In this document: piece by piece, positions 1 through 64,000 of the stretch
Layout: each line of letters starts with the position of its first letter
Numbering within the stretch: the stretch's first letter is position 1
Virus record (IMG/VR): IMGVR_UViG_3300032304_002285
Coordinates: 1-64,000 of that record
Source of the DNA: a virus
Strand: one strand, 5' to 3'
DNA: 64,000 nucleotides
Program-made: the position numbers and the translations under genes
Notes under the pieces: model-generated
Seen by the model: only the letters and a program-made list of their open reading frames with translations
The model's database searches: none
Told to the model about the DNA's origin: nothing

Positions 1-1
1 G

Positions 2-340
2 GACAAGTGTAAGAAGCATCCGGAGTATGCGGCGAAGAGGAAGCCCGTTGCTGATTGTCACGATTGCCGGGCTATTTGGAATCAGAAGATGATTAAGGAT
101 TTCACTGATGACATTAATGATTTGATTGCTCCGATCATGACTGTTGAATTGGTTGAGGTAACGGAGAAGGCGTTTTTCTTTTGTGTGATGCTTGACAAGG
201 CAATTGGCCAGTATGCTGTACGGGAGAATGTGGTTATTAAGGATGAGTTTGTTGACATGGTAACGAAGAAGGGGAAGAAGATTTTGGGTGTTGATATTTG
301 TTTCAACAATACCAAAACTCGGTTTTGGTATTACCCGTGA
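2..340 (+). CDS. Zinc-motif phage protein, 5' end outside window
   Basis: An open frame enters from the left edge and stops with TGA at 340, so the true start is upstream. The first visible residues hold a C-x2-H ... C-x2-C-x2-C-like cluster (CKKHPEY, then DCHDCRAIW) typical of small zinc-binding motifs in phage proteins; the rest is a mixed alpha/beta domain I do not recognise. An internal ATG at 89 would remove the cysteines, so it is probably not the start. The stop overlaps the GTG start of the next gene by 4 nt. Confidence 0.75.
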   Translation, partial: DKCKKHPEYAAKRKPVADCHDCRAIWNQKMIKDFTDDINDLIAPIMTVELVEVTEKAFFFCVMLDKAIGQYAVRENVVIKDEFVDMVTKKGKKILGVDICFNNTKTRFWYYP

Positions 341-540
341 GTGATTCGGGTAAAGTAATAAATGGTTGGGCATGTCCAAAGGAGTTCTTGGACTTCCGGG
401 TTTATGATGAGTATGAAGATTGGATCTTTGTTGATTACCGCTATGTTCCTCTAATTCCCAATCCTAGAATGAGGAAGAGAAGAACAAGAGTTCCTGCTGG
501 TTGTATAGTGATTGTGTTGAAGGAAAGGGAATTGGCATAG
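337..540 (+). CDS. Family B small protein
   Basis: 67 aa from a GTG that overlaps the previous stop (GTGA). I prefer it to the in-frame TTG at 298 because it gives the usual array spacing and length. It ends VPAGCIVIVLKERELA, the family B hydrophobic strand plus charged tail. Ends in TAG. Function unknown. Confidence 0.65.
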   Translation: MSDSGKVINGWACPKEFLDFRVYDEYEDWIFVDYRYVPLIPNPRMRKRRTRVPAGCIVIVLKERELA

Positions 541-574
541 GGTAATCCATTAAGTAAAAACTCTTAGATAGGTT

Positions 575-611
575 ATAGTATCCCGTCTTAAAAGAGGAGA
601 CGGGATACTAT
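575..611 (+). promoter_or_regulatory. Start-codon-sequestering hairpin of the radical-SAM gene
   Basis: A perfect 13-bp inverted repeat (575-587 with 599-611) has an 11-nt loop that contains most of the Shine-Dalgarno AGAGGAG. The A and T of the start codon (610-612) are in the stem. Folded mRNA should block initiation. Same layout as 10335-10394 and 12109-12143. Confidence 0.8.
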
Positions 612-1437
612 GAAAGAGTTTAAGTCTTTTTTGAAGATGGCTGGTGGGAGTGAGGGTAGCCGGTGCAAATATCCCTTGAGATTGGATACTTACGGTTGTG
701 GTTGCAGTCATGACTGCAATTATTGCTACGCTAAGAGTTTATTGGATTTTAGGAAGTTATGGAATCCAGAAGATCCTTCTGTTGCCAACTTCAAGAAGAT
801 TTTTTTAGCGATAAAGAAGATTGATCGGGTTGTAAGGCTTGGTGGAATGACGGATTGTTTTGCTCCTATTGAGAGGAAGCACGGTGTAACGAAGATTACC
901 TTACAGTTTTTGAATTCATTCAAGAAGCCCTATTTGATTGTAACGAAGTCTGATTTAGTTGCTGATGATTCTTACATTGAGGTTTTGGATAAAAAGCTTG
1001 CTCATATTCAGATTTCGGTAACGTCAACGGATGATGAGATATCATTAAAGAATGAGAAGGCTTGTGTTCCTTCTAAGAGGATAGCGGCTATTGAGAAGCT
1101 GAGTGCTCTTGGGTATGATGTTTCGATTCGGGTATCTCCTTATGTGCCTGAGTGGATTGATGTAGGCAGGATTAATGACATCAAGTGTGAAAAGTTGTTA
1201 GTTGAGTTTTTGAGGGTGAATAGTTGGATAAAGAAATGGATGGATTTAGATTTTTCTGAATACACGTTGAAAGAGGGTGGTTATTTGCATTTGCCCTTAG
1301 AGAAGAAGATTGAATTATTGAAGGGGTTTAAAAAATCACAGTTAAGTGTTTGTGAGGACGTGGATTCTCATTACGAGTATTGGAAAGAGAATGTGAATGT
1401 GAATAAAGAGGATTGTTGCAATTTAAGATTGGAATGA
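610..1437 (+). CDS. Radical SAM protein (SPL/Rv2578c-like)
   Basis: 275 aa. The radical-SAM cluster motif is C32-x3-C36-x2-C39 (CSHDCNYCYA), which should bind a 4Fe-4S cluster and S-adenosylmethionine. It is followed by GGMTDCFAP (about 78-86) and TKSDL and VTSTDDE strands expected of a partial TIM barrel. The layout resembles the spore-photoproduct-lyase-like / Rv2578c-type radical SAM proteins found in many phages; the substrate is unknown. Cys pair near the C-terminus (EDCCNL) could bind an auxiliary metal. Its start lies in a strong hairpin, so translation is probably controlled. Confidence 0.85.
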   Translation: MKEFKSFLKMAGGSEGSRCKYPLRLDTYGCGCSHDCNYCYAKSLLDFRKLWNPEDPSVANFKKIFLAIKKIDRVVRLGGMTDCFAPIERKHGVTKITLQFLNSFKKPYLIVTKSDLVADDSYIEVLDKKLAHIQISVTSTDDEISLKNEKACVPSKRIAAIEKLSALGYDVSIRVSPYVPEWIDVGRINDIKCEKLLVEFLRVNSWIKKWMDLDFSEYTLKEGGYLHLPLEKKIELLKGFKKSQLSVCEDVDSHYEYWKENVNVNKEDCCNLRLE

Positions 1438-1454
1438 ATTAATGAAGGGTGGAA

Positions 1455-1670
1455 ATGAATAAGATAATGAATGGGGAATTTAAGGTTTGGGTTCGTGGTC
1501 CATTAATGGATAGTGATCTTATTCTTTCCACCAATGTTGGGTTTTTACTTTTCCCGAATGCAGAGGCTAAGAATTGTCAACGGATTGAGTTTGAGATTAA
1601 GCGTGGGGAGTGCGAAGGAAGGGTTGTTTCATTCTTTCCATTGAACACTGTTTTAGTGATTGAATGGTGA
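1455..1670 (+). CDS. Family B-like small protein
   Basis: 71 aa. ATG 1455 is preferred to the GTG at 1449 because AAGGGTGG lies at a proper distance. Ends FFPLNTVLVIEW, a family B terminal strand without the acidic tail. The next start overlaps by 7 nt. Function unknown. Confidence 0.65.
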   Translation: MNKIMNGEFKVWVRGPLMDSDLILSTNVGFLLFPNAEAKNCQRIEFEIKRGECEGRVVSFFPLNTVLVIEW

Positions 1671-1864
1671 AGCTTTGTGACGTTATGCCTAATATTTCCA
1701 ATGGGGGTGCTGAAATTCTTTCTTATACAGTAATAAAGAGGCATGTATGGGAAAATCCAGAGATGTATGTTTTATTCACATTGGATAATCCTCCTGGTAC
1801 ATATTCAGCCTCGTTGGTTTTCCCTGAAGATACAATTTATATTTTTGAAGTGAGGGAAGAATGA
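1664..1864 (+). CDS. Family B small protein
   Basis: 66 aa, ending FPEDTIYIFEVREE. The stop overlaps the next ATG by 4 nt. GTG at 1667 is an alternative start. Unknown function. Confidence 0.65.
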   Translation: MVKLCDVMPNISNGGAEILSYTVIKRHVWENPEMYVLFTLDNPPGTYSASLVFPEDTIYIFEVREE

Positions 1865-2064
1865 AGAAGTGGGAAGAGCTTATGCCAACAATGAGTATGA
1901 TACCTCATGGAAGGCATATTATTCGTTTATTGGGCAGTAGGAAAGACGGTTACGCATGGCACTTTCGTTATATTGTTGTACGCCGGGATGGATCTAGAGA
2001 AGTAAGAGAAGTAGAGTTCCCACAAGAAACCATTTTGGTGTTTAGAGAAAATGAAATTAAGTGA
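1861..2064 (+). CDS. Family B small protein
   Basis: 67 aa, basic middle (IVVRRDGSREVRE) and the family ending FPQETILVFRENEIK. ATGA overlap upstream; the next start lies 14 nt inside its end. Confidence 0.65.
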   Translation: MKKWEELMPTMSMIPHGRHIIRLLGSRKDGYAWHFRYIVVRRDGSREVREVEFPQETILVFRENEIK

Positions 2065-2257
2065 TTATTTTGAATATTTTCCGAAGTGTGATGGAGAAGT
2101 AGGTTTAATTGAATGTGAGTATGATGAAGTATTCCATGTGAATTGTTTAGTGGTTTACTATGAAAGTTCTGATTGTCAGTTTAAAAGAAGATATCACATT
2201 CCATTTCCTCTTGATGTCATTTATTGTTGTAAAGGGATGATTGATGAAGCCAAGTGA
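2051..2257 (+). CDS. Family B small protein
   Basis: 68 aa starting MKLSDYFEYF and ending FPLDVIYCCKGMIDEAK. The N-terminal x-L-S-D-x-F pattern recurs in other family B genes (24 to 29 kb). Confidence 0.65.
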   Translation: MKLSDYFEYFPKCDGEVGLIECEYDEVFHVNCLVVYYESSDCQFKRRYHIPFPLDVIYCCKGMIDEAK

Positions 2258-2465
2258 TATTCGTCCTTTGTGGAATGATATTGATGATCATTCTATAATA
2301 CTTTGCAATGTAGACGAGGATCAAGAATATCCGCAAAGCAGGCTTGAAGTTTGTTTTGAGAATAGGAAGAATATTTTAATTGGTGATCCTCCTAGGAGAT
2401 TTCGGTGTACAAGATTTCCTTTTGGATCATTATATACTTTGGAAGCGAACAATGAGACCAAGTGA
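2244..2465 (+). CDS. Family B small protein, paralogue of 2452
   Basis: 73 aa from ATG 2244 (TTG 2241 also possible). MKPSDIRPLWNDIDD matches MRPSDIHPFWRHLDS of the next gene, and EDQEYPQSRL matches DEQDFPDTRL, so the two are tandem duplicates. Ends FPFGSLYTLE. Confidence 0.65.
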   Translation: MKPSDIRPLWNDIDDHSIILCNVDEDQEYPQSRLEVCFENRKNILIGDPPRRFRCTRFPFGSLYTLEANNETK

Positions 2466-2697
2466 TATCCATCCTTTTTGGAGACATTTAGATTCATACA
2501 AGATTTTGGATTATGGATTGAATGATGAACAAGACTTTCCCGATACGAGATTATGGTTTTTCATTGGTAGTGAGAATGAGTGGAAGAAATATGGTTTTTA
2601 TCAGGAATATAAATGGGTAGCAATACCTTGTGGTTGTATATTCCCGGTGATGGGGAGGGAGTATGGCTTGGCCAAGGGAGAATCTAAAGAGGCTTGA
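2452..2697 (+). CDS. Family B small protein, paralogue of 2244
   Basis: 81 aa. The start ATG 2452 lies 14 nt inside the previous gene. The body follows the upstream paralogue but the C-terminal strand is altered (IPCGCIFPVMGRE) and extended by about 15 residues. Confidence 0.6.
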   Translation: MRPSDIHPFWRHLDSYKILDYGLNDEQDFPDTRLWFFIGSENEWKKYGFYQEYKWVAIPCGCIFPVMGREYGLAKGESKEA

Positions 2698-2878
2698 GTG
2701 TTTAGAGGTTCATGGGGCTATTGTTTATGAATTGAGTATGGTTACACAGGTTATGGTAGATTTTGGTCCTGGAAGTTTTTCTTTATACGAGGGTGGGAGG
2801 ATACGGGGTATAGTTAATTTCCCTTTAGGATCTATACTTGTTTTTAAGGAAGTTGAGGTTGTTTTTTTGGAAAAGTAA
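2663..2878 (+). CDS. Family B small protein
   Basis: 71 aa, ending FPLGSILVFKEVEVVFLEK. It overlaps the previous gene by 35 nt. Last member of the first short array; a TATAAT-like box follows at 2889, then tRNA-Gln. Confidence 0.6.
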   Translation: MAWPRENLKRLECLEVHGAIVYELSMVTQVMVDFGPGSFSLYEGGRIRGIVNFPLGSILVFKEVEVVFLEK

Positions 2879-2907
2879 ATAAAGCGGGTATAATAAGGAT
2901 GTTTGCT

Positions 2908-2980
2908 GGCGGTGTCGTCTAACGGCTTAAGACAGCAGGTTTTGATCCTGCTAATGAAGGTTCGACTCCTTCCACCGTTA
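2908..2980 (+). tRNA. tRNA-Gln(TTG)
   Basis: Acceptor GGCGGTG/CACCGTT, D-arm GTC...GAC, anticodon arm GCAGG-TTTTGAT-CCTGC (anticodon TTG), T-arm GAAGG-TTCGACT-CCTTC, discriminator A. CCA is not encoded. Confidence 0.9.
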
Positions 2981-3049
2981 TTTTTTGTGTTTGGTTTTGG
3001 TAGTTTATCAATCGGGGAAACAATGAAAAGACGAAGGTGTAGGTAGGTT

Positions 3050-3718
3050 ATGGATGCTGTACTCAGACAACACGTGTTGGTTCTAAACAAGAATTGGATA
3101 CCTATTAACATTACCACTGTGTACGAAGCGATTACTTCGGTATTCAGTGATAGGGCCAAATTCGTTGATCCTGAGACGTATCAGACTTTTGACTTTGAAT
3201 CTTGGGTTGAGAATTGGAAGGATGCGGCTGATCATGCCAAGATTTCTTTCAATGGTGTGGTGAATTGTCCCAACTTCAAGATTGTTTCTCCGGAGATTGT
3301 TCTTTGTACTGAGTATAAGGGAGTTGGTCCTTCTATTAACTTCAGAGGGAAGCCTAAATTTTCTAGGAGAAATATTTTTTTAAGAGATCGCAACGTCTGT
3401 CAATTCTGTGGAAAGAAGTTCGAGACTAATCTTTTGAACATAGATCATGTGGTTCCTAAGTCTCGTGGTGGTGAGTCTTCTTGGACAAACATTGTGTTAT
3501 CTTGTTTTGCTTGTAATCACAAGAAGGCTAATCGGACTCCGGAAGAGGCAGGGATGAGGTTACTTAAGAAGCCTGTATGTCCTGAGCCTGAGGAGATTCG
3601 TCGCCCATTGTCTACGAGATTGGTATCTAGGTTCAACTCGAAGTTTCCTAAGTCTTGGGAGACATTTCTTGGGAAGGCGATGAGTGACATGTATTGGAGT
3701 GTGGAATTGAAGGATTAG
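3050..3718 (+). CDS. HNH endonuclease
   Basis: 222 aa. A complete HNH/McrA-type core: C117-x2-C120 (NVCQFCGKKF), the D132-H133 catalytic pair in NIDHVVPKSRGG, then C152-x2-C155 with CNHKKANRTPEEAGM. This is the common phage HNH family that nicks or cuts DNA with a zinc-supported beta-beta-alpha-metal site. The N-terminal 100 residues (VLVLNKNWIPINITT) are typical of the same family. Free-standing between tRNA-Gln and a strong terminator. It could be a homing enzyme or a packaging/recombination nuclease; sequence alone does not decide. Confidence 0.9.
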   Translation: MDAVLRQHVLVLNKNWIPINITTVYEAITSVFSDRAKFVDPETYQTFDFESWVENWKDAADHAKISFNGVVNCPNFKIVSPEIVLCTEYKGVGPSINFRGKPKFSRRNIFLRDRNVCQFCGKKFETNLLNIDHVVPKSRGGESSWTNIVLSCFACNHKKANRTPEEAGMRLLKKPVCPEPEEIRRPLSTRLVSRFNSKFPKSWETFLGKAMSDMYWSVELKD

Positions 3719-3733
3719 GGGAAGGGTTGAATA

Positions 3734-3773
3734 AGGGGGAGTAGGAGGGTAAAGCCTTCTACTCCTTATTTTT
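3734..3773 (+). terminator. Rho-independent terminator
   Basis: Stem GGAGTAGGAGGG / CCTTCTACTCC with loop TAAAG, followed by TTATTTTTATT, directly after the HNH gene. Confidence 0.8.
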
Positions 3774-3780
3774 ATTGGGT

Positions 3781-3813
3781 TTTGGATTTTTAGGTTTTCA
3801 GAGTGATTGATTG
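3781..3813 (+). promoter_or_regulatory. Degenerate copy of the phage promoter motif
   Basis: TTTGGATTTT (3781-3790), an 11-nt spacer, then AGTGATTGATT. Matches the upstream box well and the downstream box GGTAATAGATA poorly. Lies between a terminator and the next gene. Confidence 0.4.
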
Positions 3814-3836
3814 AAAGAAACAAGGAGGGAAGTGTC

Positions 3837-4085
3837 ATGAAATCCAAAGATTTGAGACGAATTTTTGAAATGATTGTGGAATCGAAGAAATTTGGTGGGA
3901 AGCAGGTTTTGGTTAGTAATGATTTGCTAACAGATCTTGTTGCCACATTTGCCCTTGATGAGGTGAATAACGGGAATCATGCTCATGATAGTGAAGAGCA
4001 TAAAGAGTTTTCTGAGATTTTGACAAAAGCCAGTCGTTTGGATGTTGAATACCGGAAGATGAATGGAACATGGCTTCACGGTTGA
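3837..4085 (+). CDS. Hypothetical helical protein
   Basis: 82 aa. ATG 3837 follows AAGGAGGG and is preferred to an upstream in-frame start at 3807. Predominantly helical with a His/Glu-rich middle (NHAHDSEEHKE). Not recognised. Confidence 0.7.
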   Translation: MKSKDLRRIFEMIVESKKFGGKQVLVSNDLLTDLVATFALDEVNNGNHAHDSEEHKEFSEILTKASRLDVEYRKMNGTWLHG

Positions 4086-4126
4086 TGGGTAATATATAAA
4101 TCACAAAATAGAGGAAGGATTCACAG

Positions 4127-4384
4127 ATGAAGCGTCCGATTTTTTGGCACAGAGAATGTTTGAGTAATTCAAACGAGTTTTCAATTATGGGGATTGCGAA
4201 ATGCAAGGCTCGGATTGAGCAAGAGAAGAAGCAGATTGAGAAATTTGAGAAATGTCTTCTCGAAAATCAGGAATATCTCAAGACCATTGAACTTGCTGAG
4301 TCGAAGGGGTTGGGTGAGTTTGACATTGAGAGGTTCAATAAACCCAAGGGTAAGAAAACCAAGAAGTATGAGGTTGGAGAGTGA
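4127..4384 (+). CDS. Coiled-coil protein, paralogue of 4885
   Basis: 85 aa. FWHRECLSNS then a long charged helix (IEQEKKQIEKFEKCLLE) and a lysine-rich tail. The gene at 4885 has the same order (EWHEGCIKNS, heptad helix, ELAxxKGxxEFDxExF), so these are diverged duplicates. Unknown role; preceded by GAGGAAGGA. Confidence 0.7.
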   Translation: MKRPIFWHRECLSNSNEFSIMGIAKCKARIEQEKKQIEKFEKCLLENQEYLKTIELAESKGLGEFDIERFNKPKGKKTKKYEVGE

Positions 4385-4392
4385 GTTGAGGC

Positions 4393-4653
4393 ATGGAAAA
4401 GATTTCATTTCTAGATTTCCCTAAGAACTTTCCTTCAAGTGAGGGGTCTTATATAATTTTGCTTTGGACGGGGCGGGTTACAACGGACAGGTGGGTTTTC
4501 CAAAGATGGTCACTTCATCGTCCTGCTGCTGTTATTGGGTTTGCTGTAATTCCTGAGGTTAAGAAAGAGGATTTTGATCTTAGAGAACGGCTGTTGACAC
4601 TGCATGAGGATGAAGAGAAAGAGGAGTTGGAAAAGATTTTTAAGACAGTTTAG
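4393..4653 (+). CDS. Hypothetical protein
   Basis: 86 aa; beta-rich first half (SYIILLWTGRV, VFQRWSLHRP) and an acidic helical C-terminus (HEDEEKEELEKIFK). Not recognised. Its TAG stop lies inside the promoter motif at 4649. Confidence 0.65.
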   Translation: MEKISFLDFPKNFPSSEGSYIILLWTGRVTTDRWVFQRWSLHRPAAVIGFAVIPEVKKEDFDLRERLLTLHEDEEKEELEKIFKTV

Positions 4654-4681
4654 GATTTTGAGGATCTTTGGGTAATACATA
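4649..4681 (+). promoter_or_regulatory. Phage promoter motif
   Basis: TTTAGGATTTT, 11-nt spacer, GGTAATACATA. Good match to the motif repeated at 40628, 45508, 48259, 49611, 50459 and 51028. Upstream of the 4703 gene. Confidence 0.65.
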
Positions 4682-4702
4682 GGTGTGACCAAGGAGAGAT
4701 TG

Positions 4703-4858
4703 ATGAAAAGCCTTAAGAAGTTGACAAATGAATACATCAGCGCCTATGGAATGATTCGTCCTGAGGCTGAGAAGAAGGCACAGAAAGACCTGAAAGCCTT
4801 GCAGGATATGGAAAAGATGGTTGAGGATTTCAAGAAGAAATTGTCTGTCAAGAAGTAA
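4703..4858 (+). CDS. Small helical protein
   Basis: 51 aa (MKSLKKLTNEYISAYG ... KKKLSVKK), strongly charged and helical, with a Shine-Dalgarno AAGGAGAG 5 nt before ATG. Directly downstream of the promoter motif. Unknown function. Confidence 0.65.
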   Translation: MKSLKKLTNEYISAYGMIRPEAEKKAQKDLKALQDMEKMVEDFKKKLSVKK

Positions 4859-4884
4859 TAAAAGGCTAGAAAGAAGAGGGTATA

Positions 4885-5130
4885 ATGAAGAAGTCGATTG
4901 AATGGCACGAGGGTTGTATCAAGAACAGCATGGAATCGGCTTTGAGAGCAATTCAAGCATCGAAGAAGCAGATTGCTTTTGAGCAGAAGGCTATTGAGAG
5001 AAACAATCAATACCTTAAGGAGTGTGAGGAGTATTCTTTGCAGGTTGAGCTTGCAAAGAAAAAGGGGAAGACTGAGTTTGATAAGGAGTCTTTCGGCAAA
5101 ACCAAGCCCCGGAAGGCTGACAAGAAGTAA
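4885..5130 (+). CDS. Coiled-coil protein, paralogue of 4127
   Basis: 81 aa. N-terminal EWHEGCIKNSMES, then a heptad-rich helix (KKQIAFEQKAIERN) and a Lys-rich tail. TATAAT-like box overlaps the start region (4878-4885). Confidence 0.7.
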   Translation: MKKSIEWHEGCIKNSMESALRAIQASKKQIAFEQKAIERNNQYLKECEEYSLQVELAKKKGKTEFDKESFGKTKPRKADKK

Positions 5131-5144
5131 AAAGGAGATTGGTA

Positions 5145-5675
5145 ATGTTGGGTATTTTTTGGAGAGGTAGGAAGAGAACTGACAAGCCCATGTGGCAAAT
5201 ATCGAGTGAATTCCCCAAAAGGCTGTATCATTCTTTTGTAGAGGCTTGTGCTGTAGCATTTGTTTACCCGAGTAAGTTTGAGAGCAAGTATCGTGAAGTC
5301 TTGGATATAATGGAGAAGGATTTGGGTCCTGATTTTCTTCAGCACTTCACGGGTTCAGTTGAGAAGCGGGTTTCGGAGCTTCTTGTAGAAAAGATGCAGG
5401 AACCCCTAGAGAAGCCCGAGGAAGAGGAAGAAGAGGTTAAGGAGGTTGTGAATCTTAAGCGCATTGAGATTCCAGAGGATAAGGCTCAATGGGTTTTGGT
5501 TCTTTGGCGGAAGTGGTTTGAGAAGAGTGACGATTGTTGCCTTGAAGAGAAGTATGAATATCAGAAGGCTTTGTATTCTGTTTGTCCTGGTTTGACGGAA
5601 TGGGGTCCTCAACCACAAATCTACTTGGATGTTATCGGTGGGAAGTTGTTTGTTCTGAATCGAGATTGGTTTTAG
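5145..5675 (+). CDS. Hypothetical protein
   Basis: 176 aa; ATG 5145 is placed by AAAGGAGAT 6 nt upstream. Helical N-terminal domain (SFVEACAVAFVYPSKFE), a Glu-rich linker at about 95-106, and a Trp-rich C-terminal part (WVLVLWRKWFEK). No family recognised. Its end contains a 23-nt sequence repeated at 7020. Confidence 0.7.
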   Translation: MLGIFWRGRKRTDKPMWQISSEFPKRLYHSFVEACAVAFVYPSKFESKYREVLDIMEKDLGPDFLQHFTGSVEKRVSELLVEKMQEPLEKPEEEEEEVKEVVNLKRIEIPEDKAQWVLVLWRKWFEKSDDCCLEEKYEYQKALYSVCPGLTEWGPQPQIYLDVIGGKLFVLNRDWF

Positions 5676-5700
5676 TATTTGAAGAGAAGTTCGTTATATT

Positions 5701-5775
5701 GAGTCATTGGCCGATTGGTTTAGGCAGTGGTCTCTAAAACCACCTAGACGGGTTCGATTCCCGTATGACTCACCA
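5701..5775 (+). tRNA. Amber suppressor tRNA (anticodon CTA)
   Basis: Acceptor GAGTCAT/ATGACTC, D-arm GCC...GGC, anticodon stem GTGGT/ACCAC with loop CTCTAAA (U33, anticodon CTA, A37, A38), T-arm ACGGG-TTCGATT-CCCGT, discriminator A, CCA encoded. All stems pair and loop lengths are canonical. The anticodon reads UAG. The charged amino acid cannot be told from the anticodon. A candidate substrate with an in-frame TAG lies 1.8 kb downstream (7570-7572). Confidence 0.9.
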
Positions 5776-5802
5776 ATTTTTCTTAGAATGTGGGATTGAA
5801 TT

Positions 5803-6045
5803 ATGAAGTGGCAAAGCAAAAGCAATCCGCCTCCGACTCCTGATGATTCAATGTTATACTGTTTAAGATCTGTTCCTGTTTTGGGTTTTTTCCGTTCAAA
5901 AAAGAAGGCTGTAGTGATTTATCAGAAGGACCCAGAGGAAGGGACGGAGAAATGGTTTACTGATGATTCTGAGGGATGGAATGTCACAGAGGACATTGTT
6001 GCTTGGCAATACCTTCCTGATGATCCTCCTGAGGGGTTTAAATGA
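5803..6045 (+). CDS. Hypothetical protein
   Basis: 80 aa. Acidic-aromatic protein (EKWFTDDSEGWNVTED). TGA overlaps the next ATG by 4 nt. Not recognised. Confidence 0.65.
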   Translation: MKWQSKSNPPPTPDDSMLYCLRSVPVLGFFRSKKKAVVIYQKDPEEGTEKWFTDDSEGWNVTEDIVAWQYLPDDPPEGFK

Positions 6046-6380
6046 AGAAGTGTCATTGTTGTGCTGCCATTACTGGGGAGAAGGTTTTTGGTACTGAGTT
6101 TGTTTGTGATGATTGTAAAAAAAACAAGCTTTTGGTTAATAAGTATTGGTGGTACAAGCAAGTAACGGGAAGTTGGTTTTGGGGCAGGGTATTCTTTGTC
6201 GCCTATCCAACTTATCTTGTTCTAGCCTTGTGCTATGGGATAATGAAGCCTTATGGGATTTTTTCATGTGTGATTGTTCTTATGATGGCTGCTTATTCCT
6301 GGAAGAGGAATAATTTCCCGATCAAGATAAAGGAAGCCAAGGAAGAGCTTTGGTTAGCGAAGTTGAATGGTGGAAAGTAA
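6042..6380 (+). CDS. Membrane protein with N-terminal zinc ribbon
   Basis: 112 aa. C-x-C-C and C-x2-C (KKCHCCA ... FVCDDCKKN, residues 2-27) suggest a zinc knuckle. Two adjacent membrane segments at about 47-65 (VFFVAYPTYLVLALCYG) and 70-85 (IFSCVIVLMMAAYS). The C-terminus is a charged helix. Role unknown. Confidence 0.7.
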   Translation: MKKCHCCAAITGEKVFGTEFVCDDCKKNKLLVNKYWWYKQVTGSWFWGRVFFVAYPTYLVLALCYGIMKPYGIFSCVIVLMMAAYSWKRNNFPIKIKEAKEELWLAKLNGGK

Positions 6381-6570
6381 AGGACTGCTGGTGTTAGAAG
6401 ATATTTTAGCCAAATTCCCTCCGGGATATCATTTAACGATTGAGGATTTTGACGAGGACACTTACTGTTTAGGGATACAGTCTAGTTTGGATAAAAAGGT
6501 TTCGAGGTATCTATGGTTATTTCCGAAAGGGACTATCATTATAGACTTAGAGACTGAAATGGGGGATTGA
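6367..6570 (+). CDS. Family B small protein
   Basis: 67 aa ending WLFPKGTIIIDLETEMGD, an isolated family B member outside the main arrays. 14-nt overlap with the preceding gene and 4-nt overlap with the next. Confidence 0.65.
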   Translation: MVESKGLLVLEDILAKFPPGYHLTIEDFDEDTYCLGIQSSLDKKVSRYLWLFPKGTIIIDLETEMGD

Positions 6571-6833
6571 TGATGGAGAAGGTTCATTTCGATTTTGTTT
6601 TGAATGCAGAAGATGCTCAGAATTTATTTGACTGTATCAACAGGGCGATTCAGAATGCTCAGACTGATAGGATTGAATTGATTTTGGGGAATCAGGGGCA
6701 AGAGACTCAGGAAAGCCTATGGTTCCTTGAGCATTCAAAGTATCTGCTTGGGTTGAAGTCTAAGATCCACAATAAGCCGTATGAAGAAAAAGTTATGAAA
6801 TCGGTTGGCAAGAAAAAGATGATGGGTGTATAG
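6567..6833 (+). CDS. Hypothetical protein
   Basis: 88 aa. Pattern HFDFVLNAEDAQNLFDCI then a helix with NQGQETQESLWF and a lysine-rich tail. Resembles small phage proteins with a beta-alpha start but I cannot name the family. Ends in TAG. Confidence 0.65.
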   Translation: MMMEKVHFDFVLNAEDAQNLFDCINRAIQNAQTDRIELILGNQGQETQESLWFLEHSKYLLGLKSKIHNKPYEEKVMKSVGKKKMMGV

Positions 6834-6943
6834 TTAGTTTTAGGTTGGTTGTAGGCAATGAAAGCAATAAGGAAGAAAGAGAACGACTATGATGTAGAAC
6901 CTCTCAAATTATACTATAAGATTTTTAAGCTCAATTGGACATT

Positions 6944-6977
6944 GCCCAAAGAGGGTATTCCAATTGGGCTTTTTTGT
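6944..6977 (+). terminator. Rho-independent terminator
   Basis: GCCCAA ... TTGGGC stem followed by TTTTTTGT. The interval 6834-7060 otherwise holds only a dubious 49-codon frame. Confidence 0.7.
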
Positions 6978-7060
6978 CTTTACTCGTGGTCCTCCGGTTA
7001 TCATTAATGCATTATGTAAATTGGTTTTAGTATTTGAAGAGAGATTAGGAGTAAGTGAAA

Positions 7061-7474
7061 ATGGAAACCGTAATTGAGGCTCAGGTTCAGTACAATCACA
7101 AGTTGTATGAGGCGATTCATTTGATGAAGAAGGAGGTCAAGGAGTTATCTTTGACTCAGCGGACTACCAAGAAAGCCTTTCGTGAGTCTATGGCGGTTTG
7201 GAGTAAGACCCCTCTAGATCAGCATTCCTATACTGATAAGCTTCCTCAATTCAATGATAGTTCTTCTATCTTGACTTCCATGTTCATTATTTATGGAATG
7301 ATCAGGGGTAAGGCTCATTTGAGTAATGAAGCGATGGAGAAGTATTTCCAGCCGAAATCCAACAACTGGATTTACTTCAATCGTCGGAATCAATTCAATC
7401 TTGCCTTAACTGCTTTCCTTAAGGATTATCCAGAGCTTGCATATCTTCTTGATGAGAAGAAGGTGTACTCATGA
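7061..7474 (+). CDS. Hypothetical protein
   Basis: 137 aa. ATG 7061 (9 nt after TTAGGAG) is preferred to GTG 7055. Helical, with conserved-looking aromatic stretches (FQPKSNNWIYFNRRNQFN). Not recognised. The stop overlaps the PTH2-like gene by 4 nt. Confidence 0.7.
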   Translation: METVIEAQVQYNHKLYEAIHLMKKEVKELSLTQRTTKKAFRESMAVWSKTPLDQHSYTDKLPQFNDSSSILTSMFIIYGMIRGKAHLSNEAMEKYFQPKSNNWIYFNRRNQFNLALTAFLKDYPELAYLLDEKKVYS

Positions 7475-7761
7475 CGAGAGTTTATATTATAGTGGATGAT
7501 AGGCTTACAAAGAGTCAGAGGATTCCTCAAGCTGCTCATGCTGCATCGGAATTGATGTTTGATTTTGGCTAGGAGTCTGCCCATTGGGTCAAGCAAGATC
7601 GAACCTTGATTTGTTTACAGGCTCATGAGAAAGAGATTGAGGGATTGAGGGGTGATTCGAGATTCTATGATGATGATCTTGGATTCACAACGGCAATTGC
7701 CTTTAAGCCGATAGAGGAGGAAGAGGGTAAGAAAAGGTTTGGACATTTGCGGTTAGCTTGA
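7471..7761 (+). CDS. Peptidyl-tRNA hydrolase 2-like protein with in-frame TAG
   Basis: The frame runs 97 codons to TGA with a single TAG at codon 34 (7570-7572). The first part (RVYIIVDDRLTKSQRIPQ, then AAHAASELMFDFG) looks like the PTH2 core, which has a basic K-x-x-x-I-x-x-Q segment followed by a helix with S/A-H-A. The part after TAG continues in frame (ESAHWVKQDRTLICLQAHE) with the following strands. A suppressor tRNA with anticodon CTA is encoded at 5701, so full-length protein may be made by readthrough. Alternative: a recent nonsense mutation. Starts in ATGA overlap with the previous gene. Confidence 0.6.
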
Positions 7762-7832
7762 TTAAAGGGGACCCAGAGATTAAAACCTCTAAGTTTTTTT
7801 TAATAAGGAGGGTATTAGATAAAGGAGTTGTT

Positions 7833-8558
7833 ATGGAAAATCAAAAATTAGCTAAAGAGTTGTTAAAGATTGCCAGAGATTTGGTATCTGATTTAGGTAG
7901 TGCTCGTCCAAGGGGTCAATTTAGGGGAAATGGTAGTCAATGGGAGTTTGGGGAAGATTACCAAAGTAAAGCTTCATGGGATTGGACTGCGGACATTGGT
8001 TTGTACGGTAAAAAGGATTTGAGTATTGAGGGAGCAACAGAACAGCATCCAGGGTTTAATAAAGCGATTCGGGAGATTGTGAAGAAATATCCAGAGATAA
8101 TGGAGTATAAGATTTCGTTTGATGGTCCCTTGGTTCCAATTGGAGAAGTTTTAGGATTAAAGACGCCAGAAAGATGGGATGATATTATCTTTTATCATGG
8201 GACTGCGACTGCTGCTCTTGATGCTATTCTCTCAGGTGGATTAAAATCTCGGATGGAGACTGGGGCGGCTGCTGCTCATGGGGCAAACCTTGGCAAACCT
8301 TCCCTTCATTCTGATGCTGTTTATCTGACAACACAAAAGAATACGGCAAATTTTGCAGCGAGGGATGCGGCAAGTAAGACGAAAAGTAAGCCTGTTGTGT
8401 TGGCTATTCGGGGTTTTTCAGGGAATGAGAGAAGTTGGGTTTCCGATGAGGATTCAAGGCAAGATGACCCTTGGGAATCCTTGAGGAAGTTGGGATCTGT
8501 TGCTTATAAGGGAACGATTCCTCCGAAATTTATTAAGGTTGATAGGATTTTAGATTAA
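7833..8558 (+). CDS. ADP-ribosyltransferase-like protein with N-terminal tag
   Basis: 241 aa; ATG 7833 is set by AAAGGAG. Residues 1-18 are the amphipathic tag (KLAKELLKIARDLV). The C-terminal half looks like an ADP-ribosyltransferase fold: YHGT at 121-124 with AILSGGL (NAD-binding His), VYLTT at 163-167 followed by a helix NTANFAARDAA, then GSVAYKGTIPPKFIKV at 221-236. Such proteins transfer ADP-ribose from NAD+ to protein or other targets. In T4 the packaged, injected Alt protein is also an ADP-ribosyltransferase with an N-terminal head-targeting peptide, which supports the packaged-effector idea. The catalytic Glu is not certain from sequence alone. Confidence 0.7.
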   Translation: MENQKLAKELLKIARDLVSDLGSARPRGQFRGNGSQWEFGEDYQSKASWDWTADIGLYGKKDLSIEGATEQHPGFNKAIREIVKKYPEIMEYKISFDGPLVPIGEVLGLKTPERWDDIIFYHGTATAALDAILSGGLKSRMETGAAAAHGANLGKPSLHSDAVYLTTQKNTANFAARDAASKTKSKPVVLAIRGFSGNERSWVSDEDSRQDDPWESLRKLGSVAYKGTIPPKFIKVDRILD

Positions 8559-8574
8559 AGCATTAGGAGTCGTT

Positions 8575-8862
8575 ATGAATAATCTTAAATTAGCTGAAGA
8601 GTTGTTAAAGATTGCCAAGGATTTGACTGCCAAGAAGGATTTGTATTGGTTGGCAAAGCAAGTGAAGGTTGGTCATTATCCGTCTGATGATTCTGAGCAA
8701 GGCGATTGGGCAGGAGAAGTTCAATTGCAAGTAATGGAAATCTGGAATCAACTGAATAAGAAAGAGCGGGATGGAATTGAAAAAGAATTGATGGTAGAAG
8801 GAAAACCATTAAAGATTGTATTAAATGGGGTATTGAATGCTGTGATTAATACTCTGACATAA
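8575..8862 (+). CDS. Tagged hypothetical protein
   Basis: 95 aa. Tag NNLKLAEELLKIAKDL at 2-17. The leader and first 20 codons match those of the 7833 gene closely at DNA level (GGAGT-GTTATG, then AATTAGCTxAAGAGTTG), so the tag has been duplicated as a block with its ribosome-binding site. The remainder (MEIWNQLNKKERDGIEKEL) is helical and unrecognised. Confidence 0.7.
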   Translation: MNNLKLAEELLKIAKDLTAKKDLYWLAKQVKVGHYPSDDSEQGDWAGEVQLQVMEIWNQLNKKERDGIEKELMVEGKPLKIVLNGVLNAVINTLT

Positions 8863-8887
8863 AGTAGAAAAAATCTTTTTACTAACG

Positions 8888-8921
8888 GGAGGATCAGGCA
8901 ACTGGTCCTTCTTATTTTTTG
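8888..8921 (+). terminator. Rho-independent terminator
   Basis: AGGATCAG-GCAA-CTGGTCCT hairpin followed by TCTTATTTTTT. Confidence 0.75.
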
Positions 8922-8958
8922 TGTTATATTGAGGATTCAACCCAAATGGAGGGAAAAT

Positions 8959-9327
8959 ATGAAAGTGATTACTGAGCATCAATGCGGTGGCGGGATGGAT
9001 GAAGGTTTGGTAGTGAGGACGGTTGATGAGCCGGGTCCTGGTGGTGCTCATCATGAATATCATGTTGAGATTACCAATGGATCTGAGACTGAAGTTATAG
9101 GGATTAAATTTCAGAAGGGTCCTGTTAAGGAAGTTGGGTTGAATGGATTGAGTCAAGAGGTTTTACTTGCCATTGTGGTTGACAGGCTTCAGGATTTTCA
9201 GAATGGTCCTTTTGCTTGTGAATCGAATCAGAAGGCATTGGTTGCAGCAAGAGAGTCTTTGGGTTTCTTGAAGTCTCGGACATTAGATAGGATCAAGAGA
9301 CAGGTTGAGGGTAGAAACATAAAGTGA
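8959..9327 (+). CDS. Phage protein with possible Acb2/Tad1-type hairpin domain
   Basis: 122 aa; ATG 8959 follows GGAGGG. N-terminal HQCGGGMDEGLVVRTVDEPG and PGGAHHEYHVEI form a strongly conserved phage-type beta domain. The C-terminal 50 residues are a helical hairpin (DRLQDFQNGPFACESN, AARESLGFLKSRTLDR, QVEGRNIK) similar to what I recall of the Acb2/Tad1 hairpin domain, which in its characterised members sequesters cyclic-nucleotide or gcADPR signals of CBASS and Thoeris defence. That assignment is from memory of the motif; key ligand residues are not verified. Confidence 0.6.
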   Translation: MKVITEHQCGGGMDEGLVVRTVDEPGPGGAHHEYHVEITNGSETEVIGIKFQKGPVKEVGLNGLSQEVLLAIVVDRLQDFQNGPFACESNQKALVAARESLGFLKSRTLDRIKRQVEGRNIK

Positions 9328-9347
9328 AAACTTTTTACGGTAGGGTC

Positions 9348-9376
9348 TTGACAGAGGCTAGAAGTTGTGGTAATCT
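9348..9376 (+). promoter_or_regulatory. Possible sigma70-type promoter before the tRNA cluster
   Basis: TTGACA (9348-9353), 17-nt spacer, TAATCT (9371-9376). The -35 is perfect, the -10 weak. Confidence 0.4.
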
Positions 9377-9424
9377 TAGTGGTTAGTGAGAGTTTGGTTG
9401 TTGAGAGGAAATAGAAAGTTAGCG

Positions 9425-9508
9425 ATGAACAAGTTGTATTCATATTTTAGTTGTTCGAGCTTGTGGTCCCTTAGCGGGGAACACCGGGAGGGCTTTATTG
9501 CTCTTTAA
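9425..9508 (+). CDS. Possible 27-aa leader peptide
   Basis: ATG to TAA, 27 aa (MNKLYSYFSCSSLW ...), lying between a candidate promoter and a terminator, upstream of the tRNA cluster. Shine-Dalgarno GAGAGGAA is distant. Could be an attenuation leader or chance. Confidence 0.25.
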   Translation: MNKLYSYFSCSSLWSLSGEHREGFIAL

Positions 9509-9536
9509 GGAACTTCTAAAATAAAAAATAGAAGTA

Positions 9537-9574
9537 AGCCCCCGGTAGCCCGAAAAGGTTTCCGGGGGTTTTTG
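9537..9574 (+). terminator. Rho-independent terminator
   Basis: CCCCCGG (9539-9545) pairs with CCGGGGG (9562-9568), followed by TTTTTGTTT. Confidence 0.8.
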
Positions 9575-9619
9575 TTTGTAGGTGTTAGATCTTTGAAAAT
9601 TGAATAGATAGAGTTCGTT

Positions 9620-9710
9620 GGAGGGATGGCTGAGCGGCTTAAGGCGCACGTTTTGAAAACGTGAGGCGGCTGATACCCGTCCGAGGGTTCAAATCCCTCT
9701 CCCTCTTCCA
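9620..9710 (+). tRNA. tRNA-Ser(TGA)
   Basis: Acceptor GGAGGGA/TCCCTCT, anticodon arm CACGT-TTTGAAA-ACGTG, long variable arm, T-arm GAGGG-TTCAAAT-CCCTC, CCA encoded. Confidence 0.92.
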
Positions 9711-9716
9711 TTTTAT

Positions 9717-9802
9717 GCCAGGATGGCGAAATTGGTAGACGCAGCAGACTCAAAATCTGCCGCCCTGGTGGCATGTGGGTTCGACTCCCATTCCTGGTAC
9801 CA
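9717..9802 (+). tRNA. tRNA-Leu(CAA)
   Basis: Acceptor GCCAGGA/TCCTGGT, D-arm with TTGGTAGAC, anticodon arm GCAGA-CTCAAAA-TCTGC, variable arm, discriminator A, CCA encoded. TTG is a heavily used Leu codon in these genes. Confidence 0.92.
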
Positions 9803-9820
9803 ATTGCAAAGGAGTATGTT

Positions 9821-10039
9821 ATGTCAAAAGAAAAGAAGGCTAGAAGGGCAATAGAGTTAGAAGGAACCGGAGTTACAATTGAATTGGAAAAAGTTGTCTG
9901 TGTGAGTTTGACGGCTAAGGACAAGTGTTTTATTAGTTTGGAGAAACTTCCTAGTGGAGGGTTTCGGCTGATTTACACTGACAATTTGATCCAAGACATT
10001 TCTAAGTTTACAGGGATGAGGATGATTCGAGAGGAATGA
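9821..10039 (+). CDS. Hypothetical small protein inside the tRNA cluster
   Basis: 72 aa; ATG 9821 with AAAGGAG 6 nt upstream. Small beta-rich protein (VTIELEKVVCVSLTAKD, GFRLIYTDNL). Not recognised. Confidence 0.7.
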   Translation: MSKEKKARRAIELEGTGVTIELEKVVCVSLTAKDKCFISLEKLPSGGFRLIYTDNLIQDISKFTGMRMIREE

Positions 10040-10046
10040 GATTTAT

Positions 10047-10128
10047 GCTGCTGTACCCGAATTGGCATAGGGGTTCGCTTGAGGTGCGAATGCCGAAAGG
10101 CGTAAGGGTTCGAGTCCCTTCAGTAGTA
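10047..10128 (+). tRNA. tRNA-Leu(GAG)
   Basis: Acceptor GCTGCTG/CAGTAGT, anticodon arm TTCGC-TTGAGGT-GCGAA, T-arm AAGGG-TTCGAGT-CCCTT, discriminator A; CCA not encoded. Confidence 0.88.
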
Positions 10129-10143
10129 CTTTTCAGATTTCAT

Positions 10144-10229
10144 ACGAGGGTGGTGAAATGGCAGACACAGCAGGTCTAGACCCTGCTACTCTTAAGAGTA
10201 TAGGGGTTCAAGTCCCCTCCCTCGTACCA
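10144..10229 (+). tRNA. tRNA-Leu(TAG), unusual C33
   Basis: Acceptor ACGAGGG/CCCTCGT, anticodon stem GCAGG/CCTGC with loop TCTAGAC, giving anticodon TAG but C instead of the near-universal U at position 33. T-arm AGGGG-TTCAAGT-CCCCT, CCA encoded. Confidence 0.8.
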
Positions 10230-10238
10230 TGTTTCTTT

Positions 10239-10300
10239 TGATGGTTACTCGGATGAGCATTCGAGTATTAAAAACGAGGGCTAGACATTCGTTGCCATCA
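10239..10300 (+). other. 62-nt three-way-junction RNA element
   Basis: TGATGGT pairs with GCCATCA (7 bp). Inside are two hairpins, ACTCG/CGAGT and AACGA/TCGTT. No T-loop or anticodon loop is present, so it is not a standard tRNA. A short T-run follows. Confidence 0.4.
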
Positions 10301-10310
10301 TGTTTTTGCA

Positions 10311-10332
10311 GGAGGCGTGGCCGAGTTGGTAG
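10311..10332 (+). pseudogene. 5' fragment of a tRNA gene
   Basis: GGAGGCGTGGCCGAGTTGG reads as acceptor and D-arm of a type II tRNA, but the sequence then changes into the leader hairpin of the HNH gene and no matching 3' half follows. Confidence 0.55.
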
Positions 10333-10334
10333 TA

Positions 10335-10394
10335 CATGGAAATCAGCTATAGTTGTGACATATTAATGTCATACAACTCGCGGAGGTTTCCATG
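10335..10394 (+). promoter_or_regulatory. Start-codon-sequestering structure of the HNH gene
   Basis: Outer stem CATGGAAA (10335-10342) pairs with TTTCCATG (10387-10394), which includes the ATG start. An inner hairpin AGTTGTGACAT...ATGTCATACAACT lies between, and the GGAGG Shine-Dalgarno is enclosed. Confidence 0.75.
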
Positions 10395-10895
10395 AGAACA
10401 GAAAATGCCATTTGTCAGGTTTGTAAGAAGGCGTATTATCGTCGTCCGTATCAAAGAGAAAATTTTGCTAACAATTTTTGTTCGCTTGAATGTTATGGTA
10501 AGTCAAAGAGAAGAGCTTTTTCTTTGTGTGAGACTTGTCATAAACCTTTTCATGGGAAAAGAAGAGAACAGAGATTTTGTTGTGGGGTTTGTGCTTTGAA
10601 ACAAAGAAGCTCTCGGACTGCCCAAGGAATGTATTCTGGAAGTCTAACTAAGAATAAAAGTAAAATGATGTTTGAAGAGCTAAGGCGTAGGTTGGATTTT
10701 AAGACTTGTATGATTGAAGGCTGTTCTTATGACAAGACTTTTGATATACACCGTTTAATTCCGGGTTCTGATGGTGGTAAGTATGAAGTGGGGAATATGT
10801 TCGCAATATGCCCTAACCATCATGCCGAGATTCATAGGAATATAATTAAAGTAGAGAAGGTTAATGATGGATGTCTTAGGGAAAAGAATTTGTAG
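10392..10895 (+). CDS. HNH homing-type endonuclease inserted in the tRNA cluster
   Basis: 167 aa. Three N-terminal zinc-ribbon-like Cys pairs (CQVCKKAYY, CSLECYG, CETCHKPF with CCGVC) and a C-terminal HNH motif (FDIHRLIPGSDGG, NMFAICPNHHAEIH). Known family: AP2/HNH-type homing nucleases of phages. The gene abuts a truncated tRNA upstream, and its TAG stop overlaps the first base of tRNA-Ser(GCT), so it appears to have landed between tRNA genes. Confidence 0.88.
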   Translation: MRTENAICQVCKKAYYRRPYQRENFANNFCSLECYGKSKRRAFSLCETCHKPFHGKRREQRFCCGVCALKQRSSRTAQGMYSGSLTKNKSKMMFEELRRRLDFKTCMIEGCSYDKTFDIHRLIPGSDGGKYEVGNMFAICPNHHAEIHRNIIKVEKVNDGCLREKNL

Positions 10896-10982
10896 GAGAT
10901 GTGGCTGAGTGGCTTAAGGCGGCTCTCTGCTAAGGAGTTGGCGGCTAATACCCGTCCGTAGGTTCAAATCCTACCATCTCCG
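10895..10982 (+). tRNA. tRNA-Ser(GCT)
   Basis: Acceptor GGAGATG/CATCTCC, anticodon stem GCTCT/GGAGT (with wobbles) and loop CTGCTAA, long variable arm, T-arm GTAGG-TTCAAAT-CCTAC, discriminator G. CCA not encoded. Confidence 0.88.
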
Positions 10983-10989
10983 CAGTTTC

Positions 10990-11061
10990 AGGGATGTGAT
11001 GTAATTGGTAGCATAAAGGATTCCAAACCCTTTCGTCTCAGTTCGAGTCTGAGCGTCCCTG
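10990..11061 (+). tRNA. tRNA-Trp(CCA)
   Basis: Acceptor AGGGATG/CGTCCCT, anticodon loop TTCCAAA in a stem AAGGA/CCCTT with one A-C mismatch, T-arm CTCAG-TTCGAGT-CTGAG, discriminator G. Confidence 0.82.
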
Positions 11062-11066
11062 GATTT

Positions 11067-11158
11067 CATGAAGTGACGGAATTGGTAGACGTAGCCTCAG
11101 TAGAGACGCCAAAACTCGAACAGGCTGGCAATTGCAGGTTCGATTCCTGCCTTCATGG
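11067..11158 (+). tRNA. tRNA-like gene with oversized anticodon region
   Basis: Acceptor CATGAAG/CTTCATG, Leu-like D-arm (GGAATTGGTAGAC) and T-arm GCAGG-TTCGATT-CCTGC are canonical. In place of a 7-nt loop, AGCCT and AGGCT enclose 24 nt, so the anticodon is unresolved. Either a diverged tRNA or one with a small insertion. Confidence 0.5.
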
Positions 11159-11170
11159 AAATTTTCTCTT

Positions 11171-11256
11171 AGGTGTATGACTGAGCGGTTTAAGGTGGCT
11201 CCTGGACGGGGCTGAGGCTCTTCGAGCTTCCGTAGGTTCAAATCCTACTGCATCTA
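11171..11256 (+). tRNA. tRNA-Ser(GGA), first copy
   Basis: Acceptor AGGTGTA/TGCATCT, weak anticodon stem GGCTC/GGGCT, loop CTGGACG (C at position 37 is unusual), variable arm with TTCG loop, T-arm GTAGG-TTCAAAT-CCTAC. Possibly decaying, since a cleaner Ser(GGA) lies at 12595. Confidence 0.7.
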
Positions 11257-11273
11257 AGAGGAATTATTTTGCA

Positions 11274-11366
11274 GGAGGAATGGGTGAATTGGCTAAACCA
11301 GCAGTCTCGAAAGCTGCCGAATCGGGTTAACTACTCGATGTGAGGGTTCGATCCCCTCTTCCTCCG
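11274..11366 (+). tRNA. tRNA-Ser(CGA)
   Basis: Acceptor GGAGGAA/TTCCTCC, anticodon arm GCAGT-CTCGAAA-GCTGC, long variable arm, T-arm GAGGG-TTCGATC-CCCTC, discriminator G. Confidence 0.88.
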
Positions 11367-11431
11367 CAGATTTTTATTCAGAAGGTTTGGATTTTGAGAA
11401 GAATGAAGTAATTGAGTAAGTGGAGGTAACA

Positions 11432-11617
11432 ATGAAAAAGTGTCAATGTTGCAAGGGTGCTGGAATGAGTCATTCGGTTCTTAAGGACCATGGGAGCAAA
11501 AAGATGGAGTCCCACATTACTCCATGTGATAGCCCAACCTGTAAGAATGGATATGTGAGTGAGTCTTTGGTTGAGGAGTATTACAAGAATTTTGCTGAGT
11601 ATGGGAAAGTAGTTTAA
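11432..11617 (+). CDS. Small zinc-motif protein in tRNA cluster
   Basis: 61 aa; ATG 11432 follows GGAGG. C-x2-C-x2-G (CQCCKGAG) and a second pair C-x4-C (PCDSPTCKNG) suggest a DnaJ-like zinc knuckle. Function unknown. Confidence 0.7.
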   Translation: MKKCQCCKGAGMSHSVLKDHGSKKMESHITPCDSPTCKNGYVSESLVEEYYKNFAEYGKVV

Positions 11618-11626
11618 GTTTAGTTT

Positions 11627-11703
11627 GGATGGTGAGCAAGTCTGGTTGATTGCGCTCGGTTGAAGCCCGAGAGAACTCGGTTCGATTCCGAGACCATCCA
11701 CCA
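11627..11703 (+). tRNA. tRNA-Phe(GAA)
   Basis: Acceptor GGATGGT/ACCATCC, anticodon arm CTCGG-TTGAAGC-CCGAG, T-arm CTCGG-TTCGATT-CCGAG, CCA encoded. The D-arm region is somewhat irregular. Confidence 0.85.
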
Positions 11704-11711
11704 ATTTTAGT

Positions 11712-11787
11712 GACGGGATGGCTGAGAGGCTTAGGCACTTGTCTGCAAAACAAGACCACAGGGGTTCGACTCCCCTTCCCGTCTCCA
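11712..11787 (+). tRNA. tRNA-Cys(GCA)
   Basis: Acceptor GACGGGA/TCCCGTC, anticodon arm CTTGT-CTGCAAA-ACAAG, T-arm AGGGG-TTCGACT-CCCCT, discriminator T as usual for Cys, CCA encoded. Confidence 0.9.
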
Positions 11788-11805
11788 TTGTTAGTCTTGA
11801 GAGAT

Positions 11806-11830
11806 GGTGGTTCAAGCCCACCCACGCCGC
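11806..11830 (+). pseudogene. 3' fragment of a tRNA gene
   Basis: T-arm GGTGG-TTCAAGC-CCACC followed by CACGCCG, with no D-arm or anticodon arm upstream. Confidence 0.5.
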
Positions 11831-11842
11831 TTTACCTGGGAG

Positions 11843-11970
11843 GGTTCTGACGGTGTAGTAAGTCGTTTAAACGGTAAAGACGCTCAAGGCTTTCAGGATG
11901 TATTATTGAAGGTGGCAAGGCGACTATCAGATGTGTCGCGCAGGACTGAGTTCGATTCTCGGCAGAACTA
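11843..11970 (+). tRNA. Oversized tRNA-like element
   Basis: GGTTCTG pairs with CAGAACT (7 bp), and a canonical T-arm CTGAG-TTCGATT-CTCGG precedes the 3' strand. A D-loop-like GTCGTTTAAACGGTAAAGAC is present. The total is 128 nt with no clear 7-nt anticodon loop, suggesting an insertion or intron-like sequence. Confidence 0.4.
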
Positions 11971-11983
11971 CTAAAGAGTTTTT

Positions 11984-12078
11984 GGGAGAGCGGCAACGAT
12001 TGGCTGGTGTTGCGCTAGACTGTAAATCTAGTCCCTTTGTGGTAAACATAGGGGGTTCGATTCCCTCCTCTCCCACCA
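11984..12078 (+). tRNA. tRNA-Tyr(GTA)
   Basis: Acceptor GGGAGAG/CTCTCCC, anticodon arm CTAGA-CTGTAAA-TCTAG, long variable arm, TTCGATT T-loop, discriminator A, CCA encoded. Confidence 0.9.
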
Positions 12079-12108
12079 ATTTATATGGCAATGATTAATA
12101 ACAGAGGT

Positions 12109-12143
12109 ATATTACACCAGTGTAAAAAGGAGAGGTGTAATAT
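12109..12143 (+). promoter_or_regulatory. Start-codon-sequestering hairpin of the PD-(D/E)XK gene
   Basis: ATATTACACC (12109-12118) pairs perfectly with GGTGTAATAT (12134-12143). The latter contains part of the Shine-Dalgarno and the first two bases of the ATG. Confidence 0.8.
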
Positions 12144-12549
12144 GCTTAATGGTCACAAGAATACAAAGAAACAGGGTGATGTGGGTCTTGGGTTGGCAAT
12201 TGGTTGGTTTTCTTCTCTAGGGCATACGGTTTGTGTTCCATTAACAGATAGTCAGGATTATGATTTGATTGTGGATATAGATGGAAAAATCCACCGGGTT
12301 CAGGTTAAGACAACAACTTATAAATCTGAATATGGGATTTTTACCACTAACCTTAGTGTGAAGGGTGGGAATAGGACATCGGTTGGAAAAGTGAAGAAAT
12401 TTGACTCCAATAAGGTAGACAATGTTTTTATCGTAACGAGTGATGATGAGTATTATTTTATACCTGCATCACAGATAGAAGCAAAACATAACATTTCTCT
12501 TGGTACGAAATGGATTCAGTACAAAGTAAAACCTGTCCCTTTGAGGTGA
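12142..12549 (+). CDS. PD-(D/E)XK homing-type endonuclease
   Basis: 135 aa from ATG 12142; an upstream in-frame ATG at 12085 is rejected because the hairpin and AGGAGAGG mark 12142. Core order fits the group-I-intron-associated PD-(D/E)XK family: K-K-Q-G-D-V-G helix, YDLIVDIDGKIHRVQVKTT (D of YDL, then Q-V-K), and a later VFIVTSDDEYYFIP strand. It sits between tRNA-Tyr and a stray tRNA 3' end, a typical target context for such enzymes, which home into tRNA genes. No group I intron core is visible around it. Confidence 0.8.
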   Translation: MLNGHKNTKKQGDVGLGLAIGWFSSLGHTVCVPLTDSQDYDLIVDIDGKIHRVQVKTTTYKSEYGIFTTNLSVKGGNRTSVGKVKKFDSNKVDNVFIVTSDDEYYFIPASQIEAKHNISLGTKWIQYKVKPVPLR

Positions 12550-12554
12550 ACAAT

Positions 12555-12582
12555 GAAGGTGCAACTCCTTCTGCCACCACCA
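12555..12582 (+). pseudogene. 3' fragment of a tRNA gene
   Basis: T-arm-like GAAGG-TGCAACT-CCTTC, then TGCCACC, A and CCA. No 5' half with GGTGGCA plus D-arm is found next to it. Immediately follows the endonuclease gene. Confidence 0.5.
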
Positions 12583-12594
12583 ATTGTTTTGCAT

Positions 12595-12688
12595 GGAGAG
12601 GTGGCTGAATTGGTCTAAGGCGCTACACTGGAAATGTAGTGGTTCCGGTTCAAACCGGGGCCTAGGGGTTCGAGTCCCCTCCTCTCCG
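12595..12688 (+). tRNA. tRNA-Ser(GGA), second copy
   Basis: Acceptor GGAGAGG/CCTCTCC, anticodon arm CTACA-CTGGAAA-TGTAG, long variable arm, T-arm AGGGG-TTCGAGT-CCCCT, discriminator G. Confidence 0.9.
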
Positions 12689-12689
12689 G

Positions 12690-12768
12690 GTCAGAGTGTC
12701 AAGGAGCCTCCACGGGGCTCTGACTGGGCAACGGTATTAATACCGGCTAATCCTTGACAGAAGATTTT
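12690..12768 (+). other. Structured RNA with two competing folds
   Basis: TGTCAAGGA (12697-12705) pairs with TCCTTGACA (12751-12759) around two hairpins, GAGCCTC/GGGGCTC and CGGTAT/ATACCG. GTCAGAG (12690-12696) can instead pair with CTCTGAC (12718-12724), which uses bases of the inner hairpin. GAAGATTTTTT follows, so this may be an attenuator. Confidence 0.45.
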
Positions 12769-12770
12769 TT

Positions 12771-12863
12771 GGGAGTCGATCCTCACGGCTGTCTGTAAAA
12801 CAGTTGCCCTCAAAAGCATGTGAGGTGGTTGGGCGAGAGGTTCAATTCCTCCGGCTCTCACCA
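12771..12863 (+). tRNA. tRNA-Tyr-like(GTA), atypical D-arm
   Basis: Acceptor GGGAGTC/GGCTCTC, anticodon arm GCTGT-CTGTAAA-ACAGT, long variable arm GCCC...GGGC, TTCAATT T-loop, CCA encoded. The D-arm is missing the usual GG loop and can pair with the variable region instead. Confidence 0.5.
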
Positions 12864-12875
12864 ATTGAAAACAGA

Positions 12876-12911
12876 AGCCCAAAGGGAATAAAATCTCTTT
12901 GGGCTTTTTTA
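12876..12911 (+). terminator. Rho-independent terminator ending the tRNA cluster
   Basis: AGCCCAAAG (12876-12884) pairs with CTTTGGGCT (12897-12905), followed by TTTTT. Confidence 0.85.
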
Positions 12912-12926
12912 TGTTCAAGATTTTGG

Positions 12927-12934
12927 GGTATAAT
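12927..12934 (+). promoter_or_regulatory. TATAAT box before the main array
   Basis: GGGGTATAATAGG lies 20-30 nt before the first array gene and just after the terminator. No good -35 is evident. Confidence 0.4.
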
Positions 12935-12955
12935 AGGTAGAAACAGGTAGGAAGT

Positions 12956-13252
12956 ATGTATATTGCTGGTCCTTCAATTCCTCTTAAGATGGAGCAGAAT
13001 TTATCTAGTGTGGAAGTTCCGTGTCGTTACTCGAATTGTAAGGGTACGGCTTTAATGATTCAAGGTTCTAATAAACAGTGGCGGATTTATTGTCCGTATT
13101 GTTTTTTAGGAGACGTTTATAGAAACGGGAAGATTGGGTATAGGAACTTAGATTTGGGAAAGGTACTGGGTCAATGGTATGAACCTTCTACTCATCTTTC
13201 TTTGGTAATAGCATATGATGAAAAAGGAATTGATCATGAGGGTTGCCAATGA
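12956..13252 (+). CDS. Family A zinc-ribbon protein
   Basis: 98 aa, first gene of the main array. VPCRYSNCKG (C23-x4-C28), CPYC at 46-49, GQWYEPS, VIAYDEKG. It has a 20-residue N-terminal extension compared with its neighbours; ATG 12989 is an alternative start. AGGAAG precedes the ATG. Confidence 0.75.
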   Translation: MYIAGPSIPLKMEQNLSSVEVPCRYSNCKGTALMIQGSNKQWRIYCPYCFLGDVYRNGKIGYRNLDLGKVLGQWYEPSTHLSLVIAYDEKGIDHEGCQ

Positions 13253-13500
13253 GCTTCAAGAGAATGAAGATACCATGTAGGACCAAGAATTGCAGTGGTG
13301 CTTATTTGAAGAGAGTTGGCAAAAGGAAGAGGCTTTTTGATAAGGGATTCAATCGTCCATTTTGGCATTTAAGTTGTCAAAATTGTGGTTATGACTGGTC
13401 AACGGCAAGATCTCTAAGGAAGGTATTGGGTGAATGGTATGATGGTTTGTACTGTAGGACATTGGATTTTGTAATTATATTGAGTGAGTATGAGATATGA
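13249..13500 (+). CDS. Family A zinc-ribbon protein
   Basis: 83 aa; ATG overlaps the upstream stop by 4 nt. IPCRTKNCSG, a long basic insertion before CQNC (43-46), GEWYDG, FVIILSEYEI. Confidence 0.75.
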   Translation: MSFKRMKIPCRTKNCSGAYLKRVGKRKRLFDKGFNRPFWHLSCQNCGYDWSTARSLRKVLGEWYDGLYCRTLDFVIILSEYEI

Positions 13501-13700
13501 AGATTCCTTGTACTTATCTTGGGTGTTCGGGGGTTGTTCAGGTTTGGAAGGATAGTTGTTGGAGAGTTTATTGTCCTAAGTGTAAGTATCATGAGTTGCC
13601 GATAAAGTCTCGTAGTGAAGTTTTAAAAAGATGGTATAAATTTACTAAGGTATTACCGATAATAGTTTTATCAGAGACAGAAGCGGAGATTAAATCATGA
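13497..13700 (+). CDS. Family A zinc-ribbon protein
   Basis: 67 aa, close to the minimal form: IPCTYLGCSG (C5, C10), WRVYCPKC (C26, C29), RWYKF, PIIVLSETEAEI. Confidence 0.75.
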   Translation: MKIPCTYLGCSGVVQVWKDSCWRVYCPKCKYHELPIKSRSEVLKRWYKFTKVLPIIVLSETEAEIKS

Positions 13701-13897
13701 CGGTTAAGAGATCGAAGAAGCAGTATGGTGTTGCTCCTGGTTGTGTTCCTGTTCCTAGGGTTAAGGTTCATAAGTTTAAGACTTCATCCAAGCCAAGATT
13801 TTGTCCTGTTTGCCAGGGTAGTCGTAAGCTTGGAGTAGAGCTTGTTGGGATCTTTGACTGTACGACTCCTTGTTTTGCTTGTTTGTCTTGGGATTAA
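13697..13897 (+). CDS. Small zinc-finger protein, not family A
   Basis: 66 aa, basic N-terminus, C36-x2-C39 (FCPVCQGSRK) and C55-x3-C59-x2-C62 (CTTPCFACLSWD). Lacks the IPC start and terminal strand, so it is an unrelated zinc protein in the array. Confidence 0.65.
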   Translation: MTVKRSKKQYGVAPGCVPVPRVKVHKFKTSSKPRFCPVCQGSRKLGVELVGIFDCTTPCFACLSWD

Positions 13898-13898
13898 A

Positions 13899-14096
13899 AT
13901 GAGTGAGAATATCAAGTATGAGTTTTTGGGAATAGTTCTTTGCCAGATGGATGGGTGTAAGGGGAAGGCGTATGTTTCGTTAGAATTAGAAACAAGGTAT
14001 CTTACTATTTACTGTCCATCTTGTGGTTGGTGTGGTCTTCCATGGCCAGAGAGGGCGGGGTTTGCGATTGTGTTCAAGGAGAGAGTAGTTGAGTGA
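13899..14096 (+). CDS. Family A zinc-ribbon protein
   Basis: 65 aa; ATG 13899 one nt after the previous stop. VLCQMDGCKGKA, IYCPSCGWCG, FAIVFKERVVE. The late WY is lost. Confidence 0.65.
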   Translation: MSENIKYEFLGIVLCQMDGCKGKAYVSLELETRYLTIYCPSCGWCGLPWPERAGFAIVFKERVVE

Positions 14097-14325
14097 TTCC
14101 AGACAGAGGTTTATTGATTCATTGGAGACGGTTACTTTCTTTCCTTGCTGGAGGGATAATTGTGGTCCTGCAAGGCTTCTGAGGTTTAAGGATGGGGCTT
14201 GGACCATTGCGTGTCCTTATTGTGGTTTACAGCCCTTCTTTAAGTCTCCGACAAGAAAGGAAGCCTATTCTTCTTGGTTTCAGGATATCAAGGAAATTGT
14301 TGTTTACGATGAAGTCGAAATCTGA
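14089..14325 (+). CDS. Family A zinc-ribbon protein
   Basis: 78 aa from TTG 14089. FPCWRDNCGPARLL, ACPYCGL, SSWFQD, IVVYDEVEI. It has a 17-residue N-terminal extension. Confidence 0.65.
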   Translation: MSDSRQRFIDSLETVTFFPCWRDNCGPARLLRFKDGAWTIACPYCGLQPFFKSPTRKEAYSSWFQDIKEIVVYDEVEI

Positions 14326-14569
14326 CACATATTTTTCATGGGAAATTCCTTGTGGGGATAAGGAGTGTGGGTCAACTGCTTTCTTGGTCTATTGGTTTCA
14401 CAATGGCATTCACAAATGGAAATGTTATTGCATGGAGTGTAGGAGGGCAACTTTGGAGTATAATGAGTCTAAGGATGCATTGGACATATTTTTTAATGGC
14501 TATTGGGGTGATCTAAGGAACAGAGTGGTGGTTTATGACCTCCGGGGCGAAGCTCCTATCGTTTTATGA
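14309..14569 (+). CDS. Family A zinc-ribbon protein
   Basis: 86 aa. IPCGDKECGSTAFL, CYCMEC, and a terminal strand VVVYDLRGEAPIVL that runs past the usual end. 17-nt overlap upstream and 35-nt overlap downstream. Confidence 0.65.
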   Translation: MKSKSDTYFSWEIPCGDKECGSTAFLVYWFHNGIHKWKCYCMECRRATLEYNESKDALDIFFNGYWGDLRNRVVVYDLRGEAPIVL

Positions 14570-14762
14570 GGTTCCTTGCCCCAAGTGTGATAAAGAAGCG
14601 AGATTAGAGGCATGGGATTGTTCTGCTGGGATTGTATGGAGAGTTCATTGTTGGCATTGCTATTTTATTGGTAATAATAGTTCTAGTGCTAAATCTGCCT
14701 TGTGGTTTGCTTGTAAGCTTCCTGAGGATTGCATAATGATTTATGGGCAAGAAGAGATATGA
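14535..14762 (+). CDS. Family A zinc-ribbon protein, variant
   Basis: 75 aa. First pair is C-x2-C (VPCPKCDKEA) rather than C-x4-C. Then WRVHCWHC and CIMIYGQEEI. ATGA overlap with the next gene. Confidence 0.65.
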   Translation: MTSGAKLLSFYEVPCPKCDKEARLEAWDCSAGIVWRVHCWHCYFIGNNSSSAKSALWFACKLPEDCIMIYGQEEI

Positions 14763-15019
14763 TTTTTACTCACAACGAGACACGGGACTTTAATCTGAGT
14801 AATAGTGGATTAATAGTGGACGATTTCATTAAGAATCGTTCTTATGGGAGGAAGTTAGTTTTAAGGATAAAGATTGGTCGATATATAGATGAAATAGATA
14901 AGATTCCTTTGGCTTGGGTTATGGTTTTCATTGGGAAGGGGAAATATTCAGATAAATATTTATCTGTTTTCCCTATGTATTCCATATTGTTTATTAAGGA
15001 GAGATTGATTGAAAGTTGA
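14759..15019 (+). CDS. Family B small protein
   Basis: 86 aa from ATG 14759. Start of a short family B run within the family A string. Ends FPMYSILFIKERLIES. Confidence 0.65.
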   Translation: MIFTHNETRDFNLSNSGLIVDDFIKNRSYGRKLVLRIKIGRYIDEIDKIPLAWVMVFIGKGKYSDKYLSVFPMYSILFIKERLIES

Positions 15020-15206
15020 ACAAATAGATCCAAGTAGCCGTTATGCTTCAAATGATCTTTTGTATTTGAAGTGTGTGGACAAGGGCAATGGGTTTATGAA
15101 TTTGTTTGTTCAGTTTATGGTTCCAGGGGGAAGGGTTAAAAAGCATAAAAGGATTTGTGTTCCTAGTCAGGTTATTATCACTTCGAGTGAGGAAATTATT
15201 CAATGA
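15009..15206 (+). CDS. Family B small protein
   Basis: 65 aa from TTG 15009, ending VPSQVIITSSEEIIQ, with a basic stretch RVKKHKRIC in place of the usual core. Confidence 0.6.
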   Translation: MKVEQIDPSSRYASNDLLYLKCVDKGNGFMNLFVQFMVPGGRVKKHKRICVPSQVIITSSEEIIQ

Positions 15207-15409
15207 AGGTTGGTGATTTTTATACACTTCATGATGATGCTGATTGTTTGATTATGCAGGTTGATATTCAGGGTCAAGAGTCTTATCCGGAGTGGGGATT
15301 TTTTAGGATTTATTTTATCTATTAAAAGCCTGATTTAACGACAAGTTTTGATGATATTGTTGTTCCTAAAAATAAGGTATTTGTAATCAATGAAAGCCCC
15401 TTGTCTTAA
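15203..15409 (+). pseudogene. Family B pseudogene (in-frame TAA)
   Basis: The frame starts MKVGDFYTLHDDADC and continues to VPKNKVFVINESPLS, a full-length family B pattern, but codon 41 is TAA (15323-15325). The CTA suppressor cannot read it. The 3' end still overlaps the next gene start. Confidence 0.7.
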
Positions 15410-15590
15410 ATGCGGAATAATGGTGGATTTAATTCGCCAAAGTAAATGGTATGTTGATATTGATTGTCCTAAGTGTAAAAAAATACAGCGCAATTTTTCA
15501 TTAAAGAGCGCGCTTGAGTTGATTCATATGTTTCAAGATTTTAAGGGAAATGGGAATCTTATTGTTGTATATGATGAGATTGGGTTATGA
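15390..15590 (+). CDS. Family A zinc-ribbon protein, recent duplicate
   Basis: 66 aa with C-x2-C at both sites (APCLKCGIMVDLIRQ, DCPKCKK) and ending LIVVYDEIGL. Nearly identical in pattern to the next gene, including DNA-level identity over long stretches. Confidence 0.75.
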   Translation: MKAPCLKCGIMVDLIRQSKWYVDIDCPKCKKIQRNFSLKSALELIHMFQDFKGNGNLIVVYDEIGL

Positions 15591-15787
15591 AAGCTCCTTG
15601 CTTTAAGTGTGGAATGATGGTGGATTTAATTCGCCAAGGTAAATTGTATGTTGATGTTGGTTGTCCTAAGTGTAAAATCATCTATCGTGGTTATTCGTTA
15701 AAATATTTGATTCGGTTGATTCATAAATATCAAGAGAGTCAGGGGAGTGGAAATCTTATTGTAGTGTATGATGAGGTTTGTTTATGA
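15587..15787 (+). CDS. Family A zinc-ribbon protein, recent duplicate
   Basis: 66 aa, APCFKCGMMVDLIRQ ... GCPKCKI ... LIVVYDEVCL. Tandem copy of 15390, ATGA overlaps on both sides. Confidence 0.75.
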   Translation: MKAPCFKCGMMVDLIRQGKLYVDVGCPKCKIIYRGYSLKYLIRLIHKYQESQGSGNLIVVYDEVCL

Positions 15788-15984
15788 AGATTCCTTGTGG
15801 ATTTTGTGATGGGTTAGTTGATGTTGTTGATGTTGATTGTGGGGTATATGTCCAGATTCGTTGTTTTAATTGTGGTGTGACGGTTAACGGGGATAATGTG
15901 GATGAGGCTTTCAATTTCTTTTATTATCATAAGCCTGATGGCTGGAACTCGACAGTAATTGTGTATAATGAGGTAGGCTTGTGA
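15784..15984 (+). CDS. Family A zinc-ribbon protein
   Basis: 66 aa. IPCGFCDGLVDVVDVD, RCFNCG, STVIVYNEVGL; same C-x2-C variant as its two upstream neighbours. Confidence 0.7.
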   Translation: MKIPCGFCDGLVDVVDVDCGVYVQIRCFNCGVTVNGDNVDEAFNFFYYHKPDGWNSTVIVYNEVGL

Positions 15985-16229
15985 AGGTTCATAAGGTTTC
16001 AAGAACTTTTAATCCTCCTATGTCAATGAGGTATCCTTGTTGCTATAATGGTTGTAGTGGGGTAGCAACACTACATTTCCGATGGGATGAAGTTTATATT
16101 TATTGTGATGATTGTCTTCTTAATAGTCCGTGGTTTGATTTAGATAAAATAGAGAAAGCATTTGGATGGTATTACGATGAAGATAGCAGTTTTAGGGACA
16201 TTATAATCCTATATGAAAATCCCTTGTAG
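15981..16229 (+). CDS. Family A zinc-ribbon protein
   Basis: 82 aa from GTG 15981. YPCCYNGCSGVATL, IYCDDC, GWYYDED, IIILYENPL. ATGs inside would cut off part of the extension only. Confidence 0.7.
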   Translation: MKVHKVSRTFNPPMSMRYPCCYNGCSGVATLHFRWDEVYIYCDDCLLNSPWFDLDKIEKAFGWYYDEDSSFRDIIILYENPL

Positions 16230-16419
16230 TTTATCAAGATGTTCTGATCTTGCGGAATTGGATAAAGGGCATCTTATTGATTCATGTTGTTATTATTGTT
16301 GTTGTTCTGGATGCCATCAATTAGGGTATCCTTGTGATGATTGGGAATCGGCTTTAAAGAGTTGGTATAGGAATTCGGACATTTCTCTTATTATTTTTTA
16401 TGGGGAAAGTCCCATATGA
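16213..16419 (+). CDS. Family A zinc-ribbon protein
   Basis: 68 aa. IPCSLSRCSDLAEL, a Cys-rich middle (CCYYCCCSGC), SWYRNS, LIIFYGESPI. The extra cysteines are unusual in the family. Confidence 0.7.
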   Translation: MKIPCSLSRCSDLAELDKGHLIDSCCYYCCCSGCHQLGYPCDDWESALKSWYRNSDISLIIFYGESPI

Positions 16420-16649
16420 AAATAGAGTTAGATAAGAGCAAGCCTTATTCTTCAATGTATAGAATTCCTTGTAATAAGGATTCATGTGTTGGTTCTGCTT
16501 TTTTTCGTTGGCATGGGGAGAAGGTTTTTATTTGGTGTGTTTCTTGTCTGGAACTCGGCTTTTCTTTTAATACGATAGAAGAGGCTCTTGCCGGTTGGTA
16601 TATACATGGTTTGTCTATGGTGATTGTTTTAGAAGATAAAGAGATATGA
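16416..16649 (+). CDS. Family A zinc-ribbon protein
   Basis: 77 aa. IPCNKDSCVGSAFFRW, IWCVSC, AGWYIHG, MVIVLEDKEI. Confidence 0.75.
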   Translation: MKIELDKSKPYSSMYRIPCNKDSCVGSAFFRWHGEKVFIWCVSCLELGFSFNTIEEALAGWYIHGLSMVIVLEDKEI

Positions 16650-16664
16650 CTGAAAGGATTGAGG

Positions 16665-16874
16665 ATGAAAGTTCCTTGTTGGAACCAATTTTGTAAAGAG
16701 TTGATTGAGATAGAGATGGACAATGGTTGGGCGTCTTGTGCTTGTGATAAGTGTGGGGTTCGGTGTTTGGGCAGAGATTCGGTCAAGAAGATATTGGGGG
16801 ATTGGTATGCGAATACTCACTTCGATTTGGTTGTTGTTTGGGAAGATGTTCAAGAAAAAGGATTACAGGGTTAA
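16665..16874 (+). CDS. Family A zinc-ribbon protein
   Basis: 69 aa from ATG 16665 (TTG 16659 also possible). VPCWNQFCKELIEIE, CACDKCG, GDWYANT, VVVWEDVQEKG. Confidence 0.7.
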   Translation: MKVPCWNQFCKELIEIEMDNGWASCACDKCGVRCLGRDSVKKILGDWYANTHFDLVVVWEDVQEKGLQG

Positions 16875-17076
16875 GATTCCTTGTTGGAATGCTAATTGTA
16901 CAACGGGAGCTAATCTGACATTCAAGGGAGGATGGTATACTTGTAGTTGTTTGAATTGCAAAAGTGGGTGTGGGAGTTCAGAGGGTGTTAAGGTTTTCGA
17001 GAGATGGTATTTATATTCAGAAGTGAATCTGGTGATAGTTCTGGAAGAAAAGACGATCTATAGATTTTGGAAGTAA
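16846..17076 (+). CDS. Family A zinc-ribbon protein
   Basis: 76 aa. IPCWNANCTTGANL, CSCLNCKSGCG, ERWYLYS, LVIVLEEKTI plus a short basic tail. 29-nt overlap with the previous gene. Confidence 0.7.
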   Translation: MFKKKDYRVKIPCWNANCTTGANLTFKGGWYTCSCLNCKSGCGSSEGVKVFERWYLYSEVNLVIVLEEKTIYRFWK

Positions 17077-17301
17077 TTGATGATTGAAAGATTGATAATA
17101 CCATGCAGGGACCATGGCTGTAATAGAATTGCTTATTTGAATAGGATAAATGAGCGTTGGTATCATATTGGTTGTACTTGTGGTCAATCTGGTTGGACGG
17201 AAACTAACAATACAAACAAGGCGATAGAAGAAGCTCTTATTGCATGGTATTTGGAGGATGGTCTAGGTTTGGTGATAGTGACTGAAGAGTGTCCTCTGTG
17301 A
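17077..17301 (+). CDS. Family A zinc-ribbon protein
   Basis: 74 aa from TTG 17077 directly after the previous TAA (or ATG 17080). IPCRDHGCNRIAYL, GCTCGQ, AWYLEDG, LVIVTEECPL. Confidence 0.7.
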   Translation: MMIERLIIPCRDHGCNRIAYLNRINERWYHIGCTCGQSGWTETNNTNKAIEEALIAWYLEDGLGLVIVTEECPL

Positions 17302-17525
17302 AAGATTTTGAGATTAGAATTCCATGTAGGAGTACGAATTGTAGCAAGTTAGCTGTTGCAAGAAAATCTAATAGTAATTGGGGCAGGGTGGCTTGTGGTT
17401 GTGGGCAGAATTGTTGGATGGAGACTCCTAAAAAAGACACGCAATTTTTGGATTCTATTATTTCTCAATGGTATTTCGAGGACGATCCTAATCTGGTTAT
17501 CATCATTGAAGAAAATCCATTATGA
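17298..17525 (+). CDS. Family A zinc-ribbon protein
   Basis: 75 aa from GTG 17298. IPCRSTNCSKLAVA, ACGCGQNCW, SQWYFEDD, LVIIIEENPL. Close to its upstream neighbour. Confidence 0.7.
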   Translation: MKDFEIRIPCRSTNCSKLAVARKSNSNWGRVACGCGQNCWMETPKKDTQFLDSIISQWYFEDDPNLVIIIEENPL

Positions 17526-17752
17526 AAAAAGGTTACTTAAAAATTCCTTGTTGGGATAGGGATTGTAAAGAGTTGGCAATTTTATCAGAAGGGGGTAGGT
17601 GGTTTAGGGTAAGATGTAGTGCATGTAATTCAGCAAGTCTTATGAGTGAAAAACGGAATGAGTCATTGGCAGATTGGTACTTGGATTATGCTTCCCACAG
17701 TCATGTGATTATTTTAGATTGTGTTGTCATCACTGAAGAAAATCCATTATGA
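17522..17752 (+). CDS. Family A zinc-ribbon protein
   Basis: 76 aa. IPCWDRDCKELAIL, RCSACNSASL, ADWYLDY, VVITEENPL. First of four closely related tandem copies (17522-18417). Confidence 0.75.
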   Translation: MKKGYLKIPCWDRDCKELAILSEGGRWFRVRCSACNSASLMSEKRNESLADWYLDYASHSHVIILDCVVITEENPL

Positions 17753-17976
17753 TAAAATATCTAAAAATACCTTGTATGAATAATAGTTGTCGAGGATTGG
17801 CTATTTTATCAATTGGGGATGAGTGGCGCAGGGTACATTGTCCCACATGTTATTCTGAAAGTGTTTTAAGTAGAAGTTTTAAAGACACATTAGAATATTG
17901 GTACCAAGATCGCAATTTTTATATTAAAAAGTCAACGATAACCAACATTATCATCATTGAAGAAAAGCCGTTATGA
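17749..17976 (+). CDS. Family A zinc-ribbon protein
   Basis: 75 aa. IPCMNNSCRGLAIL, HCPTCYSESVL, EYWYQD, IIIIEEKPL. Second of the four related copies. Confidence 0.75.
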   Translation: MIKYLKIPCMNNSCRGLAILSIGDEWRRVHCPTCYSESVLSRSFKDTLEYWYQDRNFYIKKSTITNIIIIEEKPL

Positions 17977-18197
17977 AAATCCCGGAAATGAAAGTTCCTT
18001 GTTGGAATTTATATTGTAGTGAGCTAGCAGTCCTAGAGACAAAGGGTAATTATTACCAAATATATTGCCCTGGTTGTGAAACCGTGAGTCTTGCAAGTAG
18101 AAATGTATATGAGTCATTGGATAATTGGTATGAGGTTTTTAACGACAAGAGTAGAAATAAAACCCATGTCATAATCCTTGAAGAAAAGCCTTTATGA
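17973..18197 (+). CDS. Family A zinc-ribbon protein
   Basis: 74 aa. VPCWNLYCSELAVLE, YCPGCETVSL, DNWYEV, HVIILEEKPL. Third of the four related copies. Confidence 0.75.
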   Translation: MKIPEMKVPCWNLYCSELAVLETKGNYYQIYCPGCETVSLASRNVYESLDNWYEVFNDKSRNKTHVIILEEKPL

Positions 18198-18207
18198 GGG
18201 AATCGGA

Positions 18208-18417
18208 ATGAAAATTCCTTGTTGGAATAAAAATTGTAATGGGTTGGGTGTTTTAATGTATGAAGATGGTTGGTTTAGGGTAAATTGTTCTACTTGTAAT
18301 TCGGGAAGTAATGTTTGTCGAAATTGGGACAAATCATTAGAAGATTGGTATTGTGATTATGATTTCCAAAAGGCATCCTTGGAGAAGATTATCATCATTC
18401 AAGAAAAGCCATTATGA
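18208..18417 (+). CDS. Family A zinc-ribbon protein
   Basis: 69 aa from ATG 18208. IPCWNKNCNGLGVL, NCSTCNSGSNV, EDWYCDY, IIIIQEKPL. Fourth of the related copies; 10-nt gap upstream instead of an overlap. Confidence 0.75.
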   Translation: MKIPCWNKNCNGLGVLMYEDGWFRVNCSTCNSGSNVCRNWDKSLEDWYCDYDFQKASLEKIIIIQEKPL

Positions 18418-18647
18418 ATCTTTATAAAATACCATGTGTACATGAGAGGTGTCCTGGTCCTGCTTACTTCAAGCGGGAATTGAAGAATTGGTATTATTGT
18501 AAGTGCTATGTATGTGGACACGAATCCATACACTATCAGAATAAGCTTAGGGCTATGACTAATTGGTATAATGAATCAGTTTTTTGGGATTCTAATAGAG
18601 AGAAGAAGACATATCTGGTGATTATCATAGAAGAAACAGAGTTATGA
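18414..18647 (+). CDS. Family A zinc-ribbon protein
   Basis: 77 aa. IPCVHERCPGPAYF, CKCYVCGHESI, TNWYNES, LVIIIEETEL. Confidence 0.75.
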   Translation: MNLYKIPCVHERCPGPAYFKRELKNWYYCKCYVCGHESIHYQNKLRAMTNWYNESVFWDSNREKKTYLVIIIEETEL

Positions 18648-18913
18648 AACCATTACAGGATTCGAGGATTCCTTGTTTTCAGAAAGAGTGTCATGGATTG
18701 GCGAGGATAACTCCTGTAGGAGGTGGGAATGAATGTGGGATTATTTGTAGTGGTTGCTATATTTGTGGGCATCAAACATCAAAAGACTTGATTTATTTAT
18801 TAGATTCTTGGTACAGGGGAGAGACATACAGCAATCTCAATAAAGCTCCGGAATACTTCAGTATTTTTCCAGAGATGACCATGATCCTTATTCTTGAAGA
18901 GGCTGAGAATTAA
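18644..18913 (+). CDS. Family A zinc-ribbon protein
   Basis: 89 aa. IPCFQKECHGLARI, SGCYICGHQ, DSWYRGE, an inserted loop, MILILEEAEN. Last of this string before the glycosyltransferase. Confidence 0.7.
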   Translation: MKPLQDSRIPCFQKECHGLARITPVGGGNECGIICSGCYICGHQTSKDLIYLLDSWYRGETYSNLNKAPEYFSIFPEMTMILILEEAEN

Positions 18914-18919
18914 AAGAGG

Positions 18920-19648
18920 ATGTTTCCTGTGAATCTTGGAATATGTGCCATCGTAAAGGACGAAAGAATTTCTTATGCATCGGAATGGGTTCAATGGTAT
19001 AGAGAGTTAGGGGTAAAGAGGTTTTTCATTTACAACAACGGTGTAGAGCCTTTTGTGACTGGTCCTGACATTGTAGAGACAGCTTGGCCGGGGAAGGCTG
19101 TACAATTGGCGGCTTATGATCATTGTCTTGCCTATAATCAAGGAATGGATTTCATAGCTTTCATTGATCTTGATGAGTTCATTGTTGGTCCATTGATTTC
19201 CAAGCTGGAGCATGTGGAGAATGGGTTGGCTTTGAATTGGAGGATGTATGGAAGTTCGGGATTGAATTATAACCATCAGGGAAGGCAATTAGGGGTATTC
19301 CGTAAGTATGCTCCACCTACAGCCTGTGAGACGGTAAAAACCATTGTAAGGGTAAACAATGCCATTCAGGCTTTGAGTCCTCATCATTTCTTGTTTAGGA
19401 ATGGGAAGGGGGTTCAGAGTTTGAATGGTGCTATTGTTTCTAGTCCTATTAATCCGATAAGTTCTTGGCCAGAGGTTTGGATAAATCATTATATATTGAG
19501 ATCAAAGGCTGATTGGTTTTACAAGGCTTACAGGGGAAGAGTATCTGTTAAGGATACCTGTTATGATGTGTCTACAATTGAGGGGATAGATAAGGTTTGT
19601 ACGGAAACCGATGAAGTAGTGTATTGGCGGGGTATAATGGGGGAATGA
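18920..19648 (+). CDS. GT92-like glycosyltransferase
   Basis: 242 aa. GICAIVKDERISYASEWV, then a W-Y-R-E-L-G-V-K-R-F-F-I-Y-N-N segment (residues 7-40), the DLD metal-binding site in FIDLDEFIVG (83-85), NWRMYGSSG, SPHHF and WINHYILRSKADWF fit the GT92/DUF23 family, which builds on sugar chains using nucleotide sugars and Mn2+. Cytosolic, no membrane segment. It interrupts the array, starting 6 nt after a family A gene. Substrate is unknown; a role in modifying host or virion glycans is an inference. Confidence 0.85.
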   Translation: MFPVNLGICAIVKDERISYASEWVQWYRELGVKRFFIYNNGVEPFVTGPDIVETAWPGKAVQLAAYDHCLAYNQGMDFIAFIDLDEFIVGPLISKLEHVENGLALNWRMYGSSGLNYNHQGRQLGVFRKYAPPTACETVKTIVRVNNAIQALSPHHFLFRNGKGVQSLNGAIVSSPINPISSWPEVWINHYILRSKADWFYKAYRGRVSVKDTCYDVSTIEGIDKVCTETDEVVYWRGIMGE

Positions 19649-19714
19649 TATTTTTTCAATAAAAGGATCTATTTATAGGAAATAAGAGAGTTTAATCGGG
19701 CGGGAGGGTGTAGG

Positions 19715-20539
19715 ATGAAGACGGTTGCTTCTGAGTTGTTGAAGATTGCCAAGAGCTTGGTTGCAGCCCGTCCTATTCCCATTGATAAGAAAGCGGTTAA
19801 GGAATTCGTTGATGATATTCTTCTTTCTTCTGTTTTTAGATGGGCATCACAGCAAAATCCAAACAAGAAGCTTGGTAGACAACCAATTTGCAAGTCTGTT
19901 TTCTCCTTAAAGAATCCAAGAGGAGAACATGTAAGTTTGGATGTAATAGTACAGACAAGTCCACACAGCAATGATTCAATATTTACCGGAGGATATTTTT
20001 CTAGAGTCAAATCCCCTGGAAGGTGGAAGATTGTTTTGGGAATCAATGAAAACCTATATCCATCTTCGATTCTTGAAAATCCGAATAAGCTTGGGGCTAT
20101 ACTTTATTCTGCTATGATTCATGAGTTGACTCATGCTTTGGATGTAATTCCAGATGGTGTTTCCCGAATGGATTATCTCAAGAAACAAAATTCCCCTGGA
20201 GTCATTCCAACAGGTGATGACATTGATTTTAAAAAATATGTCAACAATCCGGTTGAGGTTCGGGCTCATATGCAACAAGTGGTTGACGAGGTTCTAACAA
20301 GGGTTAGCAATCCCTATTATTTGGCTTTCTTAAAGCGGACCTACCCGAATGACATGAAAGACAAAATGATTGGGAAAAATGCTATGACAAATCTTTCTCC
20401 TAAATGGTGTTTCCTAATCGAAAATGGAATCAGTAAGGAAAATCGGAAGAAGATTTTGCAAGCTGTTTATAGAGCATTGGAAGATAGTGGTTTGTTTGAC
20501 AGGACAAAAGAAGTGAATGATGGTGCTGTTTTAGAATAA
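19715..20539 (+). CDS. Tagged zinc metallopeptidase-like protein
   Basis: 274 aa. N-terminal tag KTVASELLKIAKSLV, then PIPIDKKAVKEF. Zinc site HELTH at 136-140, followed at 178-185 by NPVEVRAH, in which the Glu may be the third ligand. The same order (PIPLDKAKIK, HEITH, TPVEINAY) is found in the first 240 residues of the 38202 protein, so they are homologues. No peptidase family is named with certainty. Probably hydrolyses peptide bonds; target unknown. Confidence 0.7.
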   Translation: MKTVASELLKIAKSLVAARPIPIDKKAVKEFVDDILLSSVFRWASQQNPNKKLGRQPICKSVFSLKNPRGEHVSLDVIVQTSPHSNDSIFTGGYFSRVKSPGRWKIVLGINENLYPSSILENPNKLGAILYSAMIHELTHALDVIPDGVSRMDYLKKQNSPGVIPTGDDIDFKKYVNNPVEVRAHMQQVVDEVLTRVSNPYYLAFLKRTYPNDMKDKMIGKNAMTNLSPKWCFLIENGISKENRKKILQAVYRALEDSGLFDRTKEVNDGAVLE

Positions 20540-20558
20540 TGATAGATATGGATTGAGA

Positions 20559-20774
20559 ATGTTTAAGCACAAACACAAGCCGTGTTCTGTTCCTTGTTAT
20601 TGTGGTTCTAGGTTATCTGATCTTCGGCAATTGAAGAATGGCGTTATCAAGATAAAATGCAGGAATTGCAAGCATGCTCTTTATTTTGGAAAGAATGCTT
20701 ATCAATTGGCTGATTGGCTAGTTAAAGAGAATGATAATTCGGGGATATTTATTGCAAGTGAGAAAGAGATTTGA
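20559..20774 (+). CDS. Family A-like zinc protein
   Basis: 71 aa. VPCYCGSRLSDLRQL (C-x-C pair), KCRNCKHAL, ADWLVKEN, GIFIASEKEI. Basic N-terminus. Confidence 0.7.
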   Translation: MFKHKHKPCSVPCYCGSRLSDLRQLKNGVIKIKCRNCKHALYFGKNAYQLADWLVKENDNSGIFIASEKEI

Positions 20775-20782
20775 GGTTGATA

Positions 20783-20914
20783 ATGGGATTGTATACTGAG
20801 TTTAGGCAAGGCGATGAAGATCCTGTTTATCTAGCGGTGAAGATTCTTCATCATTTAATGGGATATCCGGAGTTCATTGTTATCTATGGAGAAGAAGTTC
20901 AATTGGAATATTGA
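20783..20914 (+). CDS. Very short family B-like protein
   Basis: 43 aa (MGLYTEFRQGDEDPVY ... EFIVIYGEEVQLEY). It keeps the terminal strand and acidic tail but little else, so it may be a truncated copy. Overlaps the next gene region. Confidence 0.5.
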   Translation: MGLYTEFRQGDEDPVYLAVKILHHLMGYPEFIVIYGEEVQLEY

Positions 20915-20916
20915 TT

Positions 20917-21111
20917 ATGTTTGTTAGAGATGTAAAGCCAGATCGTAAAGAAGCCGATTCAGAATTGAAGAATATTCACATTGATGAGTTTACTCATGAG
21001 GATGGAAGAATATCTCAATTTCTGACGGCTTATTATGTTGATAGGGATGGTGTATTTGCTTATTCATTTCCTGAAAATTCTATTTTGGTATATGGTGGCG
21101 TAGAGTGGTAA
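20917..21111 (+). CDS. Family B small protein
   Basis: 64 aa from ATG 20917 (TTG 20911 possible). Ends FPENSILVYGGVEW. Confidence 0.65.
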   Translation: MFVRDVKPDRKEADSELKNIHIDEFTHEDGRISQFLTAYYVDRDGVFAYSFPENSILVYGGVEW

Positions 21112-21293
21112 AGTCTCTTTTTAAATTTGATGAAGTATATGTGAAGTTAATGGTAGACCTGATTCATAAAGAAGAGATGGATAAGATTCATTCTCACATA
21201 AAGGAATATTTGGATAGAGATTACAATCAAGGTGAGGCTATAAAATGGATGGGGATTTGGGTATATAAAGAGAGAGAATTGAATGAAAAGTAA
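21105..21293 (+). CDS. Array protein, diverged
   Basis: 62 aa from GTG 21105, helical (LIHKEEMDKIHSHIKEYL), with only the tail GIWVYKERELNEK resembling the array families. Confidence 0.55.
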   Translation: MVKSLFKFDEVYVKLMVDLIHKEEMDKIHSHIKEYLDRDYNQGEAIKWMGIWVYKERELNEK

Positions 21294-21474
21294 GGGTTAC
21301 AAATTTCCTTGTAGTTGTGGGAGATTGTGTAGGGTTTTTAAGAATCATACGAATTGGTATTTTGTTTGTGGTTGTGGTGTTGGATTTCATCTTTTTAGGG
21401 ACTTGAAGCGATTGTTGGGATTTTGTCATTTCATTGATGTTATTCTTATCTTAGATGAAATTGAGGATATATGA
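21283..21474 (+). CDS. Family A zinc-ribbon protein
   Basis: 63 aa. FPCSCGRLCRVF, WYFVCGCGVGF, VILILDEIEDI; C-x-C type pairs. Confidence 0.7.
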   Translation: MKSKGYKFPCSCGRLCRVFKNHTNWYFVCGCGVGFHLFRDLKRLLGFCHFIDVILILDEIEDI

Positions 21475-21644
21475 AGTTCTATAATTTACCTTGTCGTTGT
21501 GGGGGAATTATAAGGATTCATGGGGATCACATGTATTGGATTACGGATTGCAGAGGTTGTCAGAAGACTGTTTCTTTGTATTGGACATTGGAAAATGTTT
21601 TGAAGTATTGTGATTTCAAAGACGTGATAGTTATCATTGATTGA
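21471..21644 (+). CDS. Family A zinc-ribbon protein, short
   Basis: 57 aa. LPCRCGGIIRIHG, DCRGCQKTVSLYW, VIVIID. A sibling of 21283, ATGA overlaps. Confidence 0.7.
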   Translation: MKFYNLPCRCGGIIRIHGDHMYWITDCRGCQKTVSLYWTLENVLKYCDFKDVIVIID

Positions 21645-21646
21645 GT

Positions 21647-21877
21647 ATGAAAAAGAAAAAATATCCGGATAGATTGCCTTGTGTGAATCCAGATTGCCAC
21701 GGGAATAATCTTTTGCTTAGGCGTGGTCAATCTTTTAGTAGAAGATATTGGTTAATACGTTGTGAATCTTGTAATAAGAACATTGCTTGGGATAGAGGGT
21801 TAATATCATTTTTGAATTATTATTATCAGAAGTCTCCCGAATTGATTATTATTCTTGGAGAGAAGAATGAAGAATAA
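21647..21877 (+). CDS. Family A zinc-ribbon protein, recent duplicate
   Basis: 76 aa. LPCVNPDCHGNNLLL, RYWLIRCESC, KSPELIIILGEKNEE. Tandem duplicate of the next gene. Confidence 0.75.
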   Translation: MKKKKYPDRLPCVNPDCHGNNLLLRRGQSFSRRYWLIRCESCNKNIAWDRGLISFLNYYYQKSPELIIILGEKNEE

Positions 21878-22094
21878 CTATCCAAAAAGCATTCCATGTG
21901 TTGGGGTTGGTTGTAATCGGAGTGCCACTTTGGATAGGCGTGGTTACAAGTCCCAGAATAGAAGGTATTGGTTATTACGGTGTGAGCCATGTCACGCGAT
22001 TATTGTTTGGCATAGGGGTTTGAAATTGTTATTGGCTGATTATTACAAGAAGTCTCCCGAATTGATTATTATTCTTGGAGAGAAAAATGTTTAA
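21867..22094 (+). CDS. Family A zinc-ribbon protein, recent duplicate
   Basis: 75 aa. IPCVGVGCNRSATL, RYWLLRCEPC, KSPELIIILGEKNV. The 3' DNA is nearly identical to that of 21647. Confidence 0.75.
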   Translation: MKNNYPKSIPCVGVGCNRSATLDRRGYKSQNRRYWLLRCEPCHAIIVWHRGLKLLLADYYKKSPELIIILGEKNV

Positions 22095-22335
22095 GCATCC
22101 GAAGATGATTCCTTGTTTGATCTGTGATTGTGGTCTTAATGTGAAGAGGGAAGGCAGGAGTTGGAAATTTAGTTGTGATAAGTGTTGTAGTGTTAGTTTT
22201 TCTAAACAAAATTTGTTTAAGGCTATTAGGGGTTTGTACATTAATCCCTGGAACGAGTCAGATTATCCGAATCATGGTTTAAAAGGGAAGATTTTGATAA
22301 TAAGTGATAAGTTAATTAGGGGTAGGACTATATGA
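22087..22335 (+). CDS. Family A zinc-ribbon protein
   Basis: 82 aa. IPCLICDCGLNVKRE, WKFSCDKCCSVSF, KILIISDKLIRGRTI. The usual WY is replaced by GLY. Confidence 0.7.
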   Translation: MFKHPKMIPCLICDCGLNVKREGRSWKFSCDKCCSVSFSKQNLFKAIRGLYINPWNESDYPNHGLKGKILIISDKLIRGRTI

Positions 22336-22571
22336 ACAATAAAATAAACATTGGGAAGGTTCCATGTAATTGTTGTGATGGGATTATGAATTTAAACAGG
22401 ACAAGGGCTATCGGTAGGTTTAGACTCTGGTATTTCAAGTGTAGCAAGTGTGAAGCGTATTATTTTAAAAAAGGAAAGATATCAGAGGCATTGTCTAGTT
22501 GGTCTCAATTGACTTCTTTTTGCAATAATCAGATTATTTTTGTATTGAAAGAAATGGCGATAAAGGAATAG
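22332..22571 (+). CDS. Family A zinc-ribbon protein, TAG stop in frame with next gene
   Basis: 79 aa. VPCNCCDGIMNLNR, KCSKCEAYYF, IIFVLKEMAIKE. Ends TAG; only one codon separates it from the in-frame ATG of the next gene. Confidence 0.7.
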   Translation: MNNKINIGKVPCNCCDGIMNLNRTRAIGRFRLWYFKCSKCEAYYFKKGKISEALSSWSQLTSFCNNQIIFVLKEMAIKE

Positions 22572-22574
22572 GAA

Positions 22575-22799
22575 ATGAATTTTCCTAAGAGTATTCCTTG
22601 TTGTCAAGGAAGATGCAGCGGGGTAGCATTTGTTGAGTATGATCGTAATTTCTCTATGAATGTGTGGATTTTTACTTGTAGAAGTTGTCATAGTAAACAC
22701 ATAGATACTAGAAGTTTTAAGAGTGGTGTTGAGACTTGGTATAAATGGGCTGATCTTAGAGGCTTGGTTATTGTATTGAAGGAAAAGAAATTGAAATGA
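22575..22799 (+). CDS. Family A zinc-ribbon protein
   Basis: 74 aa. IPCCQGRCSGVAFVE, FTCRSCHSKHI, ETWYKW, LVIVLKEKKLK. Confidence 0.75.
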   Translation: MNFPKSIPCCQGRCSGVAFVEYDRNFSMNVWIFTCRSCHSKHIDTRSFKSGVETWYKWADLRGLVIVLKEKKLK

Positions 22800-23017
22800 A
22801 ATTAATTGGTATTCCTTGTTCGAGGTGTGGCAGGATTGCTGAGGTTTCTTCTTATTATTCTGTTGTTGATGAATATGATCATTTTGATGCACATTGTAAG
22901 GCTTGTGGGAAGCGTGGGAATGTTTTTGGAGAAAGAAGCATTGAGAGTTCACTGAAGAATTTTTACATAATAGATGAATTAGGTTTTATTATTTTTTATT
23001 GGGAGATTGAAGAATGA
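22796..23017 (+). CDS. Family A zinc-ribbon protein
   Basis: 73 aa. IPCSRCGRIAEV, HCKACGKRG, FIIFYWEIEE. Confidence 0.7.
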   Translation: MKLIGIPCSRCGRIAEVSSYYSVVDEYDHFDAHCKACGKRGNVFGERSIESSLKNFYIIDELGFIIFYWEIEE

Positions 23018-23262
23018 AAATAAGCTCCATGGCTCTTCCTTCTCATTGTAAGGGTCATAGTGCAATACTTTCAAGGCATCTTCTTACTGAAGTTTCCTAT
23101 TTTAGGTTTGTATGTTCTCATTGTGGGAGACGAGAATCTATAGCTTCTCTAGAATTATCGTTAGATTATTTTTATTTTGAGGCTGAATTAGAGGTTATCA
23201 TTATTTTAAAAGAGTATCCGAGGGAATTACCTGTTGATGGATGGTGTAATAAAAGAGCTTAA
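23014..23262 (+). CDS. Family A-like protein, first cysteine lost
   Basis: 82 aa. LPSHCKGHSAIL has serine where the first Cys of the pair is expected. VCSHCGRRE is intact; VIIILKEYPREL then an extended tail overlapping the next gene. Confidence 0.6.
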   Translation: MKISSMALPSHCKGHSAILSRHLLTEVSYFRFVCSHCGRRESIASLELSLDYFYFEAELEVIIILKEYPRELPVDGWCNKRA

Positions 23263-23506
23263 GCGGATAAGCATTCCTTGTACGATCAAGGACTGTATGG
23301 GTCCTGCTTGGCTTGTAGAGACCTATTATAAGGACGGGGAGCATTCTCCAAATAAAGACAGATTGTATTGGCGTTGTGAGTGTAGCATGTGTGGAGTAAT
23401 GGAATTCAATCAGAAGGACATTAATACTGCCTTGAAGCGGTGGTTTAGGAAGAGATTGGATTTTATCATAGTGATTGGAGAAAAGAAATGGGAGACGGGT
23501 GGATAA
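23237..23506 (+). CDS. Family A zinc-ribbon protein
   Basis: 89 aa. IPCTIKDCMGPAWLVE, RCECSMCGVMEF, KRWFRKR, FIIVIGEKKWETGG. Confidence 0.7.
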   Translation: MDGVIKELKRISIPCTIKDCMGPAWLVETYYKDGEHSPNKDRLYWRCECSMCGVMEFNQKDINTALKRWFRKRLDFIIVIGEKKWETGG

Positions 23507-23709
23507 AAAGGAAGCTGAGCCGGGTATCATGTTGGTGTGGTGGCGATGCTTTTCTTTACGAGGTTGCTGAAAAACCTCAATGGATGATCAAATGTGTTAA
23601 GTGTTCACAGACTTCCTATGCAAGATATAGGAAGGTTGTTTTTAGACGTTGGTTCAGGAATTCAGATTGTTCAATAGTTTATGTTATTGAAGAGAGAATA
23701 TTGAAATGA
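23488..23709 (+). CDS. Family A-like zinc protein
   Basis: 73 aa. VSCWCGGDAFLYE, KCVKCSQTSY, RRWFRNS, IVYVIEERILK. Confidence 0.7.
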   Translation: MGDGWIKRKLSRVSCWCGGDAFLYEVAEKPQWMIKCVKCSQTSYARYRKVVFRRWFRNSDCSIVYVIEERILK

Positions 23710-23775
23710 GTACTCAAGAGTGTTTTCGGGTTCGGATTTTTATGGGGTTATATATTGTTTGAGTGAAGGTAGCAT

Positions 23776-23997
23776 ATGAGAAATAAGATTAATTACCCTT
23801 TGAAGATGAAAGATGTAACGAGTAAGCATATTCCAAAACAATCGGACATATTGAGTTGGATAATCATTGAGAGGGTTGGTCATTCCATTATTGTTTTGGA
23901 ATACAGGACGAAGCTTGGGTATAAAAAGTTTTTGCAATTAAGATTTAACTATGGGCAGATAATGGTTGTGAAAGAAGTAGCAGATGAAAGACATTAG
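23776..23997 (+). CDS. Family B small protein
   Basis: 73 aa, opening the long family B run. KLGYKKFLQLRFNYG then IMVVKEVADE. The 66 nt before it hold only an 18-codon remnant frame. Confidence 0.65.
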   Translation: MRNKINYPLKMKDVTSKHIPKQSDILSWIIIERVGHSIIVLEYRTKLGYKKFLQLRFNYGQIMVVKEVADERH

Positions 23998-24220
23998 GCA
24001 TTTAGGGCTGAAAATAAGTGATTTTGATAAAAGAGAAAAGAAGACTTATCAAGTGCTTCGGTATAGCTGGGACTTAGTTCATCCTATTTTTAAAAAACAA
24101 ACAGAAAAATCATTGGTTGTTTTTTATCATTGGCCAGAAGTAGGAATGATGGAGAGATACTTATTCCCTCCTGAGGATTGCGTTGTTGTCGTTGGAGAAG
24201 TTTTCTTTAATGAAAAGTAA
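23984..24220 (+). CDS. Family B small protein
   Basis: 78 aa. LGLKISDFDKRE ... FPPEDCVVVVGEVFFNEK. Confidence 0.7.
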   Translation: MKDIRHLGLKISDFDKREKKTYQVLRYSWDLVHPIFKKQTEKSLVVFYHWPEVGMMERYLFPPEDCVVVVGEVFFNEK

Positions 24221-24452
24221 AAATTATTTTGATCTTAGGGGTTGTGGATTGACAATAAAGAGCTTTGATTTTGCTTATGATGTTGGGACGGTGTTAGGGG
24301 GTTTAGAGGTGGTTGGGGTTAATCTTAAGCTTTATCCAACCCAAGTTGTCTGTTTTTATTGTTGTAATGAACGTGGCGATGTTGCACCTTGGTCTATTGG
24401 GGCTCCTGGTGGATTGATTTTTGTTCATTCAGGTATTGAGATTTCTGAATGA
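24210..24452 (+). CDS. Family B small protein
   Basis: 80 aa from ATG 24210. FDLRGCGLTIKSFDF matches the next gene (CDLTGLGFTTKNFDF). Ends GGLIFVHSGIEISE. Confidence 0.7.
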   Translation: MKSKNYFDLRGCGLTIKSFDFAYDVGTVLGGLEVVGVNLKLYPTQVVCFYCCNERGDVAPWSIGAPGGLIFVHSGIEISE

Positions 24453-24721
24453 AAAATGATGGTGATTTTATTGGATTGTGGGCTGAAGGGTCAAGCTATT
24501 GTGATCTTACTGGTTTAGGGTTTACTACAAAGAATTTTGATTTTTACAAAAGCATGTTGATAATGGAGGCAGAAGTTGTAGGAATGAAATTCAAGGCTTC
24601 TTCTCCGAATAGGCATTCTGTTTCTCTTTATTATAGGAATAGATACGGTTGCATAGTATCGACTCCTATTTCTATTCCTAAGGGTTTGGTGTTTATCTCA
24701 AAGACAGAAGTGGGGATTTAA
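24449..24721 (+). CDS. Family B small protein
   Basis: 90 aa, tandem paralogue of 24210. Ends IPKGLVFISKTEVGI. Confidence 0.7.
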   Translation: MKNDGDFIGLWAEGSSYCDLTGLGFTTKNFDFYKSMLIMEAEVVGMKFKASSPNRHSVSLYYRNRYGCIVSTPISIPKGLVFISKTEVGI

Positions 24722-24725
24722 GAGA

Positions 24726-25232
24726 ATGAAGAAATTAACATTGGGTGACTTCAAGGGTGTTGATTGTTACTTTGGTCCTTATTATGAGGAGGACAGGGTA
24801 ACAAGAGTACGGGTTGAGGAGAGTGGGGCTGTTTCTTTTTATAAGGTTTTTTGTTATGATCCGAATAAAGCAGCATTTGAGCTTATTGTTCCTTCTGGTC
24901 TTGTTTATTTTATTGGGGAAGAGGAGATAAATGAAGGCGAGAAGTCAAAGAAAGAGAAGACGCTAGATCGGTGTATGAAGCAGGCTAGAAGTGAATTGGA
25001 TTGTTATGGTTATAGGGAGCATGATGATCCAGCCAGGATGAATTTACTTGAGATAGTGGAGAGATTAACTCCTTTGGGAAGGTGTGTGCTCTGTGCCATT
25101 CCTGGGGAGAAGATTCAGATTGAGGTAAGGAAGGGATGGGCAAAGATTTTGAGTGCAGAGGTTCTTATGGCCAAGATAAAGAGGACTGACGTTAAGGAAG
25201 CTTTCATTAAGTTGGCAGAGTCGATGGTATAA
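24726..25232 (+). CDS. Family B domain fused to a helical domain
   Basis: 168 aa. Residues 1-70 are family B (KLTLGDFKGVD ... VPSGLVYFIGEEEI). The rest is a new helical domain (TLDRCMKQARSELDCYGY, PARMNLLEIVERL, EAFIKLAESMV). The longest array member, showing the family B unit can act as a module. Confidence 0.7.
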   Translation: MKKLTLGDFKGVDCYFGPYYEEDRVTRVRVEESGAVSFYKVFCYDPNKAAFELIVPSGLVYFIGEEEINEGEKSKKEKTLDRCMKQARSELDCYGYREHDDPARMNLLEIVERLTPLGRCVLCAIPGEKIQIEVRKGWAKILSAEVLMAKIKRTDVKEAFIKLAESMV

Positions 25233-25248
25233 TAGGGCTGGAACGGCA

Positions 25249-25497
25249 ATGGCGATGAAAAAATCCAGAGGTGATTTACACATATGGGATTTTCTGATTA
25301 AGAAAAGTGACACTCCGAATTGGAAGGTTGATCTTACTCGTTGTTGGGTAACGGAGTGTAAGGGAGAGAAGTTTCATGTATTGCAATTGGCAGACAAGAT
25401 AGGGAAGCAGAACAAGTCTTGGGTTGGTGATTACTGGGAAGAAGTGTTTTTTCCATTTGGTTACATTTTAGTGATAGAGGTTGAAGTCATTGAGTAA
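25249..25497 (+). CDS. Family B small protein
   Basis: 82 aa. DLHIWDFLIKKSDTPNW ... FPFGYILVIEVEVIE. Similar start to the next gene. TATAAT box at 25226-25233. Confidence 0.7.
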   Translation: MAMKKSRGDLHIWDFLIKKSDTPNWKVDLTRCWVTECKGEKFHVLQLADKIGKQNKSWVGDYWEEVFFPFGYILVIEVEVIE

Positions 25498-25714
25498 GCA
25501 CTTGCATTTATCTGATTTTTTAATGCCAGTATCGAAAGTGTGGCTTACTCCTTCCAAAGATTGGGAAATAAGAAGAGTAAGAATTCATGAGAGGAAAAAG
25601 TTGGATGGTGAGAGTGTCAATGTTTTTTATCTTGTGGGAGATCATGGGAAATGTTGGCAAAGGGATTTTCCGTTGCATTCAATTCTCATAGTGGATGTAG
25701 TTTTTTATGAGTGA
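25490..25714 (+). CDS. Family B small protein
   Basis: 74 aa from TTG 25490. LHLSDFLMPVSKVWLTP ... FPLHSILIVDVVFYE. Confidence 0.65.
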   Translation: MSKHLHLSDFLMPVSKVWLTPSKDWEIRRVRIHERKKLDGESVNVFYLVGDHGKCWQRDFPLHSILIVDVVFYE

Positions 25715-25949
25715 GTATTGTGAATTATCTATTGAAGAGATTGAGTTTAATCCTCCTTTGGACATTATGAAGTTGATTTGTGGTTATCCATGGTCTATTC
25801 CGATTGACATAATTCGTCTAGAGGAAAGAACGTATGCAGGTAAAGTTAGTTTGGTGATTTGTAGTCTTGGTAAGGGTGGTGATTATTTGGTTCTAAAAGT
25901 AGCATCTTATGGATCGGTATTTGTCTATGACGAACATGATGAAAAGTGA
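25707..25949 (+). CDS. Family B small protein, diverged
   Basis: 80 aa. ELSIEEIEFNPP ... YGSVFVYDEHDEK. Confidence 0.65.
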   Translation: MSEYCELSIEEIEFNPPLDIMKLICGYPWSIPIDIIRLEERTYAGKVSLVICSLGKGGDYLVLKVASYGSVFVYDEHDEK

Positions 25950-26169
25950 AGTTTTTATTGATCTTGGTTGTTTAATTCCCATAAGTTATTTCAATCAAAT
26001 AGAAAGAGATACAGCCAGGATTAATAAGATCAGGTTAAATGAGACCAAGGATGGCGATCTTCTTATGATTTTTGGTATTATGAAGGGTGATAATTATGAG
26101 AGTACTATGTGTTTAGGTTCAAGTCCTCAGGGTGTTTTGTACACTTACGGGGAGCAGGGGTTTGAATAA
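25939..26169 (+). CDS. Family B small protein
   Basis: 76 aa. VFIDLGCLIPISYFNQ ... SSPQGVLYTYGEQGFE. Start at ATG 25939 (25936 equally possible). Confidence 0.65.
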   Translation: MKSEVFIDLGCLIPISYFNQIERDTARINKIRLNETKDGDLLMIFGIMKGDNYESTMCLGSSPQGVLYTYGEQGFE

Positions 26170-26422
26170 GAAGGGATTAAATAAAGACCATGATTTTTTG
26201 ATTAGTCAGGATCGGTCTATGGTCATGGCTGGTTTAGTGATGATTTGTGAAAACAAAGATGATACTATTGAAAATTGTATTCGTTGTTCTCACTCTAAAG
26301 AACATAAGATCACTAAAGATTCTGGTTGTAATTTTTGTGTTATTTGTATGAATGCGATTGGTCCTGCTTTTTGTCTTCCTGTTAATTTGATTGTTATTAA
26401 GGAAGAGTTTACAGACTATTAG
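26162..26422 (+). CDS. Array protein with cysteines
   Basis: 86 aa from TTG 26162. ENCIRCSHSKEHKI and CNFCVICMNAIG give two Cys pairs within a family B-like frame (LPVNLIVIKEEF). Confidence 0.6.
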   Translation: MNKKGLNKDHDFLISQDRSMVMAGLVMICENKDDTIENCIRCSHSKEHKITKDSGCNFCVICMNAIGPAFCLPVNLIVIKEEFTDY

Positions 26423-26427
26423 GAGTG

Positions 26428-26499
26428 ATGGAATTTCTACGGTTTTTGCTTCATTTTCCAGAAAACACTGTTTGTGTGACCAGGGGTAGTTTGTTTTGA
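26428..26499 (+). pseudogene. C-terminal remnant of a family B gene
   Basis: 23 codons, of which FPENTVCVTRGSLF matches FPKDTVYVIKGRLF at the end of the following gene. A debris copy of that gene's 3' end. Confidence 0.65.
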
Positions 26500-26759
26500 A
26501 AATTCTTACCAAAAAGTCTGAAATTTTTCGAGAATTTATAGTAGACATAGATAGGGCTGATTTTACTGATCGTAAACATATCAGCCTTGTTACGTTTGGT
26601 ATTAAGAAAATTACTTCGGTAACAGTTAAAGACTATGAAGATGGCAAGTTATTGTTGATTGCATTTGGGAAGAGGAAGCAGCGCAAGACTAATTACTATG
26701 TACTTTCTGATGAATTTCCCAAAGACACTGTTTATGTGATAAAGGGTAGATTGTTTTGA
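26496..26759 (+). CDS. Family B small protein
   Basis: 87 aa from TTG 26496, overlapping the remnant's stop. Ends FPKDTVYVIKGRLF. Confidence 0.7.
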   Translation: MKILTKKSEIFREFIVDIDRADFTDRKHISLVTFGIKKITSVTVKDYEDGKLLLIAFGKRKQRKTNYYVLSDEFPKDTVYVIKGRLF

Positions 26760-26797
26760 AATTTCGTGATTTAAATTTGAAGAGACACACAAATTGA
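26756..26797 (+). pseudogene. N-terminal remnant of a family B gene
   Basis: 13 codons (MKFRDLNLKRHTN), in the same TTG-overlap position as real starts, then a stop. The next gene starts MKSFNLREV. Confidence 0.45.
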
Positions 26798-27003
26798 AGA
26801 GTTTTAATTTAAGAGAAGTTTATCCGGGTGCAAAGAACGAAAAGGTATTTCCTGTTGTCGTTGTTCATTCTAGTTATTCTCATAATCAAATGCATCAATT
26901 TGTTTATTGGTTTAGGGTTGGGGATAACCAACGGATGATGATGGAAGAGTTTCCTCTTGGGGAAATCCTAGTAAAGAATGAAAGGCTTTTAGATGAACTA
27001 TAG
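26794..27003 (+). CDS. Family B small protein
   Basis: 69 aa from TTG 26794. FNLREVYPGAKNE ... FPLGEILVKNERLLDEL. Confidence 0.65.
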   Translation: MKSFNLREVYPGAKNEKVFPVVVVHSSYSHNQMHQFVYWFRVGDNQRMMMEEFPLGEILVKNERLLDEL

Positions 27004-27265
27004 AGATTTGTTGGTTAAGTATATGGCGCATGTTGGAGAGGTTGAGGGTGTTGATTTTTTAGGTTCTTCTTATTTTACGCAATCTAAATGTTTGAATAAG
27101 GAAGAGCAGCAGGCTCTTTTGTCGCTAGAGAAAGAGGCTGGTGAGTATTTGGATAGATTGCACAATAAGAGTGTGTTAATAGACTCTGCTACGTTGACTG
27201 GCGTATGGAATAACACTAGGCGTGGTCCCGATGTTTATTCTGTTTCGGTTAATGTCAGGAGGTAG
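26993..27265 (+). CDS. Array-embedded hypothetical protein
   Basis: 90 aa, helical, neither family A nor B (LNKEEQQALLSLEKEAGEYL). Ends TAG with AGGAGG overlapping, in frame with the next gene one codon later. Confidence 0.6.
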   Translation: MNYRDLLVKYMAHVGEVEGVDFLGSSYFTQSKCLNKEEQQALLSLEKEAGEYLDRLHNKSVLIDSATLTGVWNNTRRGPDVYSVSVNVRR

Positions 27266-27268
27266 AAA

Positions 27269-27520
27269 TTGGTCAAAAATCGGAATGATATGTTGATAGT
27301 CAAGGTACCTTGTGGATTTTGTGGGAACACGGCTGTTTTGACTAAACATGTGGAAGCTTTAGTAGACACTGAGGGTTATTCTTTTCTTGTTGAGTGTGGG
27401 TCTTGTAGATCGAAGTTATTTGGGTTTAATATCAAAAGATTGCTAACTCGTTTTTATAATTTTGGTAAGTACGGCAAGAGTGGCAAGATTAATTTCATAA
27501 TTGTTTGGAATGAGAATTGA
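27269..27520 (+). CDS. Family A zinc-ribbon protein
   Basis: 83 aa from TTG. VPCGFCGNTAVLTK, ECGSCRSKL, NFIIVWNEN. Confidence 0.7.
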   Translation: MVKNRNDMLIVKVPCGFCGNTAVLTKHVEALVDTEGYSFLVECGSCRSKLFGFNIKRLLTRFYNFGKYGKSGKINFIIVWNEN

Positions 27521-27776
27521 GGGAGAGATGGCAGGATTCATGGTTTTACCTTGTACCATTCCGGGTTGTGGCGGGATGAGCCACGTTTATTCTGTTGATA
27601 AGACATATGAGAAGGCCAATCTTGGTAAGTATTTTTGTCGTTGTTCTCGTTGTCTTTTTGTTTCATCTTTGGCTTTTGATATTCCTGGGTTGGTGAAAAA
27701 GTTATTGAAGGATGGAGAGTCTGATCTAGTTTTTGTTTTTGAGGGTGAAATATTTAACACGGGATTTCAGGAATGA
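27510..27776 (+). CDS. Family A zinc-ribbon protein
   Basis: 88 aa. LPCTIPGCGGMSHVY, CRCSRCLFVS, LVFVFEGEIF plus a short tail. Confidence 0.7.
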   Translation: MRIEGEMAGFMVLPCTIPGCGGMSHVYSVDKTYEKANLGKYFCRCSRCLFVSSLAFDIPGLVKKLLKDGESDLVFVFEGEIFNTGFQE

Positions 27777-28003
27777 GAATCCCTTGTTGTACTCCGGGAT
27801 GTTTGGGGGCTGCTTATGTCTATAATTCTTTGTACATAGGATTCGGTTGTGGTTGTCCTGTTTGTCATAAAGAGACGGGATGGCATGGATTAAAAGAAGA
27901 TATGCTTAATGCTTGGTATAAAGAGGTGGAACTAGGGCTGATCATTTGTTTTGAAGAGCAGGGTTGGTGGAAGACAGGGAGAAGGTGGGATGGGGCGGTA
28001 TAA
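27773..28003 (+). CDS. Family A zinc-ribbon protein
   Basis: 76 aa. IPCCTPGCLGAAYVY, GCGCPVCHKETGW, NAWYKEVE, LIICFEEQG and a Trp-rich tail. Confidence 0.75.
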   Translation: MRIPCCTPGCLGAAYVYNSLYIGFGCGCPVCHKETGWHGLKEDMLNAWYKEVELGLIICFEEQGWWKTGRRWDGAV

Positions 28004-28027
28004 TGGATCTAGGAGGGTCATGAGGGT

Positions 28028-28222
28028 ATGAAATCGGTATGGACACTACCTTGCTGCGATTCGGGTTGTAAGGGTCCTGCTTTTATGCTTAGGAATGACA
28101 ATGGTTTCATGTGTAGGTGTTCTCGCTGTAGCTTGATGACTTATGGGCATGAGAGTTGGAGAGAAGCGGCTAATAGCTGGGTAAGTGCTTTGGGTTGGGG
28201 TTGTATTTTCATTTTGGAGTAG
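28028..28222 (+). CDS. Family A zinc-ribbon protein
   Basis: 64 aa. LPCCDSGCKGPAFML, CRCSRCSLMTYG, NSWVSAL, CIFILE. AGGAGGG lies upstream; ends TAG. Confidence 0.75.
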   Translation: MKSVWTLPCCDSGCKGPAFMLRNDNGFMCRCSRCSLMTYGHESWREAANSWVSALGWGCIFILE

Positions 28223-28271
28223 GGAGACTGGGATAGACGAGATTTCTTAGTAATGAAAGAGAATGATGTAA

Positions 28272-28529
28272 ATGGAAATGCCTTGTGTTGATTGTGAGGG
28301 TCTTTTTGTTCAAGATTTTTTAGAATCGAGTACTTTACCTTTTGTAGGTAAGAGTGAGAGAGAATATTCGGTTACGGGTGTTGGTGTTGATGAAGAGTCC
28401 CTTATAGAAAAGGGTTGTCATGTTTTGATGGTTCTATACTTTGATCCAAAAGTTGGCCGGGTTAGTTGGCTTAGGTTGCCTTTCCCTGAGGGCTCCTTGT
28501 TTGTGATCAAGGGAATTGCCTGTCTTTAG
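28272..28529 (+). CDS. Family B small protein
   Basis: 85 aa. Starts MEMPCVDCEGLFVQDFL, combining a Cys pair with a family B body; FPEGSLFVIKGIACL. TAG stop directly abuts the in-frame GTG of the next gene. Confidence 0.65.
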   Translation: MEMPCVDCEGLFVQDFLESSTLPFVGKSEREYSVTGVGVDEESLIEKGCHVLMVLYFDPKVGRVSWLRLPFPEGSLFVIKGIACL

Positions 28530-28817
28530 GTGATATTTAAAGTTAAGGCTTTGTGTATGGATGATAAGGCGATATTTAAGCCTGAGGGTTTGAAGATTGG
28601 GGATTTTGTTAATCAGGGGTTCTTACCTGCTGATCAATATTTATGGTTAGAACATTCAGATGATATCTTCGGTGTTTACGTTTGTGAGAGATGGTATTTA
28701 AGCGGTAAAGGTGTTAATCAAACAGAACTTTACTTTTTTAGAAAATACACAAATAGAATTGAGAGTTTGAGAATTCATTTTCCAGTGGGAATGATTTTAG
28801 TGGTAGGGGAGACTTGA
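28530..28817 (+). CDS. Family B small protein
   Basis: 95 aa from GTG 28530. FKPEGLKIGDFVNQGFL ... FPVGMILVVGET. In-frame continuation of 28272 if TAG is read through. Confidence 0.65.
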   Translation: MIFKVKALCMDDKAIFKPEGLKIGDFVNQGFLPADQYLWLEHSDDIFGVYVCERWYLSGKGVNQTELYFFRKYTNRIESLRIHFPVGMILVVGET

Positions 28818-28819
28818 TT

Positions 28820-29059
28820 ATGTTATTTAAACCTAATGGTGTTCGGCTTAAGGATGTATTTTTAAACAGGGCAAGCGAAGACGAAAGTAATGAATATGAT
28901 AATCTTATTACGAATATTACTATTGATGGTGATTGGGTAGTAACAGGGAAGAAGTGTCAATATTTGACTGCTTTTTATTTTGACAAGAAACACAGGAGGT
29001 TTGAGCATATCTCTAGATTCTTTCCAAGTGATACCATTTTGACTGTAATGGAGCATTGA
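28820..29059 (+). CDS. Family B small protein
   Basis: 79 aa from ATG 28820. FKPNGVRLKDVFLNR ... FPSDTILTVMEH. Confidence 0.7.
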   Translation: MLFKPNGVRLKDVFLNRASEDESNEYDNLITNITIDGDWVVTGKKCQYLTAFYFDKKHRRFEHISRFFPSDTILTVMEH

Positions 29060-29340
29060 GAGTGTCAGTCGCAGAATTTGAACTTGGCAGAGAAGAAATG
29101 AAGGTAAGGGATTTTACTGATCCTGCTAATTTTTCCTGTTTTTGTGCATCTGAGAGAGAATATGCTGTTTTTTGTGTTTCGGTTGACGATAAGGTTCTTG
29201 CCGATAAAGGATCAAATGCAATAACAATACGTTTTTTTGATAAGAGACTTGGGCGTGTTAGTTTTGTGAGGATGTCATTCCCGGCTGGTTTGATATATTT
29301 CATAAAAGAGAGTAGGGAGTTAGAGGGAATACCAAATTGA
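29056..29340 (+). CDS. Family B small protein
   Basis: 94 aa from TTG 29056, or ATG 29098. MKVRDFTDPANF ... FPAGLIYFIKESRELE. Confidence 0.7.
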   Translation: MRVSVAEFELGREEMKVRDFTDPANFSCFCASEREYAVFCVSVDDKVLADKGSNAITIRFFDKRLGRVSFVRMSFPAGLIYFIKESRELEGIPN

Positions 29341-29579
29341 AATCTGAAGATCTTAGAGTTAAAGATTTCACAGAGCCATATGGATTGTATGAGCTATTTC
29401 CGTATGAAGGGGAATATTTCATAGAAAATATTACCTTGGATGATGAGCCATTTAGGAAAGAAATGTGGAATCTTTTGGTTGTTAATTTTTATGATATAAG
29501 AGAGAAGAAACCCGGATCATTTGGCATAACATTCCCTGATGGTTTGATATTTTATATCCAGGAGGTTTATGATCTTTAG
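29337..29579 (+). CDS. Family B small protein
   Basis: 80 aa from TTG. DLRVKDFTEPYGLYE ... FPDGLIFYIQEVYDL; paralogue of 29056. Confidence 0.7.
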   Translation: MKSEDLRVKDFTEPYGLYELFPYEGEYFIENITLDDEPFRKEMWNLLVVNFYDIREKKPGSFGITFPDGLIFYIQEVYDL

Positions 29580-29826
29580 ACCATTAGGTTTGATTTTTGG
29601 TGATATCGTTAATGATCCTGATTGTGTATTTTATGGGATTCACCCATGGTTGACTGTTACAGATGTGTCTTATTCGGATTTGGGATGGGAACGAGACGGG
29701 TACGCCTTCACAGAGGTTGCTGTTGTTTGTTACAATGAAGTTCAAGAGCGTTTTATAACAGTGGTGGTTGACCAGCCTGAAGGCAGTGTTTATGTTGTGA
29801 AGTGCAGGGAGTTGGTTCAGGAATGA
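29569..29826 (+). CDS. Family B small protein
   Basis: 85 aa. FRPLGLIFGDIVNDPD ... QPEGSVYVVKCRELVQE. The start lies upstream of the previous TAG, so that TAG must act as a stop at least part of the time. Confidence 0.7.
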   Translation: MIFRPLGLIFGDIVNDPDCVFYGIHPWLTVTDVSYSDLGWERDGYAFTEVAVVCYNEVQERFITVVVDQPEGSVYVVKCRELVQE

Positions 29827-30086
29827 AGACGATGATTCTTGATGGTAATTATTTTGCCAATCGCCTTGATAGTGGAGATCATATTGTCAGTGTTCTTTTC
29901 CGTTGTCATGAGAAGATTGAAGGGGAGTGGGTTTCATCATTCTTTGTGAGGATTGTCACGAAATGGCAAACTCAATCAACCATTATTCATTATGTTCCGC
30001 AGGGTCTAATTGAGTTAGTGGAAGAGAGGCGGGTAAAGAAGACTTGTTATGGGTTTATTGTTGAGGATGAAGGAGTGGGGGTATAA
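29823..30086 (+). CDS. Family B small protein, diverged
   Basis: 87 aa from ATG 29823. HYVPQGLIELVEERRV then an extended tail. Confidence 0.65.
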   Translation: MKTMILDGNYFANRLDSGDHIVSVLFRCHEKIEGEWVSSFFVRIVTKWQTQSTIIHYVPQGLIELVEERRVKKTCYGFIVEDEGVGV

Positions 30087-30325
30087 TGAATCGCATATTG
30101 CTTAGAATGCCTTGTTATTCGCATTGTTGTTCAGGTGAGGCGGTAATGAGGGAATTCCCAAAGGATCTGGGATATTCTATAACTTGTCGGATTAAGACTT
30201 GTCAAATTGGGAAATTAATTTTACCAAATAAGACATTTAAGGAAGCGGCTAGGATGTTTTTGAGGAAGAGAGAGATAATTTTGATCAGGGAAGAGCATCC
30301 GATTAAGAAGAGGAGGTTGAAATGA
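30086..30325 (+). CDS. Family A zinc-ribbon protein
   Basis: 79 aa. MPCYSHCCSGEAVM, TCRIKTCQIG, EIILIREEHPI and a basic tail. Confidence 0.65.
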   Translation: MNRILLRMPCYSHCCSGEAVMREFPKDLGYSITCRIKTCQIGKLILPNKTFKEAARMFLRKREIILIREEHPIKKRRLK

Positions 30326-30648
30326 TGCCATGGTGGTTAGCTCATCTTATAGGGGACTATTTGATTCAGAATGATTGGATGGCAACAAGGAAGAACAAGC
30401 AGACGATTCCTTGTTTGATTCATGGGATTACCTATTGTTTGCCTTTTCTGTTGTGTAATATGATTTGGTGGCAAATTGTTTTGATTGGGGTAGAGCATTT
30501 CTTACAGGATAGACTTGGGTTTGCCAGATGGTTTATGAGACATACGGATCATGAGTTATTTGCTACTGGGGCATTATCGCCTTGGTCTATAGTTGTGACT
30601 GACAATGTGATTCACTTGGTTTTCATTTGGCTTGTGACTCTTTTGTGA
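30322..30648 (+). CDS. DUF3307-like membrane protein
   Basis: 108 aa. HLIGDYLIQNDWMATRKN (8-25) is the DUF3307 start. CLIHGITYCLPFLL, WWQIVLIGVEHFLQDR and VIHLVFIWLVTLL are membrane segments with buried His and Asp. Family function unknown; embedded in the array with ATGA/GTGA overlaps. Confidence 0.75.
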   Translation: MMPWWLAHLIGDYLIQNDWMATRKNKQTIPCLIHGITYCLPFLLCNMIWWQIVLIGVEHFLQDRLGFARWFMRHTDHELFATGALSPWSIVVTDNVIHLVFIWLVTLL

Positions 30649-30887
30649 AGACGAGAGAGATAAAACTACCTTGTCCTAAATGCTCAAGTGTTTTGACGTT
30701 GTATTTGTTTCCTGATTACGTTGGCTATTTTGCTGAATGTCTTTCGTGTAGGTGTAAAAAACTAGGTGATGGGTATTTCCCTCTTCATACCAAGAGGAAT
30801 ATGGTAAAGAATTCGATTGTTTCATGGTTTTCTTACAATCCGTCTCCTAATTGTTTTATTGTCTTGAGTGAAAAGAGGCTCAAGTGA
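30645..30887 (+). CDS. Family A zinc-ribbon protein
   Basis: 80 aa from GTG 30645. LPCPKCSSVLTLYL, ECLSCRCKK, SWFSYN, FIVLSEKRLK. Confidence 0.7.
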   Translation: MKTREIKLPCPKCSSVLTLYLFPDYVGYFAECLSCRCKKLGDGYFPLHTKRNMVKNSIVSWFSYNPSPNCFIVLSEKRLK

Positions 30888-31117
30888 AGAAAAGGATTCC
30901 TTGTAAGACGCCGGATTGCCGTGGTCCTGCCTATTTGGTTAGCACCGAGAGATTGTTTAATCAAATGTGTGATTATGATTGTTATTGTAGTCTTTGTGGG
31001 GCAGGGTCAACTGAATTTGGTGCTGCTTGCTGGAGTATGAATACTGCTTTTGATTCTTTCTATAAATGGAGTGATGGTCCATCCAGTATTATCATCATGA
31101 AGGAGACTCCTCTTTGA
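30884..31117 (+). CDS. Family A zinc-ribbon protein
   Basis: 77 aa from GTG. IPCKTPDCRGPAYLV, CYCSLCGAGST, YKWSDG, IIIMKETPL. Confidence 0.75.
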   Translation: MKKRIPCKTPDCRGPAYLVSTERLFNQMCDYDCYCSLCGAGSTEFGAACWSMNTAFDSFYKWSDGPSSIIIMKETPL

Positions 31118-31356
31118 ATGAAAGAAGGAAGATAGGGATTCCTTGTCCGAGGTGTTCTGGTATTCTTCATTTGGTTTTATTAGAGCATTCGGATGGATAT
31201 TTCCCTGATTGTAAGGGGTGTGAGTTTAATGATGGAAATTTTTATTCTATTGTTTCATATGGGAAAAAGATAAAACACGCTTTGGCGCATTGGAATAAGC
31301 ATTATCCAATTGGAGATATGGTTGTTGTTATTGAAGAGAGGACGGTGGATCAATGA
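31114..31356 (+). CDS. Family A zinc-ribbon protein
   Basis: 80 aa from TTG. IPCPRCSGILHLVLLE, DCKGCEFND, MVVVIEERTV; closest to 30645. Confidence 0.7.
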   Translation: MNERRKIGIPCPRCSGILHLVLLEHSDGYFPDCKGCEFNDGNFYSIVSYGKKIKHALAHWNKHYPIGDMVVVIEERTVDQ

Positions 31357-31631
31357 AAAAGATTTACTCAGCAGTTGCTACTGTTCACGTTCTTCTTGGA
31401 GAGGAAGAGCTACGGGAAGCCATTCAGCAGGCTAACTTGGCAATTATTGGGTCAGAGCATTGTAATTGCTATAATGCTGATGGGAAGATTGTTCCTAGGG
31501 AGATAGATAAGGAGACTGAGGAGAAATTGCTTAATACTCAGTGTAGGATGCGGTGTGGGTGGAATGTGTCTGTTGAGTATGACGTGGATGAAAACGGTAA
31601 TATTGTGAATATTAGATTGAAGAAGCCATGA
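31353..31631 (+). CDS. Hypothetical protein in array
   Basis: 92 aa. Helical start (EEELREAIQQANLAIIG), several Cys (HCNCYN, CRMRCGW) and a beta tail (VDENGNIVNIRLKKP). Not recognised. Confidence 0.65.
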   Translation: MKKIYSAVATVHVLLGEEELREAIQQANLAIIGSEHCNCYNADGKIVPREIDKETEEKLLNTQCRMRCGWNVSVEYDVDENGNIVNIRLKKP

Positions 31632-31867
31632 AGGCTGAGATAGGGAATTTGGTGGTTCCTTGTCCTCATTGTGGTAAGAAAGCGACTTTGAGTATCGGTA
31701 TTTATACTCATTGGATTTGTGTTTGTTTATCTTGTCGTAAGTTTTTGCCATCTGTTTTGTGTAAGGAGCAGTGTGCATATGATAGGGATAGCTTAGAATT
31801 CATTTTACATCATTGGTTTTTGGATAGAGCTATGCCCATTTATGTATTGGAGGAGATTGCAGAATGA
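31628..31867 (+). CDS. Family A zinc-ribbon protein
   Basis: 79 aa. VPCPHCGKKATLSIG, VCLSCRKF, HHWFLDR, PIYVLEEIAE. Confidence 0.7.
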   Translation: MKAEIGNLVVPCPHCGKKATLSIGIYTHWICVCLSCRKFLPSVLCKEQCAYDRDSLEFILHHWFLDRAMPIYVLEEIAE

Positions 31868-32172
31868 ATATTGAAAAGGTAAAGGAATTAATCCCTCTTG
31901 CTTGTGATACCCCTTGGTATGATGAATCTCCTGATTTCAAGGCTGGTTCAACTGGAGTTGTAGACAAAACAAGGAAGGGTTATGTACTTGGTCCTTCCTT
32001 GCCTCATCTTCCGAGGAAAAATGACATTAGGTTGATTTTGCAGTTGGTTAATTCGGTGAGTGAGATTGTAGCCGTGGTTGAGGCGGCTAAGAAGGTTGTG
32101 GATAAGGTAGATGATTTAGATGCTTTAGCTGAATTAGAGAAAGCACTTTATGATTTGGAGGTGAAACAATGA
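31864..32172 (+). CDS. Hypothetical helical protein
   Basis: 102 aa; acidic N-terminal half, then a long helix (EIVAVVEAAKKVVDKVDDL). Not recognised. ATGA overlaps on both sides. Confidence 0.65.
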   Translation: MNIEKVKELIPLACDTPWYDESPDFKAGSTGVVDKTRKGYVLGPSLPHLPRKNDIRLILQLVNSVSEIVAVVEAAKKVVDKVDDLDALAELEKALYDLEVKQ

Positions 32173-32453
32173 AGAAGACGTGTAAATGGCCAGAGAAGCC
32201 AGGATTCTACGGGTATATTAATTATCGGGAATGGTTTTATGGTCCGTATGATACGGCTAAGGGGTTAGAGGATTGCTTGCTGGAAGAGCAGGAGAAGGAT
32301 TATTGGTTTGATTATGATGGATTGACAGTTCGGTATGTTCCAAAAAAACCAGCAGATCTTGCTGAGTTCATGAAGACTCCGAATATTAAATATGGGCATA
32401 GGTTTATTCTTGTTTTGGAAGAGGTGGCTTATAATGAAGCTACTGGACGATAA
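32169..32453 (+). CDS. Hypothetical protein
   Basis: 94 aa, aromatic-rich (EKPGFYGYINYREWFYG). The tail FILVLEEVAYNEA resembles the array ending. Confidence 0.65.
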   Translation: MKKTCKWPEKPGFYGYINYREWFYGPYDTAKGLEDCLLEEQEKDYWFDYDGLTVRYVPKKPADLAEFMKTPNIKYGHRFILVLEEVAYNEATGR

Positions 32454-32694
32454 GTTTAAGATTAGTAGGACTTATGTTTTCCCTTGTTTTTGTGAAAAGG
32501 GATTGTGTGAGCTTGCCAGAATGAATGATAAAATGTGGTATATGGAGTGTGATCATTGTCATGTGTTTTCTAATTATGGCAGACCAAAGAAGAAGGAAGC
32601 CATAGTTTCGTGGTATAATATGGGTTACAATTCCAAGAGGAAGTTGATTGATTTCATAATTGTATTGGAAGAGGAGATGATTCTTTTGTATTAA
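32434..32694 (+). CDS. Family A zinc-ribbon protein, last of array
   Basis: 86 aa from ATG 32434. FPCFCEKGLCELARM, ECDHCHVFS, SWYNMG, FIIVLEEEMILLY. Confidence 0.7.
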   Translation: MKLLDDKFKISRTYVFPCFCEKGLCELARMNDKMWYMECDHCHVFSNYGRPKKKEAIVSWYNMGYNSKRKLIDFIIVLEEEMILLY

Positions 32695-32741
32695 ATTTGA
32701 ATAAAAGGTCTTATCATAAATGAAATTTGGAGATTTTTGTT

Positions 32742-33461
32742 ATGAAAAAGACCTTTCAGGAAGTTACGGATTATTTAGGCAAGGCGAAGTTCTTTGAAAT
32801 CTCAAGGAAGAGCGAGAAGCTTTACATTGAGATTGTCCGATTGGAGTATAGGAATCGGGAAACAGATAGCGATCAATTAAAGAGATTGAAGAAAGAGCAT
32901 GGGGAATTAGAAGAGAAGATTGAGAGATTAGAGAAGGGATTGAGGTTTGCAACGGGATGGGAGATGGATGAATGGCAGAAGGAAAGGGATAGCAACTTCA
33001 AGAGGACTCTCTTTGATATTAGTCTGAAGAGAGTAGCTAAGTCTTTATTGAGGGTTGCTAGGAGGTTGTTGTCTAGTAGCTATGGCCATAGTCTTTGGAT
33101 TGATCCTAAGGGTAAGGTTATAGATATGGGTAATGATTGGATGCATTACTCTTGGATTACTAGGAATTTTCATACTCTGTTTCCTGGTGAAGAGTTCTCT
33201 AAGGAGAAGGTGTTTGATCTTCCTTTTGAAAATGGTTGGATTCATTTTAGGAATCATCCTGGGGACGTTTCGATGACAGGGAAGAGAGAGGCGATCAGAA
33301 GGAATAAGGATTTGATTGGTAAGATTATCATGGATAATTTTGAGGATAGGGGTAAGTATTTAGGGAAGTTTTTCGTTGTAGTTTATTTCAGTAAGACTCA
33401 GCGTGAGATTTATGAGTTGCCCAAGGATTTTGATGAATTAAGGTCTATAGTTGCGGTTTAA
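32742..33461 (+). CDS. Protein with internal tag between two domains
   Basis: 239 aa. Residues 1-95 are a coiled-coil (DQLKRLKKEHGELEEKIERL). The tag-like helix LKRVAKSLLRVARRLL follows at about 99-114. The C-terminal part begins GHSLWIDPKGKVIDMG, resembling GAWVLPKGKILPVQ of the 34027 protein, which has the tag at its N-terminus. So the same tagged C-terminal domain carries an added N-terminal coiled-coil here. Function unknown. Confidence 0.7.
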   Translation: MKKTFQEVTDYLGKAKFFEISRKSEKLYIEIVRLEYRNRETDSDQLKRLKKEHGELEEKIERLEKGLRFATGWEMDEWQKERDSNFKRTLFDISLKRVAKSLLRVARRLLSSSYGHSLWIDPKGKVIDMGNDWMHYSWITRNFHTLFPGEEFSKEKVFDLPFENGWIHFRNHPGDVSMTGKREAIRRNKDLIGKIIMDNFEDRGKYLGKFFVVVYFSKTQREIYELPKDFDELRSIVAV

Positions 33462-33491
33462 GAGGATTTGGGGGTTCCGATCTTCAGAGAG

Positions 33492-33527
33492 AAGCCAGGG
33501 GTTTGTAAAGACTTCATGGCTTTTTTG
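33492..33527 (+). terminator. Rho-independent terminator
   Basis: AAGCCA pairs with TGGCTT, followed by TTTTG and the repeat described at 33517. Confidence 0.65.
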
Positions 33528-33557
33528 TTTTTTGATATTTGGCTCTAATTGAAAGAG
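33517..33557 (+). repeat. Intergenic repeat, copy 1
   Basis: About 40 nt (TGGCTTTTTTG, TTTTTTGATATTTGG, CTAATTGAAAGAG) almost identical to 33968-34008. Each copy runs from a terminator arm toward a tagged gene, so it may include a promoter. Confidence 0.7.
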
Positions 33558-33592
33558 TCTGAGTATATGTATTTAAACATAAGGGGGTTATC

Positions 33593-33856
33593 ATGGACAA
33601 GGCAAAAGTATCTAAAGAGTTGGTTAAATTAGCCAAGGATTTATTAAGTGGCACTGAGACGAAGAGGACTGCTGGCTATGATTCCGATGACGGGATTGGT
33701 ATGTATTTGAATGCGATAGAGGAATTGGAGAGAGACATAGTGAAGGCTAGGCATGAGTTAGAGCGTGGGAAGCTGGGTCTTTGGGCGCAGAATTTAGCTG
33801 CTAAGTTGGATGGTGGTTCTTATACCAGGGATTTTTATAGACAGCTTTATGGATAA
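33593..33856 (+). CDS. Tagged small protein
   Basis: 87 aa. Tag AKVSKELVKLAKDLL at 3-17, then an acidic Gly-rich stretch and helix (AIEELERDIVKARHEL). AGGGGG upstream. Not recognised. Confidence 0.7.
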   Translation: MDKAKVSKELVKLAKDLLSGTETKRTAGYDSDDGIGMYLNAIEELERDIVKARHELERGKLGLWAQNLAAKLDGGSYTRDFYRQLYG

Positions 33857-33940
33857 AGCTGATTGTAGTTGATTAGAGGAGTGACAAGCGATGTAGGAGA
33901 CTCCTTGGAATGAGGGTCAGTAAGGCTTAAGTTTTTTGGG

Positions 33941-33977
33941 AAAGCCAGATGGTTTTAAAAGACTATCTGGCTTTTTG
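33941..33977 (+). terminator. Rho-independent terminator
   Basis: AAAGCCAGATGG pairs with CTATCTGGCTTT, ending in TTTTT. Confidence 0.8.
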
Positions 33978-34008
33978 TTTTTTGATATTTGGTCCTAATT
34001 GAAAGAGG
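33968..34008 (+). repeat. Intergenic repeat, copy 2
   Basis: Second copy of the repeat at 33517, with two substitutions in the TATTTGG-flanking part. Confidence 0.7.
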
Positions 34009-34026
34009 TTTGGGGGAATAATATTC

Positions 34027-34434
34027 ATGAAAGAAGCGGGTGATTTATTAAGGATAGCGAAGGAATTACTTACTGAGGCTATTAGATGGCGTGATTATGG
34101 TGCTTGGGTATTGCCGAAGGGGAAGATTCTTCCGGTTCAGTCTGAGTATAGCCATAGTGATGTGGCGAAGTCATTTTTTTTAGAAGAGGATGGGTCTTTT
34201 AACAATTCTCCTTATTTAGAGGCTAGCATTCGTGGTTGGGTTAGGGTTGCTTATCGTCCTGATTTGAACATTCATCTTCCGACTCATATAACTTCGGCAC
34301 AGCGTTCTATTTTAGAAGATATGATAAGTGAATATCACAAAGAGTCTTTTGTGATAGATAAGGATGTAAAGTCTTTATCATTTGACGATAGGGAGAGGGC
34401 TATTCGTTTTATGAGGAGTGCTAGTCATGGGTAA
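34027..34434 (+). CDS. Tagged hypothetical protein
   Basis: 135 aa. Tag KEAGDLLRIAKELL at 2-15, then a domain shared with 32742 (GAWVLPKGKILPVQ). Not recognised further. Confidence 0.7.
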   Translation: MKEAGDLLRIAKELLTEAIRWRDYGAWVLPKGKILPVQSEYSHSDVAKSFFLEEDGSFNNSPYLEASIRGWVRVAYRPDLNIHLPTHITSAQRSILEDMISEYHKESFVIDKDVKSLSFDDRERAIRFMRSASHG

Positions 34435-34771
34435 GAAACCGATACCAGCAAAGAATAAGGGTGGAGATTGCTTTGAAGCTGCTGGCAATTTTATTGTTAA
34501 CAATCGTCATGAAAAAGATGATTTAATTTTAGTACATGGGTTAGTAACGGGTCAGGGTGCTATTGCGGGGATTAAGTTTGCTCATGCTTGGATTGAGGAT
34601 GGGGATTTGGTGATAGACAAGTCAAATGGTAGGGATATTAAGATTCCGAAGATGCTTTATTACGCATTAGGGAATGTTAAGAAGACTTTCAGGTATACAG
34701 CGGAAGAGGCTGTAGAGAAGATGTTGGATGTTGGTCATTATGGACCTTGGGATTTGAAATCGGAGTATTAA
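34427..34771 (+). CDS. Cys-His-Asp protein, possible papain/transglutaminase-like fold
   Basis: 114 aa from ATG 34427. GDCFEAAGNFI (C15), FAHAWIE (H53), LVIDKSNGRD (D64). This C ... H ... D order with HAWxE and D-x-S-N-G is typical of small papain-fold or transglutaminase-like proteins in phages and bacteria. No tag of its own, but it overlaps the end of a tagged gene. Hydrolase activity is an inference. Confidence 0.65.
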   Translation: MGKKPIPAKNKGGDCFEAAGNFIVNNRHEKDDLILVHGLVTGQGAIAGIKFAHAWIEDGDLVIDKSNGRDIKIPKMLYYALGNVKKTFRYTAEEAVEKMLDVGHYGPWDLKSEY

Positions 34772-34772
34772 C

Positions 34773-35936
34773 ATGAAACAGATAGCTCAAGAGTTGATTC
34801 GGTTGGCGAAGGAATTGGTAGGTGAGTCTTATCCTTTTGGTGCTACTGAGAAGACTAAGGCAATTATAGATGATTGTCGTTTGTGTTTAGAGGCAAAGCA
34901 GATTTACAATGCAAAGTTCAATGATTATAAGCATTCATTGACTGGGAATTTGGAATCATATGGTGGTTATCTGAATAAGACAGGCAATATGAGTAGAGCC
35001 GTATTCCTTTACGGATATAAATATGAATTTTTAGTTAATAGTTTTACTGAATTACCTAAAGGGATTCGGAATTTAGAGAAGGTATTGAGCAAGAAAGCGT
35101 TTCCAGAAGAGATATTAGAGAATGCTCATGAGAGTGATATAGAGGCAATCAAGGCAGCATGGCCAAAGGCATTAGAAGATCAGTTGAGCATATTGAAGTC
35201 ATGGCTTCCGGTTAAGCAGTTGTTGGATGAATTGAAACCTTTGATTGTAAAGGGTAGGGCTCCTGCTGCTCCTGACCCAAATAAATTTGTAGCTCCTCGT
35301 TCTAGTACGTCTGTAATTTCCTTTGTTACTGATGAATTAAAGAAGTTGGTTGATCCTTTGGTTAGTGGTTTAGAGAAAAGTCTCATTGAGGATTCGATAA
35401 AGGTAGTTGAGGAGGTTGATCAGAAGATTGTGAAGTATTTAGAAGATCATCCAGAGAAGGGCGGTAGAGCAGATATAGCGGCTAGAGCGGTTATTGGAGA
35501 GGATGGTCAATTAAGGCAATTGTGTTACAAGACTATAGGTGGAATTGGTGGAGGAAGTTCTTATAAGGGCTTGAATAAAGACTATAAGGAAGAGATTGGG
35601 AAGATAGTGAGGACAGAGATTAAAGACATGGTAGAAGCATTCATTGCTAAGAATTCGGGGAAGATTTCTCCAATTATTTCATTAAAGGGGAAATTGAAGG
35701 GTGCTAAGATCTTGAAGGGACATCTTGCAGGCTTTGGATTCTGGGGAGAGATCCTTTTTGATTTTACTGATGGTACGGAATTCACGGTTAGAAACAAGAT
35801 GGTTCGGAAATGGAACTACAGTGGAGTTTTCTATCAGTTCCCAACAACCTTTCATGATGTAAAATTCCCAGATGGTAAGGTTAGAGCCATGCTTTCTGAG
35901 CAAGAAATGAATCAGGATTGGGCTTCATTAAAATAA
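34773..35936 (+). CDS. Tagged 387-aa protein
   Basis: Tag KQIAQELIRLAKELVG at 2-17. Long helical region (about 30-190), a Pro/Ala linker (GRAPAAPDPNKF), another helical domain, and a C-terminal beta domain (GKLKGAKILKGHLAGFGF, VRNKMVRKW). No catalytic motif recognised. Largest member of the tagged set after 38202. Confidence 0.7.
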   Translation: MKQIAQELIRLAKELVGESYPFGATEKTKAIIDDCRLCLEAKQIYNAKFNDYKHSLTGNLESYGGYLNKTGNMSRAVFLYGYKYEFLVNSFTELPKGIRNLEKVLSKKAFPEEILENAHESDIEAIKAAWPKALEDQLSILKSWLPVKQLLDELKPLIVKGRAPAAPDPNKFVAPRSSTSVISFVTDELKKLVDPLVSGLEKSLIEDSIKVVEEVDQKIVKYLEDHPEKGGRADIAARAVIGEDGQLRQLCYKTIGGIGGGSSYKGLNKDYKEEIGKIVRTEIKDMVEAFIAKNSGKISPIISLKGKLKGAKILKGHLAGFGFWGEILFDFTDGTEFTVRNKMVRKWNYSGVFYQFPTTFHDVKFPDGKVRAMLSEQEMNQDWASLK

Positions 35937-36047
35937 ATCTGGGAGAAATTATTAGTTATGCAAACTTTAATTTTTGATTCTATTGGAAAGGGAGGAACAA
36001 AAATCCCTGGAAGTTTACATCGTAAGTTGGTTTCAACGGAGGGTGTC

Positions 36048-36728
36048 ATGAATAGGTCTACCATAGCTAAAGAACTCTTGAAGATTGCTAGCTCTCTAAT
36101 TGCAGAGATAGAGTTGCCAGAAGATCCCTGGAAATACTTCAAGAAGGTTCCTGATGCAATAATGATTGAGGTAAAGGATTTGGAAACGATTAGGGCAAGA
36201 CCTACGGGAATAGAGCATGCAGAAAAGCATATGGAAAATGCTTATAAGGGAATAGGTGAGAAAAGAAAGCCTATCTCTGTTGTACGCAAGGGAAATAAAT
36301 GGATGGTCTTTGATGGCAATTCAACAACAGCAATCGCTAAGAAACATGGATGGAAACAAATTCCAGTCTTAGAAGTAGATGAACAGGGGAATTATGTAAA
36401 AGATGGAGGGAAAAGGGTTGCCTCCAAGTTAGAGATAGTAAAAGAAGAAGTGGATGAGAGAAATACAAAGGTATTACAGTCTGCCAAAAAACTTAAGGCA
36501 AGATCTCAGGGACATATCGTTGATTCAATACAGGCGGCTGGATATTATGCCAAAAAGCATAATCGTGATTATTATGTGTATTATGGAAATTCTTATGGAC
36601 ATGCTATTTGGAATATAGGATTGAAGAGTGATGCCTTGAGTCCGGTTAATAATACCTCTGATAATTTCGTCTATAAAGTCAGTCCTGATTTAGTAATCAC
36701 AAAGATTACTACAAAAAGAGGGTATTAA
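36048..36728 (+). CDS. Tagged ParB-like protein
   Basis: 226 aa; ATG 36048 after GGAGG. Tag STIAKELLKIASSLI at 4-18. Residues 36-110 look like a ParB/Srx-type domain: IMIEVKDLETIRARPTG, ISVVRKGNKWMVFDGNS, TAIAKKHGWKQIPVLEV. In this superfamily the fold binds nucleotides (CTP) or acts as a nuclease. The C-terminus (NRDYYVYYGNSYGHAIW) is separate and unknown. Confidence 0.7.
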   Translation: MNRSTIAKELLKIASSLIAEIELPEDPWKYFKKVPDAIMIEVKDLETIRARPTGIEHAEKHMENAYKGIGEKRKPISVVRKGNKWMVFDGNSTTAIAKKHGWKQIPVLEVDEQGNYVKDGGKRVASKLEIVKEEVDERNTKVLQSAKKLKARSQGHIVDSIQAAGYYAKKHNRDYYVYYGNSYGHAIWNIGLKSDALSPVNNTSDNFVYKVSPDLVITKITTKRGY

Positions 36729-36733
36729 ATCCC

Positions 36734-37318
36734 ATGAAAAAATTAAAAGCATGGTTTGTTCAAGCAATTGTCAGGGTTTTTGGAAATATTCAGATATTTT
36801 GGCAACCCATGTTTTTGATCCTTTGGGGGGAAACTCATTACAATCTCAAAGGACCTGAAATGCGTCAAGTCATGAACAAATTAGAAGTTGGGGATATTCT
36901 ACTGAGAAAGCATGATAGATATATTTCATCATGGTTTATTCCTGGCTTTTATAAGCATGCTGCAATCTTTGTTGGAAAGAATAAAATCATTCATGCAACG
37001 ACTCATGATATCTTTGAAGAAGATATTCTTACATTCCTTCGCTGTGACTCTGTTGCTATTCTCAGAATCAAAAACTTGACTGAAGAAGAAAAAAACAAAG
37101 CTATTGATCTGGCTAGGGATATGATTGGTAAAGGATATGATTTCGATTTTGGGAAATCAAAGGACGGTAAATATTATTGCACAAGTTTAGTAAGATGGTG
37201 TTACCCTAATCGCTTTAAAAGTCTGAAGGATGAAGAAACAATCAAACCTCAAGACTTCTTCTATCAAGGATTGGATGTAATTCATGATAGTAGAATCTAT
37301 AGAGAAGATCATACCTGA
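36734..37318 (+). CDS. NlpC/P60-type (YiiX-like) cysteine peptidase
   Basis: 194 aa. Permuted papain layout: VGDILLRKHD (52-61), KHAAIFVGKNKIIHAT with the catalytic His about 75, then KYYCTSLVRWCY with Cys 149. A hydrophobic helix at 8-31 may anchor it to membranes. The family includes peptidoglycan amidases and lipid hydrolases. No amphipathic tag. Lies within the A-rich island. Confidence 0.75.
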   Translation: MKKLKAWFVQAIVRVFGNIQIFWQPMFLILWGETHYNLKGPEMRQVMNKLEVGDILLRKHDRYISSWFIPGFYKHAAIFVGKNKIIHATTHDIFEEDILTFLRCDSVAILRIKNLTEEEKNKAIDLARDMIGKGYDFDFGKSKDGKYYCTSLVRWCYPNRFKSLKDEETIKPQDFFYQGLDVIHDSRIYREDHT

Positions 37319-37374
37319 TACGGTATAGATCATAGACTATCACAAGTTAACTATACCCGATAAGGTTTAACAAA

Positions 37375-38202
37375 ATGAAGACTAATGCTGTTGAATTACT
37401 AAGGATAGCAAGAGAACTAATCTCTTCAGATAAATCTGCTGAATTAAAACAAAAATTGGAAACGATTGTCTATGGGGATTATAAAATCGGACAATTGACA
37501 GCAACTCTTCAGTGGATCAAGTCTAATTTCAATTATGACGTGTCTAGGGGCAAGCAAGGCTTCAAACCCGTAAGAGACGCCTTTACCCGCTTCTTTGACA
37601 TCCTGAAGGACGCAGAAGGCTCTAAGGACTCTAAAAGCTTTGTTACTTCAGTCTATGAGTCAAGAATAAAAGATAAGGTAGATGAGTTTGCTGAATTGTT
37701 TGCAACTACTGACAATAGTACGATCAAAATTGGAAATTATGAATTTGTAAATGGAGTTGGCTTCTCTCAAGATAATTTCCTGAAACAAGCAACAAATATT
37801 GCCAGAGTCTTTGATGAGGTAAAGGGATGGAGAAGAAAAGCCTTTGATGGTGGGTTGAAGGTTATCTTCTCAGGAGCACATAATTTCAATGGAACAGCTA
37901 GTGGTAAATATAGTGTAAAAGATGATACGCTTTATATCAGAGCTACATCTAATGTCCTGAAAAGAGGAAAGGGTTATGGTAGCCCCGAATACGTCCTTAT
38001 TCATGAATTAGGACATAGATACGAATACAAGAACCCAAAAGCTGATCAATTCAATAAATTCGGATGGCAAACAACTTCTTATAGTTTCAGTGAAGATGAA
38101 GCCTTCGCTGAATTGTTCGCCCTTGGACACTTCAATATAATTTCCTTGAGAGACAAAAACTTCTCAGAGAAATTAGAAGCCTTTGAAAAGGAGATGAACT
38201 AA
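37375..38202 (+). CDS. Tagged zinc metallopeptidase-like protein
   Basis: 275 aa. Tag KTNAVELLRIARELIS at 2-17. Zinc motif in LIHELGHRYEY (HELGH 210-214), then EDEAFAELFALGHF with Glu ligands about 240-246, the gluzincin-like order used by phage-borne proteases. A long N-terminal helical region separates the tag from the catalytic domain. Unrelated in sequence to the 19715/38202 pair. Confidence 0.75.
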   Translation: MKTNAVELLRIARELISSDKSAELKQKLETIVYGDYKIGQLTATLQWIKSNFNYDVSRGKQGFKPVRDAFTRFFDILKDAEGSKDSKSFVTSVYESRIKDKVDEFAELFATTDNSTIKIGNYEFVNGVGFSQDNFLKQATNIARVFDEVKGWRRKAFDGGLKVIFSGAHNFNGTASGKYSVKDDTLYIRATSNVLKRGKGYGSPEYVLIHELGHRYEYKNPKADQFNKFGWQTTSYSFSEDEAFAELFALGHFNIISLRDKNFSEKLEAFEKEMN

Positions 38203-39584
38203 TGAAAATTACAGCAGCTAATCCTATTCCTCTTGATAAAGCTAAAATCAAAACACTTAATGAGAAAATTGTATCTTCATTGTTTGAAGTCTTACAAACA
38301 CTTCCAGTCGATAAGCCAATCAGAACCCAATTCCTGGTGAGGGAAACCTTTAAGCTCAATAATTTAAAAAATGAACCAATGAATATTGAAATAGCAATCG
38401 TAGGAAAAATTGGCAACAATTCTAAATTTGAAAAGATTCTAGGTGGAACTTGTGCAATATTGAGGACAGTGGATAGAAAATTATATGGAGCAGATATCGA
38501 AGTGTTCCTTAATGGAAACCTCTTCCCTACTGATTTCTCTAAGAGTATCACTACGGATGTCTATAACACACTCATCCATGAAATTACCCATGCAATTGAT
38601 CCAGCTAAAGATCAAAGAATCCCAGAAAATCTCAACGATTACTACAATACTCCAGTGGAAATTAATGCCTATATCCAAAATATCTTGGAAGAATTAGAAA
38701 CAAAAGTCGAAGCAATCGTTGATAAAAATACCAGTTATTCTAATCAAATCCCAAAAACAGATAAAAGAGAAGTTCTCAAGGATTTACTCATGGATTCTAA
38801 ATTCTGGAATAAAGGGAAGAATTATTGGAATCAACAAGCTAAACAAAAAATCTTCCAGGCGGTTTATAAACTCATTGATCAGTATACAGATACCAGTACA
38901 TCTAATAAAACAGCAGCATTAAAGCTGGAACATAGATATCATGGATATCACGATCAACAATCTGATGAATCTATCATTGCCTTCATTGATGGAGAAATGG
39001 CAGGGTTCTTGGATTACTCAGAATTTCAAAAACAACCAGCGGTAAAAATGATCGAAGTAAAAAAAGAATTTCAAAGAAAAGGAATTGCTACAGAATTACT
39101 CAAAGAACTTGATAAACTCTACCCAAATACAGAAATAGATTATGGATATTCAACAACAGAGGGATCAGAGCTTATTAAGAGCTATATAAAGAGATTCCCG
39201 AAAAAATTAGATTTTGAAAAAGGATTCTCAAATAAGGATTTCGTTATGAGCTTCTTACCCGGAGGCAAAAACGGGAAAAACATAGATTGGTGGGAAATGT
39301 GCTCCATATTCTCTAATACCTCTATGGATATTGACAATTATGATCTAACATACCCACCATCATTCAAGCAATTTACCAAAGATCTTAATAAAATTACAAC
39401 AGAAGAATGGAAAAAAGCAGCTAAAGAACTTAGGGAAAGGGTGGGTATTACAGTAAACTCTGAAATGAAGGCTTCATCAAATAAGGAGGTAAGAGGTAAA
39501 CAACACGTCTCTTCCTCTCCTGATGCTATCTTCACTGGCACAGCTAAAGAACTAATCTATATTGCTAAATCATTAATCTCCTAA
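38202..39584 (+). CDS. Metallopeptidase-GNAT fusion with C-terminal tag
   Basis: 460 aa. Residues 1-235 match the 19715 peptidase (PIPLDKAKIK, HEITH at 126-130, TPVEINAY at 150-157) but have lost the N-terminal tag. Residues about 240-345 look like a GNAT acetyltransferase (IIAFIDGEMAGFL, VKKEFQRKGIATELL, the acetyl-CoA loop). The last 16 residues (GTAKELIYIAKSLIS) are the tag moved to the C-terminus. The tag's position-independence argues it is a targeting element rather than part of the fold. Confidence 0.75.
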   Translation: MKITAANPIPLDKAKIKTLNEKIVSSLFEVLQTLPVDKPIRTQFLVRETFKLNNLKNEPMNIEIAIVGKIGNNSKFEKILGGTCAILRTVDRKLYGADIEVFLNGNLFPTDFSKSITTDVYNTLIHEITHAIDPAKDQRIPENLNDYYNTPVEINAYIQNILEELETKVEAIVDKNTSYSNQIPKTDKREVLKDLLMDSKFWNKGKNYWNQQAKQKIFQAVYKLIDQYTDTSTSNKTAALKLEHRYHGYHDQQSDESIIAFIDGEMAGFLDYSEFQKQPAVKMIEVKKEFQRKGIATELLKELDKLYPNTEIDYGYSTTEGSELIKSYIKRFPKKLDFEKGFSNKDFVMSFLPGGKNGKNIDWWEMCSIFSNTSMDIDNYDLTYPPSFKQFTKDLNKITTEEWKKAAKELRERVGITVNSEMKASSNKEVRGKQHVSSSPDAIFTGTAKELIYIAKSLIS

Positions 39585-39614
39585 ATCCTCACAAAAAAAA
39601 AGAAAGAAAACCAA

Positions 39615-39869
39615 ATGACAGAAAATCTCGCTATCCTCTTGGTCGAAGAAAACCCAGGACAATTCGCTATCCAATTGTATTCTAGTCCGGATAAAGCTCT
39701 CGAACTCTTTAATCAATTGAAGGGAAAACCAGCAGATAAAAAAACTAAGGCTACTATCATTACCCTGGATTGGATCAAAAATATAGTAGAAGCTTACTCG
39801 AAAGAACTACCAGAGTTGAAACCTAATCCCGATAGTTCATGGAAATTAGGGACAGCTAAAATACAATAA
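39615..39869 (+). CDS. Hypothetical protein
   Basis: 84 aa, A-rich codon use like the four genes before it. ILLVEENPGQFAIQLY then a helix. Last gene before the non-coding region. Not recognised. Confidence 0.6.
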   Translation: MTENLAILLVEENPGQFAIQLYSSPDKALELFNQLKGKPADKKTKATIITLDWIKNIVEAYSKELPELKPNPDSSWKLGTAKIQ

Positions 39870-39939
39870 CGTTAAATGAACCTAATTTAAAAACGTTTCA
39901 AATCTAAAACGAAAATCCTCTACTGTAAAAAATAAAAAG

Positions 39940-40145
39940 TAAAAGCCGGGAAAGGGATAGGAGAAGAGGGAATACAGGAGAGAGGGGAGAGGAAGAGAAG
40001 GTGTATAGTAGAGGAGAGGATAGTACGGGGAGAGGGGATAGACAGATAGGGTAAGGTAAGCTAGGTAAGGTATAGAGAGTATAACACTGATGACTACGGT
40101 AGAGAGTAAGGGATAGGGTAAGGTAAGTATAGAGTGAATAGAGTA
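39940..40145 (+). repeat. Purine-rich tract with GGTAAGGTA / GAGAGG motifs
   Basis: About 200 nt in which nearly all bases on the + strand are A or G, with repeated AGGTAAG and GAGAGGGGA words. Strong strand asymmetry. Confidence 0.6.
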
Positions 40146-40210
40146 GAAGCCATATAGTAGATTATTACTACATCTTCAGACTGATTCAGGCATTTTCATT
40201 GAAATAGGCT

Positions 40211-40330
40211 GATTTCATCAAATTTCATCAAATTTCATCAAATTTCAGGCAATTTCAGGCAATTTCAGGCAATTTCAGGCAATTTCAGGCAATTTCAGGC
40301 AATTTCAGGCAATTTCAGGCAATTTCATTT
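40211..40330 (+). repeat. Twelve phased 10-bp repeats
   Basis: Three units of (A/G)ATTTCATCA, eight of AATTTCAGGC, and a last AATTTCATTT, all in exact 10-bp register. Confidence 0.95.
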
Positions 40331-40505
40331 GACGCTTCTCGCAGATTTTTTCTGACGATTGGATTTTTGGAATTTTGATTTGACAAATTTATGGACAGTG
40401 TTTGGAAAGAAGTCAAATAGAAGTTGGAAAGAATGAGGGAAAGTCCCAGGTATAGAAGCAGGGTAGTGGAAAGACTTGTTGGAACTCTAGTGGAATTTAC
40501 TACCT

Positions 40506-40603
40506 GGAATTAAAAATATTTTCTTTGACGATTACTCAAGGGAACAGCGGTGGAAATTGAATTAAGGGAATTAAAAATATTTTCTTTGACGATTGCTCAG
40601 GGT
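40506..40603 (+). repeat. 37-bp direct repeat
   Basis: GGAATTAAAAATATTTTC then TTTGACGATTxCTCA-GGG at 40506-40542 and again at 40567-40602, 61 bp apart. Confidence 0.9.
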
Positions 40604-40627
40604 AGATGGAAAATATTTTTGGGGAAC

Positions 40628-40664
40628 ATTGGATTTTGTGGGGTGTCCTGGTAATAGATAGATG
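40628..40664 (+). promoter_or_regulatory. Phage promoter motif
   Basis: ATTGGATTTT, 12-nt spacer, GGTAATAGATAGATG, 39 nt before the VWA gene start. Confidence 0.75.
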
Positions 40665-40702
40665 AAAGAAGATGAGATTGTCGAGATTGAAGGGAGAGAT
40701 TG

Positions 40703-42865
40703 ATGAGCAGCTTTTACGGTAACTATGCCCAGTCTGATGTTCAAGATGCCTTGGCTGTTGTAGGGCAGGGGATGGCCAAAGACTACGGGATCAAAGTTGT
40801 GTGGGGCAAAGAGGGCAAGGTTCGGATTGACCTGGAAAACAAGATTGCCTATATCCCGAAGCTGGCTTGTGCTAGCGGGGATAATTTTGGTGCTGGTAAG
40901 GGGGACTTTGAGGAAGCCCTGATGTTGACCCGTGCGAATGTTGGTCATGAGTTTGGTCATGGTGCTCATACCAAGCTGGCGAAGAAGGATTATCCCAAGG
41001 GTGCTCTTTTCTCGATTTTGAATGCTCTGGAAGATGTCCGGATGGAACGTGCTGTTGCTGAAGATTACCTTGGGTTTGGTAAGGTGTTCAGCGAGGCGAA
41101 AGAGTGGCACAATAAGAAGATTGCTCAGGACGTGCTTGATGGGAAGGTTCAGGGGATTCCGTTGTGGGAAGCGAATTGTGCTTGCATCTTCCAGGTTGGT
41201 GGTGTTGCTCCTGCTTGGAATCTGAGTGAGCAGGCGAAGATGTATTTTGATGCCATGTATGAGGAATTTTCTGAGGTTCGGAATGCCAAGAATACCGGCG
41301 ATTGCTTGAAGATTGCCAAGAAGATTTATGAGATTCTGAAGAATCTGCTGAATGATCAGGAAGAGAAGAATCAGCCGAATGAGAGTGGGGAAGGTGATGG
41401 GGCTGATGGTGAGGAAGGGGAGGAAGAGAAAGAGGATAAGCAGCAGAAGCAGCAGCAAGAGGGGAATGGGAAGCAGAAGCAGCAGAAGAAACAACAGAAG
41501 AAGGAAAAGGGTGAGAAGGGTAAGGAGAAGGGGCAAGAGAAATCTTCCGGTGGGGAAATGGAAGATGAGAAGGAAGAGAAGGGGAATGGTAAGGGAGAGG
41601 AAGGCGAGGAAGAGAAAGAGGGTAAGGATAGCGGCAAGGGTGAAGAAGGTGAGGAGGGAGAGGGAGAAGAGAAGGGGAAAGGTCAAGGTGAGGAAGGTGA
41701 AGAGGAAGGGGAGGATGAGGGTGAGGGGAGTGGTAATGGTGAGGGGATGAGTGATGAAGAGGTTGAGGGTGATGATAGCGGGAAAGAGGAAAGCAATTCC
41801 TGCAAAGAGAAGCATGGTTTTGAGAATTATGACCCGAAGAATAGCGGGAATTGCCCTGATGGTGATGGGAGCAATGGGCTGGAGAAAGAGGATGAGGAGG
41901 AATTGGAAGCTCGGCTGAATAAGGAGAGTGAGGGACAGGATTTGACTGAACGGGCTAATGAGGTGATTGAGAAGGCAATGGACCTTGCAGATAAGCGTGG
42001 GGTTTATACTTCTCGTCGGGATTTGGATGAGCATCGGGTTCCGGAGCCTGGGGATGCTGGTAAGGTTCGGTTCAACGCCAATTTTGAGCGAATGCAGGCT
42101 GAGGTTGCTGCGATGACCATGGCCTTGGAGCAGGCATTGCGAGCGATTACCCGGAGTCGGAAGGATCAGTTTTTGCGGTATGGTCGGATTGATGGGAGTC
42201 GGATGGTTGAGATTGCCAAGGGATTGAGCAAGGAAATTTTCTATCAGAAGCGTCCGGGGAAGGAATTGAGTACGGTTGTTTCGATGGTTATTGATCAAAG
42301 TGGGAGCATGAGTTGCTGTAGTCAGGTTCGGGATTTGGTTATCTTGCTGGGTGAGTGTCTGAGTCGGCTTGGGATTCGGTTTGAGGTTGTCGGAACCACT
42401 ACCAAATTTGAGGGTGGGAGTTGCCCCAGCTTGGACACTTTCACCCGGACCAATCCGATTGTTTATGATCACTATAAGGATTTGGGTGAGCAATGGGGTG
42501 TTGTTCGCCATCGGATGATGAGCGTTGGGGCTTTCAAGCATAACATTGACGGGGAAGCTGTTGAGTACTGTGCTAAGCGGTTGAGTCAGCAACCTGAGGC
42601 TCGGAAGATCATTTTCAGCTTGTGTGATGGTGAACCGTGCGGTGGGCAGGGGAATGATGAGGATTTGGGTGAGAACATCAAGAGTGTTAGTGATCGGGCT
42701 TGGAAGGCTGGGATTGAGGTTTATGGGGTTGGTCTCGGAACCAAGCGTCCTGCCCAGTACTACGGGAATAATCACTTCATTTACCTTGACGGGAATGAAG
42801 GGATGGGGCAGAAGTTTGTTCGGGCTTTTGCTGAGATTCTGACTCAGGGTAAGGTTCAACTCTAA
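40703..42865 (+). CDS. CobT-like VWA protein
   Basis: 720 aa. N-terminal domain has a zincin-like VGHEFGHGAH (H82-E-x-x-H86) and NALEDVRMERA, a signature seen in CobT-type proteins. A highly acidic Glu/Gly/Lys-rich low-complexity region spans about 220-410. The C-terminal third is a VWA domain with MIDAS D-x-S-x-S at about 531 (VIDQSGSMSCC) and a later FSLCDGEPCG. In CobN-CobS-CobT chelatases and MoxR-VWA pairs, such a protein works with an AAA+ ATPase; the matching ATPase is at 45586. The phage role is unknown, probably remodelling of a protein complex. Confidence 0.85.
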   Translation: MSSFYGNYAQSDVQDALAVVGQGMAKDYGIKVVWGKEGKVRIDLENKIAYIPKLACASGDNFGAGKGDFEEALMLTRANVGHEFGHGAHTKLAKKDYPKGALFSILNALEDVRMERAVAEDYLGFGKVFSEAKEWHNKKIAQDVLDGKVQGIPLWEANCACIFQVGGVAPAWNLSEQAKMYFDAMYEEFSEVRNAKNTGDCLKIAKKIYEILKNLLNDQEEKNQPNESGEGDGADGEEGEEEKEDKQQKQQQEGNGKQKQQKKQQKKEKGEKGKEKGQEKSSGGEMEDEKEEKGNGKGEEGEEEKEGKDSGKGEEGEEGEGEEKGKGQGEEGEEEGEDEGEGSGNGEGMSDEEVEGDDSGKEESNSCKEKHGFENYDPKNSGNCPDGDGSNGLEKEDEEELEARLNKESEGQDLTERANEVIEKAMDLADKRGVYTSRRDLDEHRVPEPGDAGKVRFNANFERMQAEVAAMTMALEQALRAITRSRKDQFLRYGRIDGSRMVEIAKGLSKEIFYQKRPGKELSTVVSMVIDQSGSMSCCSQVRDLVILLGECLSRLGIRFEVVGTTTKFEGGSCPSLDTFTRTNPIVYDHYKDLGEQWGVVRHRMMSVGAFKHNIDGEAVEYCAKRLSQQPEARKIIFSLCDGEPCGGQGNDEDLGENIKSVSDRAWKAGIEVYGVGLGTKRPAQYYGNNHFIYLDGNEGMGQKFVRAFAEILTQGKVQL

Positions 42866-42896
42866 GGCATAGGATAAGGGTTGAGAGAGGGAGTGG

Positions 42897-42974
42897 GTTA
42901 AGCTGCAAGGTTTTGGAATTTAAGATTGATTTGATTGATTTTCCTACTTATGTGGATGGGCTGAAAAGCCGTTA
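42897..42974 (+). repeat. Conserved leader element, copy 1
   Basis: GTTAAGCTGCAAG ... GATTTTCCTACTTATG ... TGGATGGGCTGAAAAGCCG. The end contains a perfect GGCT-GAAA-AGCC hairpin with a GNRA loop. Copies at 43595 and 54696 also precede family C genes. Confidence 0.8.
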
Positions 42975-43018
42975 TGAAATTGAAGACTGTCTAAGGTATA
43001 CGAATAGGAGAGTGATGA

Positions 43019-43594
43019 ATGCCAACAAAGATGAATAAGGTTTGCCATTTTCATGCTGGGGTTCATGACAAGGTTTACATTTTAAGTTTAAAGTATACTG
43101 AACGGCATATGGGTGGTGGGTTCTGGAGTGTGAATGCTTCCTGGGGGAGGCGTGGGGGTGTGTTACAGAGTGCGGTTAAATCTACTTCTCACACATATGA
43201 GCATGCATGGCATGATTTGTTCGAGATCTTCAAGCAGAAATTAGAGAAGGGATATTTGGATATTGAGTCTGTTGATTATCATGGTCCATTGAGCATTGAT
43301 AAATTAAAGGCTCATTTAAGTTCTGAGGATTTTGAGTTAGAGGATTTGGAATCGGCTTCTTCCCATATTGGGCTTCCTGATGATTATGAGCCTATGGATT
43401 ATGAGGAACCTGAGAAGCCTGCTATTGGGGTGAGGAAGGTGGTTTGTATTAACAACCTGGGATTGGAAGATAAGTTTGATGAGGGTGTGGAGTATGAGTT
43501 CCTTGTTATCCTAAAGGAAGCTGATATGCTTTTGGTTACTGGGAAAGACGGGAAGGCAACTGAGTGCTTCAAGGAACGGTTTAAGGGGTATTGA
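43019..43594 (+). CDS. WGR-like domain plus family C module
   Basis: 191 aa. Residues 10-85 look like a WGR domain (KVYILSLKYTERH, NASWGRRGG, LFEIFKQKLEKGYLD), known for nucleic-acid or NAD-enzyme association. An acidic linker follows (DYEPMDYEEPEKP). Residues 140-191 are the family C module (CINNLGLEDKFDEG ... KECFKERFKGY equivalent). Downstream of leader copy 1. Confidence 0.7.
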   Translation: MPTKMNKVCHFHAGVHDKVYILSLKYTERHMGGGFWSVNASWGRRGGVLQSAVKSTSHTYEHAWHDLFEIFKQKLEKGYLDIESVDYHGPLSIDKLKAHLSSEDFELEDLESASSHIGLPDDYEPMDYEEPEKPAIGVRKVVCINNLGLEDKFDEGVEYEFLVILKEADMLLVTGKDGKATECFKERFKGY

Positions 43595-43690
43595 GTTAAG
43601 CTGCAAGTTTTTTAGAATTGATCTTAATTTGATTGATTTTCCTACTTATGTGGATGGACTGAAAAGCCGTTAGGTTTTAGGGAGGGTATA
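43595..43690 (+). repeat. Conserved leader element, copy 2
   Basis: Same element as 42897, extended by TTAGGTTTTAGGGAGGG, which supplies the ribosome-binding site of the next gene. The hairpin has one changed base (GGACTGAAAAGCC). Confidence 0.8.
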
Positions 43691-43693
43691 TTA

Positions 43694-44143
43694 ATGGAAG
43701 AAGATCAATATGAATGGTCTGGGAATACGAAGATGATGATAGATGAGTTAATGAAAGCGGTGAAGGTATGCACACAGAACTATGAGTCTGGTTCTGCTGA
43801 TGCATTGAGTTATGCGGTAGAGGCGGCGAAGATTATAAATAAATGGGAGAAGGAATCTCATCCTGAGGAGGGTGAGGTTGATGGTATTGATTGGAAAGAT
43901 GGAATTAATTGGCGTGGTTTCAATCCTGCTTTTGAAGAGGATGATAGAGATTTTGTGAGGTGTGTAAATAATTTAGGGATGGAAGATCAGTTTGAGGATC
44001 ATGGGGTATATGAGTTGAAAGAGAGTAGTGTTGGGGATATGAAGGATAGTGGTTATACGGATATGATAACGGTTAAGAACAAGCGAGGCCAATGGGTAGA
44101 GTGTTTCAAGGAACGCTTTGAGTTTAAAGATGGGGATTTGTAA
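43694..44143 (+). CDS. Family C protein
   Basis: 149 aa. Helical N-terminus (MMIDELMKAVKVCTQN), then RCVNNLGMEDQFEDHG and ECFKERFEFKDG. Follows leader copy 2. Confidence 0.7.
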   Translation: MEEDQYEWSGNTKMMIDELMKAVKVCTQNYESGSADALSYAVEAAKIINKWEKESHPEEGEVDGIDWKDGINWRGFNPAFEEDDRDFVRCVNNLGMEDQFEDHGVYELKESSVGDMKDSGYTDMITVKNKRGQWVECFKERFEFKDGDL

Positions 44144-44145
44144 GA

Positions 44146-44817
44146 ATGGATAATCCTGAGAGCATAGTTGAGAGAGAGAATAGAATTAAGGCTATGCTTG
44201 AACATGCTAATTATAATTCTGTATTGGCTAAATTAGATAATGGTTGGGATAGAGAGGATTTATTTCGTGATAAGGTTTATCCTGTACAGCCTAAGCGTGA
44301 TAATGATAAGGTAGTTCCTTGGAGTTCTGGTGATATTGAGAAGGCGGCTGAGGAGATAGAGAGGGAGATAGAGCGTCAGAAGAATAGGCCAAAAGAAGAG
44401 ACATCTGCTTTTGAGAGATTCCGGATAGAGATAGAGAAGCAGGCTATTCTGAAGAAGCAAAGACAGGCCAGGGAAGAGGCGGCTAAAGAGGCGGCTAAAG
44501 AGAAAACACCAGAGGATAAAGAGATTACAGAACAATATGAGAGGATGAAGCAGAGATATAAAGAGATTCAGCAGAAGAAGATGATTGAGAACCTGAAGGC
44601 TGTAAAGAAGCCGATCATGAAACCTGTAGAGAAAGTACAGGTTAAAAATACAATGTTCCTAAAATGCATTAACAATTTAGGAATAGAAGACAGGTTTGAT
44701 CTTGATAGTGCCTATGAGGGCTTTGTTCACGGTGATAAGGAAATGATATGGGTAATAGGGAATGATGGGAATAAGGATGAATATTTGAAGGAAAGGTTCG
44801 AGGAATTACCTGAGTAG
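44146..44817 (+). CDS. Family C protein with coiled coil
   Basis: 223 aa. Long charged coiled coil (about 65-150, EEIEREIERQKN and ARQAREEAAKEAAKEK-type repeats), then KCINNLGIEDRFDLD ... EYLKERFEELPE. Confidence 0.7.
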   Translation: MDNPESIVERENRIKAMLEHANYNSVLAKLDNGWDREDLFRDKVYPVQPKRDNDKVVPWSSGDIEKAAEEIEREIERQKNRPKEETSAFERFRIEIEKQAILKKQRQAREEAAKEAAKEKTPEDKEITEQYERMKQRYKEIQQKKMIENLKAVKKPIMKPVEKVQVKNTMFLKCINNLGIEDRFDLDSAYEGFVHGDKEMIWVIGNDGNKDEYLKERFEELPE

Positions 44818-44839
44818 TCATAAGCCTGGGGAGGCAATT

Positions 44840-45490
44840 ATGATTTTCGCTAGATACATTGGCCCGAAGTTTGGAAGCAATTTTACTCCTGGGAAGATTT
44901 ATCAGGGGTTATATGGGTTTAGCGGGGCTGGAGCAGTAGACAGTGATCAGATATACATTGAGGATGATAATAGGGTAAGTGTATTAGTTCAGACTGTTTC
45001 TCATTGGTTTGAATTTCCAGCAGAGGTTTATGGTGTTGTATTGCATGATGTTGGTTTATTTAAGAAGGGTGAGGTAGTAGCCATTGTTGATGCATCGGAT
45101 GAGTTTTATGACATTAAGGGTAAAGGGTACTTCAAGGCTGATTGTTTTGAGGTATTGGATAAGACGAATGTAGTTCCTGGTGGGTTTGTGTTGAACATAT
45201 GGACAAAGAGATGGGAGAAGATAACTGCTGTAGATGAGGAATTGAATGTATGGGTAGAGGACGGTTCAGTGTCTCCTGTTTTAGGGTTTAGGTTTTTGGT
45301 AGGGCATGGTGGGGTATTGAGTGAGCCATTGGTGAAGTGTATTGATTCTAATGGTGTAGGGGATGAGTTGACAGAGGGGAAGGTATACCGGATGGTAGGG
45401 ATGTCAGTTGGTGAGGATTGGGTATTGTTGGCGAATGATCGGGGTGAGATACAGTCTTATATGTCTTCTCGATTTTCTTCAGAATTCTAA
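44840..45490 (+). CDS. Family C protein with repeated SH3-like modules
   Basis: 216 aa. Three beta-rich units: FARYIGPKFGSNFTPGKIY, VVLHDVGLFKKGEVVAIV, and the C-terminal KCIDSNGVGDELTEGKVY ... SYMSSRFSSEF. The G-K-x-Y and x-x-R-F signatures recur in many small phage proteins of SH3-like fold. Confidence 0.7.
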   Translation: MIFARYIGPKFGSNFTPGKIYQGLYGFSGAGAVDSDQIYIEDDNRVSVLVQTVSHWFEFPAEVYGVVLHDVGLFKKGEVVAIVDASDEFYDIKGKGYFKADCFEVLDKTNVVPGGFVLNIWTKRWEKITAVDEELNVWVEDGSVSPVLGFRFLVGHGGVLSEPLVKCIDSNGVGDELTEGKVYRMVGMSVGEDWVLLANDRGEIQSYMSSRFSSEF

Positions 45491-45507
45491 AAGATTTTTC
45501 AAAGAGC

Positions 45508-45541
45508 TTTGGATTTTCCTGGGGTATTGGGTAATAGATAG
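45508..45541 (+). promoter_or_regulatory. Phage promoter motif
   Basis: TTTGGATTTT, 12-nt spacer, GGTAATAGATA; drives the MoxR/CobS-like gene. Confidence 0.75.
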
Positions 45542-45585
45542 AAGGAAAGAGATTGATTGAACCTGGGAAAAAGGAGTGTTTGGTT

Positions 45586-46866
45586 ATGGGTCCCAATGAG
45601 ATTGATGACATTGTGCTGAAGGTGAAGTCCCTGATGGGTGGGGCTGATCGGTTGGATATTTCGGTTTCTGATCCTCGGATTGCCGGGTATGCTCAGGAGA
45701 TTTATAAGGCCAAGGTCCGGGTTGCTCTGAGTACGAAAGCTCAGATTGCGACTTCCTTCCAGCCGAATAGCCAGTTGATTACCCTGTCCAAGATCGGGGC
45801 TCAGCCGGTTCAAGCTCAGCCGGTTCAGGTTCAGCAGGCTTCGGTTCAGGCTCAGCCGGTTCAATCTGCTCAGCCAGTCCAGGCCCAGCCGGTTCAGCAG
45901 GTGATTCAAGAGAATCCGGTTGCCAAAGAGAAGAGCAAACCGGTTGTGAAGCGTAGTCAGCACTCCTACCGTGCTCCCAAGATGATTGATGACGTGATTG
46001 ATGTTTTGGCTGATGATGCCAGTCATGTTGTCTGGTTCAAGGGTCCCACGGGATGCGGGAAAACGGTTGCTGCTCATTACATTTGTGAACGGATGGGCAA
46101 GAAGCTGTTCCAATTGAATTGCCATTACGGGATGGGTCCTGAGAGTTTGGTTGGGGAACGGACGATTGCGATTGATGAGAAGAGTGGGCAGAACCACATT
46201 AAGTATCAAGAGGGGATTGTTGTCAAGGCCATGCAGGCAGGGCTTGATGAGAACGGGAATGAGGTTGGGGTTCCGGGGTTGCTGTTCATTGATGAGGCTG
46301 GGGCAATGAGTCCTCAGATTGCCATCATGTTGAATCGGTTGCTTGAGAGTGATGATCCTCGGCGCACGATTACTCTGGAGCATGATGGTGGGCGGATTGT
46401 CCGGAGTCATAGTGGGTTCCGGATTATCCTGGCGGCTAATACGTGTGGACGTGGGGCTAACACCATGGCTGAGAGCATGTACACTGCTCAGACTGATGCT
46501 CTGGACATTAGCTTGCTGAATCGAATTGCTGCGGTGTTCCGGTTTGGTTATGATCGGGACGTTGAGAAGGCAATTCTGATGGAGAAGACTGGGGATGATA
46601 AAGTTGTCCGGAATCTGATCCTGTTCCGGGATGAGGTTCGGCAGGCGATTAAGGCGGGGCGGTTGAGTACTCCCTTCTCGACTCGTCACATTGTCAAGAT
46701 TGCGGATATGTTCCGGATTTTCCATGACATTCCGAAGGCGATTTACTTGGCGGTGATGGAGCAGCTTCTTCCTCAAGAGGTTGTGACTTACAATGAGATT
46801 ATTCACTCCAAGTTTGGGAAAGATCCGGTTAAGGAAAACACTCAGTCGAATGTGGATTACATGTAA
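45586..46866 (+). CDS. CobS/MoxR-like AAA+ ATPase
   Basis: 426 aa; ATG 45586 after AAAAAGGAG is preferred to TTG 45553. A Gln/Pro/Val repeat region (QPVQAQPVQ units) spans about 65-115. Walker A GPTGCGKT at 152-159, Walker B LLFIDEAG about 232-239, sensor-1 IILAANT, and an arginine-finger-like SLLNRIAAVFRFGYDRD. ATP-driven remodelling partner expected for the VWA protein at 40703. Confidence 0.88.
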   Translation: MGPNEIDDIVLKVKSLMGGADRLDISVSDPRIAGYAQEIYKAKVRVALSTKAQIATSFQPNSQLITLSKIGAQPVQAQPVQVQQASVQAQPVQSAQPVQAQPVQQVIQENPVAKEKSKPVVKRSQHSYRAPKMIDDVIDVLADDASHVVWFKGPTGCGKTVAAHYICERMGKKLFQLNCHYGMGPESLVGERTIAIDEKSGQNHIKYQEGIVVKAMQAGLDENGNEVGVPGLLFIDEAGAMSPQIAIMLNRLLESDDPRRTITLEHDGGRIVRSHSGFRIILAANTCGRGANTMAESMYTAQTDALDISLLNRIAAVFRFGYDRDVEKAILMEKTGDDKVVRNLILFRDEVRQAIKAGRLSTPFSTRHIVKIADMFRIFHDIPKAIYLAVMEQLLPQEVVTYNEIIHSKFGKDPVKENTQSNVDYM

Positions 46867-46886
46867 GAGGGAAGGGAGAGGGCAAG

Positions 46887-47081
46887 ATGGAAAATCGGGA
46901 ATTGATTGAGAAGTTGTTGAAGATGATCCAGGGGACGAAGCAGGATGGTGAGGTTACGGTTGGGGATTTTTGGGGGAGTGTGGTGAAGATTGGGGTTTAT
47001 TGGAATTTTGTGATTGTGAACAAGAAGACTGATGAGAAGTCTCATTGGCGAGAGAGTCTGGCGGTTGATCGGGGTTTTTGA
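46887..47081 (+). CDS. Hypothetical small protein
   Basis: 64 aa, helical start then TVGDFWGSVVKIGVYWNF. Follows the ATPase by 20 nt. Not recognised. Confidence 0.6.
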   Translation: MENRELIEKLLKMIQGTKQDGEVTVGDFWGSVVKIGVYWNFVIVNKKTDEKSHWRESLAVDRGF

Positions 47082-47118
47082 TCTGGGTCAATGCCCCAGA
47101 TGAGAGTAGGGGGTTCAC

Positions 47119-47325
47119 ATGACACTTGATGAGAGATTCCAGGCATTGAGGAAGACAAGTAAGAGGTGGAAGAAGGAAAGGCGGGAGTTGGAGAAGAAGC
47201 TGGGGATAGTGAAGGATGAGCGGGACAGTCTGAAGAAAGAAGTTGCTCACCTTGAAGAGAGAGTTTCTGAGGAGTATTGGCGAGGGATGGATATTGGCAG
47301 GGGTATTGACAGTGACGATTGGTAA
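47119..47325 (+). CDS. Small coiled-coil protein
   Basis: 68 aa; one long charged helix (KKERRELEKKLGIVKDER) ending GMDIGRGIDSDDW. Confidence 0.65.
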   Translation: MTLDERFQALRKTSKRWKKERRELEKKLGIVKDERDSLKKEVAHLEERVSEEYWRGMDIGRGIDSDDW

Positions 47326-47343
47326 ATAAAGGAAAAGGGCAAA

Positions 47344-47652
47344 ATGGAAGCAAAGCATTCAAAAGGACCTTGGGGAGCATCGGCTACCCCAGTGATTGAC
47401 AGAGAGAACATTCGGAATATTACAGATGAAGATGGGAACTTGGTTGCCCAAATTCGTTGTCGGGGAATGGGAAAAGACCAAGAGGCTTTGGCGAATGCTC
47501 GGTTGATTGTTGCTGCTCCTGATATGCTGGAAGCATTGGACAAAGCGTTTACTTTGCTTTCGGAGCATCCAGAATCGAAACAGGGGAACAGCAAGATTCA
47601 CTATGTAATGCACCTTGTTGAGTCTATCAGGGATAAAGCCATCAAGGAATAA
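47344..47652 (+). CDS. Common phage protein (KGPW ... ANARLI family)
   Basis: 102 aa. HSKGPWGASATPVIDREN, ITDEDGNLVAQI, EALANARLIVAAPDMLEAL: a widespread phage accessory family of unknown function. N-terminal Trp and C-terminal A-P-x-L-L motifs are intact. Confidence 0.8.
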   Translation: MEAKHSKGPWGASATPVIDRENIRNITDEDGNLVAQIRCRGMGKDQEALANARLIVAAPDMLEALDKAFTLLSEHPESKQGNSKIHYVMHLVESIRDKAIKE

Positions 47653-47679
47653 GAAATTAAGGGCAGATTGAGGTATTAA

Positions 47680-47714
47680 GGCTGGTGGGGATAATCCTAC
47701 CAGTCTTTTTTTTA
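47680..47714 (+). terminator. Rho-independent terminator
   Basis: GGCTGGTGGG pairs with CCTACCAGTC (10 bp with wobbles), then eight T. Confidence 0.85.
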
Positions 47715-47767
47715 TTTCTCAGGCTATAGTATTAAATAAGGTAGTAAAAGCTTGGAGGAGAGGATTT

Positions 47768-48160
47768 ATGAGGAATGATGGTCCCAGTCGGTATTTAATT
47801 TATGAGATGTTGAATCGTCATGTAGATATTCAGATTCACAATGGGAAGCGATATTCAGGCTTTGTTAGTAGGGTTTATAGGAATGTTTTAGACAATCAGG
47901 TTGAGTTAACGATAGGCGGGAAGGTTCGGTGTTTTGAGGAACCCAATTTGATTGTACAGGATGGTGAGGAATTGGTTTTCATTTATGGACACATTACTCT
48001 CTCAGATGAATCAGATGATGCTTTATTTGCTGAGGCAAGGATGTCCAGTCATTCAGGGGAGAGCATGGATGATATCATCAAGAGAACCAATCAGGCTCTA
48101 AAGAAAGAGTCTAGATTTAAGCTTGGAGAAAAATTGGAGACAAAGAAGGAACTTACGTAA
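47768..48160 (+). CDS. Hypothetical protein with LSm-like N-terminal half
   Basis: 130 aa. MLNRHVDIQIHNGKRYSG ... FVSRVYRN ... VELTIGG ... EELVFIYGHI follows the strand order and G/N positions of Sm/LSm (Hfq-like) domains over residues 10-75. The tail is helical and charged. The LSm call is a weak pattern match only. Confidence 0.55.
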   Translation: MRNDGPSRYLIYEMLNRHVDIQIHNGKRYSGFVSRVYRNVLDNQVELTIGGKVRCFEEPNLIVQDGEELVFIYGHITLSDESDDALFAEARMSSHSGESMDDIIKRTNQALKKESRFKLGEKLETKKELT

Positions 48161-48189
48161 GTAGTTGGTTTCTAATACATTAGGCTGTC

Positions 48190-48224
48190 TAAACCCGACA
48201 CATTAGGAGTCGGGTTTTCCTTTT
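48190..48224 (+). terminator. Rho-independent terminator
   Basis: AACCCGAC (48192-48199) pairs with GTCGGGTT (48209-48216), followed by TTCCTTTTC. Confidence 0.75.
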
Positions 48225-48258
48225 CTCTGGAGAAAGATCAAAAGATTTTTTAGAGAGC

Positions 48259-48290
48259 TTTGGATTTTAGGAGAGTGAAGGTAATACATA
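48259..48290 (+). promoter_or_regulatory. Phage promoter motif
   Basis: TTTGGATTTT, 11-nt spacer, GGTAATACATA, then GATGTAAGAG. Confidence 0.75.
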
Positions 48291-48338
48291 GATGTAAGAG
48301 AGAGAGAGAGTCAACTGAGCGAAAAGGAGAATGTGACC

Positions 48339-48737
48339 ATGGCGAAGCAACTCGAAGGTTTGGGCGTGATTGAGTTGAAGGCTCTGGCGGCGATGGTTGG
48401 GGATGCGGTTGCCAAGGAAGCCAGCAGCAAGATTCCGGTTGGTCCTCACGTGGTTGATTTCATGGTTCAGATCAAGGGGTTGCTGGTGAAGGGTGCTGAC
48501 TATGAGGGTGAGATTGTGGCGAAGGCTGATCCTTGGCTGTTGCTGGCGGTTGCTCTGAGCCACCTCAACGGGAAGACGGTGGACTCGATTGTGAAGGAAG
48601 CTCTGAGTGCTGATCCCGCTTTGGCTGACAGTCTGAAGGTTCAGGCTCAGAAGGCTCTGGAAGCGGTGAAGGGTCCGACGAAGACGAATTGCAACGGGAA
48701 GGTGACGTGCAAGTTGAGTGCGGCGAAGGTGGTTTAA
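48339..48737 (+). CDS. Hypothetical protein, likely strongly expressed
   Basis: 132 aa from ATG 48339 (GTG 48333 also possible) after AAAGGAG. GC-rich, biased codons (CTG, GCG, AAG) unlike the arrays, with its own promoter and terminator, suggest high expression. PVGPHVVDFMVQIKG and DPWLLLAVALSHLNG recall a recurrent phage protein of unknown function. The last 15 residues contain two Cys. Confidence 0.7.
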   Translation: MAKQLEGLGVIELKALAAMVGDAVAKEASSKIPVGPHVVDFMVQIKGLLVKGADYEGEIVAKADPWLLLAVALSHLNGKTVDSIVKEALSADPALADSLKVQAQKALEAVKGPTKTNCNGKVTCKLSAAKVV

Positions 48738-48746
48738 GGGGGTCCT

Positions 48747-48776
48747 GGGGGAGGGGTGAAAGCCTCTCCCTTTTTG
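48747..48776 (+). terminator. Rho-independent terminator
   Basis: GGGGGAGG pairs with CCTCTCCC across GGTGAAAG, then TTTTT. Confidence 0.8.
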
Positions 48777-48794
48777 ATTCAAGAGGAGATTGAG

Positions 48795-48998
48795 ATGAAG
48801 AGACGTGATGCTGAGCAGTTGGCCTTGCTTGCGGCGAAGGGTGGCGGGGAAACCTTGTATGTGGTTTCCTTTGACATGGGTGCTGGGAAGGAGTACGGGA
48901 TATCGACTAAGGTAGGGATTGAGGCTGAGGAGTTTGTGAAGTGTGCGGGGAAGGTTGAGGCTGAGGTTCCGGCTTCAGGGGACATTGTTTGGTTTTAA
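48795..48998 (+). CDS. Hypothetical small protein
   Basis: 67 aa from ATG 48795, after AGAGGAGAT. An in-frame GTG at 48756 lies in the terminator and is rejected. Not recognised. Confidence 0.65.
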   Translation: MKRRDAEQLALLAAKGGGETLYVVSFDMGAGKEYGISTKVGIEAEEFVKCAGKVEAEVPASGDIVWF

Positions 48999-49015
48999 GA
49001 TGGAGGGAAGTGGAG

Positions 49016-49159
49016 ATGGAGGCGATTCATGTTTTGAAGGCTATGCTGCTGTGTCTTGGGATTACCATGATGATCATTGATGGGATTCGGTTGTATTCGG
49101 AACAGAAGATCATGCCATGTATTCATGGGTTGATTTGGGGTTTGTTTTATCTTCTTTAA
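49016..49159 (+). CDS. Small membrane protein
   Basis: 47 aa, with hydrophobic stretch LKAMLLCLGITMMII at 7-21 and a second HGLIWGLFYLL at the end. Its leader AAGATGGAGGGAAGTGGAG is repeated exactly before the next gene. Confidence 0.6.
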   Translation: MEAIHVLKAMLLCLGITMMIIDGIRLYSEQKIMPCIHGLIWGLFYLL

Positions 49160-49176
49160 GATGGAGGGAAGTGGAG

Positions 49177-49365
49177 ATGAGCAGGGATCAAGCTTTTGCT
49201 GAGTTTTGCCGGAAAGCTACTGACAAGCAGTTATTGAACATTATCCAGAAGGAACATGTGTTGGGGCATCATATTGATCGGGATCTTGCTGAGGCTGAGG
49301 CAGATAAGCGGGGGTTCAGCGGGGTTGATATCAAGAAGGCTCGGAAGCAAGGGAGTGGAAAATAA
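49177..49365 (+). CDS. Hypothetical small protein
   Basis: 62 aa; ATG 49177 has the same leader as 49016. Helical, FAEFCRKATDKQLLNII then a basic tail. Not recognised. Confidence 0.65.
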   Translation: MSRDQAFAEFCRKATDKQLLNIIQKEHVLGHHIDRDLAEAEADKRGFSGVDIKKARKQGSGK

Positions 49366-49387
49366 GGAGGATTAAGGGGAAATGATT

Positions 49388-49606
49388 ATGGCTGATTATT
49401 ATCCAAAGTATTATGTGAAGGACACTCCTTGTTATCCTTGTCGTTGGAAGGTTACGGATCAGTGGGATTCGAGTAATGCGACTCACTTGTATCATCGGAC
49501 TGAGTTAGAGGCTCAGATTGAAGCTGACAGGAAGAATGCTGAGGTTGAGAAGGAGAAGGAACTCCTAGCCAAGGAAAATCTAAAGAACCAGAAAAGTATT
49601 TTATAA
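49388..49606 (+). CDS. Hypothetical small protein
   Basis: 72 aa from ATG 49388 (49382 possible). DTPCYPCRWKVTDQWD then a charged helix. Not recognised. Confidence 0.6.
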   Translation: MADYYPKYYVKDTPCYPCRWKVTDQWDSSNATHLYHRTELEAQIEADRKNAEVEKEKELLAKENLKNQKSIL

Positions 49607-49610
49607 GATC

Positions 49611-49642
49611 TTTGGATTTTCCTCTCCTCCTGGTAATAGATA
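49611..49642 (+). promoter_or_regulatory. Phage promoter motif
   Basis: TTTGGATTTT, 11-nt spacer, GGTAATAGATA, then GATGTAAG. Confidence 0.75.
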
Positions 49643-49673
49643 GATGTAAGATGAATCAACCAAGGAGTGAGAG

Positions 49674-49895
49674 ATGAGTGATCTTCTTAAAAAGATTTTG
49701 GCTGAAACCCCCTGGATTGCCAGTGAGGGGGAGATGGTTCAGAAGGCGATGGATGGGTTGAAGGAGTTGTCCGAGAGTCAAGAGCGGAAAGAAGATGACA
49801 TTGATTTCGCTGAGATTCTGGTGAAGGATATGGAGGCTGCACTGGAGCAAGCCCGGAAATATCGGGACATTGTTGCTGGTAAGCTGGTCAAATGA
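49674..49895 (+). CDS. Hypothetical helical protein
   Basis: 73 aa, entirely helical and acidic (AMDGLKELSESQERKEDD). AAGGAG upstream. Confidence 0.65.
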   Translation: MSDLLKKILAETPWIASEGEMVQKAMDGLKELSESQERKEDDIDFAEILVKDMEAALEQARKYRDIVAGKLVK

Positions 49896-49928
49896 TGTTG
49901 GGGATTTAATTGTCAGGAGGGGTGAGAG

Positions 49929-50126
49929 ATGAAGGTTCAAAAGAGTCTGCAAGAGAAGCTGGCTGCGGCGAAGGCTCGGGTTGAGAAGTTGGAGAAGGAG
50001 TATGGTGAGTCGTTTGCCGGGAGTCATGAGGCGGCGATGCTTCGGGATAGCCTGAAGCAAGCCAAGTGTGATGTTGGGTCCTGGGAGTGGGAGATTGAGG
50101 AACAGGAACTTCTGAAGCAGGGTTGA
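49929..50126 (+). CDS. Small coiled-coil protein
   Basis: 65 aa, KSLQEKLAAAKARVEKLEKE heptads, AGGAGG upstream. Confidence 0.65.
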   Translation: MKVQKSLQEKLAAAKARVEKLEKEYGESFAGSHEAAMLRDSLKQAKCDVGSWEWEIEEQELLKQG

Positions 50127-50168
50127 GCAGGAGAGAGTGAGTCAACTGAGAGTAAGGAGATTGAGATC

Positions 50169-50423
50169 ATGGCGAATTTCCAAGAGGCTTATGAGAAAGC
50201 CAAGATGCTGTTGGCTGAGGGGAAGCCGGTGTTTGCCGTGGCGTATGATCCTTGGAATCGTGAGGAGAGGAAGAAGCCGTTGGTGGAACGGTTTCGGTAT
50301 CAGATTAAGACCTTGGCGAAGGGGTGCAATGGTCCGGTGAAGTTTCGTGAGATGGGGAACAACATTGGTCCTCTTTGGCGATTGGTTGACGTTTTCGTTG
50401 ATGCAGAGGGGAATGAGCTTTGA
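50169..50423 (+). CDS. Hypothetical protein
   Basis: 84 aa. YEKAKMLLAEGKPVFAVAY then LWRLVDVFVDAEGNEL. Not recognised. Confidence 0.65.
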   Translation: MANFQEAYEKAKMLLAEGKPVFAVAYDPWNREERKKPLVERFRYQIKTLAKGCNGPVKFREMGNNIGPLWRLVDVFVDAEGNEL

Positions 50424-50458
50424 TTCTCTAGGGGAGTCAAAAAACATTTTGTAAAAGC

Positions 50459-50490
50459 TTTGGATTTTGGAGGGTTCCAGGTAATAGATA
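50459..50490 (+). promoter_or_regulatory. Phage promoter motif
   Basis: TTTGGATTTT, 11-nt spacer, GGTAATAGATA, then GATGTAGG. Confidence 0.75.
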
Positions 50491-50528
50491 GATGTAGGTG
50501 AGAGAGTGAACCAATCAAGGAGTAAGCG

Positions 50529-50765
50529 ATGAAGGTCAAGAAGAGTCTCCCCGCCCCGATGGTCCAGGCCATTCAGGATTACATTAGCTGGGGCAACGTC
50601 AAGGATGCCAAGGGTGCCTTTGAGCGGGAGAAGCTTCTTGCCAGTATGAAGGGCATGGGGATGAGCTTCGGGGCTATGGAGTTGGTGAAGTGTTCCTCCA
50701 ATGCCAAGAATGCGATTGCTTCCCTGATGGCTTTCCCCCGGAACAACGTCATTGTTCCTGATTGA
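50529..50765 (+). CDS. Hypothetical small protein
   Basis: 78 aa, helical, GC-rich codons. KKSLPAPMVQAIQDY. Not recognised. Confidence 0.65.
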   Translation: MKVKKSLPAPMVQAIQDYISWGNVKDAKGAFEREKLLASMKGMGMSFGAMELVKCSSNAKNAIASLMAFPRNNVIVPD

Positions 50766-50793
50766 GTTGAACTGATCAAGAGGAGATTGACTG

Positions 50794-51009
50794 ATGGAAC
50801 CCAAGGCTTACCGGTTTGATGAGATGAAAGACAGTGAGCATTTCCGGTTTCCGAGTCTGGCATGTAAGCCTGGGGAATTCATGAAAGTGTGGCAGGGGGA
50901 GGCTGAGCAGGTTTTCCGGGATGAGAAGGGATTTGTGAGCAAGCTGAAGGTGGGAGTGAAGGTGGCTGATGATGAGATGGTGATTCCCTTGGATTTCTGG
51001 GGAAAATGA
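50794..51009 (+). CDS. Hypothetical small protein
   Basis: 71 aa, beta-rich second half (VSKLKVGVKVADDEMVIPL). AGAGGAGA upstream. Confidence 0.65.
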   Translation: MEPKAYRFDEMKDSEHFRFPSLACKPGEFMKVWQGEAEQVFRDEKGFVSKLKVGVKVADDEMVIPLDFWGK

Positions 51010-51027
51010 AAAGAATTAACTGAGAGC

Positions 51028-51059
51028 TTTGGATTTTCCAGGCTTTCGGGTAATAGATA
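51028..51059 (+). promoter_or_regulatory. Phage promoter motif
   Basis: TTTGGATTTT, 11-nt spacer, GGTAATAGATA. Confidence 0.75.
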
Positions 51060-51102
51060 GATGTAGGAATTGAGTCAACTGAGAACAAAGGAGACTGGCA
51101 AA

Positions 51103-52170
51103 ATGGAAGAAGTTAAATTCGGTGTGAATCTGTGGTGGATGGTCCCCGGCTTCAATGCTCCTGCTGAGAAGGTGCAGGCGTTGCTGGAGAAGTACGGGTT
51201 TGACAAGGAAGACATCAAGGAACCCAGTGATCGGGTTGAAGTGAGCCGTGCGGTTCGGAGCTTTCAGAATCGTCGGACCAAGGATGAGCGGCGTTTGGCT
51301 GAGATTGCCAAGACCCATGTGGATAAAGTCGTTTACGGGATTCTTGATCGTGAGCAAGGGGAGGATGAGGTCAACTTTACGCAATCAACGACGATTGTGT
51401 ATGACAAGAACCATAATACGGTTCAGGTGAGTGGTTCACTGGCGAATGAGGTTTCGGCTCGTCTGGAGTTGATGAAGGATCAGATCAATGATGCTGATAT
51501 CCGTTACTTCCTCCGGAAAGTGGTGAAGATGTGCCATGGGGTGAGTAAGCGTCCCACGGGTGGGATTTACTTTGTCCCGGCTATGTTCGTCGGGATCATT
51601 GATCAGGCTCAGGGTTTCCTGGCTGAGCTTGGTGTTGGTGCCAAGCTGTATGTGGAACGGGTGATGGATGGGAAACAGGAACGTGAGATTGTGAAGGAAG
51701 CGGTTGAGGATGATCTGGATAAGCAATTGGAAGCGGTGATGAGTGGTGTTGATCGGATTGAGCGGCGGATTGGTGCTCTTCATAACTCCACTGCCAAGGT
51801 TGAAGAGCTTCGGGGGCTGATGCTGGTTTATCAGGATCTTCTCGGCAAAGAGGCGAAGTATGAGGAGATGACTGAGAAGCTTGACAAGGCTGTTCAAGTG
51901 ATCAGTGCCAAGATGGTTTCGCTTCAGGGGACTGCGATGATTCAGGGGACTGTGACTGAGGATTTCGGGACTGCTGTGGTTGAGGTTCTGAAGGGTTTTG
52001 TGGGTTCCCTGAGTATGCCTGAGATTGTGGATCAAGTGAAGGCTTTGGGGTTCACTGGTGAGGTTCCGGCGAATCTTGGTGGTTACTTCAACTATCGGGT
52101 TTCGACGGGGAGCTTGGTTCGGGTGAGCCGTGGGCAGTATGCTCTTCCGGTTGCTGCTCAACAAGTCTAA
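51103..52170 (+). CDS. DUF6744-like protein, likely partner of the AAA+/VWA pair
   Basis: 355 aa; ATG 51103 is placed by AAAGGAG. N-terminal MVPGFNAPAEKVQALLEKYG, middle RRPTGGIYF-like segment SKRPTGGIYFVPAMFVGI, a coiled-coil at about 215-280, and a C-terminal small domain (GGYFNYRVSTGSLVRVSRG) like a winged helix. The family recurs in phages beside CobS/CobT-like genes, as here. It has its own promoter and terminator and GC-rich codons. Function unknown; the family name is from memory. Confidence 0.7.
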   Translation: MEEVKFGVNLWWMVPGFNAPAEKVQALLEKYGFDKEDIKEPSDRVEVSRAVRSFQNRRTKDERRLAEIAKTHVDKVVYGILDREQGEDEVNFTQSTTIVYDKNHNTVQVSGSLANEVSARLELMKDQINDADIRYFLRKVVKMCHGVSKRPTGGIYFVPAMFVGIIDQAQGFLAELGVGAKLYVERVMDGKQEREIVKEAVEDDLDKQLEAVMSGVDRIERRIGALHNSTAKVEELRGLMLVYQDLLGKEAKYEEMTEKLDKAVQVISAKMVSLQGTAMIQGTVTEDFGTAVVEVLKGFVGSLSMPEIVDQVKALGFTGEVPANLGGYFNYRVSTGSLVRVSRGQYALPVAAQQV

Positions 52171-52185
52171 GGGTTGATGGGGGGT

Positions 52186-52218
52186 GAGGGGGTTGGGTAA
52201 AACCAACTCCCTCTTTTA
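52186..52218 (+). terminator. Rho-independent terminator
   Basis: GAGGGGGTTGG pairs with CCAACTCCCTC (11 bp), followed by TTTT. Confidence 0.85.
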
Positions 52219-52238
52219 ATTAGAAAGGGATTGGGAAA

Positions 52239-52454
52239 ATGCAGTATCGAATTAAGCAGAATCCGAAGCATGGGTTGTTTGAGTATATGGGTAGTGCATC
52301 TGATTGGAGTAACGCCATCATAAAGCGTGTTGTGGTTGTGTTACGTGATCCTGATGGTGATTTGGTGTGTATGGATAAGGAATTGTTTAAGGATAAGTTT
52401 GAGGGAGTGGAAGTCATGGCTGATTTGCCTCCTGGTTTTGTGAATCACAATTAA
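52239..52454 (+). CDS. Hypothetical small protein
   Basis: 71 aa. RIKQNPKHGLFEYMG, VVVVLRDPDGDLVCMD. Not recognised. Confidence 0.65.
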   Translation: MQYRIKQNPKHGLFEYMGSASDWSNAIIKRVVVVLRDPDGDLVCMDKELFKDKFEGVEVMADLPPGFVNHN

Positions 52455-52469
52455 GGAGGGATAGGGTTT

Positions 52470-52640
52470 ATGGTTAAGATTGAGGTGATCACAAGGAAGA
52501 CTGTTGAGGAGGCTCAGAAGGCTTCACATGAATTCATGAAAGAGAATTGGAATAAATTCATTTGGATGGATTATCCTCAGGCGTGTATGGACGATAAAGG
52601 GGATATGGCTCATCGGGTTACGGTTTACCTGAAGGACTAA
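52470..52640 (+). CDS. Hypothetical small protein
   Basis: 56 aa with AAGGAGGG upstream (MVKIEVITRKTVEEAQKA ... VTVYLKD). Beta-alpha-beta pattern. Not recognised. Confidence 0.65.
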   Translation: MVKIEVITRKTVEEAQKASHEFMKENWNKFIWMDYPQACMDDKGDMAHRVTVYLKD

Positions 52641-52660
52641 GAGAGACAAGTCATGGGGGA

Positions 52661-52709
52661 AATCTGGCTAAGGGAAATACCTAAAAAGTATTCCTTAGCC
52701 AGATTTTTT
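52661..52709 (+). terminator. Rho-independent terminator
   Basis: AATCTGGCTAAGG pairs with CCTTAGCCAGATT (13 bp perfect), followed by TTTT. Confidence 0.9.
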
Positions 52710-52714
52710 GTTTT

Positions 52715-52723
52715 CCGGGGGTA
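52715..52723 (+). promoter_or_regulatory. TATAAT box before ligA
   Basis: GGGGGTATAATTAA just downstream of the terminator and 75 nt before ligA. The -35 is not clear. Confidence 0.45.
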
Positions 52724-52796
52724 TAATTAAATGGATTTCTGTTTGTGTTGGGTGATATAGAAGAAGCGGGTATATAAAAAGAGAGGCAATAAGATC

Positions 52797-54692
52797 ATGG
52801 AACGTATTCAAGAGTTGGTTGAACAGATTACCTATCACACCGAAAAGTATTCTCAGGGAATCCCAGAGATTTCCGATGCTGAGTTTGATGTCCTAATTGA
52901 AGAGCTTAAAAATCTAGATCCTGAAAATGATGCTTTGAAATTACTTGGGAAGAATTTGGGATATGGGAAGAAGGTGAAGCATCCTCAGATGATGGGGAGT
53001 TTGAACAAGGCGAAGACTTGGGAAGAGCTATTGGAATGGGCTAAGGCGTGTGGACATAGGGGTGGAAGCTTTGTCTTGATGCCCAAGATTGATGGTTGTG
53101 CCATTCGTCTTGAGTATAAGGAAGGCGAATTGGTTCTTGCTGCTACTCGTGGGGATGGGAGTGAGGGACAGGATGTTACTGACAATGCAAAGATGATTAA
53201 TGGGATTCCTTGGATCATTAGTAATTTTACTGGTGAGATTCGTGGTGAAGTGTACATGAGGAAATCTGTGTGGGAGAAGATGGGCAGTGGTTCTAATCCC
53301 CGGAATTGTGCTGTTGGGTCTTTGTTGCAGAAGGACCCGAAGATTACTGGTGAGCGCAATCTAGACTTTTTGGTTTATGATATTAGACCTGAAGAGCAGA
53401 ATTTGTTTACGACTGAGTTTGGGAAATTGAATTTCTTTTCCAACATTGATTTGGATGTAGTTTCTCGGTATATCATTCCTGCTATGGATCAGGATTTCCA
53501 TGCAACCTTGATGGATTGGGAAAACAATTTGCGTCAGAAGTTGGATTATGAGATTGATGGGATGGTATTGGCGATTGATGATTTGGATGCACAAGAGTCC
53601 ATGGGTTGGGTTGGTAAATGTCCGAAGGGTAAGATTGCCTACAAGTTTAAGCCAGAGCAGAAGATTGCTGAGTTAATGTGTATTGATTGGCAGGTTGGTC
53701 GGACTGGTCGGGTTACTCCTGTTGCTGTAGTGAGTGCAACTCGTCTTGCTGGTACTACGGTAACGAGTGTGAGTTTACACAATGCTGCTGTTGTAGAGGA
53801 TTTGGATTTACGGATTGGTGATCGTCTTTTGATTGAGAAGGCTGGGGATATTATTCCTCAGTTGTCTCGTGTAGTTGAGAAGGCGAATCCTCCTGGTGAG
53901 AGTTTGCTGATTGAAATTTGTCCGGTTTGTGGTTACGAATTGAATTGGGATGGGAATGGTGTGAGTTTGTGGTGTAGCAATAGTAATTGTCCTGCCAAGT
54001 TGGAGAGGACGGTATTGCATTACCTGAGTACGATTGGGGTGATGGGTGTTGGTCCTGGGATTATTTCCAAGTTGTGTAAATCGAAGATGGTTCAATCAAT
54101 TACTGATTTGTATTTCTTGGAGCAGCAAGAATTGGTTGAGTTGTTGGGTGGGGAACGGAATGGTGAGAAAATTTACTTGGCGATTATGGAGAAGAATGAA
54201 ATTAATCTAGCTGTGTTTTTGGATGCATTGGGTATTGATGGCTTGGGAACAACTACATCCAAGGATATTGCCAAGAAGTTTAAGACTCTGGATGCTGTAA
54301 GGAAGGCTTCTACGTTGGAGTTTTTGGGGATTAATGGGATTGGTTCATTGAGTGCTCGAAAGATTTTTGATGGTTTGGTTGCTCAGAGTTTGATTATTGA
54401 TGGTTTGTTGAAGTGTATCGAGGTTAAGGATGTTGAGGAGATTGATGGTCCATTGAAGGGTAAGAGTTTTTGCATTACAGGGTCTTTGAGTAAGCAACGT
54501 AGTTTGGTAGAGTCTGACATTGCTGATGCTGGTGGGGAATGTAAATCGAGTGTTGGAAAGGGATTGTCTTACCTCGTGACGAATGACAAAACAGGTGGAT
54601 CAGCCAAGAACGTTAAGGCACAGAAATTGGGTACGGCTGTAATTGATGAAACGGATCTGTATGCAATGATTAATGGATTCAAGAAGGCATAA
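52797..54692 (+). CDS. ligA: NAD+-dependent DNA ligase LigA
   Basis: 631 aa, slightly shorter than the usual 650-690. Domain order: Ia-like helical start, adenylation domain with K97-I-D-G (LMPKIDGCAIRLEY) as the AMP-accepting lysine, REVYMR-equivalent GEIRGEVYM, OB-fold (VGRTGRVTPVA), four-Cys zinc finger (CPVCGYEL ... CSNSNC, about 374-397), helix-hairpin-helix repeats (LGIDGLGTTTSKDIA, GINGIGSLSARKIF), and C-terminal BRCT (KGKSFCITGSLS). Seals nicks in DNA using NAD+; probably serves phage replication or repair. Confidence 0.97.
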   Translation: MERIQELVEQITYHTEKYSQGIPEISDAEFDVLIEELKNLDPENDALKLLGKNLGYGKKVKHPQMMGSLNKAKTWEELLEWAKACGHRGGSFVLMPKIDGCAIRLEYKEGELVLAATRGDGSEGQDVTDNAKMINGIPWIISNFTGEIRGEVYMRKSVWEKMGSGSNPRNCAVGSLLQKDPKITGERNLDFLVYDIRPEEQNLFTTEFGKLNFFSNIDLDVVSRYIIPAMDQDFHATLMDWENNLRQKLDYEIDGMVLAIDDLDAQESMGWVGKCPKGKIAYKFKPEQKIAELMCIDWQVGRTGRVTPVAVVSATRLAGTTVTSVSLHNAAVVEDLDLRIGDRLLIEKAGDIIPQLSRVVEKANPPGESLLIEICPVCGYELNWDGNGVSLWCSNSNCPAKLERTVLHYLSTIGVMGVGPGIISKLCKSKMVQSITDLYFLEQQELVELLGGERNGEKIYLAIMEKNEINLAVFLDALGIDGLGTTTSKDIAKKFKTLDAVRKASTLEFLGINGIGSLSARKIFDGLVAQSLIIDGLLKCIEVKDVEEIDGPLKGKSFCITGSLSKQRSLVESDIADAGGECKSSVGKGLSYLVTNDKTGGSAKNVKAQKLGTAVIDETDLYAMINGFKKA

Positions 54693-54695
54693 GAG

Positions 54696-54787
54696 GTTAA
54701 GCTGCAAGTTTTGGAAAGTTGATCTTAATTTGATTGATTTTCCTACCTATGTGGATAAACCAAAAAACCGTTAGGTTTTAGGAAGGG
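54696..54787 (+). repeat. Conserved leader element, copy 3
   Basis: Third copy of the element at 42897 and 43595, closest to copy 2 (GTTAAGCTGCAAGTTTT ... TTAGGTTTTAGGAAGGG). The terminal hairpin is disrupted (AAACCAAAAAACC), so the conserved core may be the upstream part. Confidence 0.8.
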
Positions 54788-54799
54788 ATTGGGGGTGAG

Positions 54800-55303
54800 A
54801 TGTATATAAGGAAACTAGCTCCAGGCGTTGAGATTGATGGATTTTCGGTAGTTAAAAGTAATATGATATTGTATCGGGAGGTGATCAATGACGCTAATGT
54901 AGGTCCTTGGTGTATTTATCATCCTGATTCAATGGATATGACTCCTGCACAGACGAAGGAGGAGCTTGAGAGACATTTAACAGATAATTCAAATGGGATT
55001 GTTGAATTAACCCCTGGTGGTTGGGATGATCATTTATGGGATTGGGGACCAAGGGATCAGTTTTGGATTCCGAATGAGAAGGATTTGAAGGGGATTGAAG
55101 AGATTGAGGGACCAGTCTGGAAGCCAAAGATTAAACAGAGATATTACAGGTGTATCAATGCTCTTGGGATATCTGAATTGACGAAGGGGAAGATTTATCA
55201 GCCCAAGAATTGGAAAGATGATATGTTGCTGATTCTGAATGATGATGGTGATCTTGTGGAATATTTGACTGAGAGATTTGAAGCAGTGAATGATTACGAA
55301 TGA
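54800..55303 (+). CDS. Family C protein
   Basis: 167 aa. N-terminal domain with WCIYHPDSMDMTPAQ and GGWDDHLWDWGPRD, C-terminal module RCINALGISELTKGKIY ... EYLTERFEAV. Preceded by leader copy 3, far from the other family C genes. Confidence 0.7.
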   Translation: MYIRKLAPGVEIDGFSVVKSNMILYREVINDANVGPWCIYHPDSMDMTPAQTKEELERHLTDNSNGIVELTPGGWDDHLWDWGPRDQFWIPNEKDLKGIEEIEGPVWKPKIKQRYYRCINALGISELTKGKIYQPKNWKDDMLLILNDDGDLVEYLTERFEAVNDYE

Positions 55304-55350
55304 CAATGGGGAGTTGGAGGAGTATTTTTGGGAACGGTTTGATTTGGTAT
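55289..55350 (+). pseudogene. C-terminal remnant of a family C gene
   Basis: In the +1 frame across the previous stop, ITNDNGELEEYFWERFDLV reads as another family C ending. Debris of a duplicated copy. Confidence 0.6.
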
Positions 55351-55372
55351 AAAGCAAGAAGGGAATTTGTTT

Positions 55373-56008
55373 ATGACTCCTCAAGAAATCAGGCAAGAAT
55401 TTGCTGCTCGGTTTATGGTACTTCAGAAGAAGCAACATGAGAACGATTATCTGAAATCAGAATTACAGAAAAGAATAGACAAAATCAGTGAATGTACAGA
55501 ATCTATTTTAACAGTTAGAGATGGATTAAGTTTTTTGTATTCCTTGGCGAATACAAGAAGAGGAGCAATGAAGGGTAAGATTGAGGATGTAGTGTCAGAA
55601 GCATTGCGGTTGATTTATGGTCCTGAGTATAAGGTAGAGCTTACCTATTCTGTAAAGAACAATAGATCTAGTTTATCAATTGAGATGGTACGGGATACTG
55701 CCAAGGGAGCAGTGAGGCGAGAGATAGGCGGGTTTGGAGGTGGAGTAGCGGATACGATTTCTGTTCCTATGCGGTTGATGGTTCTTTTAGGTGCTAAGCA
55801 GAATTCCAAGATCTGTGTATTGGATGAGTGTTATAAGCATGTTGATGGTGAGAGGATTGAATTGGTTGCTGAGTTTTTGAAAGCCTTATCGAGTAAACTA
55901 GGGATGCAGATATTGATGTGTACTCATCATGAGGTGATTAAGAGTAGGGCAGATAAGACATATTCGGTTGTAGAGGACAATGGGAAATCTACGGTAAGGG
56001 AGAGGTAA
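55373..56008 (+). CDS. Half ABC-type ATPase (SbcC/RecN-like C-terminal part)
   Basis: 211 aa from ATG 55373. Coiled-coil residues 10-60 (KKQHENDYLKSELQKR), ABC signature-like GGFGGGVADTISVP about 120-133, Walker B ICVLDECYKHVD about 147-158, and H-loop LMCTHHEVIKS. There is no Walker A, so it is either a C-terminal half of a split SMC-like ATPase or a regulator. A partner with Walker A is not in the window. Confidence 0.75.
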   Translation: MTPQEIRQEFAARFMVLQKKQHENDYLKSELQKRIDKISECTESILTVRDGLSFLYSLANTRRGAMKGKIEDVVSEALRLIYGPEYKVELTYSVKNNRSSLSIEMVRDTAKGAVRREIGGFGGGVADTISVPMRLMVLLGAKQNSKICVLDECYKHVDGERIELVAEFLKALSSKLGMQILMCTHHEVIKSRADKTYSVVEDNGKSTVRER

Positions 56009-56063
56009 GAGAAAAGAAGGCGGTATAATAGGTTGGATTTGAGAGAAGTATTTAAGGGAGACA

Positions 56064-56609
56064 ATGAAAATGGCGAAGAAGAAGATTGCTCGTGTTATTG
56101 TTGCTGAGGAGAAGGTTGCTGGGATTGTAGATCGGGGTTTTGAGATTGATGTCAATCTTAAGAACTTCAAGGTTGAGGATGCAGGGATTAAGAAAGTGAT
56201 TACAGATGTTGCTGAGAGTCTTCTAGAGGAAGGGGAGACTAGTCTTTCTCTTAAGGGGGAAATGAGTACAGCGAATGTAGTTGCTGTTGAGAAATATGAG
56301 CTTGATTGTTTTGGTGAGTCATTTAAGGAAGTGAAGAATTCCCTGAATAAGGGATTGTATGATGGTGTAGTGAAAGAGCAATTGAGCCTTCTTGTCCCTC
56401 CTAATCGGATTTCGGATGCTTTTGCTTTGTTGGTAAAGGCTGGGATGTTGGATGTTTCGGTTGAGACTATGTATACTGTGAATCCTGAGGAGTATCGGGT
56501 TTACAGTCAATCGTCTCAGAATTCTAAGGAACGCCAAGAAGCTCAGAAGGCATTGAAGGGTTGTGTTTCTTGCAAGAAGAGTTTTCGTGTGAGTTTTGAG
56601 AAGAATTGA
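56064..56609 (+). CDS. Hypothetical protein preceding MoxR-like ATPase
   Basis: 181 aa. Lysine-rich start, beta-rich middle, tail with C-x2-C (GCVSCKKSF). Probably co-transcribed with 56636. TATAAT box at 56022. Confidence 0.65.
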   Translation: MKMAKKKIARVIVAEEKVAGIVDRGFEIDVNLKNFKVEDAGIKKVITDVAESLLEEGETSLSLKGEMSTANVVAVEKYELDCFGESFKEVKNSLNKGLYDGVVKEQLSLLVPPNRISDAFALLVKAGMLDVSVETMYTVNPEEYRVYSQSSQNSKERQEAQKALKGCVSCKKSFRVSFEKN

Positions 56610-56635
56610 GAAATAAGGTAGAAAGAAAAAATATC

Positions 56636-57934
56636 ATGGCAAAGAAGAATGCGAATGAACAGGAATTGAGCTATAGCGGTTGTTATGGTTCACGTGTGGT
56701 TTACCATGAGATGCAACAATTTCTTGAAGATTGTTTCAAGATGAATCGTGTAGCTGAGAAGCATGGTACTGAGCGGTTTGCTGCTTGTATCTATGGGCAT
56801 GCTGGGATTGGTAAGACTCAATTGGTAAAGCAATTCAGGAAACGTCCTGTTGAGTTTGGTGGTGTTACTTATAGTGGGTATTCTGTGTATGACGTGCCAA
56901 TTGCTCAATTTGAGGAGATGGGTGATTTGCATGGATTGCCTGAGAAGCATGTATTGATGAAGAAGCAGGAAACGGTTGTTGGTGGATCTGCTGATGGCAC
57001 GGTTAAGGGAGTGAATGAGCAATGGGTTCCGATTGATATTGTGGAATCTTATAGAAAGCAGGGGTGGGAGCTTGATCATACTTTTGGGATTCGTACTATG
57101 TATGCTCCCCCTGATTGGGTTCCTTCAACTCCGGGTCCTTCGATTCTTCTACTTGATGATTGGAATCGTGCTAGCATTCGGATCATTAAGGGTATTATGC
57201 AATTGCTTCAGAATTACGGAATGGTGAGTTGGAAATTGCCTTCGGGTTGTAACATTGTTCTTACGGGTAATCCTGATGAACAAGATTACATGGTGACTTC
57301 CATTGACTCGGCAATTTTGACTCGTATTCGTTCTACTACATTGGTTCATGATGCCAGGGAATGGAGTATTTGGGCTACTGGTGCGGGTCTTGATCCTCGT
57401 GGTATCAATTGGGTTTTGGCTTATCCTGAGATGATGATTGGTAAAGAGCGGACTAATCCTCGGACTCTTTCTGAGTTTTTCCGGTTTTTGCCTGAGGTTC
57501 CGAATTTCCAGGATAAAAATTCTTTTCGGAGAATTGAGGTTCAAGCAAATTCTCTTCTTGATGAGGATACTGTTTCTAGCATGTTGGTATTTTTTGATCG
57601 TGATGTTGAATTGATTGTGGAACCTGAAGCTGTGCTTGCTGGTGATAGGAAAGCCTTTGAGCATATCAAGAAGGTTTTGACGAGAAAGGAAAAACGGATT
57701 GACATTGTGAGCATTACGATGGATCGGTTGTTTGCTCATATTGTTCAGCCGAATTGTAAGCCTGATAAAACAGCTATCAAGAATTTCCAAGATTTCGTAT
57801 GTATGTCTGAAATGGAAGAAGACATTCGGCATAACATTTGTATGCGGATTGGTCGGGTGAAGGATGGCGGTAAGACTCAACAGTGGATTCTTGGGAATGA
57901 TACTCTCAAGAAACTAATTCTTGAAGTGTTGTAA
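56636..57934 (+). CDS. Second MoxR-like AAA+ ATPase
   Basis: 432 aa from ATG 56636 (in-frame 56606 rejected). Walker A GHAGIGKT about 54-61, Walker B ILLLDDWNRAS about 169-179, sensor NIVLTGNPDEQDY and arginine segment AILTRIRST. A long insertion between Walker A and B includes a Trp-rich loop. The downstream half is helical. Differs from 45586; a separate remodelling machine is likely. Confidence 0.85.
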   Translation: MAKKNANEQELSYSGCYGSRVVYHEMQQFLEDCFKMNRVAEKHGTERFAACIYGHAGIGKTQLVKQFRKRPVEFGGVTYSGYSVYDVPIAQFEEMGDLHGLPEKHVLMKKQETVVGGSADGTVKGVNEQWVPIDIVESYRKQGWELDHTFGIRTMYAPPDWVPSTPGPSILLLDDWNRASIRIIKGIMQLLQNYGMVSWKLPSGCNIVLTGNPDEQDYMVTSIDSAILTRIRSTTLVHDAREWSIWATGAGLDPRGINWVLAYPEMMIGKERTNPRTLSEFFRFLPEVPNFQDKNSFRRIEVQANSLLDEDTVSSMLVFFDRDVELIVEPEAVLAGDRKAFEHIKKVLTRKEKRIDIVSITMDRLFAHIVQPNCKPDKTAIKNFQDFVCMSEMEEDIRHNICMRIGRVKDGGKTQQWILGNDTLKKLILEVL

Positions 57935-57992
57935 GAAAAAGTTGATTTTCAATTACTTCCTTATTAGGGAGATAGGGAGGTAGGGGGGAAAT

Positions 57993-58199
57993 ATGACAAC
58001 TTATGACACAGACCAAGATTTAGTAATCGGCTATAGGGTTCAAGTAGGGTATCTTCTTCTTCCGAAGGCATTACCTGATAGAAGAGGAAAGACCCGAATC
58101 CGTAGATGGCTAGAGTTTGCAAAATGGGAAGAGATGAAGGAGTATAATATTTCCACAGAACAATATCATTGGGTTCCGAAGAAATGGTTGGATAGGTAA
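57993..58199 (+). CDS. Hypothetical small protein
   Basis: 68 aa, Trp/Tyr-rich C-terminus (WEEMKEYNISTEQYHWVP). Not recognised. Confidence 0.6.
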   Translation: MTTYDTDQDLVIGYRVQVGYLLLPKALPDRRGKTRIRRWLEFAKWEEMKEYNISTEQYHWVPKKWLDR

Positions 58200-58222
58200 A
58201 GTCAGAGTAGTAAAATCTAAAA

Positions 58223-58258
58223 AATCCCAAGCTATAAAACATAGTCTTGGGATTTTCA
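58223..58258 (+). terminator. Rho-independent terminator
   Basis: AATCCCAAG pairs with CTTGGGATT, followed by TTCATT. Confidence 0.7.
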
Positions 58259-58277
58259 TTAAAGGGAGATAGAGATC

Positions 58278-58490
58278 ATGGCAAAGTTTAAGGTTCCGGA
58301 ATTTGTGGTAAACGGTAAAGATGGCAATAAGGGTAAATGGCATTTGTTGGCGTCTAATGGGCTTTATGCCAATCAGGGAGTAACGGTTTGTAATCGCTAT
58401 GCTCCGGAATGGGAAAAGCTTCCTATTAGTGAAATAAAGGCTGAGTGTATTTGCCAGAAGTGTCTTGGTCCATTGAAGGTTGAGGATTGA
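58278..58490 (+). CDS. Small zinc protein, paralogue of 58495
   Basis: 70 aa. GKWHLLASNGLYANQG, VCNRYAPEW, CICQKCLGPLKVED. The C-x-C-x2-C and GKWHL segments are shared with the next gene. Confidence 0.7.
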   Translation: MAKFKVPEFVVNGKDGNKGKWHLLASNGLYANQGVTVCNRYAPEWEKLPISEIKAECICQKCLGPLKVED

Positions 58491-58494
58491 GCTA

Positions 58495-58689
58495 ATGGTA
58501 AAGAAAACAATCAGTGACTCTATAGCCGTAAGACCCATTCACCAAACTAAGGGTAAATGGCATTTGGTTTTTAAGGAAAATCAAAATGTTGTTTGTGGAG
58601 CTTGCTTCTCTAATAAAGAAACTAAGCCTCTTAAGGAACTAGATGTTACTGATTGTTGTCCCAAGTGTATGAGTGTGTTTAAATTTTAG
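58495..58689 (+). CDS. Small zinc protein, paralogue of 58278
   Basis: 64 aa from ATG 58495. GKWHLVFKENQNVVCGAC, CCPKCMSVFKF. Tandem diverged duplicate. Confidence 0.7.
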   Translation: MVKKTISDSIAVRPIHQTKGKWHLVFKENQNVVCGACFSNKETKPLKELDVTDCCPKCMSVFKF

Positions 58690-58704
58690 GAGTAAATAAT
58701 TTTT

Positions 58705-59061
58705 ATGGCTAGGGTGATTGTTCTTGGACAAGTGAAAGAAGGAAATCAGAAGGTTCAGCTTAGAGGAGTCTTTACCCAAAAGAAAAAACTATGGCAAGCA
58801 ATTGAAACGATTGCTGGACCCATTCAAGGCAAATTCATTTTAGATGATGTATCAGGGAAAGAGTATGATGCAACATATGCTAATCTCTGTAATCGGTTGA
58901 GATTGATTGGAAGGGCTACGCTCTTAGGACCTGATAAACAAAGAGAGTGTTTGATCATTGAAAGCATGCTGAATGAAATAAGGGATTGGGATACGGATGA
59001 GAACAACAATCCCAAGTTGAATCCAGTCAAGGGAAATGAAGATGACAAAGAAGGCGAGTGA
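58705..59061 (+). CDS. Hypothetical protein
   Basis: 118 aa. Beta-rich N-terminus (RVIVLGQVKEGNQKVQL), then helix and an acidic tail. 26-nt overlap with the next gene. Not recognised. Confidence 0.65.
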   Translation: MARVIVLGQVKEGNQKVQLRGVFTQKKKLWQAIETIAGPIQGKFILDDVSGKEYDATYANLCNRLRLIGRATLLGPDKQRECLIIESMLNEIRDWDTDENNNPKLNPVKGNEDDKEGE

Positions 59062-59641
59062 TTTAGAAATTGGGGATATGGTTATCAAGCATGATGGTAA
59101 TCATAGTGCAGGAACCATTATCTCAAAAATGGATGATCCTGAGAGAATCACAAAAACCTATTTCCTGGTAAGAAGTCCAGAAGGAGCTTGGACAATTTAT
59201 GGCGCATTAAAAAATACGCATTGTGAATTGTACCTGACAAGAAATATCCCTGAAGCAGTAATGAGGAAATTCTTGTTTGATGCTTTTGTCGGAGTAGATC
59301 TTGTTTACAATCCTGAATTACAGGAAAGAATTCCTCTATTAAATGTCCCTACCTATGAAACCAAAGCAAAACAAAAACGAGCAATAATTCCTAAGCCTGA
59401 AGAAACCAAAACTAAAAAGGCTTTATGGAGACAAGAGAAGGATGAGGATCAAGAGTTCACTGAGGATGAGGAACCAGAGAAGCCTATAGAGGCACTAGGA
59501 GAGACGAAGAAGACAGAGGGGGCTGAAGACCCACTACTAGAGGAACCGATTGAGGAACCTACCCCTGTAGAGAAGCCTATGGGGGAACCACTAGAGGAAA
59601 CCCAAGAAAAACTTTTACCTGAATTTTCTTTTATTTTTTAG
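59036..59641 (+). CDS. Hypothetical protein with acidic-proline tail
   Basis: 201 aa. Residues 1-110 are folded (LEIGDMVIKHDGNHSAG), and 115-195 are a disordered Glu/Pro-rich tail (EEPIEEPTPVEKPMGEP). Not recognised. Confidence 0.65.
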   Translation: MKMTKKASDLEIGDMVIKHDGNHSAGTIISKMDDPERITKTYFLVRSPEGAWTIYGALKNTHCELYLTRNIPEAVMRKFLFDAFVGVDLVYNPELQERIPLLNVPTYETKAKQKRAIIPKPEETKTKKALWRQEKDEDQEFTEDEEPEKPIEALGETKKTEGAEDPLLEEPIEEPTPVEKPMGEPLEETQEKLLPEFSFIF

Positions 59642-59646
59642 CAATC

Positions 59647-59678
59647 GTTGGATTTTAATACCTGAAAAGTAATACATG
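59647..59678 (+). promoter_or_regulatory. Phage promoter motif
   Basis: GTTGGATTTT, 11-nt spacer, AGTAATACATG; upstream of the lytic enzyme gene. Confidence 0.6.
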
Positions 59679-59704
59679 CGAGAAGAAAAGGAGAAACTTC
59701 TCGT

Positions 59705-60073
59705 ATGACTATTTTTCAGGTTATTGCTATCTTGGCCATGATTGAATCCTCTAATCAACCAAATGCTATTGGAGACAATGGGAAGGCAATTGGAATTCTG
59801 CAAATTCATAGATCAGTGGTTAAAGACGTAAACCGGATCTATGGGACAAACTACAAATGGCCAGAGGATTGCAAGGACAAAGAAAAGGCTAAAGATATTT
59901 GTTTTAAATATTTGTCCTATTATGGGAAAGACAAAACACCGGAGCAATTGGCTAGGATCTGGAATGGTGGACCTAATGGACATAATTCAAAAGCTACAAT
60001 TCCATACTTGAAGAAATTCAGAAAAGAAGCAGTAAAGAGAAATTCACAAGAAGAGGCAATAGCTCAAAGATGA
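59705..60073 (+). CDS. Small lytic transglycosylase/lysozyme-like protein
   Basis: 122 aa. ILAMIESSNQPNAIGDNG with the likely catalytic E14, then KAIGILQIHRSVVKDVNR, and ARIWNGGPNGHN near the end: the order of SLT-type lysozyme folds of phages. It should cleave glycan strands of peptidoglycan. No signal peptide beyond a hydrophobic start, so export may need a holin or it acts from the virion. Its own promoter motif lies upstream. Confidence 0.8.
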   Translation: MTIFQVIAILAMIESSNQPNAIGDNGKAIGILQIHRSVVKDVNRIYGTNYKWPEDCKDKEKAKDICFKYLSYYGKDKTPEQLARIWNGGPNGHNSKATIPYLKKFRKEAVKRNSQEEAIAQR

Positions 60074-60315
60074 CAGATAAGGAATATCAACAAAAGCTAA
60101 TAGGGAACTGTCATACAGCAGCAGATTGCTTTGTAACTATCAATGATGAGAAGATGGTAACGAAATGGCTTATATGGGGAGAGCAGATACAGAGAGGATG
60201 TATCACTTCCCAGGATCTAAAGAGATGGCTACATAAACAAGCAGAGCTATATAAAGAGACAGATAAGGGATTGGCTACTTATATCAGAAACCTCATAACT
60301 GTGAAATGCTGCTAA
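60070..60315 (+). CDS. Hypothetical small protein
   Basis: 81 aa, helical. ATGA overlap with the lytic enzyme gene. CHTAADCFVTINDEK. Not recognised. Confidence 0.65.
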   Translation: MTDKEYQQKLIGNCHTAADCFVTINDEKMVTKWLIWGEQIQRGCITSQDLKRWLHKQAELYKETDKGLATYIRNLITVKCC

Positions 60316-60334
60316 AATCTAAGGAACTCGAAAA

Positions 60335-60853
60335 ATGATCTTGAATGAAAATGCTGAAATTACAATCAATGGTGAAAAAGCCATTAGGCGATTGCTTCAG
60401 TGTAATTCAATGAAAATTGCAAGGGAGGACCTAATCAAGTATAGGACTACCCCAGGAGTGTATGTAGAAGAGAAGACCCTCATTGAGGTAATCAAAAACC
60501 CTAATGAGAAAGATGATGTTACCTATGGTTTCTATTTTTGGGAAATTATAGGGCAATCAGTAAAACCGCTGTTTAAGCATTATTGCAATGAATGCGTTTT
60601 CTTGGGTAATTTGAATTCTAGTGAGCAACTCTATGATTTGTATTTTTGTCGGGACGGTGGGAGCAATCCTACTGTGATTGCCAGATATGGAAATGAGGAC
60701 CATGAGTTCCTAAGCGGAATTTATGGAAATCAACTGGAATTGGTAGAAGCCAAAAAAAGAGCACTTTTCCAAAAATTGATCACTTCTGACGAATTGGCAA
60801 AATATCACAAGGAATTGGTGGAATTCCTGAAAACTCATCTTTCTGACAGATGA
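60335..60853 (+). CDS. Hypothet protein of unknown family
   Basis: 172 aa. Mixed alpha/beta (DVTYGFYFWEIIGQSV, HYCNECVFLGNL), with a C-x2-C pair and a helical C-terminus. Not recognised. Confidence 0.65.
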   Translation: MILNENAEITINGEKAIRRLLQCNSMKIAREDLIKYRTTPGVYVEEKTLIEVIKNPNEKDDVTYGFYFWEIIGQSVKPLFKHYCNECVFLGNLNSSEQLYDLYFCRDGGSNPTVIARYGNEDHEFLSGIYGNQLELVEAKKRALFQKLITSDELAKYHKELVEFLKTHLSDR

Positions 60854-60898
60854 ACTCCCTGACTGATTTTTGAGGGATACCCTGACTAAAATTTAGCA

Positions 60899-60950
60899 AT
60901 CCCCTTTCGAGAAATAGGACAGCTATTTTTCAAAAGGGGAATTTTTTTGA
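60899..60950 (+). terminator. Long hairpin terminator
   Basis: CCCCTTT/AAAGGGG continues with GAGAAATAG/CTATTTTTC around loop GACAG, then ATTTTTTT. One of the strongest hairpins in the window. Confidence 0.85.
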
Positions 60951-61214
60951 AGTCGGGGGTCAGTTTGGTGTCACAGGTTTTTTCTAAAAATTGAAATTAG
61001 GAAAAGTATATTTTGGGAAATAATTAATCTTGGGTGGGGGCAAAGGTGGGAATCAAGGTGGGGGATTAAGGTGGTGGCACGTGTGGGGTATAATGTGGGG
61101 ATGAGGTGAGGATAGCGTGTGGGGAAATAGGACAGTTAAAATTTGGATTTGGGTTGTGGGAAGGGTAGGGGATCAGTTTGGTGTTGGTGATTTTTTCAGA
61201 AAATTGGAATTGGG

Positions 61215-61247
61215 TTTGGATTTGGGGTATGTGTTTGGTGATAGATG
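61215..61247 (+). promoter_or_regulatory. Phage promoter motif
   Basis: TTTGGATTTG, 12-nt spacer, GGTGATAGATG, then GGTGTAGGGATTGAGTC as at the 50 kb copies. Confidence 0.6.
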
Positions 61248-61289
61248 GGTGTAGGGATTGAGTCAAGTGAGATTAAAGGAAGGTGTGAG

Positions 61290-61790
61290 ATGGCAAAGGA
61301 ATTGAGCAAAGAGGTTTTGGTGTTGTTGGCTGGGAGTAAGGTTAATGAGCGAGCGATGTTGATAGCGATGGTAGCTCATGCTGGTCAATATCGGAGGGAT
61401 GGTGTTACTCCTTATATTGTGCATCCGATGTCTGTTGCGTCGAAGGTTCTTGATGCACAGAAGGCGGTTGCATGGTTGCATGACGTGTTGGAGGATTGTG
61501 AGGGCTGGGAGGCTGTTGATTTGATAGCGTTGGGGATTCCGGCGAATGTTGTTGAGAGTGTGGTTGCCTTGACGAAGGTGAATGGGATAGCGATTGAGGA
61601 TTACATGGAAGGTGTGATGCGGAATTGGGATGCATTGATTGTGAAGATAGCGGACATGAAGAGTAACATGGCTGGGAATCCGAGTGAGAAGGCACGGCTT
61701 TCGTATGGGAAGTGGCTACCGATTTTGCAGGCGAAGTATAAGGAGGTTGAGAAGGCGACTCGGAAGATTCGGAATCGGATAATTAGTTGA
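61290..61790 (+). CDS. (p)ppGpp hydrolase-like HD-domain protein (MESH1-like)
   Basis: 166 aa from ATG 61290. The HD-type order of RelA/SpoT hydrolase domains: AHAGQYRRDGVTPYIVHP with H30 and H45, AWLHDVLED with H64-D65, and VKIADMKSNM with D122. Such stand-alone hydrolases remove 3'-pyrophosphate from (p)ppGpp with Mn2+ and can relieve the host stringent response. No synthetase domain. Its own promoter motif lies upstream. Confidence 0.85.
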   Translation: MAKELSKEVLVLLAGSKVNERAMLIAMVAHAGQYRRDGVTPYIVHPMSVASKVLDAQKAVAWLHDVLEDCEGWEAVDLIALGIPANVVESVVALTKVNGIAIEDYMEGVMRNWDALIVKIADMKSNMAGNPSEKARLSYGKWLPILQAKYKEVEKATRKIRNRIIS

Positions 61791-61791
61791 G

Positions 61792-62181
61792 GTGTTTTTG
61801 GGCTGGAACGGGATGGTAATTGAGTTTCCGGATGGATGGATATTTTTTATGAGTGAGAAGCGTAGAATTGAATTTGAGAGTAAGGCGAATGAAAAGCATT
61901 ATTGGCGGAAGAGGATGGGGCGAAAGGAAGCGAGTCATGGTTGGTTGGATGTTTATGAGGATTTGATCAAGCGGGTTGATGAGTTGATGAAGGAGTATCG
62001 TCATGCGATTTATTTAGAGGGTAGGGGGTATGTGTATCGGGAGCAGTATTTAGGGTATTCGTGGGAACGGGTGTTAGTAAAGAGTTGGGTTGAGTATCGG
62101 AAGATTATAGCTGATGATGCGAGGTATTTTTTAAAGAGATCTCATGAGTCATTGGTTTTGTCACGTAAGGGGAAAGAATGA
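61792..62181 (+). CDS. Hypothetical protein
   Basis: 129 aa from GTG 61792, or 110 aa from ATG 61849. The first 20 residues (VIEFPDGWIFFMSEKRR) resemble a family B ending, so the gene may have captured a fragment. The remainder is helical and basic. Confidence 0.6.
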   Translation: MFLGWNGMVIEFPDGWIFFMSEKRRIEFESKANEKHYWRKRMGRKEASHGWLDVYEDLIKRVDELMKEYRHAIYLEGRGYVYREQYLGYSWERVLVKSWVEYRKIIADDARYFLKRSHESLVLSRKGKE

Positions 62182-62399
62182 AGGGCAAGGTAATTAAGAT
62201 AAAGGTAGTTGGGGAGAGTTATAGAAATGGTTTCAGGGAGAATGGTTATTGTGTAGCGTGGTTATCTGATGGTGGGAGTTGTTTTGTTCCTGGGAGTGAG
62301 TTTGCTGGATTGGGTGAGGCATTGGATTATATAGTGAAAGAGGGTTATGATGTAGAAGAGGTTCGAGCGGGGTTAGACAGATGGGTAAAGGAGGGTTAG
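62178..62399 (+). CDS. Hypothetical small protein
   Basis: 73 aa. VIKIKVVGESYRNGF, VEEVRAGLDRWVKEG. TAG stop directly abuts the in-frame ATG of the next gene. Confidence 0.65.
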   Translation: MKGKVIKIKVVGESYRNGFRENGYCVAWLSDGGSCFVPGSEFAGLGEALDYIVKEGYDVEEVRAGLDRWVKEG

Positions 62400-62849
62400 A
62401 TGAGGAAGTTCAGGGGATGGCACAAAGATCATGGTGAGGCGAAGAAGGTGATTGCTTTTGGGGATGGGAGTGTTGAGGTAATTTGGATTGACAGGGGATA
62501 TTGCAGTGAGGTATGGCCAGAGGGTGAGCCTCATGAGATAGTTGATGCTGAGAGTAAGGGCTGGGTGATTGAGGAGAGTAGTGAGTTGTTTGACAGGGAT
62601 GGGGTTGAGATTTTTGAAGGTGATTTGGTTAGATTAGATGACATTAATGAATTGCCTTATACGATGATTATTAAATTAAAGGATAATGGTGTTATTAAGG
62701 GTGAGAAGGATTCTGTGATTGGGCAGGTTCTTTTTCACAGTGGGAATTTTTGTTTTGGGGTTTTGTTGAATGGTGTGATTGAGTCAAGGGCATTGGGATT
62801 TATTGACAAGAAGAATTTGGTTGTTGTTGGCAGGGCAAAGGGGGAATGA
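62400..62849 (+). CDS. YopX-like phage protein
   Basis: 149 aa. RKFRGWHKDHGEAKKV, ELFDRDGVEIFEGDLVR (the YopX G-x-E-I-x-E-G-D signature), VIGQVLFHSGNF. Common in phages; exact function unknown. Confidence 0.8.
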   Translation: MRKFRGWHKDHGEAKKVIAFGDGSVEVIWIDRGYCSEVWPEGEPHEIVDAESKGWVIEESSELFDRDGVEIFEGDLVRLDDINELPYTMIIKLKDNGVIKGEKDSVIGQVLFHSGNFCFGVLLNGVIESRALGFIDKKNLVVVGRAKGE

Positions 62850-62850
62850 A

Positions 62851-63063
62851 TTGAAAGAGTTTATTACAGGGTATCGAGTGATTGACGGGAAGCGGACGAG
62901 AATGGTAGGGAGTGTTGTATACACATTGGGGGACAAGACGAGGATGCCAGTGAGTGAGATATGTTTGATGGTAGAGGGTAGTGTGAGGAAGAAATGGAAA
63001 TTGAATAAAAAGGATAAGGTTATAGTGGTTGGTGTTTTGGAACGGGAATTAAAAGTCAGTTAA
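62851..63063 (+). CDS. Hypothetical small protein
   Basis: 70 aa from TTG 62851, right after the YopX stop. FITGYRVIDGKRTRMVG, IVVGVLERELKVS. Not recognised. Confidence 0.6.
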   Translation: MKEFITGYRVIDGKRTRMVGSVVYTLGDKTRMPVSEICLMVEGSVRKKWKLNKKDKVIVVGVLERELKVS

Positions 63064-63079
63064 ATAGAGAGGTGATAAG

Positions 63080-63574
63080 ATGCAAGAGGGATGGTGGGTT
63101 AATTACCGGACTGGTAAAGATTTTTACGTTAAGGAACATGAGACATGGATTCGTCAGCCGGGGAATGCTGATAAGGCTGGTGTTCCCGCTGAGATTCAGA
63201 AGAAGTTTAGCAAGTTCAAGGCTGTTCAGGACAGGGATAAGTTTTTGATGTTTTTGATGGAGAGTTGTCCCTTGATGAGGATGCGTGGTCATGGGAGTGA
63301 TATTACATTTGAGTACTACAACAGTAATAGTCGGGATGCTATTGAGGCTGTTCATAAGGCTGCACATGATTACGGTGGTAGGTTGTCTACGTTGAACATT
63401 TACAATTTGATGTCTCACGAGATGACTTCGATTCAGCGTGACGAGTTGGACAGGGTGATGGATGAGAGTGGGGTTGAGGGTGTGATGAGGGCTGCGAGTG
63501 AGAAGTTTAGTTTAGATGGGAGTAAGATGATTAAGGAGTTATTGGCAGTGGCGAAGGAATTGGCTATGGATTGA
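63080..63574 (+). CDS. Protein with C-terminal tag
   Basis: 164 aa. WWVNYRTGKDFYVKEHETWI at the start, helical middle, and the tag SKMIKELLAVAKELAMD at the very end. Second protein with the tag C-terminal. Unknown function. Confidence 0.7.
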   Translation: MQEGWWVNYRTGKDFYVKEHETWIRQPGNADKAGVPAEIQKKFSKFKAVQDRDKFLMFLMESCPLMRMRGHGSDITFEYYNSNSRDAIEAVHKAAHDYGGRLSTLNIYNLMSHEMTSIQRDELDRVMDESGVEGVMRAASEKFSLDGSKMIKELLAVAKELAMD

Positions 63575-63623
63575 AGTTGGGGATATACTATCAGGGATTT
63601 CTTTTTTAGAGGAGAGATTTCTG

Positions 63624-64000
63624 ATGGGTTCGGTTGTTGGGATATCTATATTAACGAATGGGAACCGATGTAGTTTTTTACGGAACTGCATCGGTTCTTT
63701 TATTTACAATTGTTATTATCGTCCATTGCGGATAGGGATATTTGACAATGGATCTGTAGATAACACGAAAGATTTTGTTAGGTCTTTGGATAAGGTATAT
63801 GGGATAGAGATTGAGTATGAGCGGAGTGAGATTGATTTAGGTTGTGCTGTTGGGACGAATAGGGCATTAGGGATGGTAAGGGATTGTGAGTATGGTTTGC
63901 ATTTAGAGAGTGATTTCATTCACATGAATGAGATTGAGACTGGGATTGATAGGATGTGGTTGCATAGGGCGATTGAGTTTATGGATGATGGGGATTGTGA
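63624..64000 (+). CDS. GT2-like glycosyltransferase, 3' end outside window
   Basis: 125 codons without stop to the edge, ATG 63624 after GAGGAGAG. GISILTNGNRCSFLRNC, YRPLRIGIFDNGSVDNTKD (DNGS at 41-44), YERSEIDLGCAVGTNRAL and GLHLESDF (the D-x-D-like site at 95-98) fit family 2 glycosyltransferases, which use nucleotide sugars. Truncated by the window. Confidence 0.8.
   Translation, partial: MGSVVGISILTNGNRCSFLRNCIGSFIYNCYYRPLRIGIFDNGSVDNTKDFVRSLDKVYGIEIEYERSEIDLGCAVGTNRALGMVRDCEYGLHLESDFIHMNEIETGIDRMWLHRAIEFMDDGDC

What the first reader, a model, noticed from the sequence alone, without database searches (positions are those of the whole stretch)
12956..32694. A 20-kb gene farm of two small protein families
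About 40 family A (Cys-pair ribbon) and 30 family B (no Cys) genes, counting the 0.3-2.9 kb run, lie in nearly unbroken head-to-tail strings. They share a C-terminal strand pattern (I-I-V-L-E-E) but not an N-terminus. Divergence ranges from near-identical neighbours (15390/15587, 21647/21867) to barely recognisable, so expansion is ongoing. Such diversification of a zinc-ribbon fold suggests recognition of many variable partners (host or defence proteins), but I know no described family that matches. Directly seen: the repeats and motifs. Inference: zinc binding and function.
Basis: partly seen in the sequence, partly recalled or inferred. Interest (0 to 1): 0.88.

Follow-up and report, generated by a model that had tools for sequence, protein, structure and literature searches.

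The report
Phage array of Lar-like zinc-ribbon genes
A 181-kb virus of bacteria carries 45 side-by-side copies of a small zinc-ribbon protein related to anti-restriction (Lar) proteins, mixed with a second, unknown small family, and both end in the same short, strongly conserved tail, which suggests a toolkit of variable binders that plug into one common partner.

Summary
The arrays are real. Family A has 45 intact genes, all between 12,956 and 32,694, and all 45 pass a leave-one-out profile test. Family B is weaker: 23 profile places, 13-16 of 28 candidates by leave-one-out.

Family A is not without kin. It is a divergent Lar-type (restriction-alleviation) zinc ribbon, shown by profile-profile comparison (E 7e-8; none of 150 shuffled controls) and by fold search. 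No member reaches Pfam's cut-off. Family B is a predicted three-stranded sheet without a match.

The most unusual part is the tail. A and B align only over their last ~13 residues (IIIxE / PxGxIxVxxE). In A these are among the best-conserved positions besides Pro-Cys and the cysteines, yet they lie outside the predicted domain with low confidence. Similar tails end other small proteins in related phages that lack A and B.

My reading: operons of variable binding heads carrying one beta-strand docking tail, probably for counter-defence or host takeover. Architecture and Lar kinship are computed; tail function and target are inferred.

The parts
12956..14762 (+). Family A block 1: genes 12956-13252, 13249-13500, 13497-13700, 13902-14096, 14089-14325, 14300-14569, 14535-14762 (the last has an A head and a B-type tail, KLPEDCIMIYGQEEI). 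An unassigned ORF, 13697-13897, lies between
   Evidence: profile hits and leave-one-out; tail
14759..15206 (+). Family B: 14759-15019 (supported) and 15009-15206 (candidate, little more than the tail)
15390..18913 (+). Family A block 2, sixteen genes: 15390-15590, 15587-15787, 15784-15984, 15981-16229, 16213-16419, 16416-16649, 16665-16874, 16870-17076, 17080-17301, 17289-17525, 17522-17752, 17749-17976, 17973-18197, 18208-18417, 18414-18647, 18644-18913
   Evidence: model made on 18208-18417
20559..20774 (+). Family A gene
20917..21111 (+). Family B gene
   Evidence: leave-one-out 2.1e-3
21283..23709 (+). Family A block 3, eleven genes: 21283-21474, 21471-21644, 21647-21877, 21867-22094, 22087-22335, 22332-22571, 22575-22799, 22796-23017, 23014-23262, 23237-23506, 23488-23709
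23776..27003 (+). Family B block: 23776-23997, 23984-24220, 24210-24452, 24449-24721, 24726-25232 (B domain with a C-terminal extension), 25249-25497, 25490-25714, 25707-25949, 25909-26169, 26496-26759, 26794-27003
   Evidence: 24726 held out and found at 7.4e-7; several weak in leave-one-out
27269..28222 (+). Family A block 4: 27269-27520, 27528-27776, 27773-28003, 28028-28222
   Evidence: 27308-27430 is the best Lar-profile place of the genome (E 1.1e-4)
28272..29826 (+). Family B core block: 28272-28529, 28557-28817, 28820-29059, 29062-29340, 29337-29579, 29569-29826 (29823-30086 is an unsupported candidate)
   Evidence: model made on 28272-28529
30086..32694 (+). Family A block 5: 30086-30325, 30627-30887, 30884-31117, 31114-31356, 31628-31867, 32434-32694, interspersed with unrelated genes
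   Evidence: 30666, 31141 and 31658 are Lar-profile places
1449..2878 (+). Outlying family B run: 1664-1864, 1861-2064, 2051-2257 (B); 1449-1670, 2244-2465, 2380-2697 and 2663-2878 share mainly the tail
18388..18414 (+). Example of the common tail: IIIIQEKPL at the end of 18208-18417; the same style ends nearly all A and B genes
   Evidence: column conservation and tail pattern in 41 of 45 A genes; tail outside the modelled domain; A-B alignment limited to it

Best explanation
The region is a set of operon-like gene strings, in the flexible part of a large tailed-phage genome, coding for small two-part proteins. The head varies: in 45 genes it is a divergent Lar-type zinc ribbon (A), in about 20 a small beta-sheet domain (B). 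The C-terminal tail is constant in style: a short hydrophobic strand ending in an acidic residue, IIIxE in A and PxGxIxVxxE in B. Shown by computation: the arrays, Lar homology of the A head, the tail as the only similarity between A and B, and (less firmly) recurrence of tail-like ends on other small proteins in related phages. Inferred: the heads bind different host targets (as lambda Ral acts on a type I restriction-modification enzyme) and serve counter-defence or host takeover; the tail docks, by adding a strand to a sheet, onto one common partner of phage or host, so that copies can diversify in the head while keeping the same hook. Copies arise by local duplication, with conserved gene-end/gene-start junctions as likely recombination points.
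For: 45 intact A genes with dN below dS. Lar kinship: profile-profile E 6.6e-8 over both knuckles and helix, 0 of 150 shuffles; named fold matches mostly restriction-alleviation proteins; Lar is the most frequent Pfam and PHROG match; 4 of 5 Lar-profile places of the genome are A genes; a related phage has one canonical Lar gene. Tail: in A, I/V at three positions and E in 35 of 39, entropy 0.56-1.76 bits against more than 3 bits at most head positions; low-confidence and unpacked in the A model, coil in the B model; only shared part of A and B; A head with B-type tail at 14535-14762; tail-like ends on other proteins of related phages. lambda Ral acts on EcoKI-type enzymes through HsdM (PMC12707154).
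Against: No member reaches Pfam's Lar cut-off. No partner, host or expression data. The recurrence of the tail elsewhere is statistically modest: with a matrix trained on the window alone, 8 of 150 against 2.0 at threshold 7 but no excess at 8 or 9; the stronger count (15 of 315 against 1.2) used a pattern chosen after seeing some of the sequences. RalR of E. coli is annotated as a DNase toxin, so Lar-type ribbons need not be anti-restriction proteins. Low confidence of the tail in a model from a shallow alignment is weak evidence.
Confidence: 0.42

Rival explanations
1. The tail is simply the last strand of each protein's own fold, or a strand by which these proteins pair with themselves or each other (A with A, A with B), with no common outside partner. 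The proteins then form oligomers or mixed assemblies.
For: A hydrophobic strand is a usual way to form dimers; A and B genes are interleaved and so likely made together. The AlphaFold jobs were monomers only.
Against: Tail-like ends occur on small proteins in related phages that show no A or B genes, so A-B pairing cannot be the general role; the tail is not packed in the monomer model.
Confidence: 0.25
2. The heads act on transcription or nucleic acids (host or phage RNA polymerase, DNA), as many small zinc ribbons do, and are takeover regulators rather than counter-defence proteins.
For: Zinc ribbons are common in transcription proteins (own knowledge); weak scattered matches of A to RNA polymerase subunits and aIF2-beta in the PDB.
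Against: Those matches are not significant (E 0.2-1), while Lar kinship is. It explains neither the number of variants nor the tail.
Confidence: 0.18
3. Neutral amplification: local duplication by recombination at conserved gene junctions produced copies that drift with little function (a gene accordion at rest).
For: Junction repeats D3 and D4; similar genes are neighbours and some pairs have dN/dS near 0.8.
Against: 45 of 45 frames are intact after deep divergence, structural positions and tail stay conserved, and most pairs have dN well below dS.
Confidence: 0.1
4. The shared ending is a by-product of translation coupling: the EE codons hold the Shine-Dalgarno signal of the next, overlapping gene.
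For: ATGA overlaps do favour a last codon ending in A (TTA, ATA), which explains the frequent final L or I.
Against: EE is coded GAAGAA 8, GAAGAG 6 and GAGGAG 2 times, not as a fixed Shine-Dalgarno word; the hydrophobic strand is unexplained; the ending also occurs where genes do not overlap.
Confidence: 0.05

Closest known systems
Lar / RalR restriction-alleviation family (Pfam PF14354; PHROGs 599, 6795, 5558)
   Same: Two cysteine knuckles on a beta hairpin followed by a helix with a conserved Trp; similar size; profile and fold similarity.
   Different: Below the curated cut-off; first knuckle mostly PCxxxxC (25 of 43) or PCxC (6), CxxC in only 10; WY instead of WN; extra C-terminal strand; 45 copies in one genome, where related phage G006 has one canonical gene.
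Phage lambda Ral (anti-restriction)
   Same: Small phage protein, here a functional analogy through the name of the Lar family; Ral acts on the type I methylase-restriction complex (PMC12707154).
   Different: No sequence comparison with Ral was made here; no restriction target known for A.
Short docking peptides that add a strand to a partner sheet, e.g. SUMO-interacting motifs (own knowledge)
   Same: Three to four consecutive I/V/L followed by acidic residues, outside a folded domain.
   Different: No such partner known in this phage or its host; analogy of form only.
Other small-gene arrays in the same phage group
   Same: Runs of small paralogous genes; in G006 some with similar tails.
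   Different: Different families: 'NGMLTIWDD' proteins and small Cys proteins in G006; about 50 leucine-rich-repeat-like genes in G012.

Membership tests
Lar restriction-alleviation family (PF14354) | score above Pfam's curated cut-off (28.6 bits) | tested here: not met
   best A place 20.2 bits; 0 of 5 places over the cut-off
Lar restriction-alleviation family (PF14354) | homology over both knuckles and the helix by profile comparison | tested here: met
   hhalign probability 94.6, E 6.6e-8, 47 columns; 0 of 150 column shuffles; the Lar alignment had only 6 sequences
Lar restriction-alleviation family (PF14354) | CPFCG-type first knuckle (CxxC) | tested here: not met
   CxxC spacing in 10 of 43 only; most have four residues between
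Lar restriction-alleviation family (PF14354) | Trp-Asn at the end of the helix | tested here: inconclusive
   Trp in 27 of 41, but followed by Tyr in 26 of 41 rather than Asn
Lar restriction-alleviation family (PF14354) | same fold | tested here: met
   model pLDDT 84; named matches mostly restriction-alleviation proteins, probability up to 1.00, E 0.03-0.5; E-values are individually weak for so short a protein
Lar restriction-alleviation family (PF14354) | restriction-alleviating activity | not testable with these tools
   needs an experiment
SIM-like docking peptides (analogy only) | hydrophobic strand core with acidic flank, outside a folded domain | tested here: met
   columns 61-66; tail pLDDT 53-66
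SIM-like docking peptides (analogy only) | binding to a beta-grasp partner | not testable with these tools
   no partner known; needs an experiment

The most novel reading that the evidence does not exclude
The tail is a phage-encoded docking code: dozens of unrelated small proteins (zinc ribbons, beta sheets, helical proteins) across a phage clade carry one C-terminal strand that recruits them to a single hub, so that new heads can be added like cassettes.
Probability: 0.28. Interest if true: 0.88.

Novelty: new variant of a known kind. Interest (0 to 1): 0.7.

Why it matters
It would be the largest array of Lar-type genes I know of (own knowledge, not exhaustively searched), and a natural library of about 45 diverged binders on one scaffold with a constant tail. 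If the tail is a docking signal, it gives a direct handle: the shared partner of all these proteins could be found in one pull-down, and the heads would then reveal many host or defence targets.

Tried and rejected
Pfam, PHROGs, PDB and fold searches for family B: nothing significant. Relatives of A and B in IMG/VR with single proteins or a tight alignment: none; the broad alignments A1 and A2 were too diverse to scan. Relatives in cultured phages: none. A and B profiles against 29 records of related phages: no credible hit (the one weak A hit, in G021, lies antisense to a core gene; the same profiles ring on the own genome). Stop-codon recoding: rejected, because TAG ends 14 of 124 genes of 120 aa or more. 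Embedded Shine-Dalgarno as the cause of the EE ending: rejected. Promoter and terminator scans no better than shuffles. Literature searches for comparable phage arrays found none, which is not proof of absence.

Full report
WHERE IT IS. The window is bases 1-64,000 of a 180,758-bp virus record. The record carries a replicative helicase, a primase and a DNA polymerase III alpha subunit, a ribonucleotide reductase and a 2,216-residue protein that I take for the tape measure by its length. Six IMG/VR records with a polymerase 48-100% identical were found. One is the same phage (G001, 99.999% identical to bases 107,946-180,758). G002, G006 and fragments G003-G005 share gene order over about 77-175 kb, while most of bases 1-77,000 is specific to this phage. 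The array lies in this flexible part, just after a cluster of tRNA genes.

THE OBSERVATION. An iterated profile of family A finds 45 genes, all between 12,956 and 32,694, and the record-wide six-frame search gives 45 places, the same genes. All 45 pass leave-one-out with close relatives removed. Family B is looser: 23 places, 13 to 16 of 28 candidates by leave-one-out. The nearest pairs are 67% and 58% identical in protein, not near-identical. Across the 25 best pairs dN/dS, where measurable, is 0.19-0.87. Similar genes tend to be neighbours, which indicates local duplication, and the sequence around gene junctions recurs (repeats D3 and D4).

FAMILY A. Pfam's Lar family is the most frequent weak match (5 of 41 members, best 3.5e-4), and Lar-like PHROGs lead that library. 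In the own genome 4 of the 5 PF14354 places are A genes, none above the cut-off. I built a small Lar alignment from E. coli RalR, four phage proteins and the one canonical Lar gene of the related phage G006. Profile-profile comparison aligned it with A over both knuckles and the helix (E 6.6e-8); no column shuffle in 150 came near (best 15 against 38 bits). The AlphaFold model has mean pLDDT 84, and its named fold matches are mostly restriction-alleviation proteins. So A is a divergent relative of Lar, not a formal member.

FAMILY B. The model is a three-stranded sheet (mean pLDDT 86). No sequence or fold library gives a significant match.

THE TAIL. A and B profiles align only at the end (0 of 150 shuffles). 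In A the I/V columns and the following acidic residue rank close to the cysteines in conservation, while most head positions vary freely. Yet the model leaves the tail unpacked and uncertain. One gene, 14535-14762, combines an A head with a B-type tail. The glutamates use mixed codons, so selection acts on the protein. In related phages, which show no A or B genes, small proteins of other kinds end similarly: APEGCLKIWEI, IPNGCLLVMEK, VPPGCLLVTNN, IPEGTVVVWHE. Pooled, 15 of 315 small proteins carry P.G.[LIVM].[VITL] in the last 28 residues against 1.2 expected. Caution: that expression was chosen after seeing some of these sequences, and a few of the 15 are probably not real genes. A matrix trained only on the window's B genes gives 8 of 150 against 2.0 at threshold 7 and no excess at thresholds 8 and 9. 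The comparison with a set of G006 cysteine proteins used proteins I had picked for their tails and is illustrative only. Gene 138764-138946 of this phage, in the conserved part, may be a position-matched, tail-bearing counterpart of genes in G002 and G009.

MECHANISM. I read the region as an arsenal of binding heads with a common hook. The Lar kinship points to counter-defence: lambda Ral speeds up first-strand modification by type IA restriction-modification enzymes, and sensitivity to it resides in HsdM (PMC12707154). A hydrophobic strand with acidic flank outside the fold is the form of peptides that dock by strand addition; that comparison rests on my own knowledge. Both functional steps are inference.

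NOVELTY. Each A head is a variant of a known fold; the number, the operon arrangement, family B and the tail are, as far as these searches go, undescribed. The families were not found in 29 related records, several of them fragments, nor by the scans of IMG/VR and cultured phages, but those scans reach only close relatives.

Noticed in passing
window 7758-8558, 8575-8862, 19715-20539, 33593-33856, 34027-34434, 34773-35936, 35958-36728, 37375-38202; record positions 66444, 75951, 79331, 129834, 159626: Many otherwise different proteins carry an amphipathic helix motif, usually near the N-terminus (A.ELLKIAKELV type). It could be a targeting or propeptide signal, e.g. for packaging into the head.
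   Followed up: no
window 24726-25232: A family B domain fused to an extra C-terminal part ending in VKEAFIKLAESMV, which recalls the LLKIA helix motif.
   Followed up: no
L007:11612-15415 (record 175612-179418): The 1,268-residue ribonucleotide reductase matches phage homologues over only about 70% of its length, in 2-3 pieces, which suggests an inserted stretch such as an intein.
   Followed up: no
window 5701-5775: A tRNA with anticodon CTA (possible amber suppressor), although TAG is used as an ordinary stop (14 of 124 genes of 120 aa or more). The related phage G006 also has one.
   Followed up: partly
record G012 (L230-L242), about 35-62 kb after reversal of the contig: A different gene farm in a distant relative: about 50 tandem genes of leucine-rich-repeat-like proteins (LTKLPDGLKVNGDLNL units), 100-190 aa each.
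   Followed up: partly
G006 17681-19523 and 20055-21760 (L097, L098): Two runs of eight small genes in the related phage: 'NGMLTIWDD' paralogues and small cysteine proteins, several with tails like those of A and B.
   Followed up: partly
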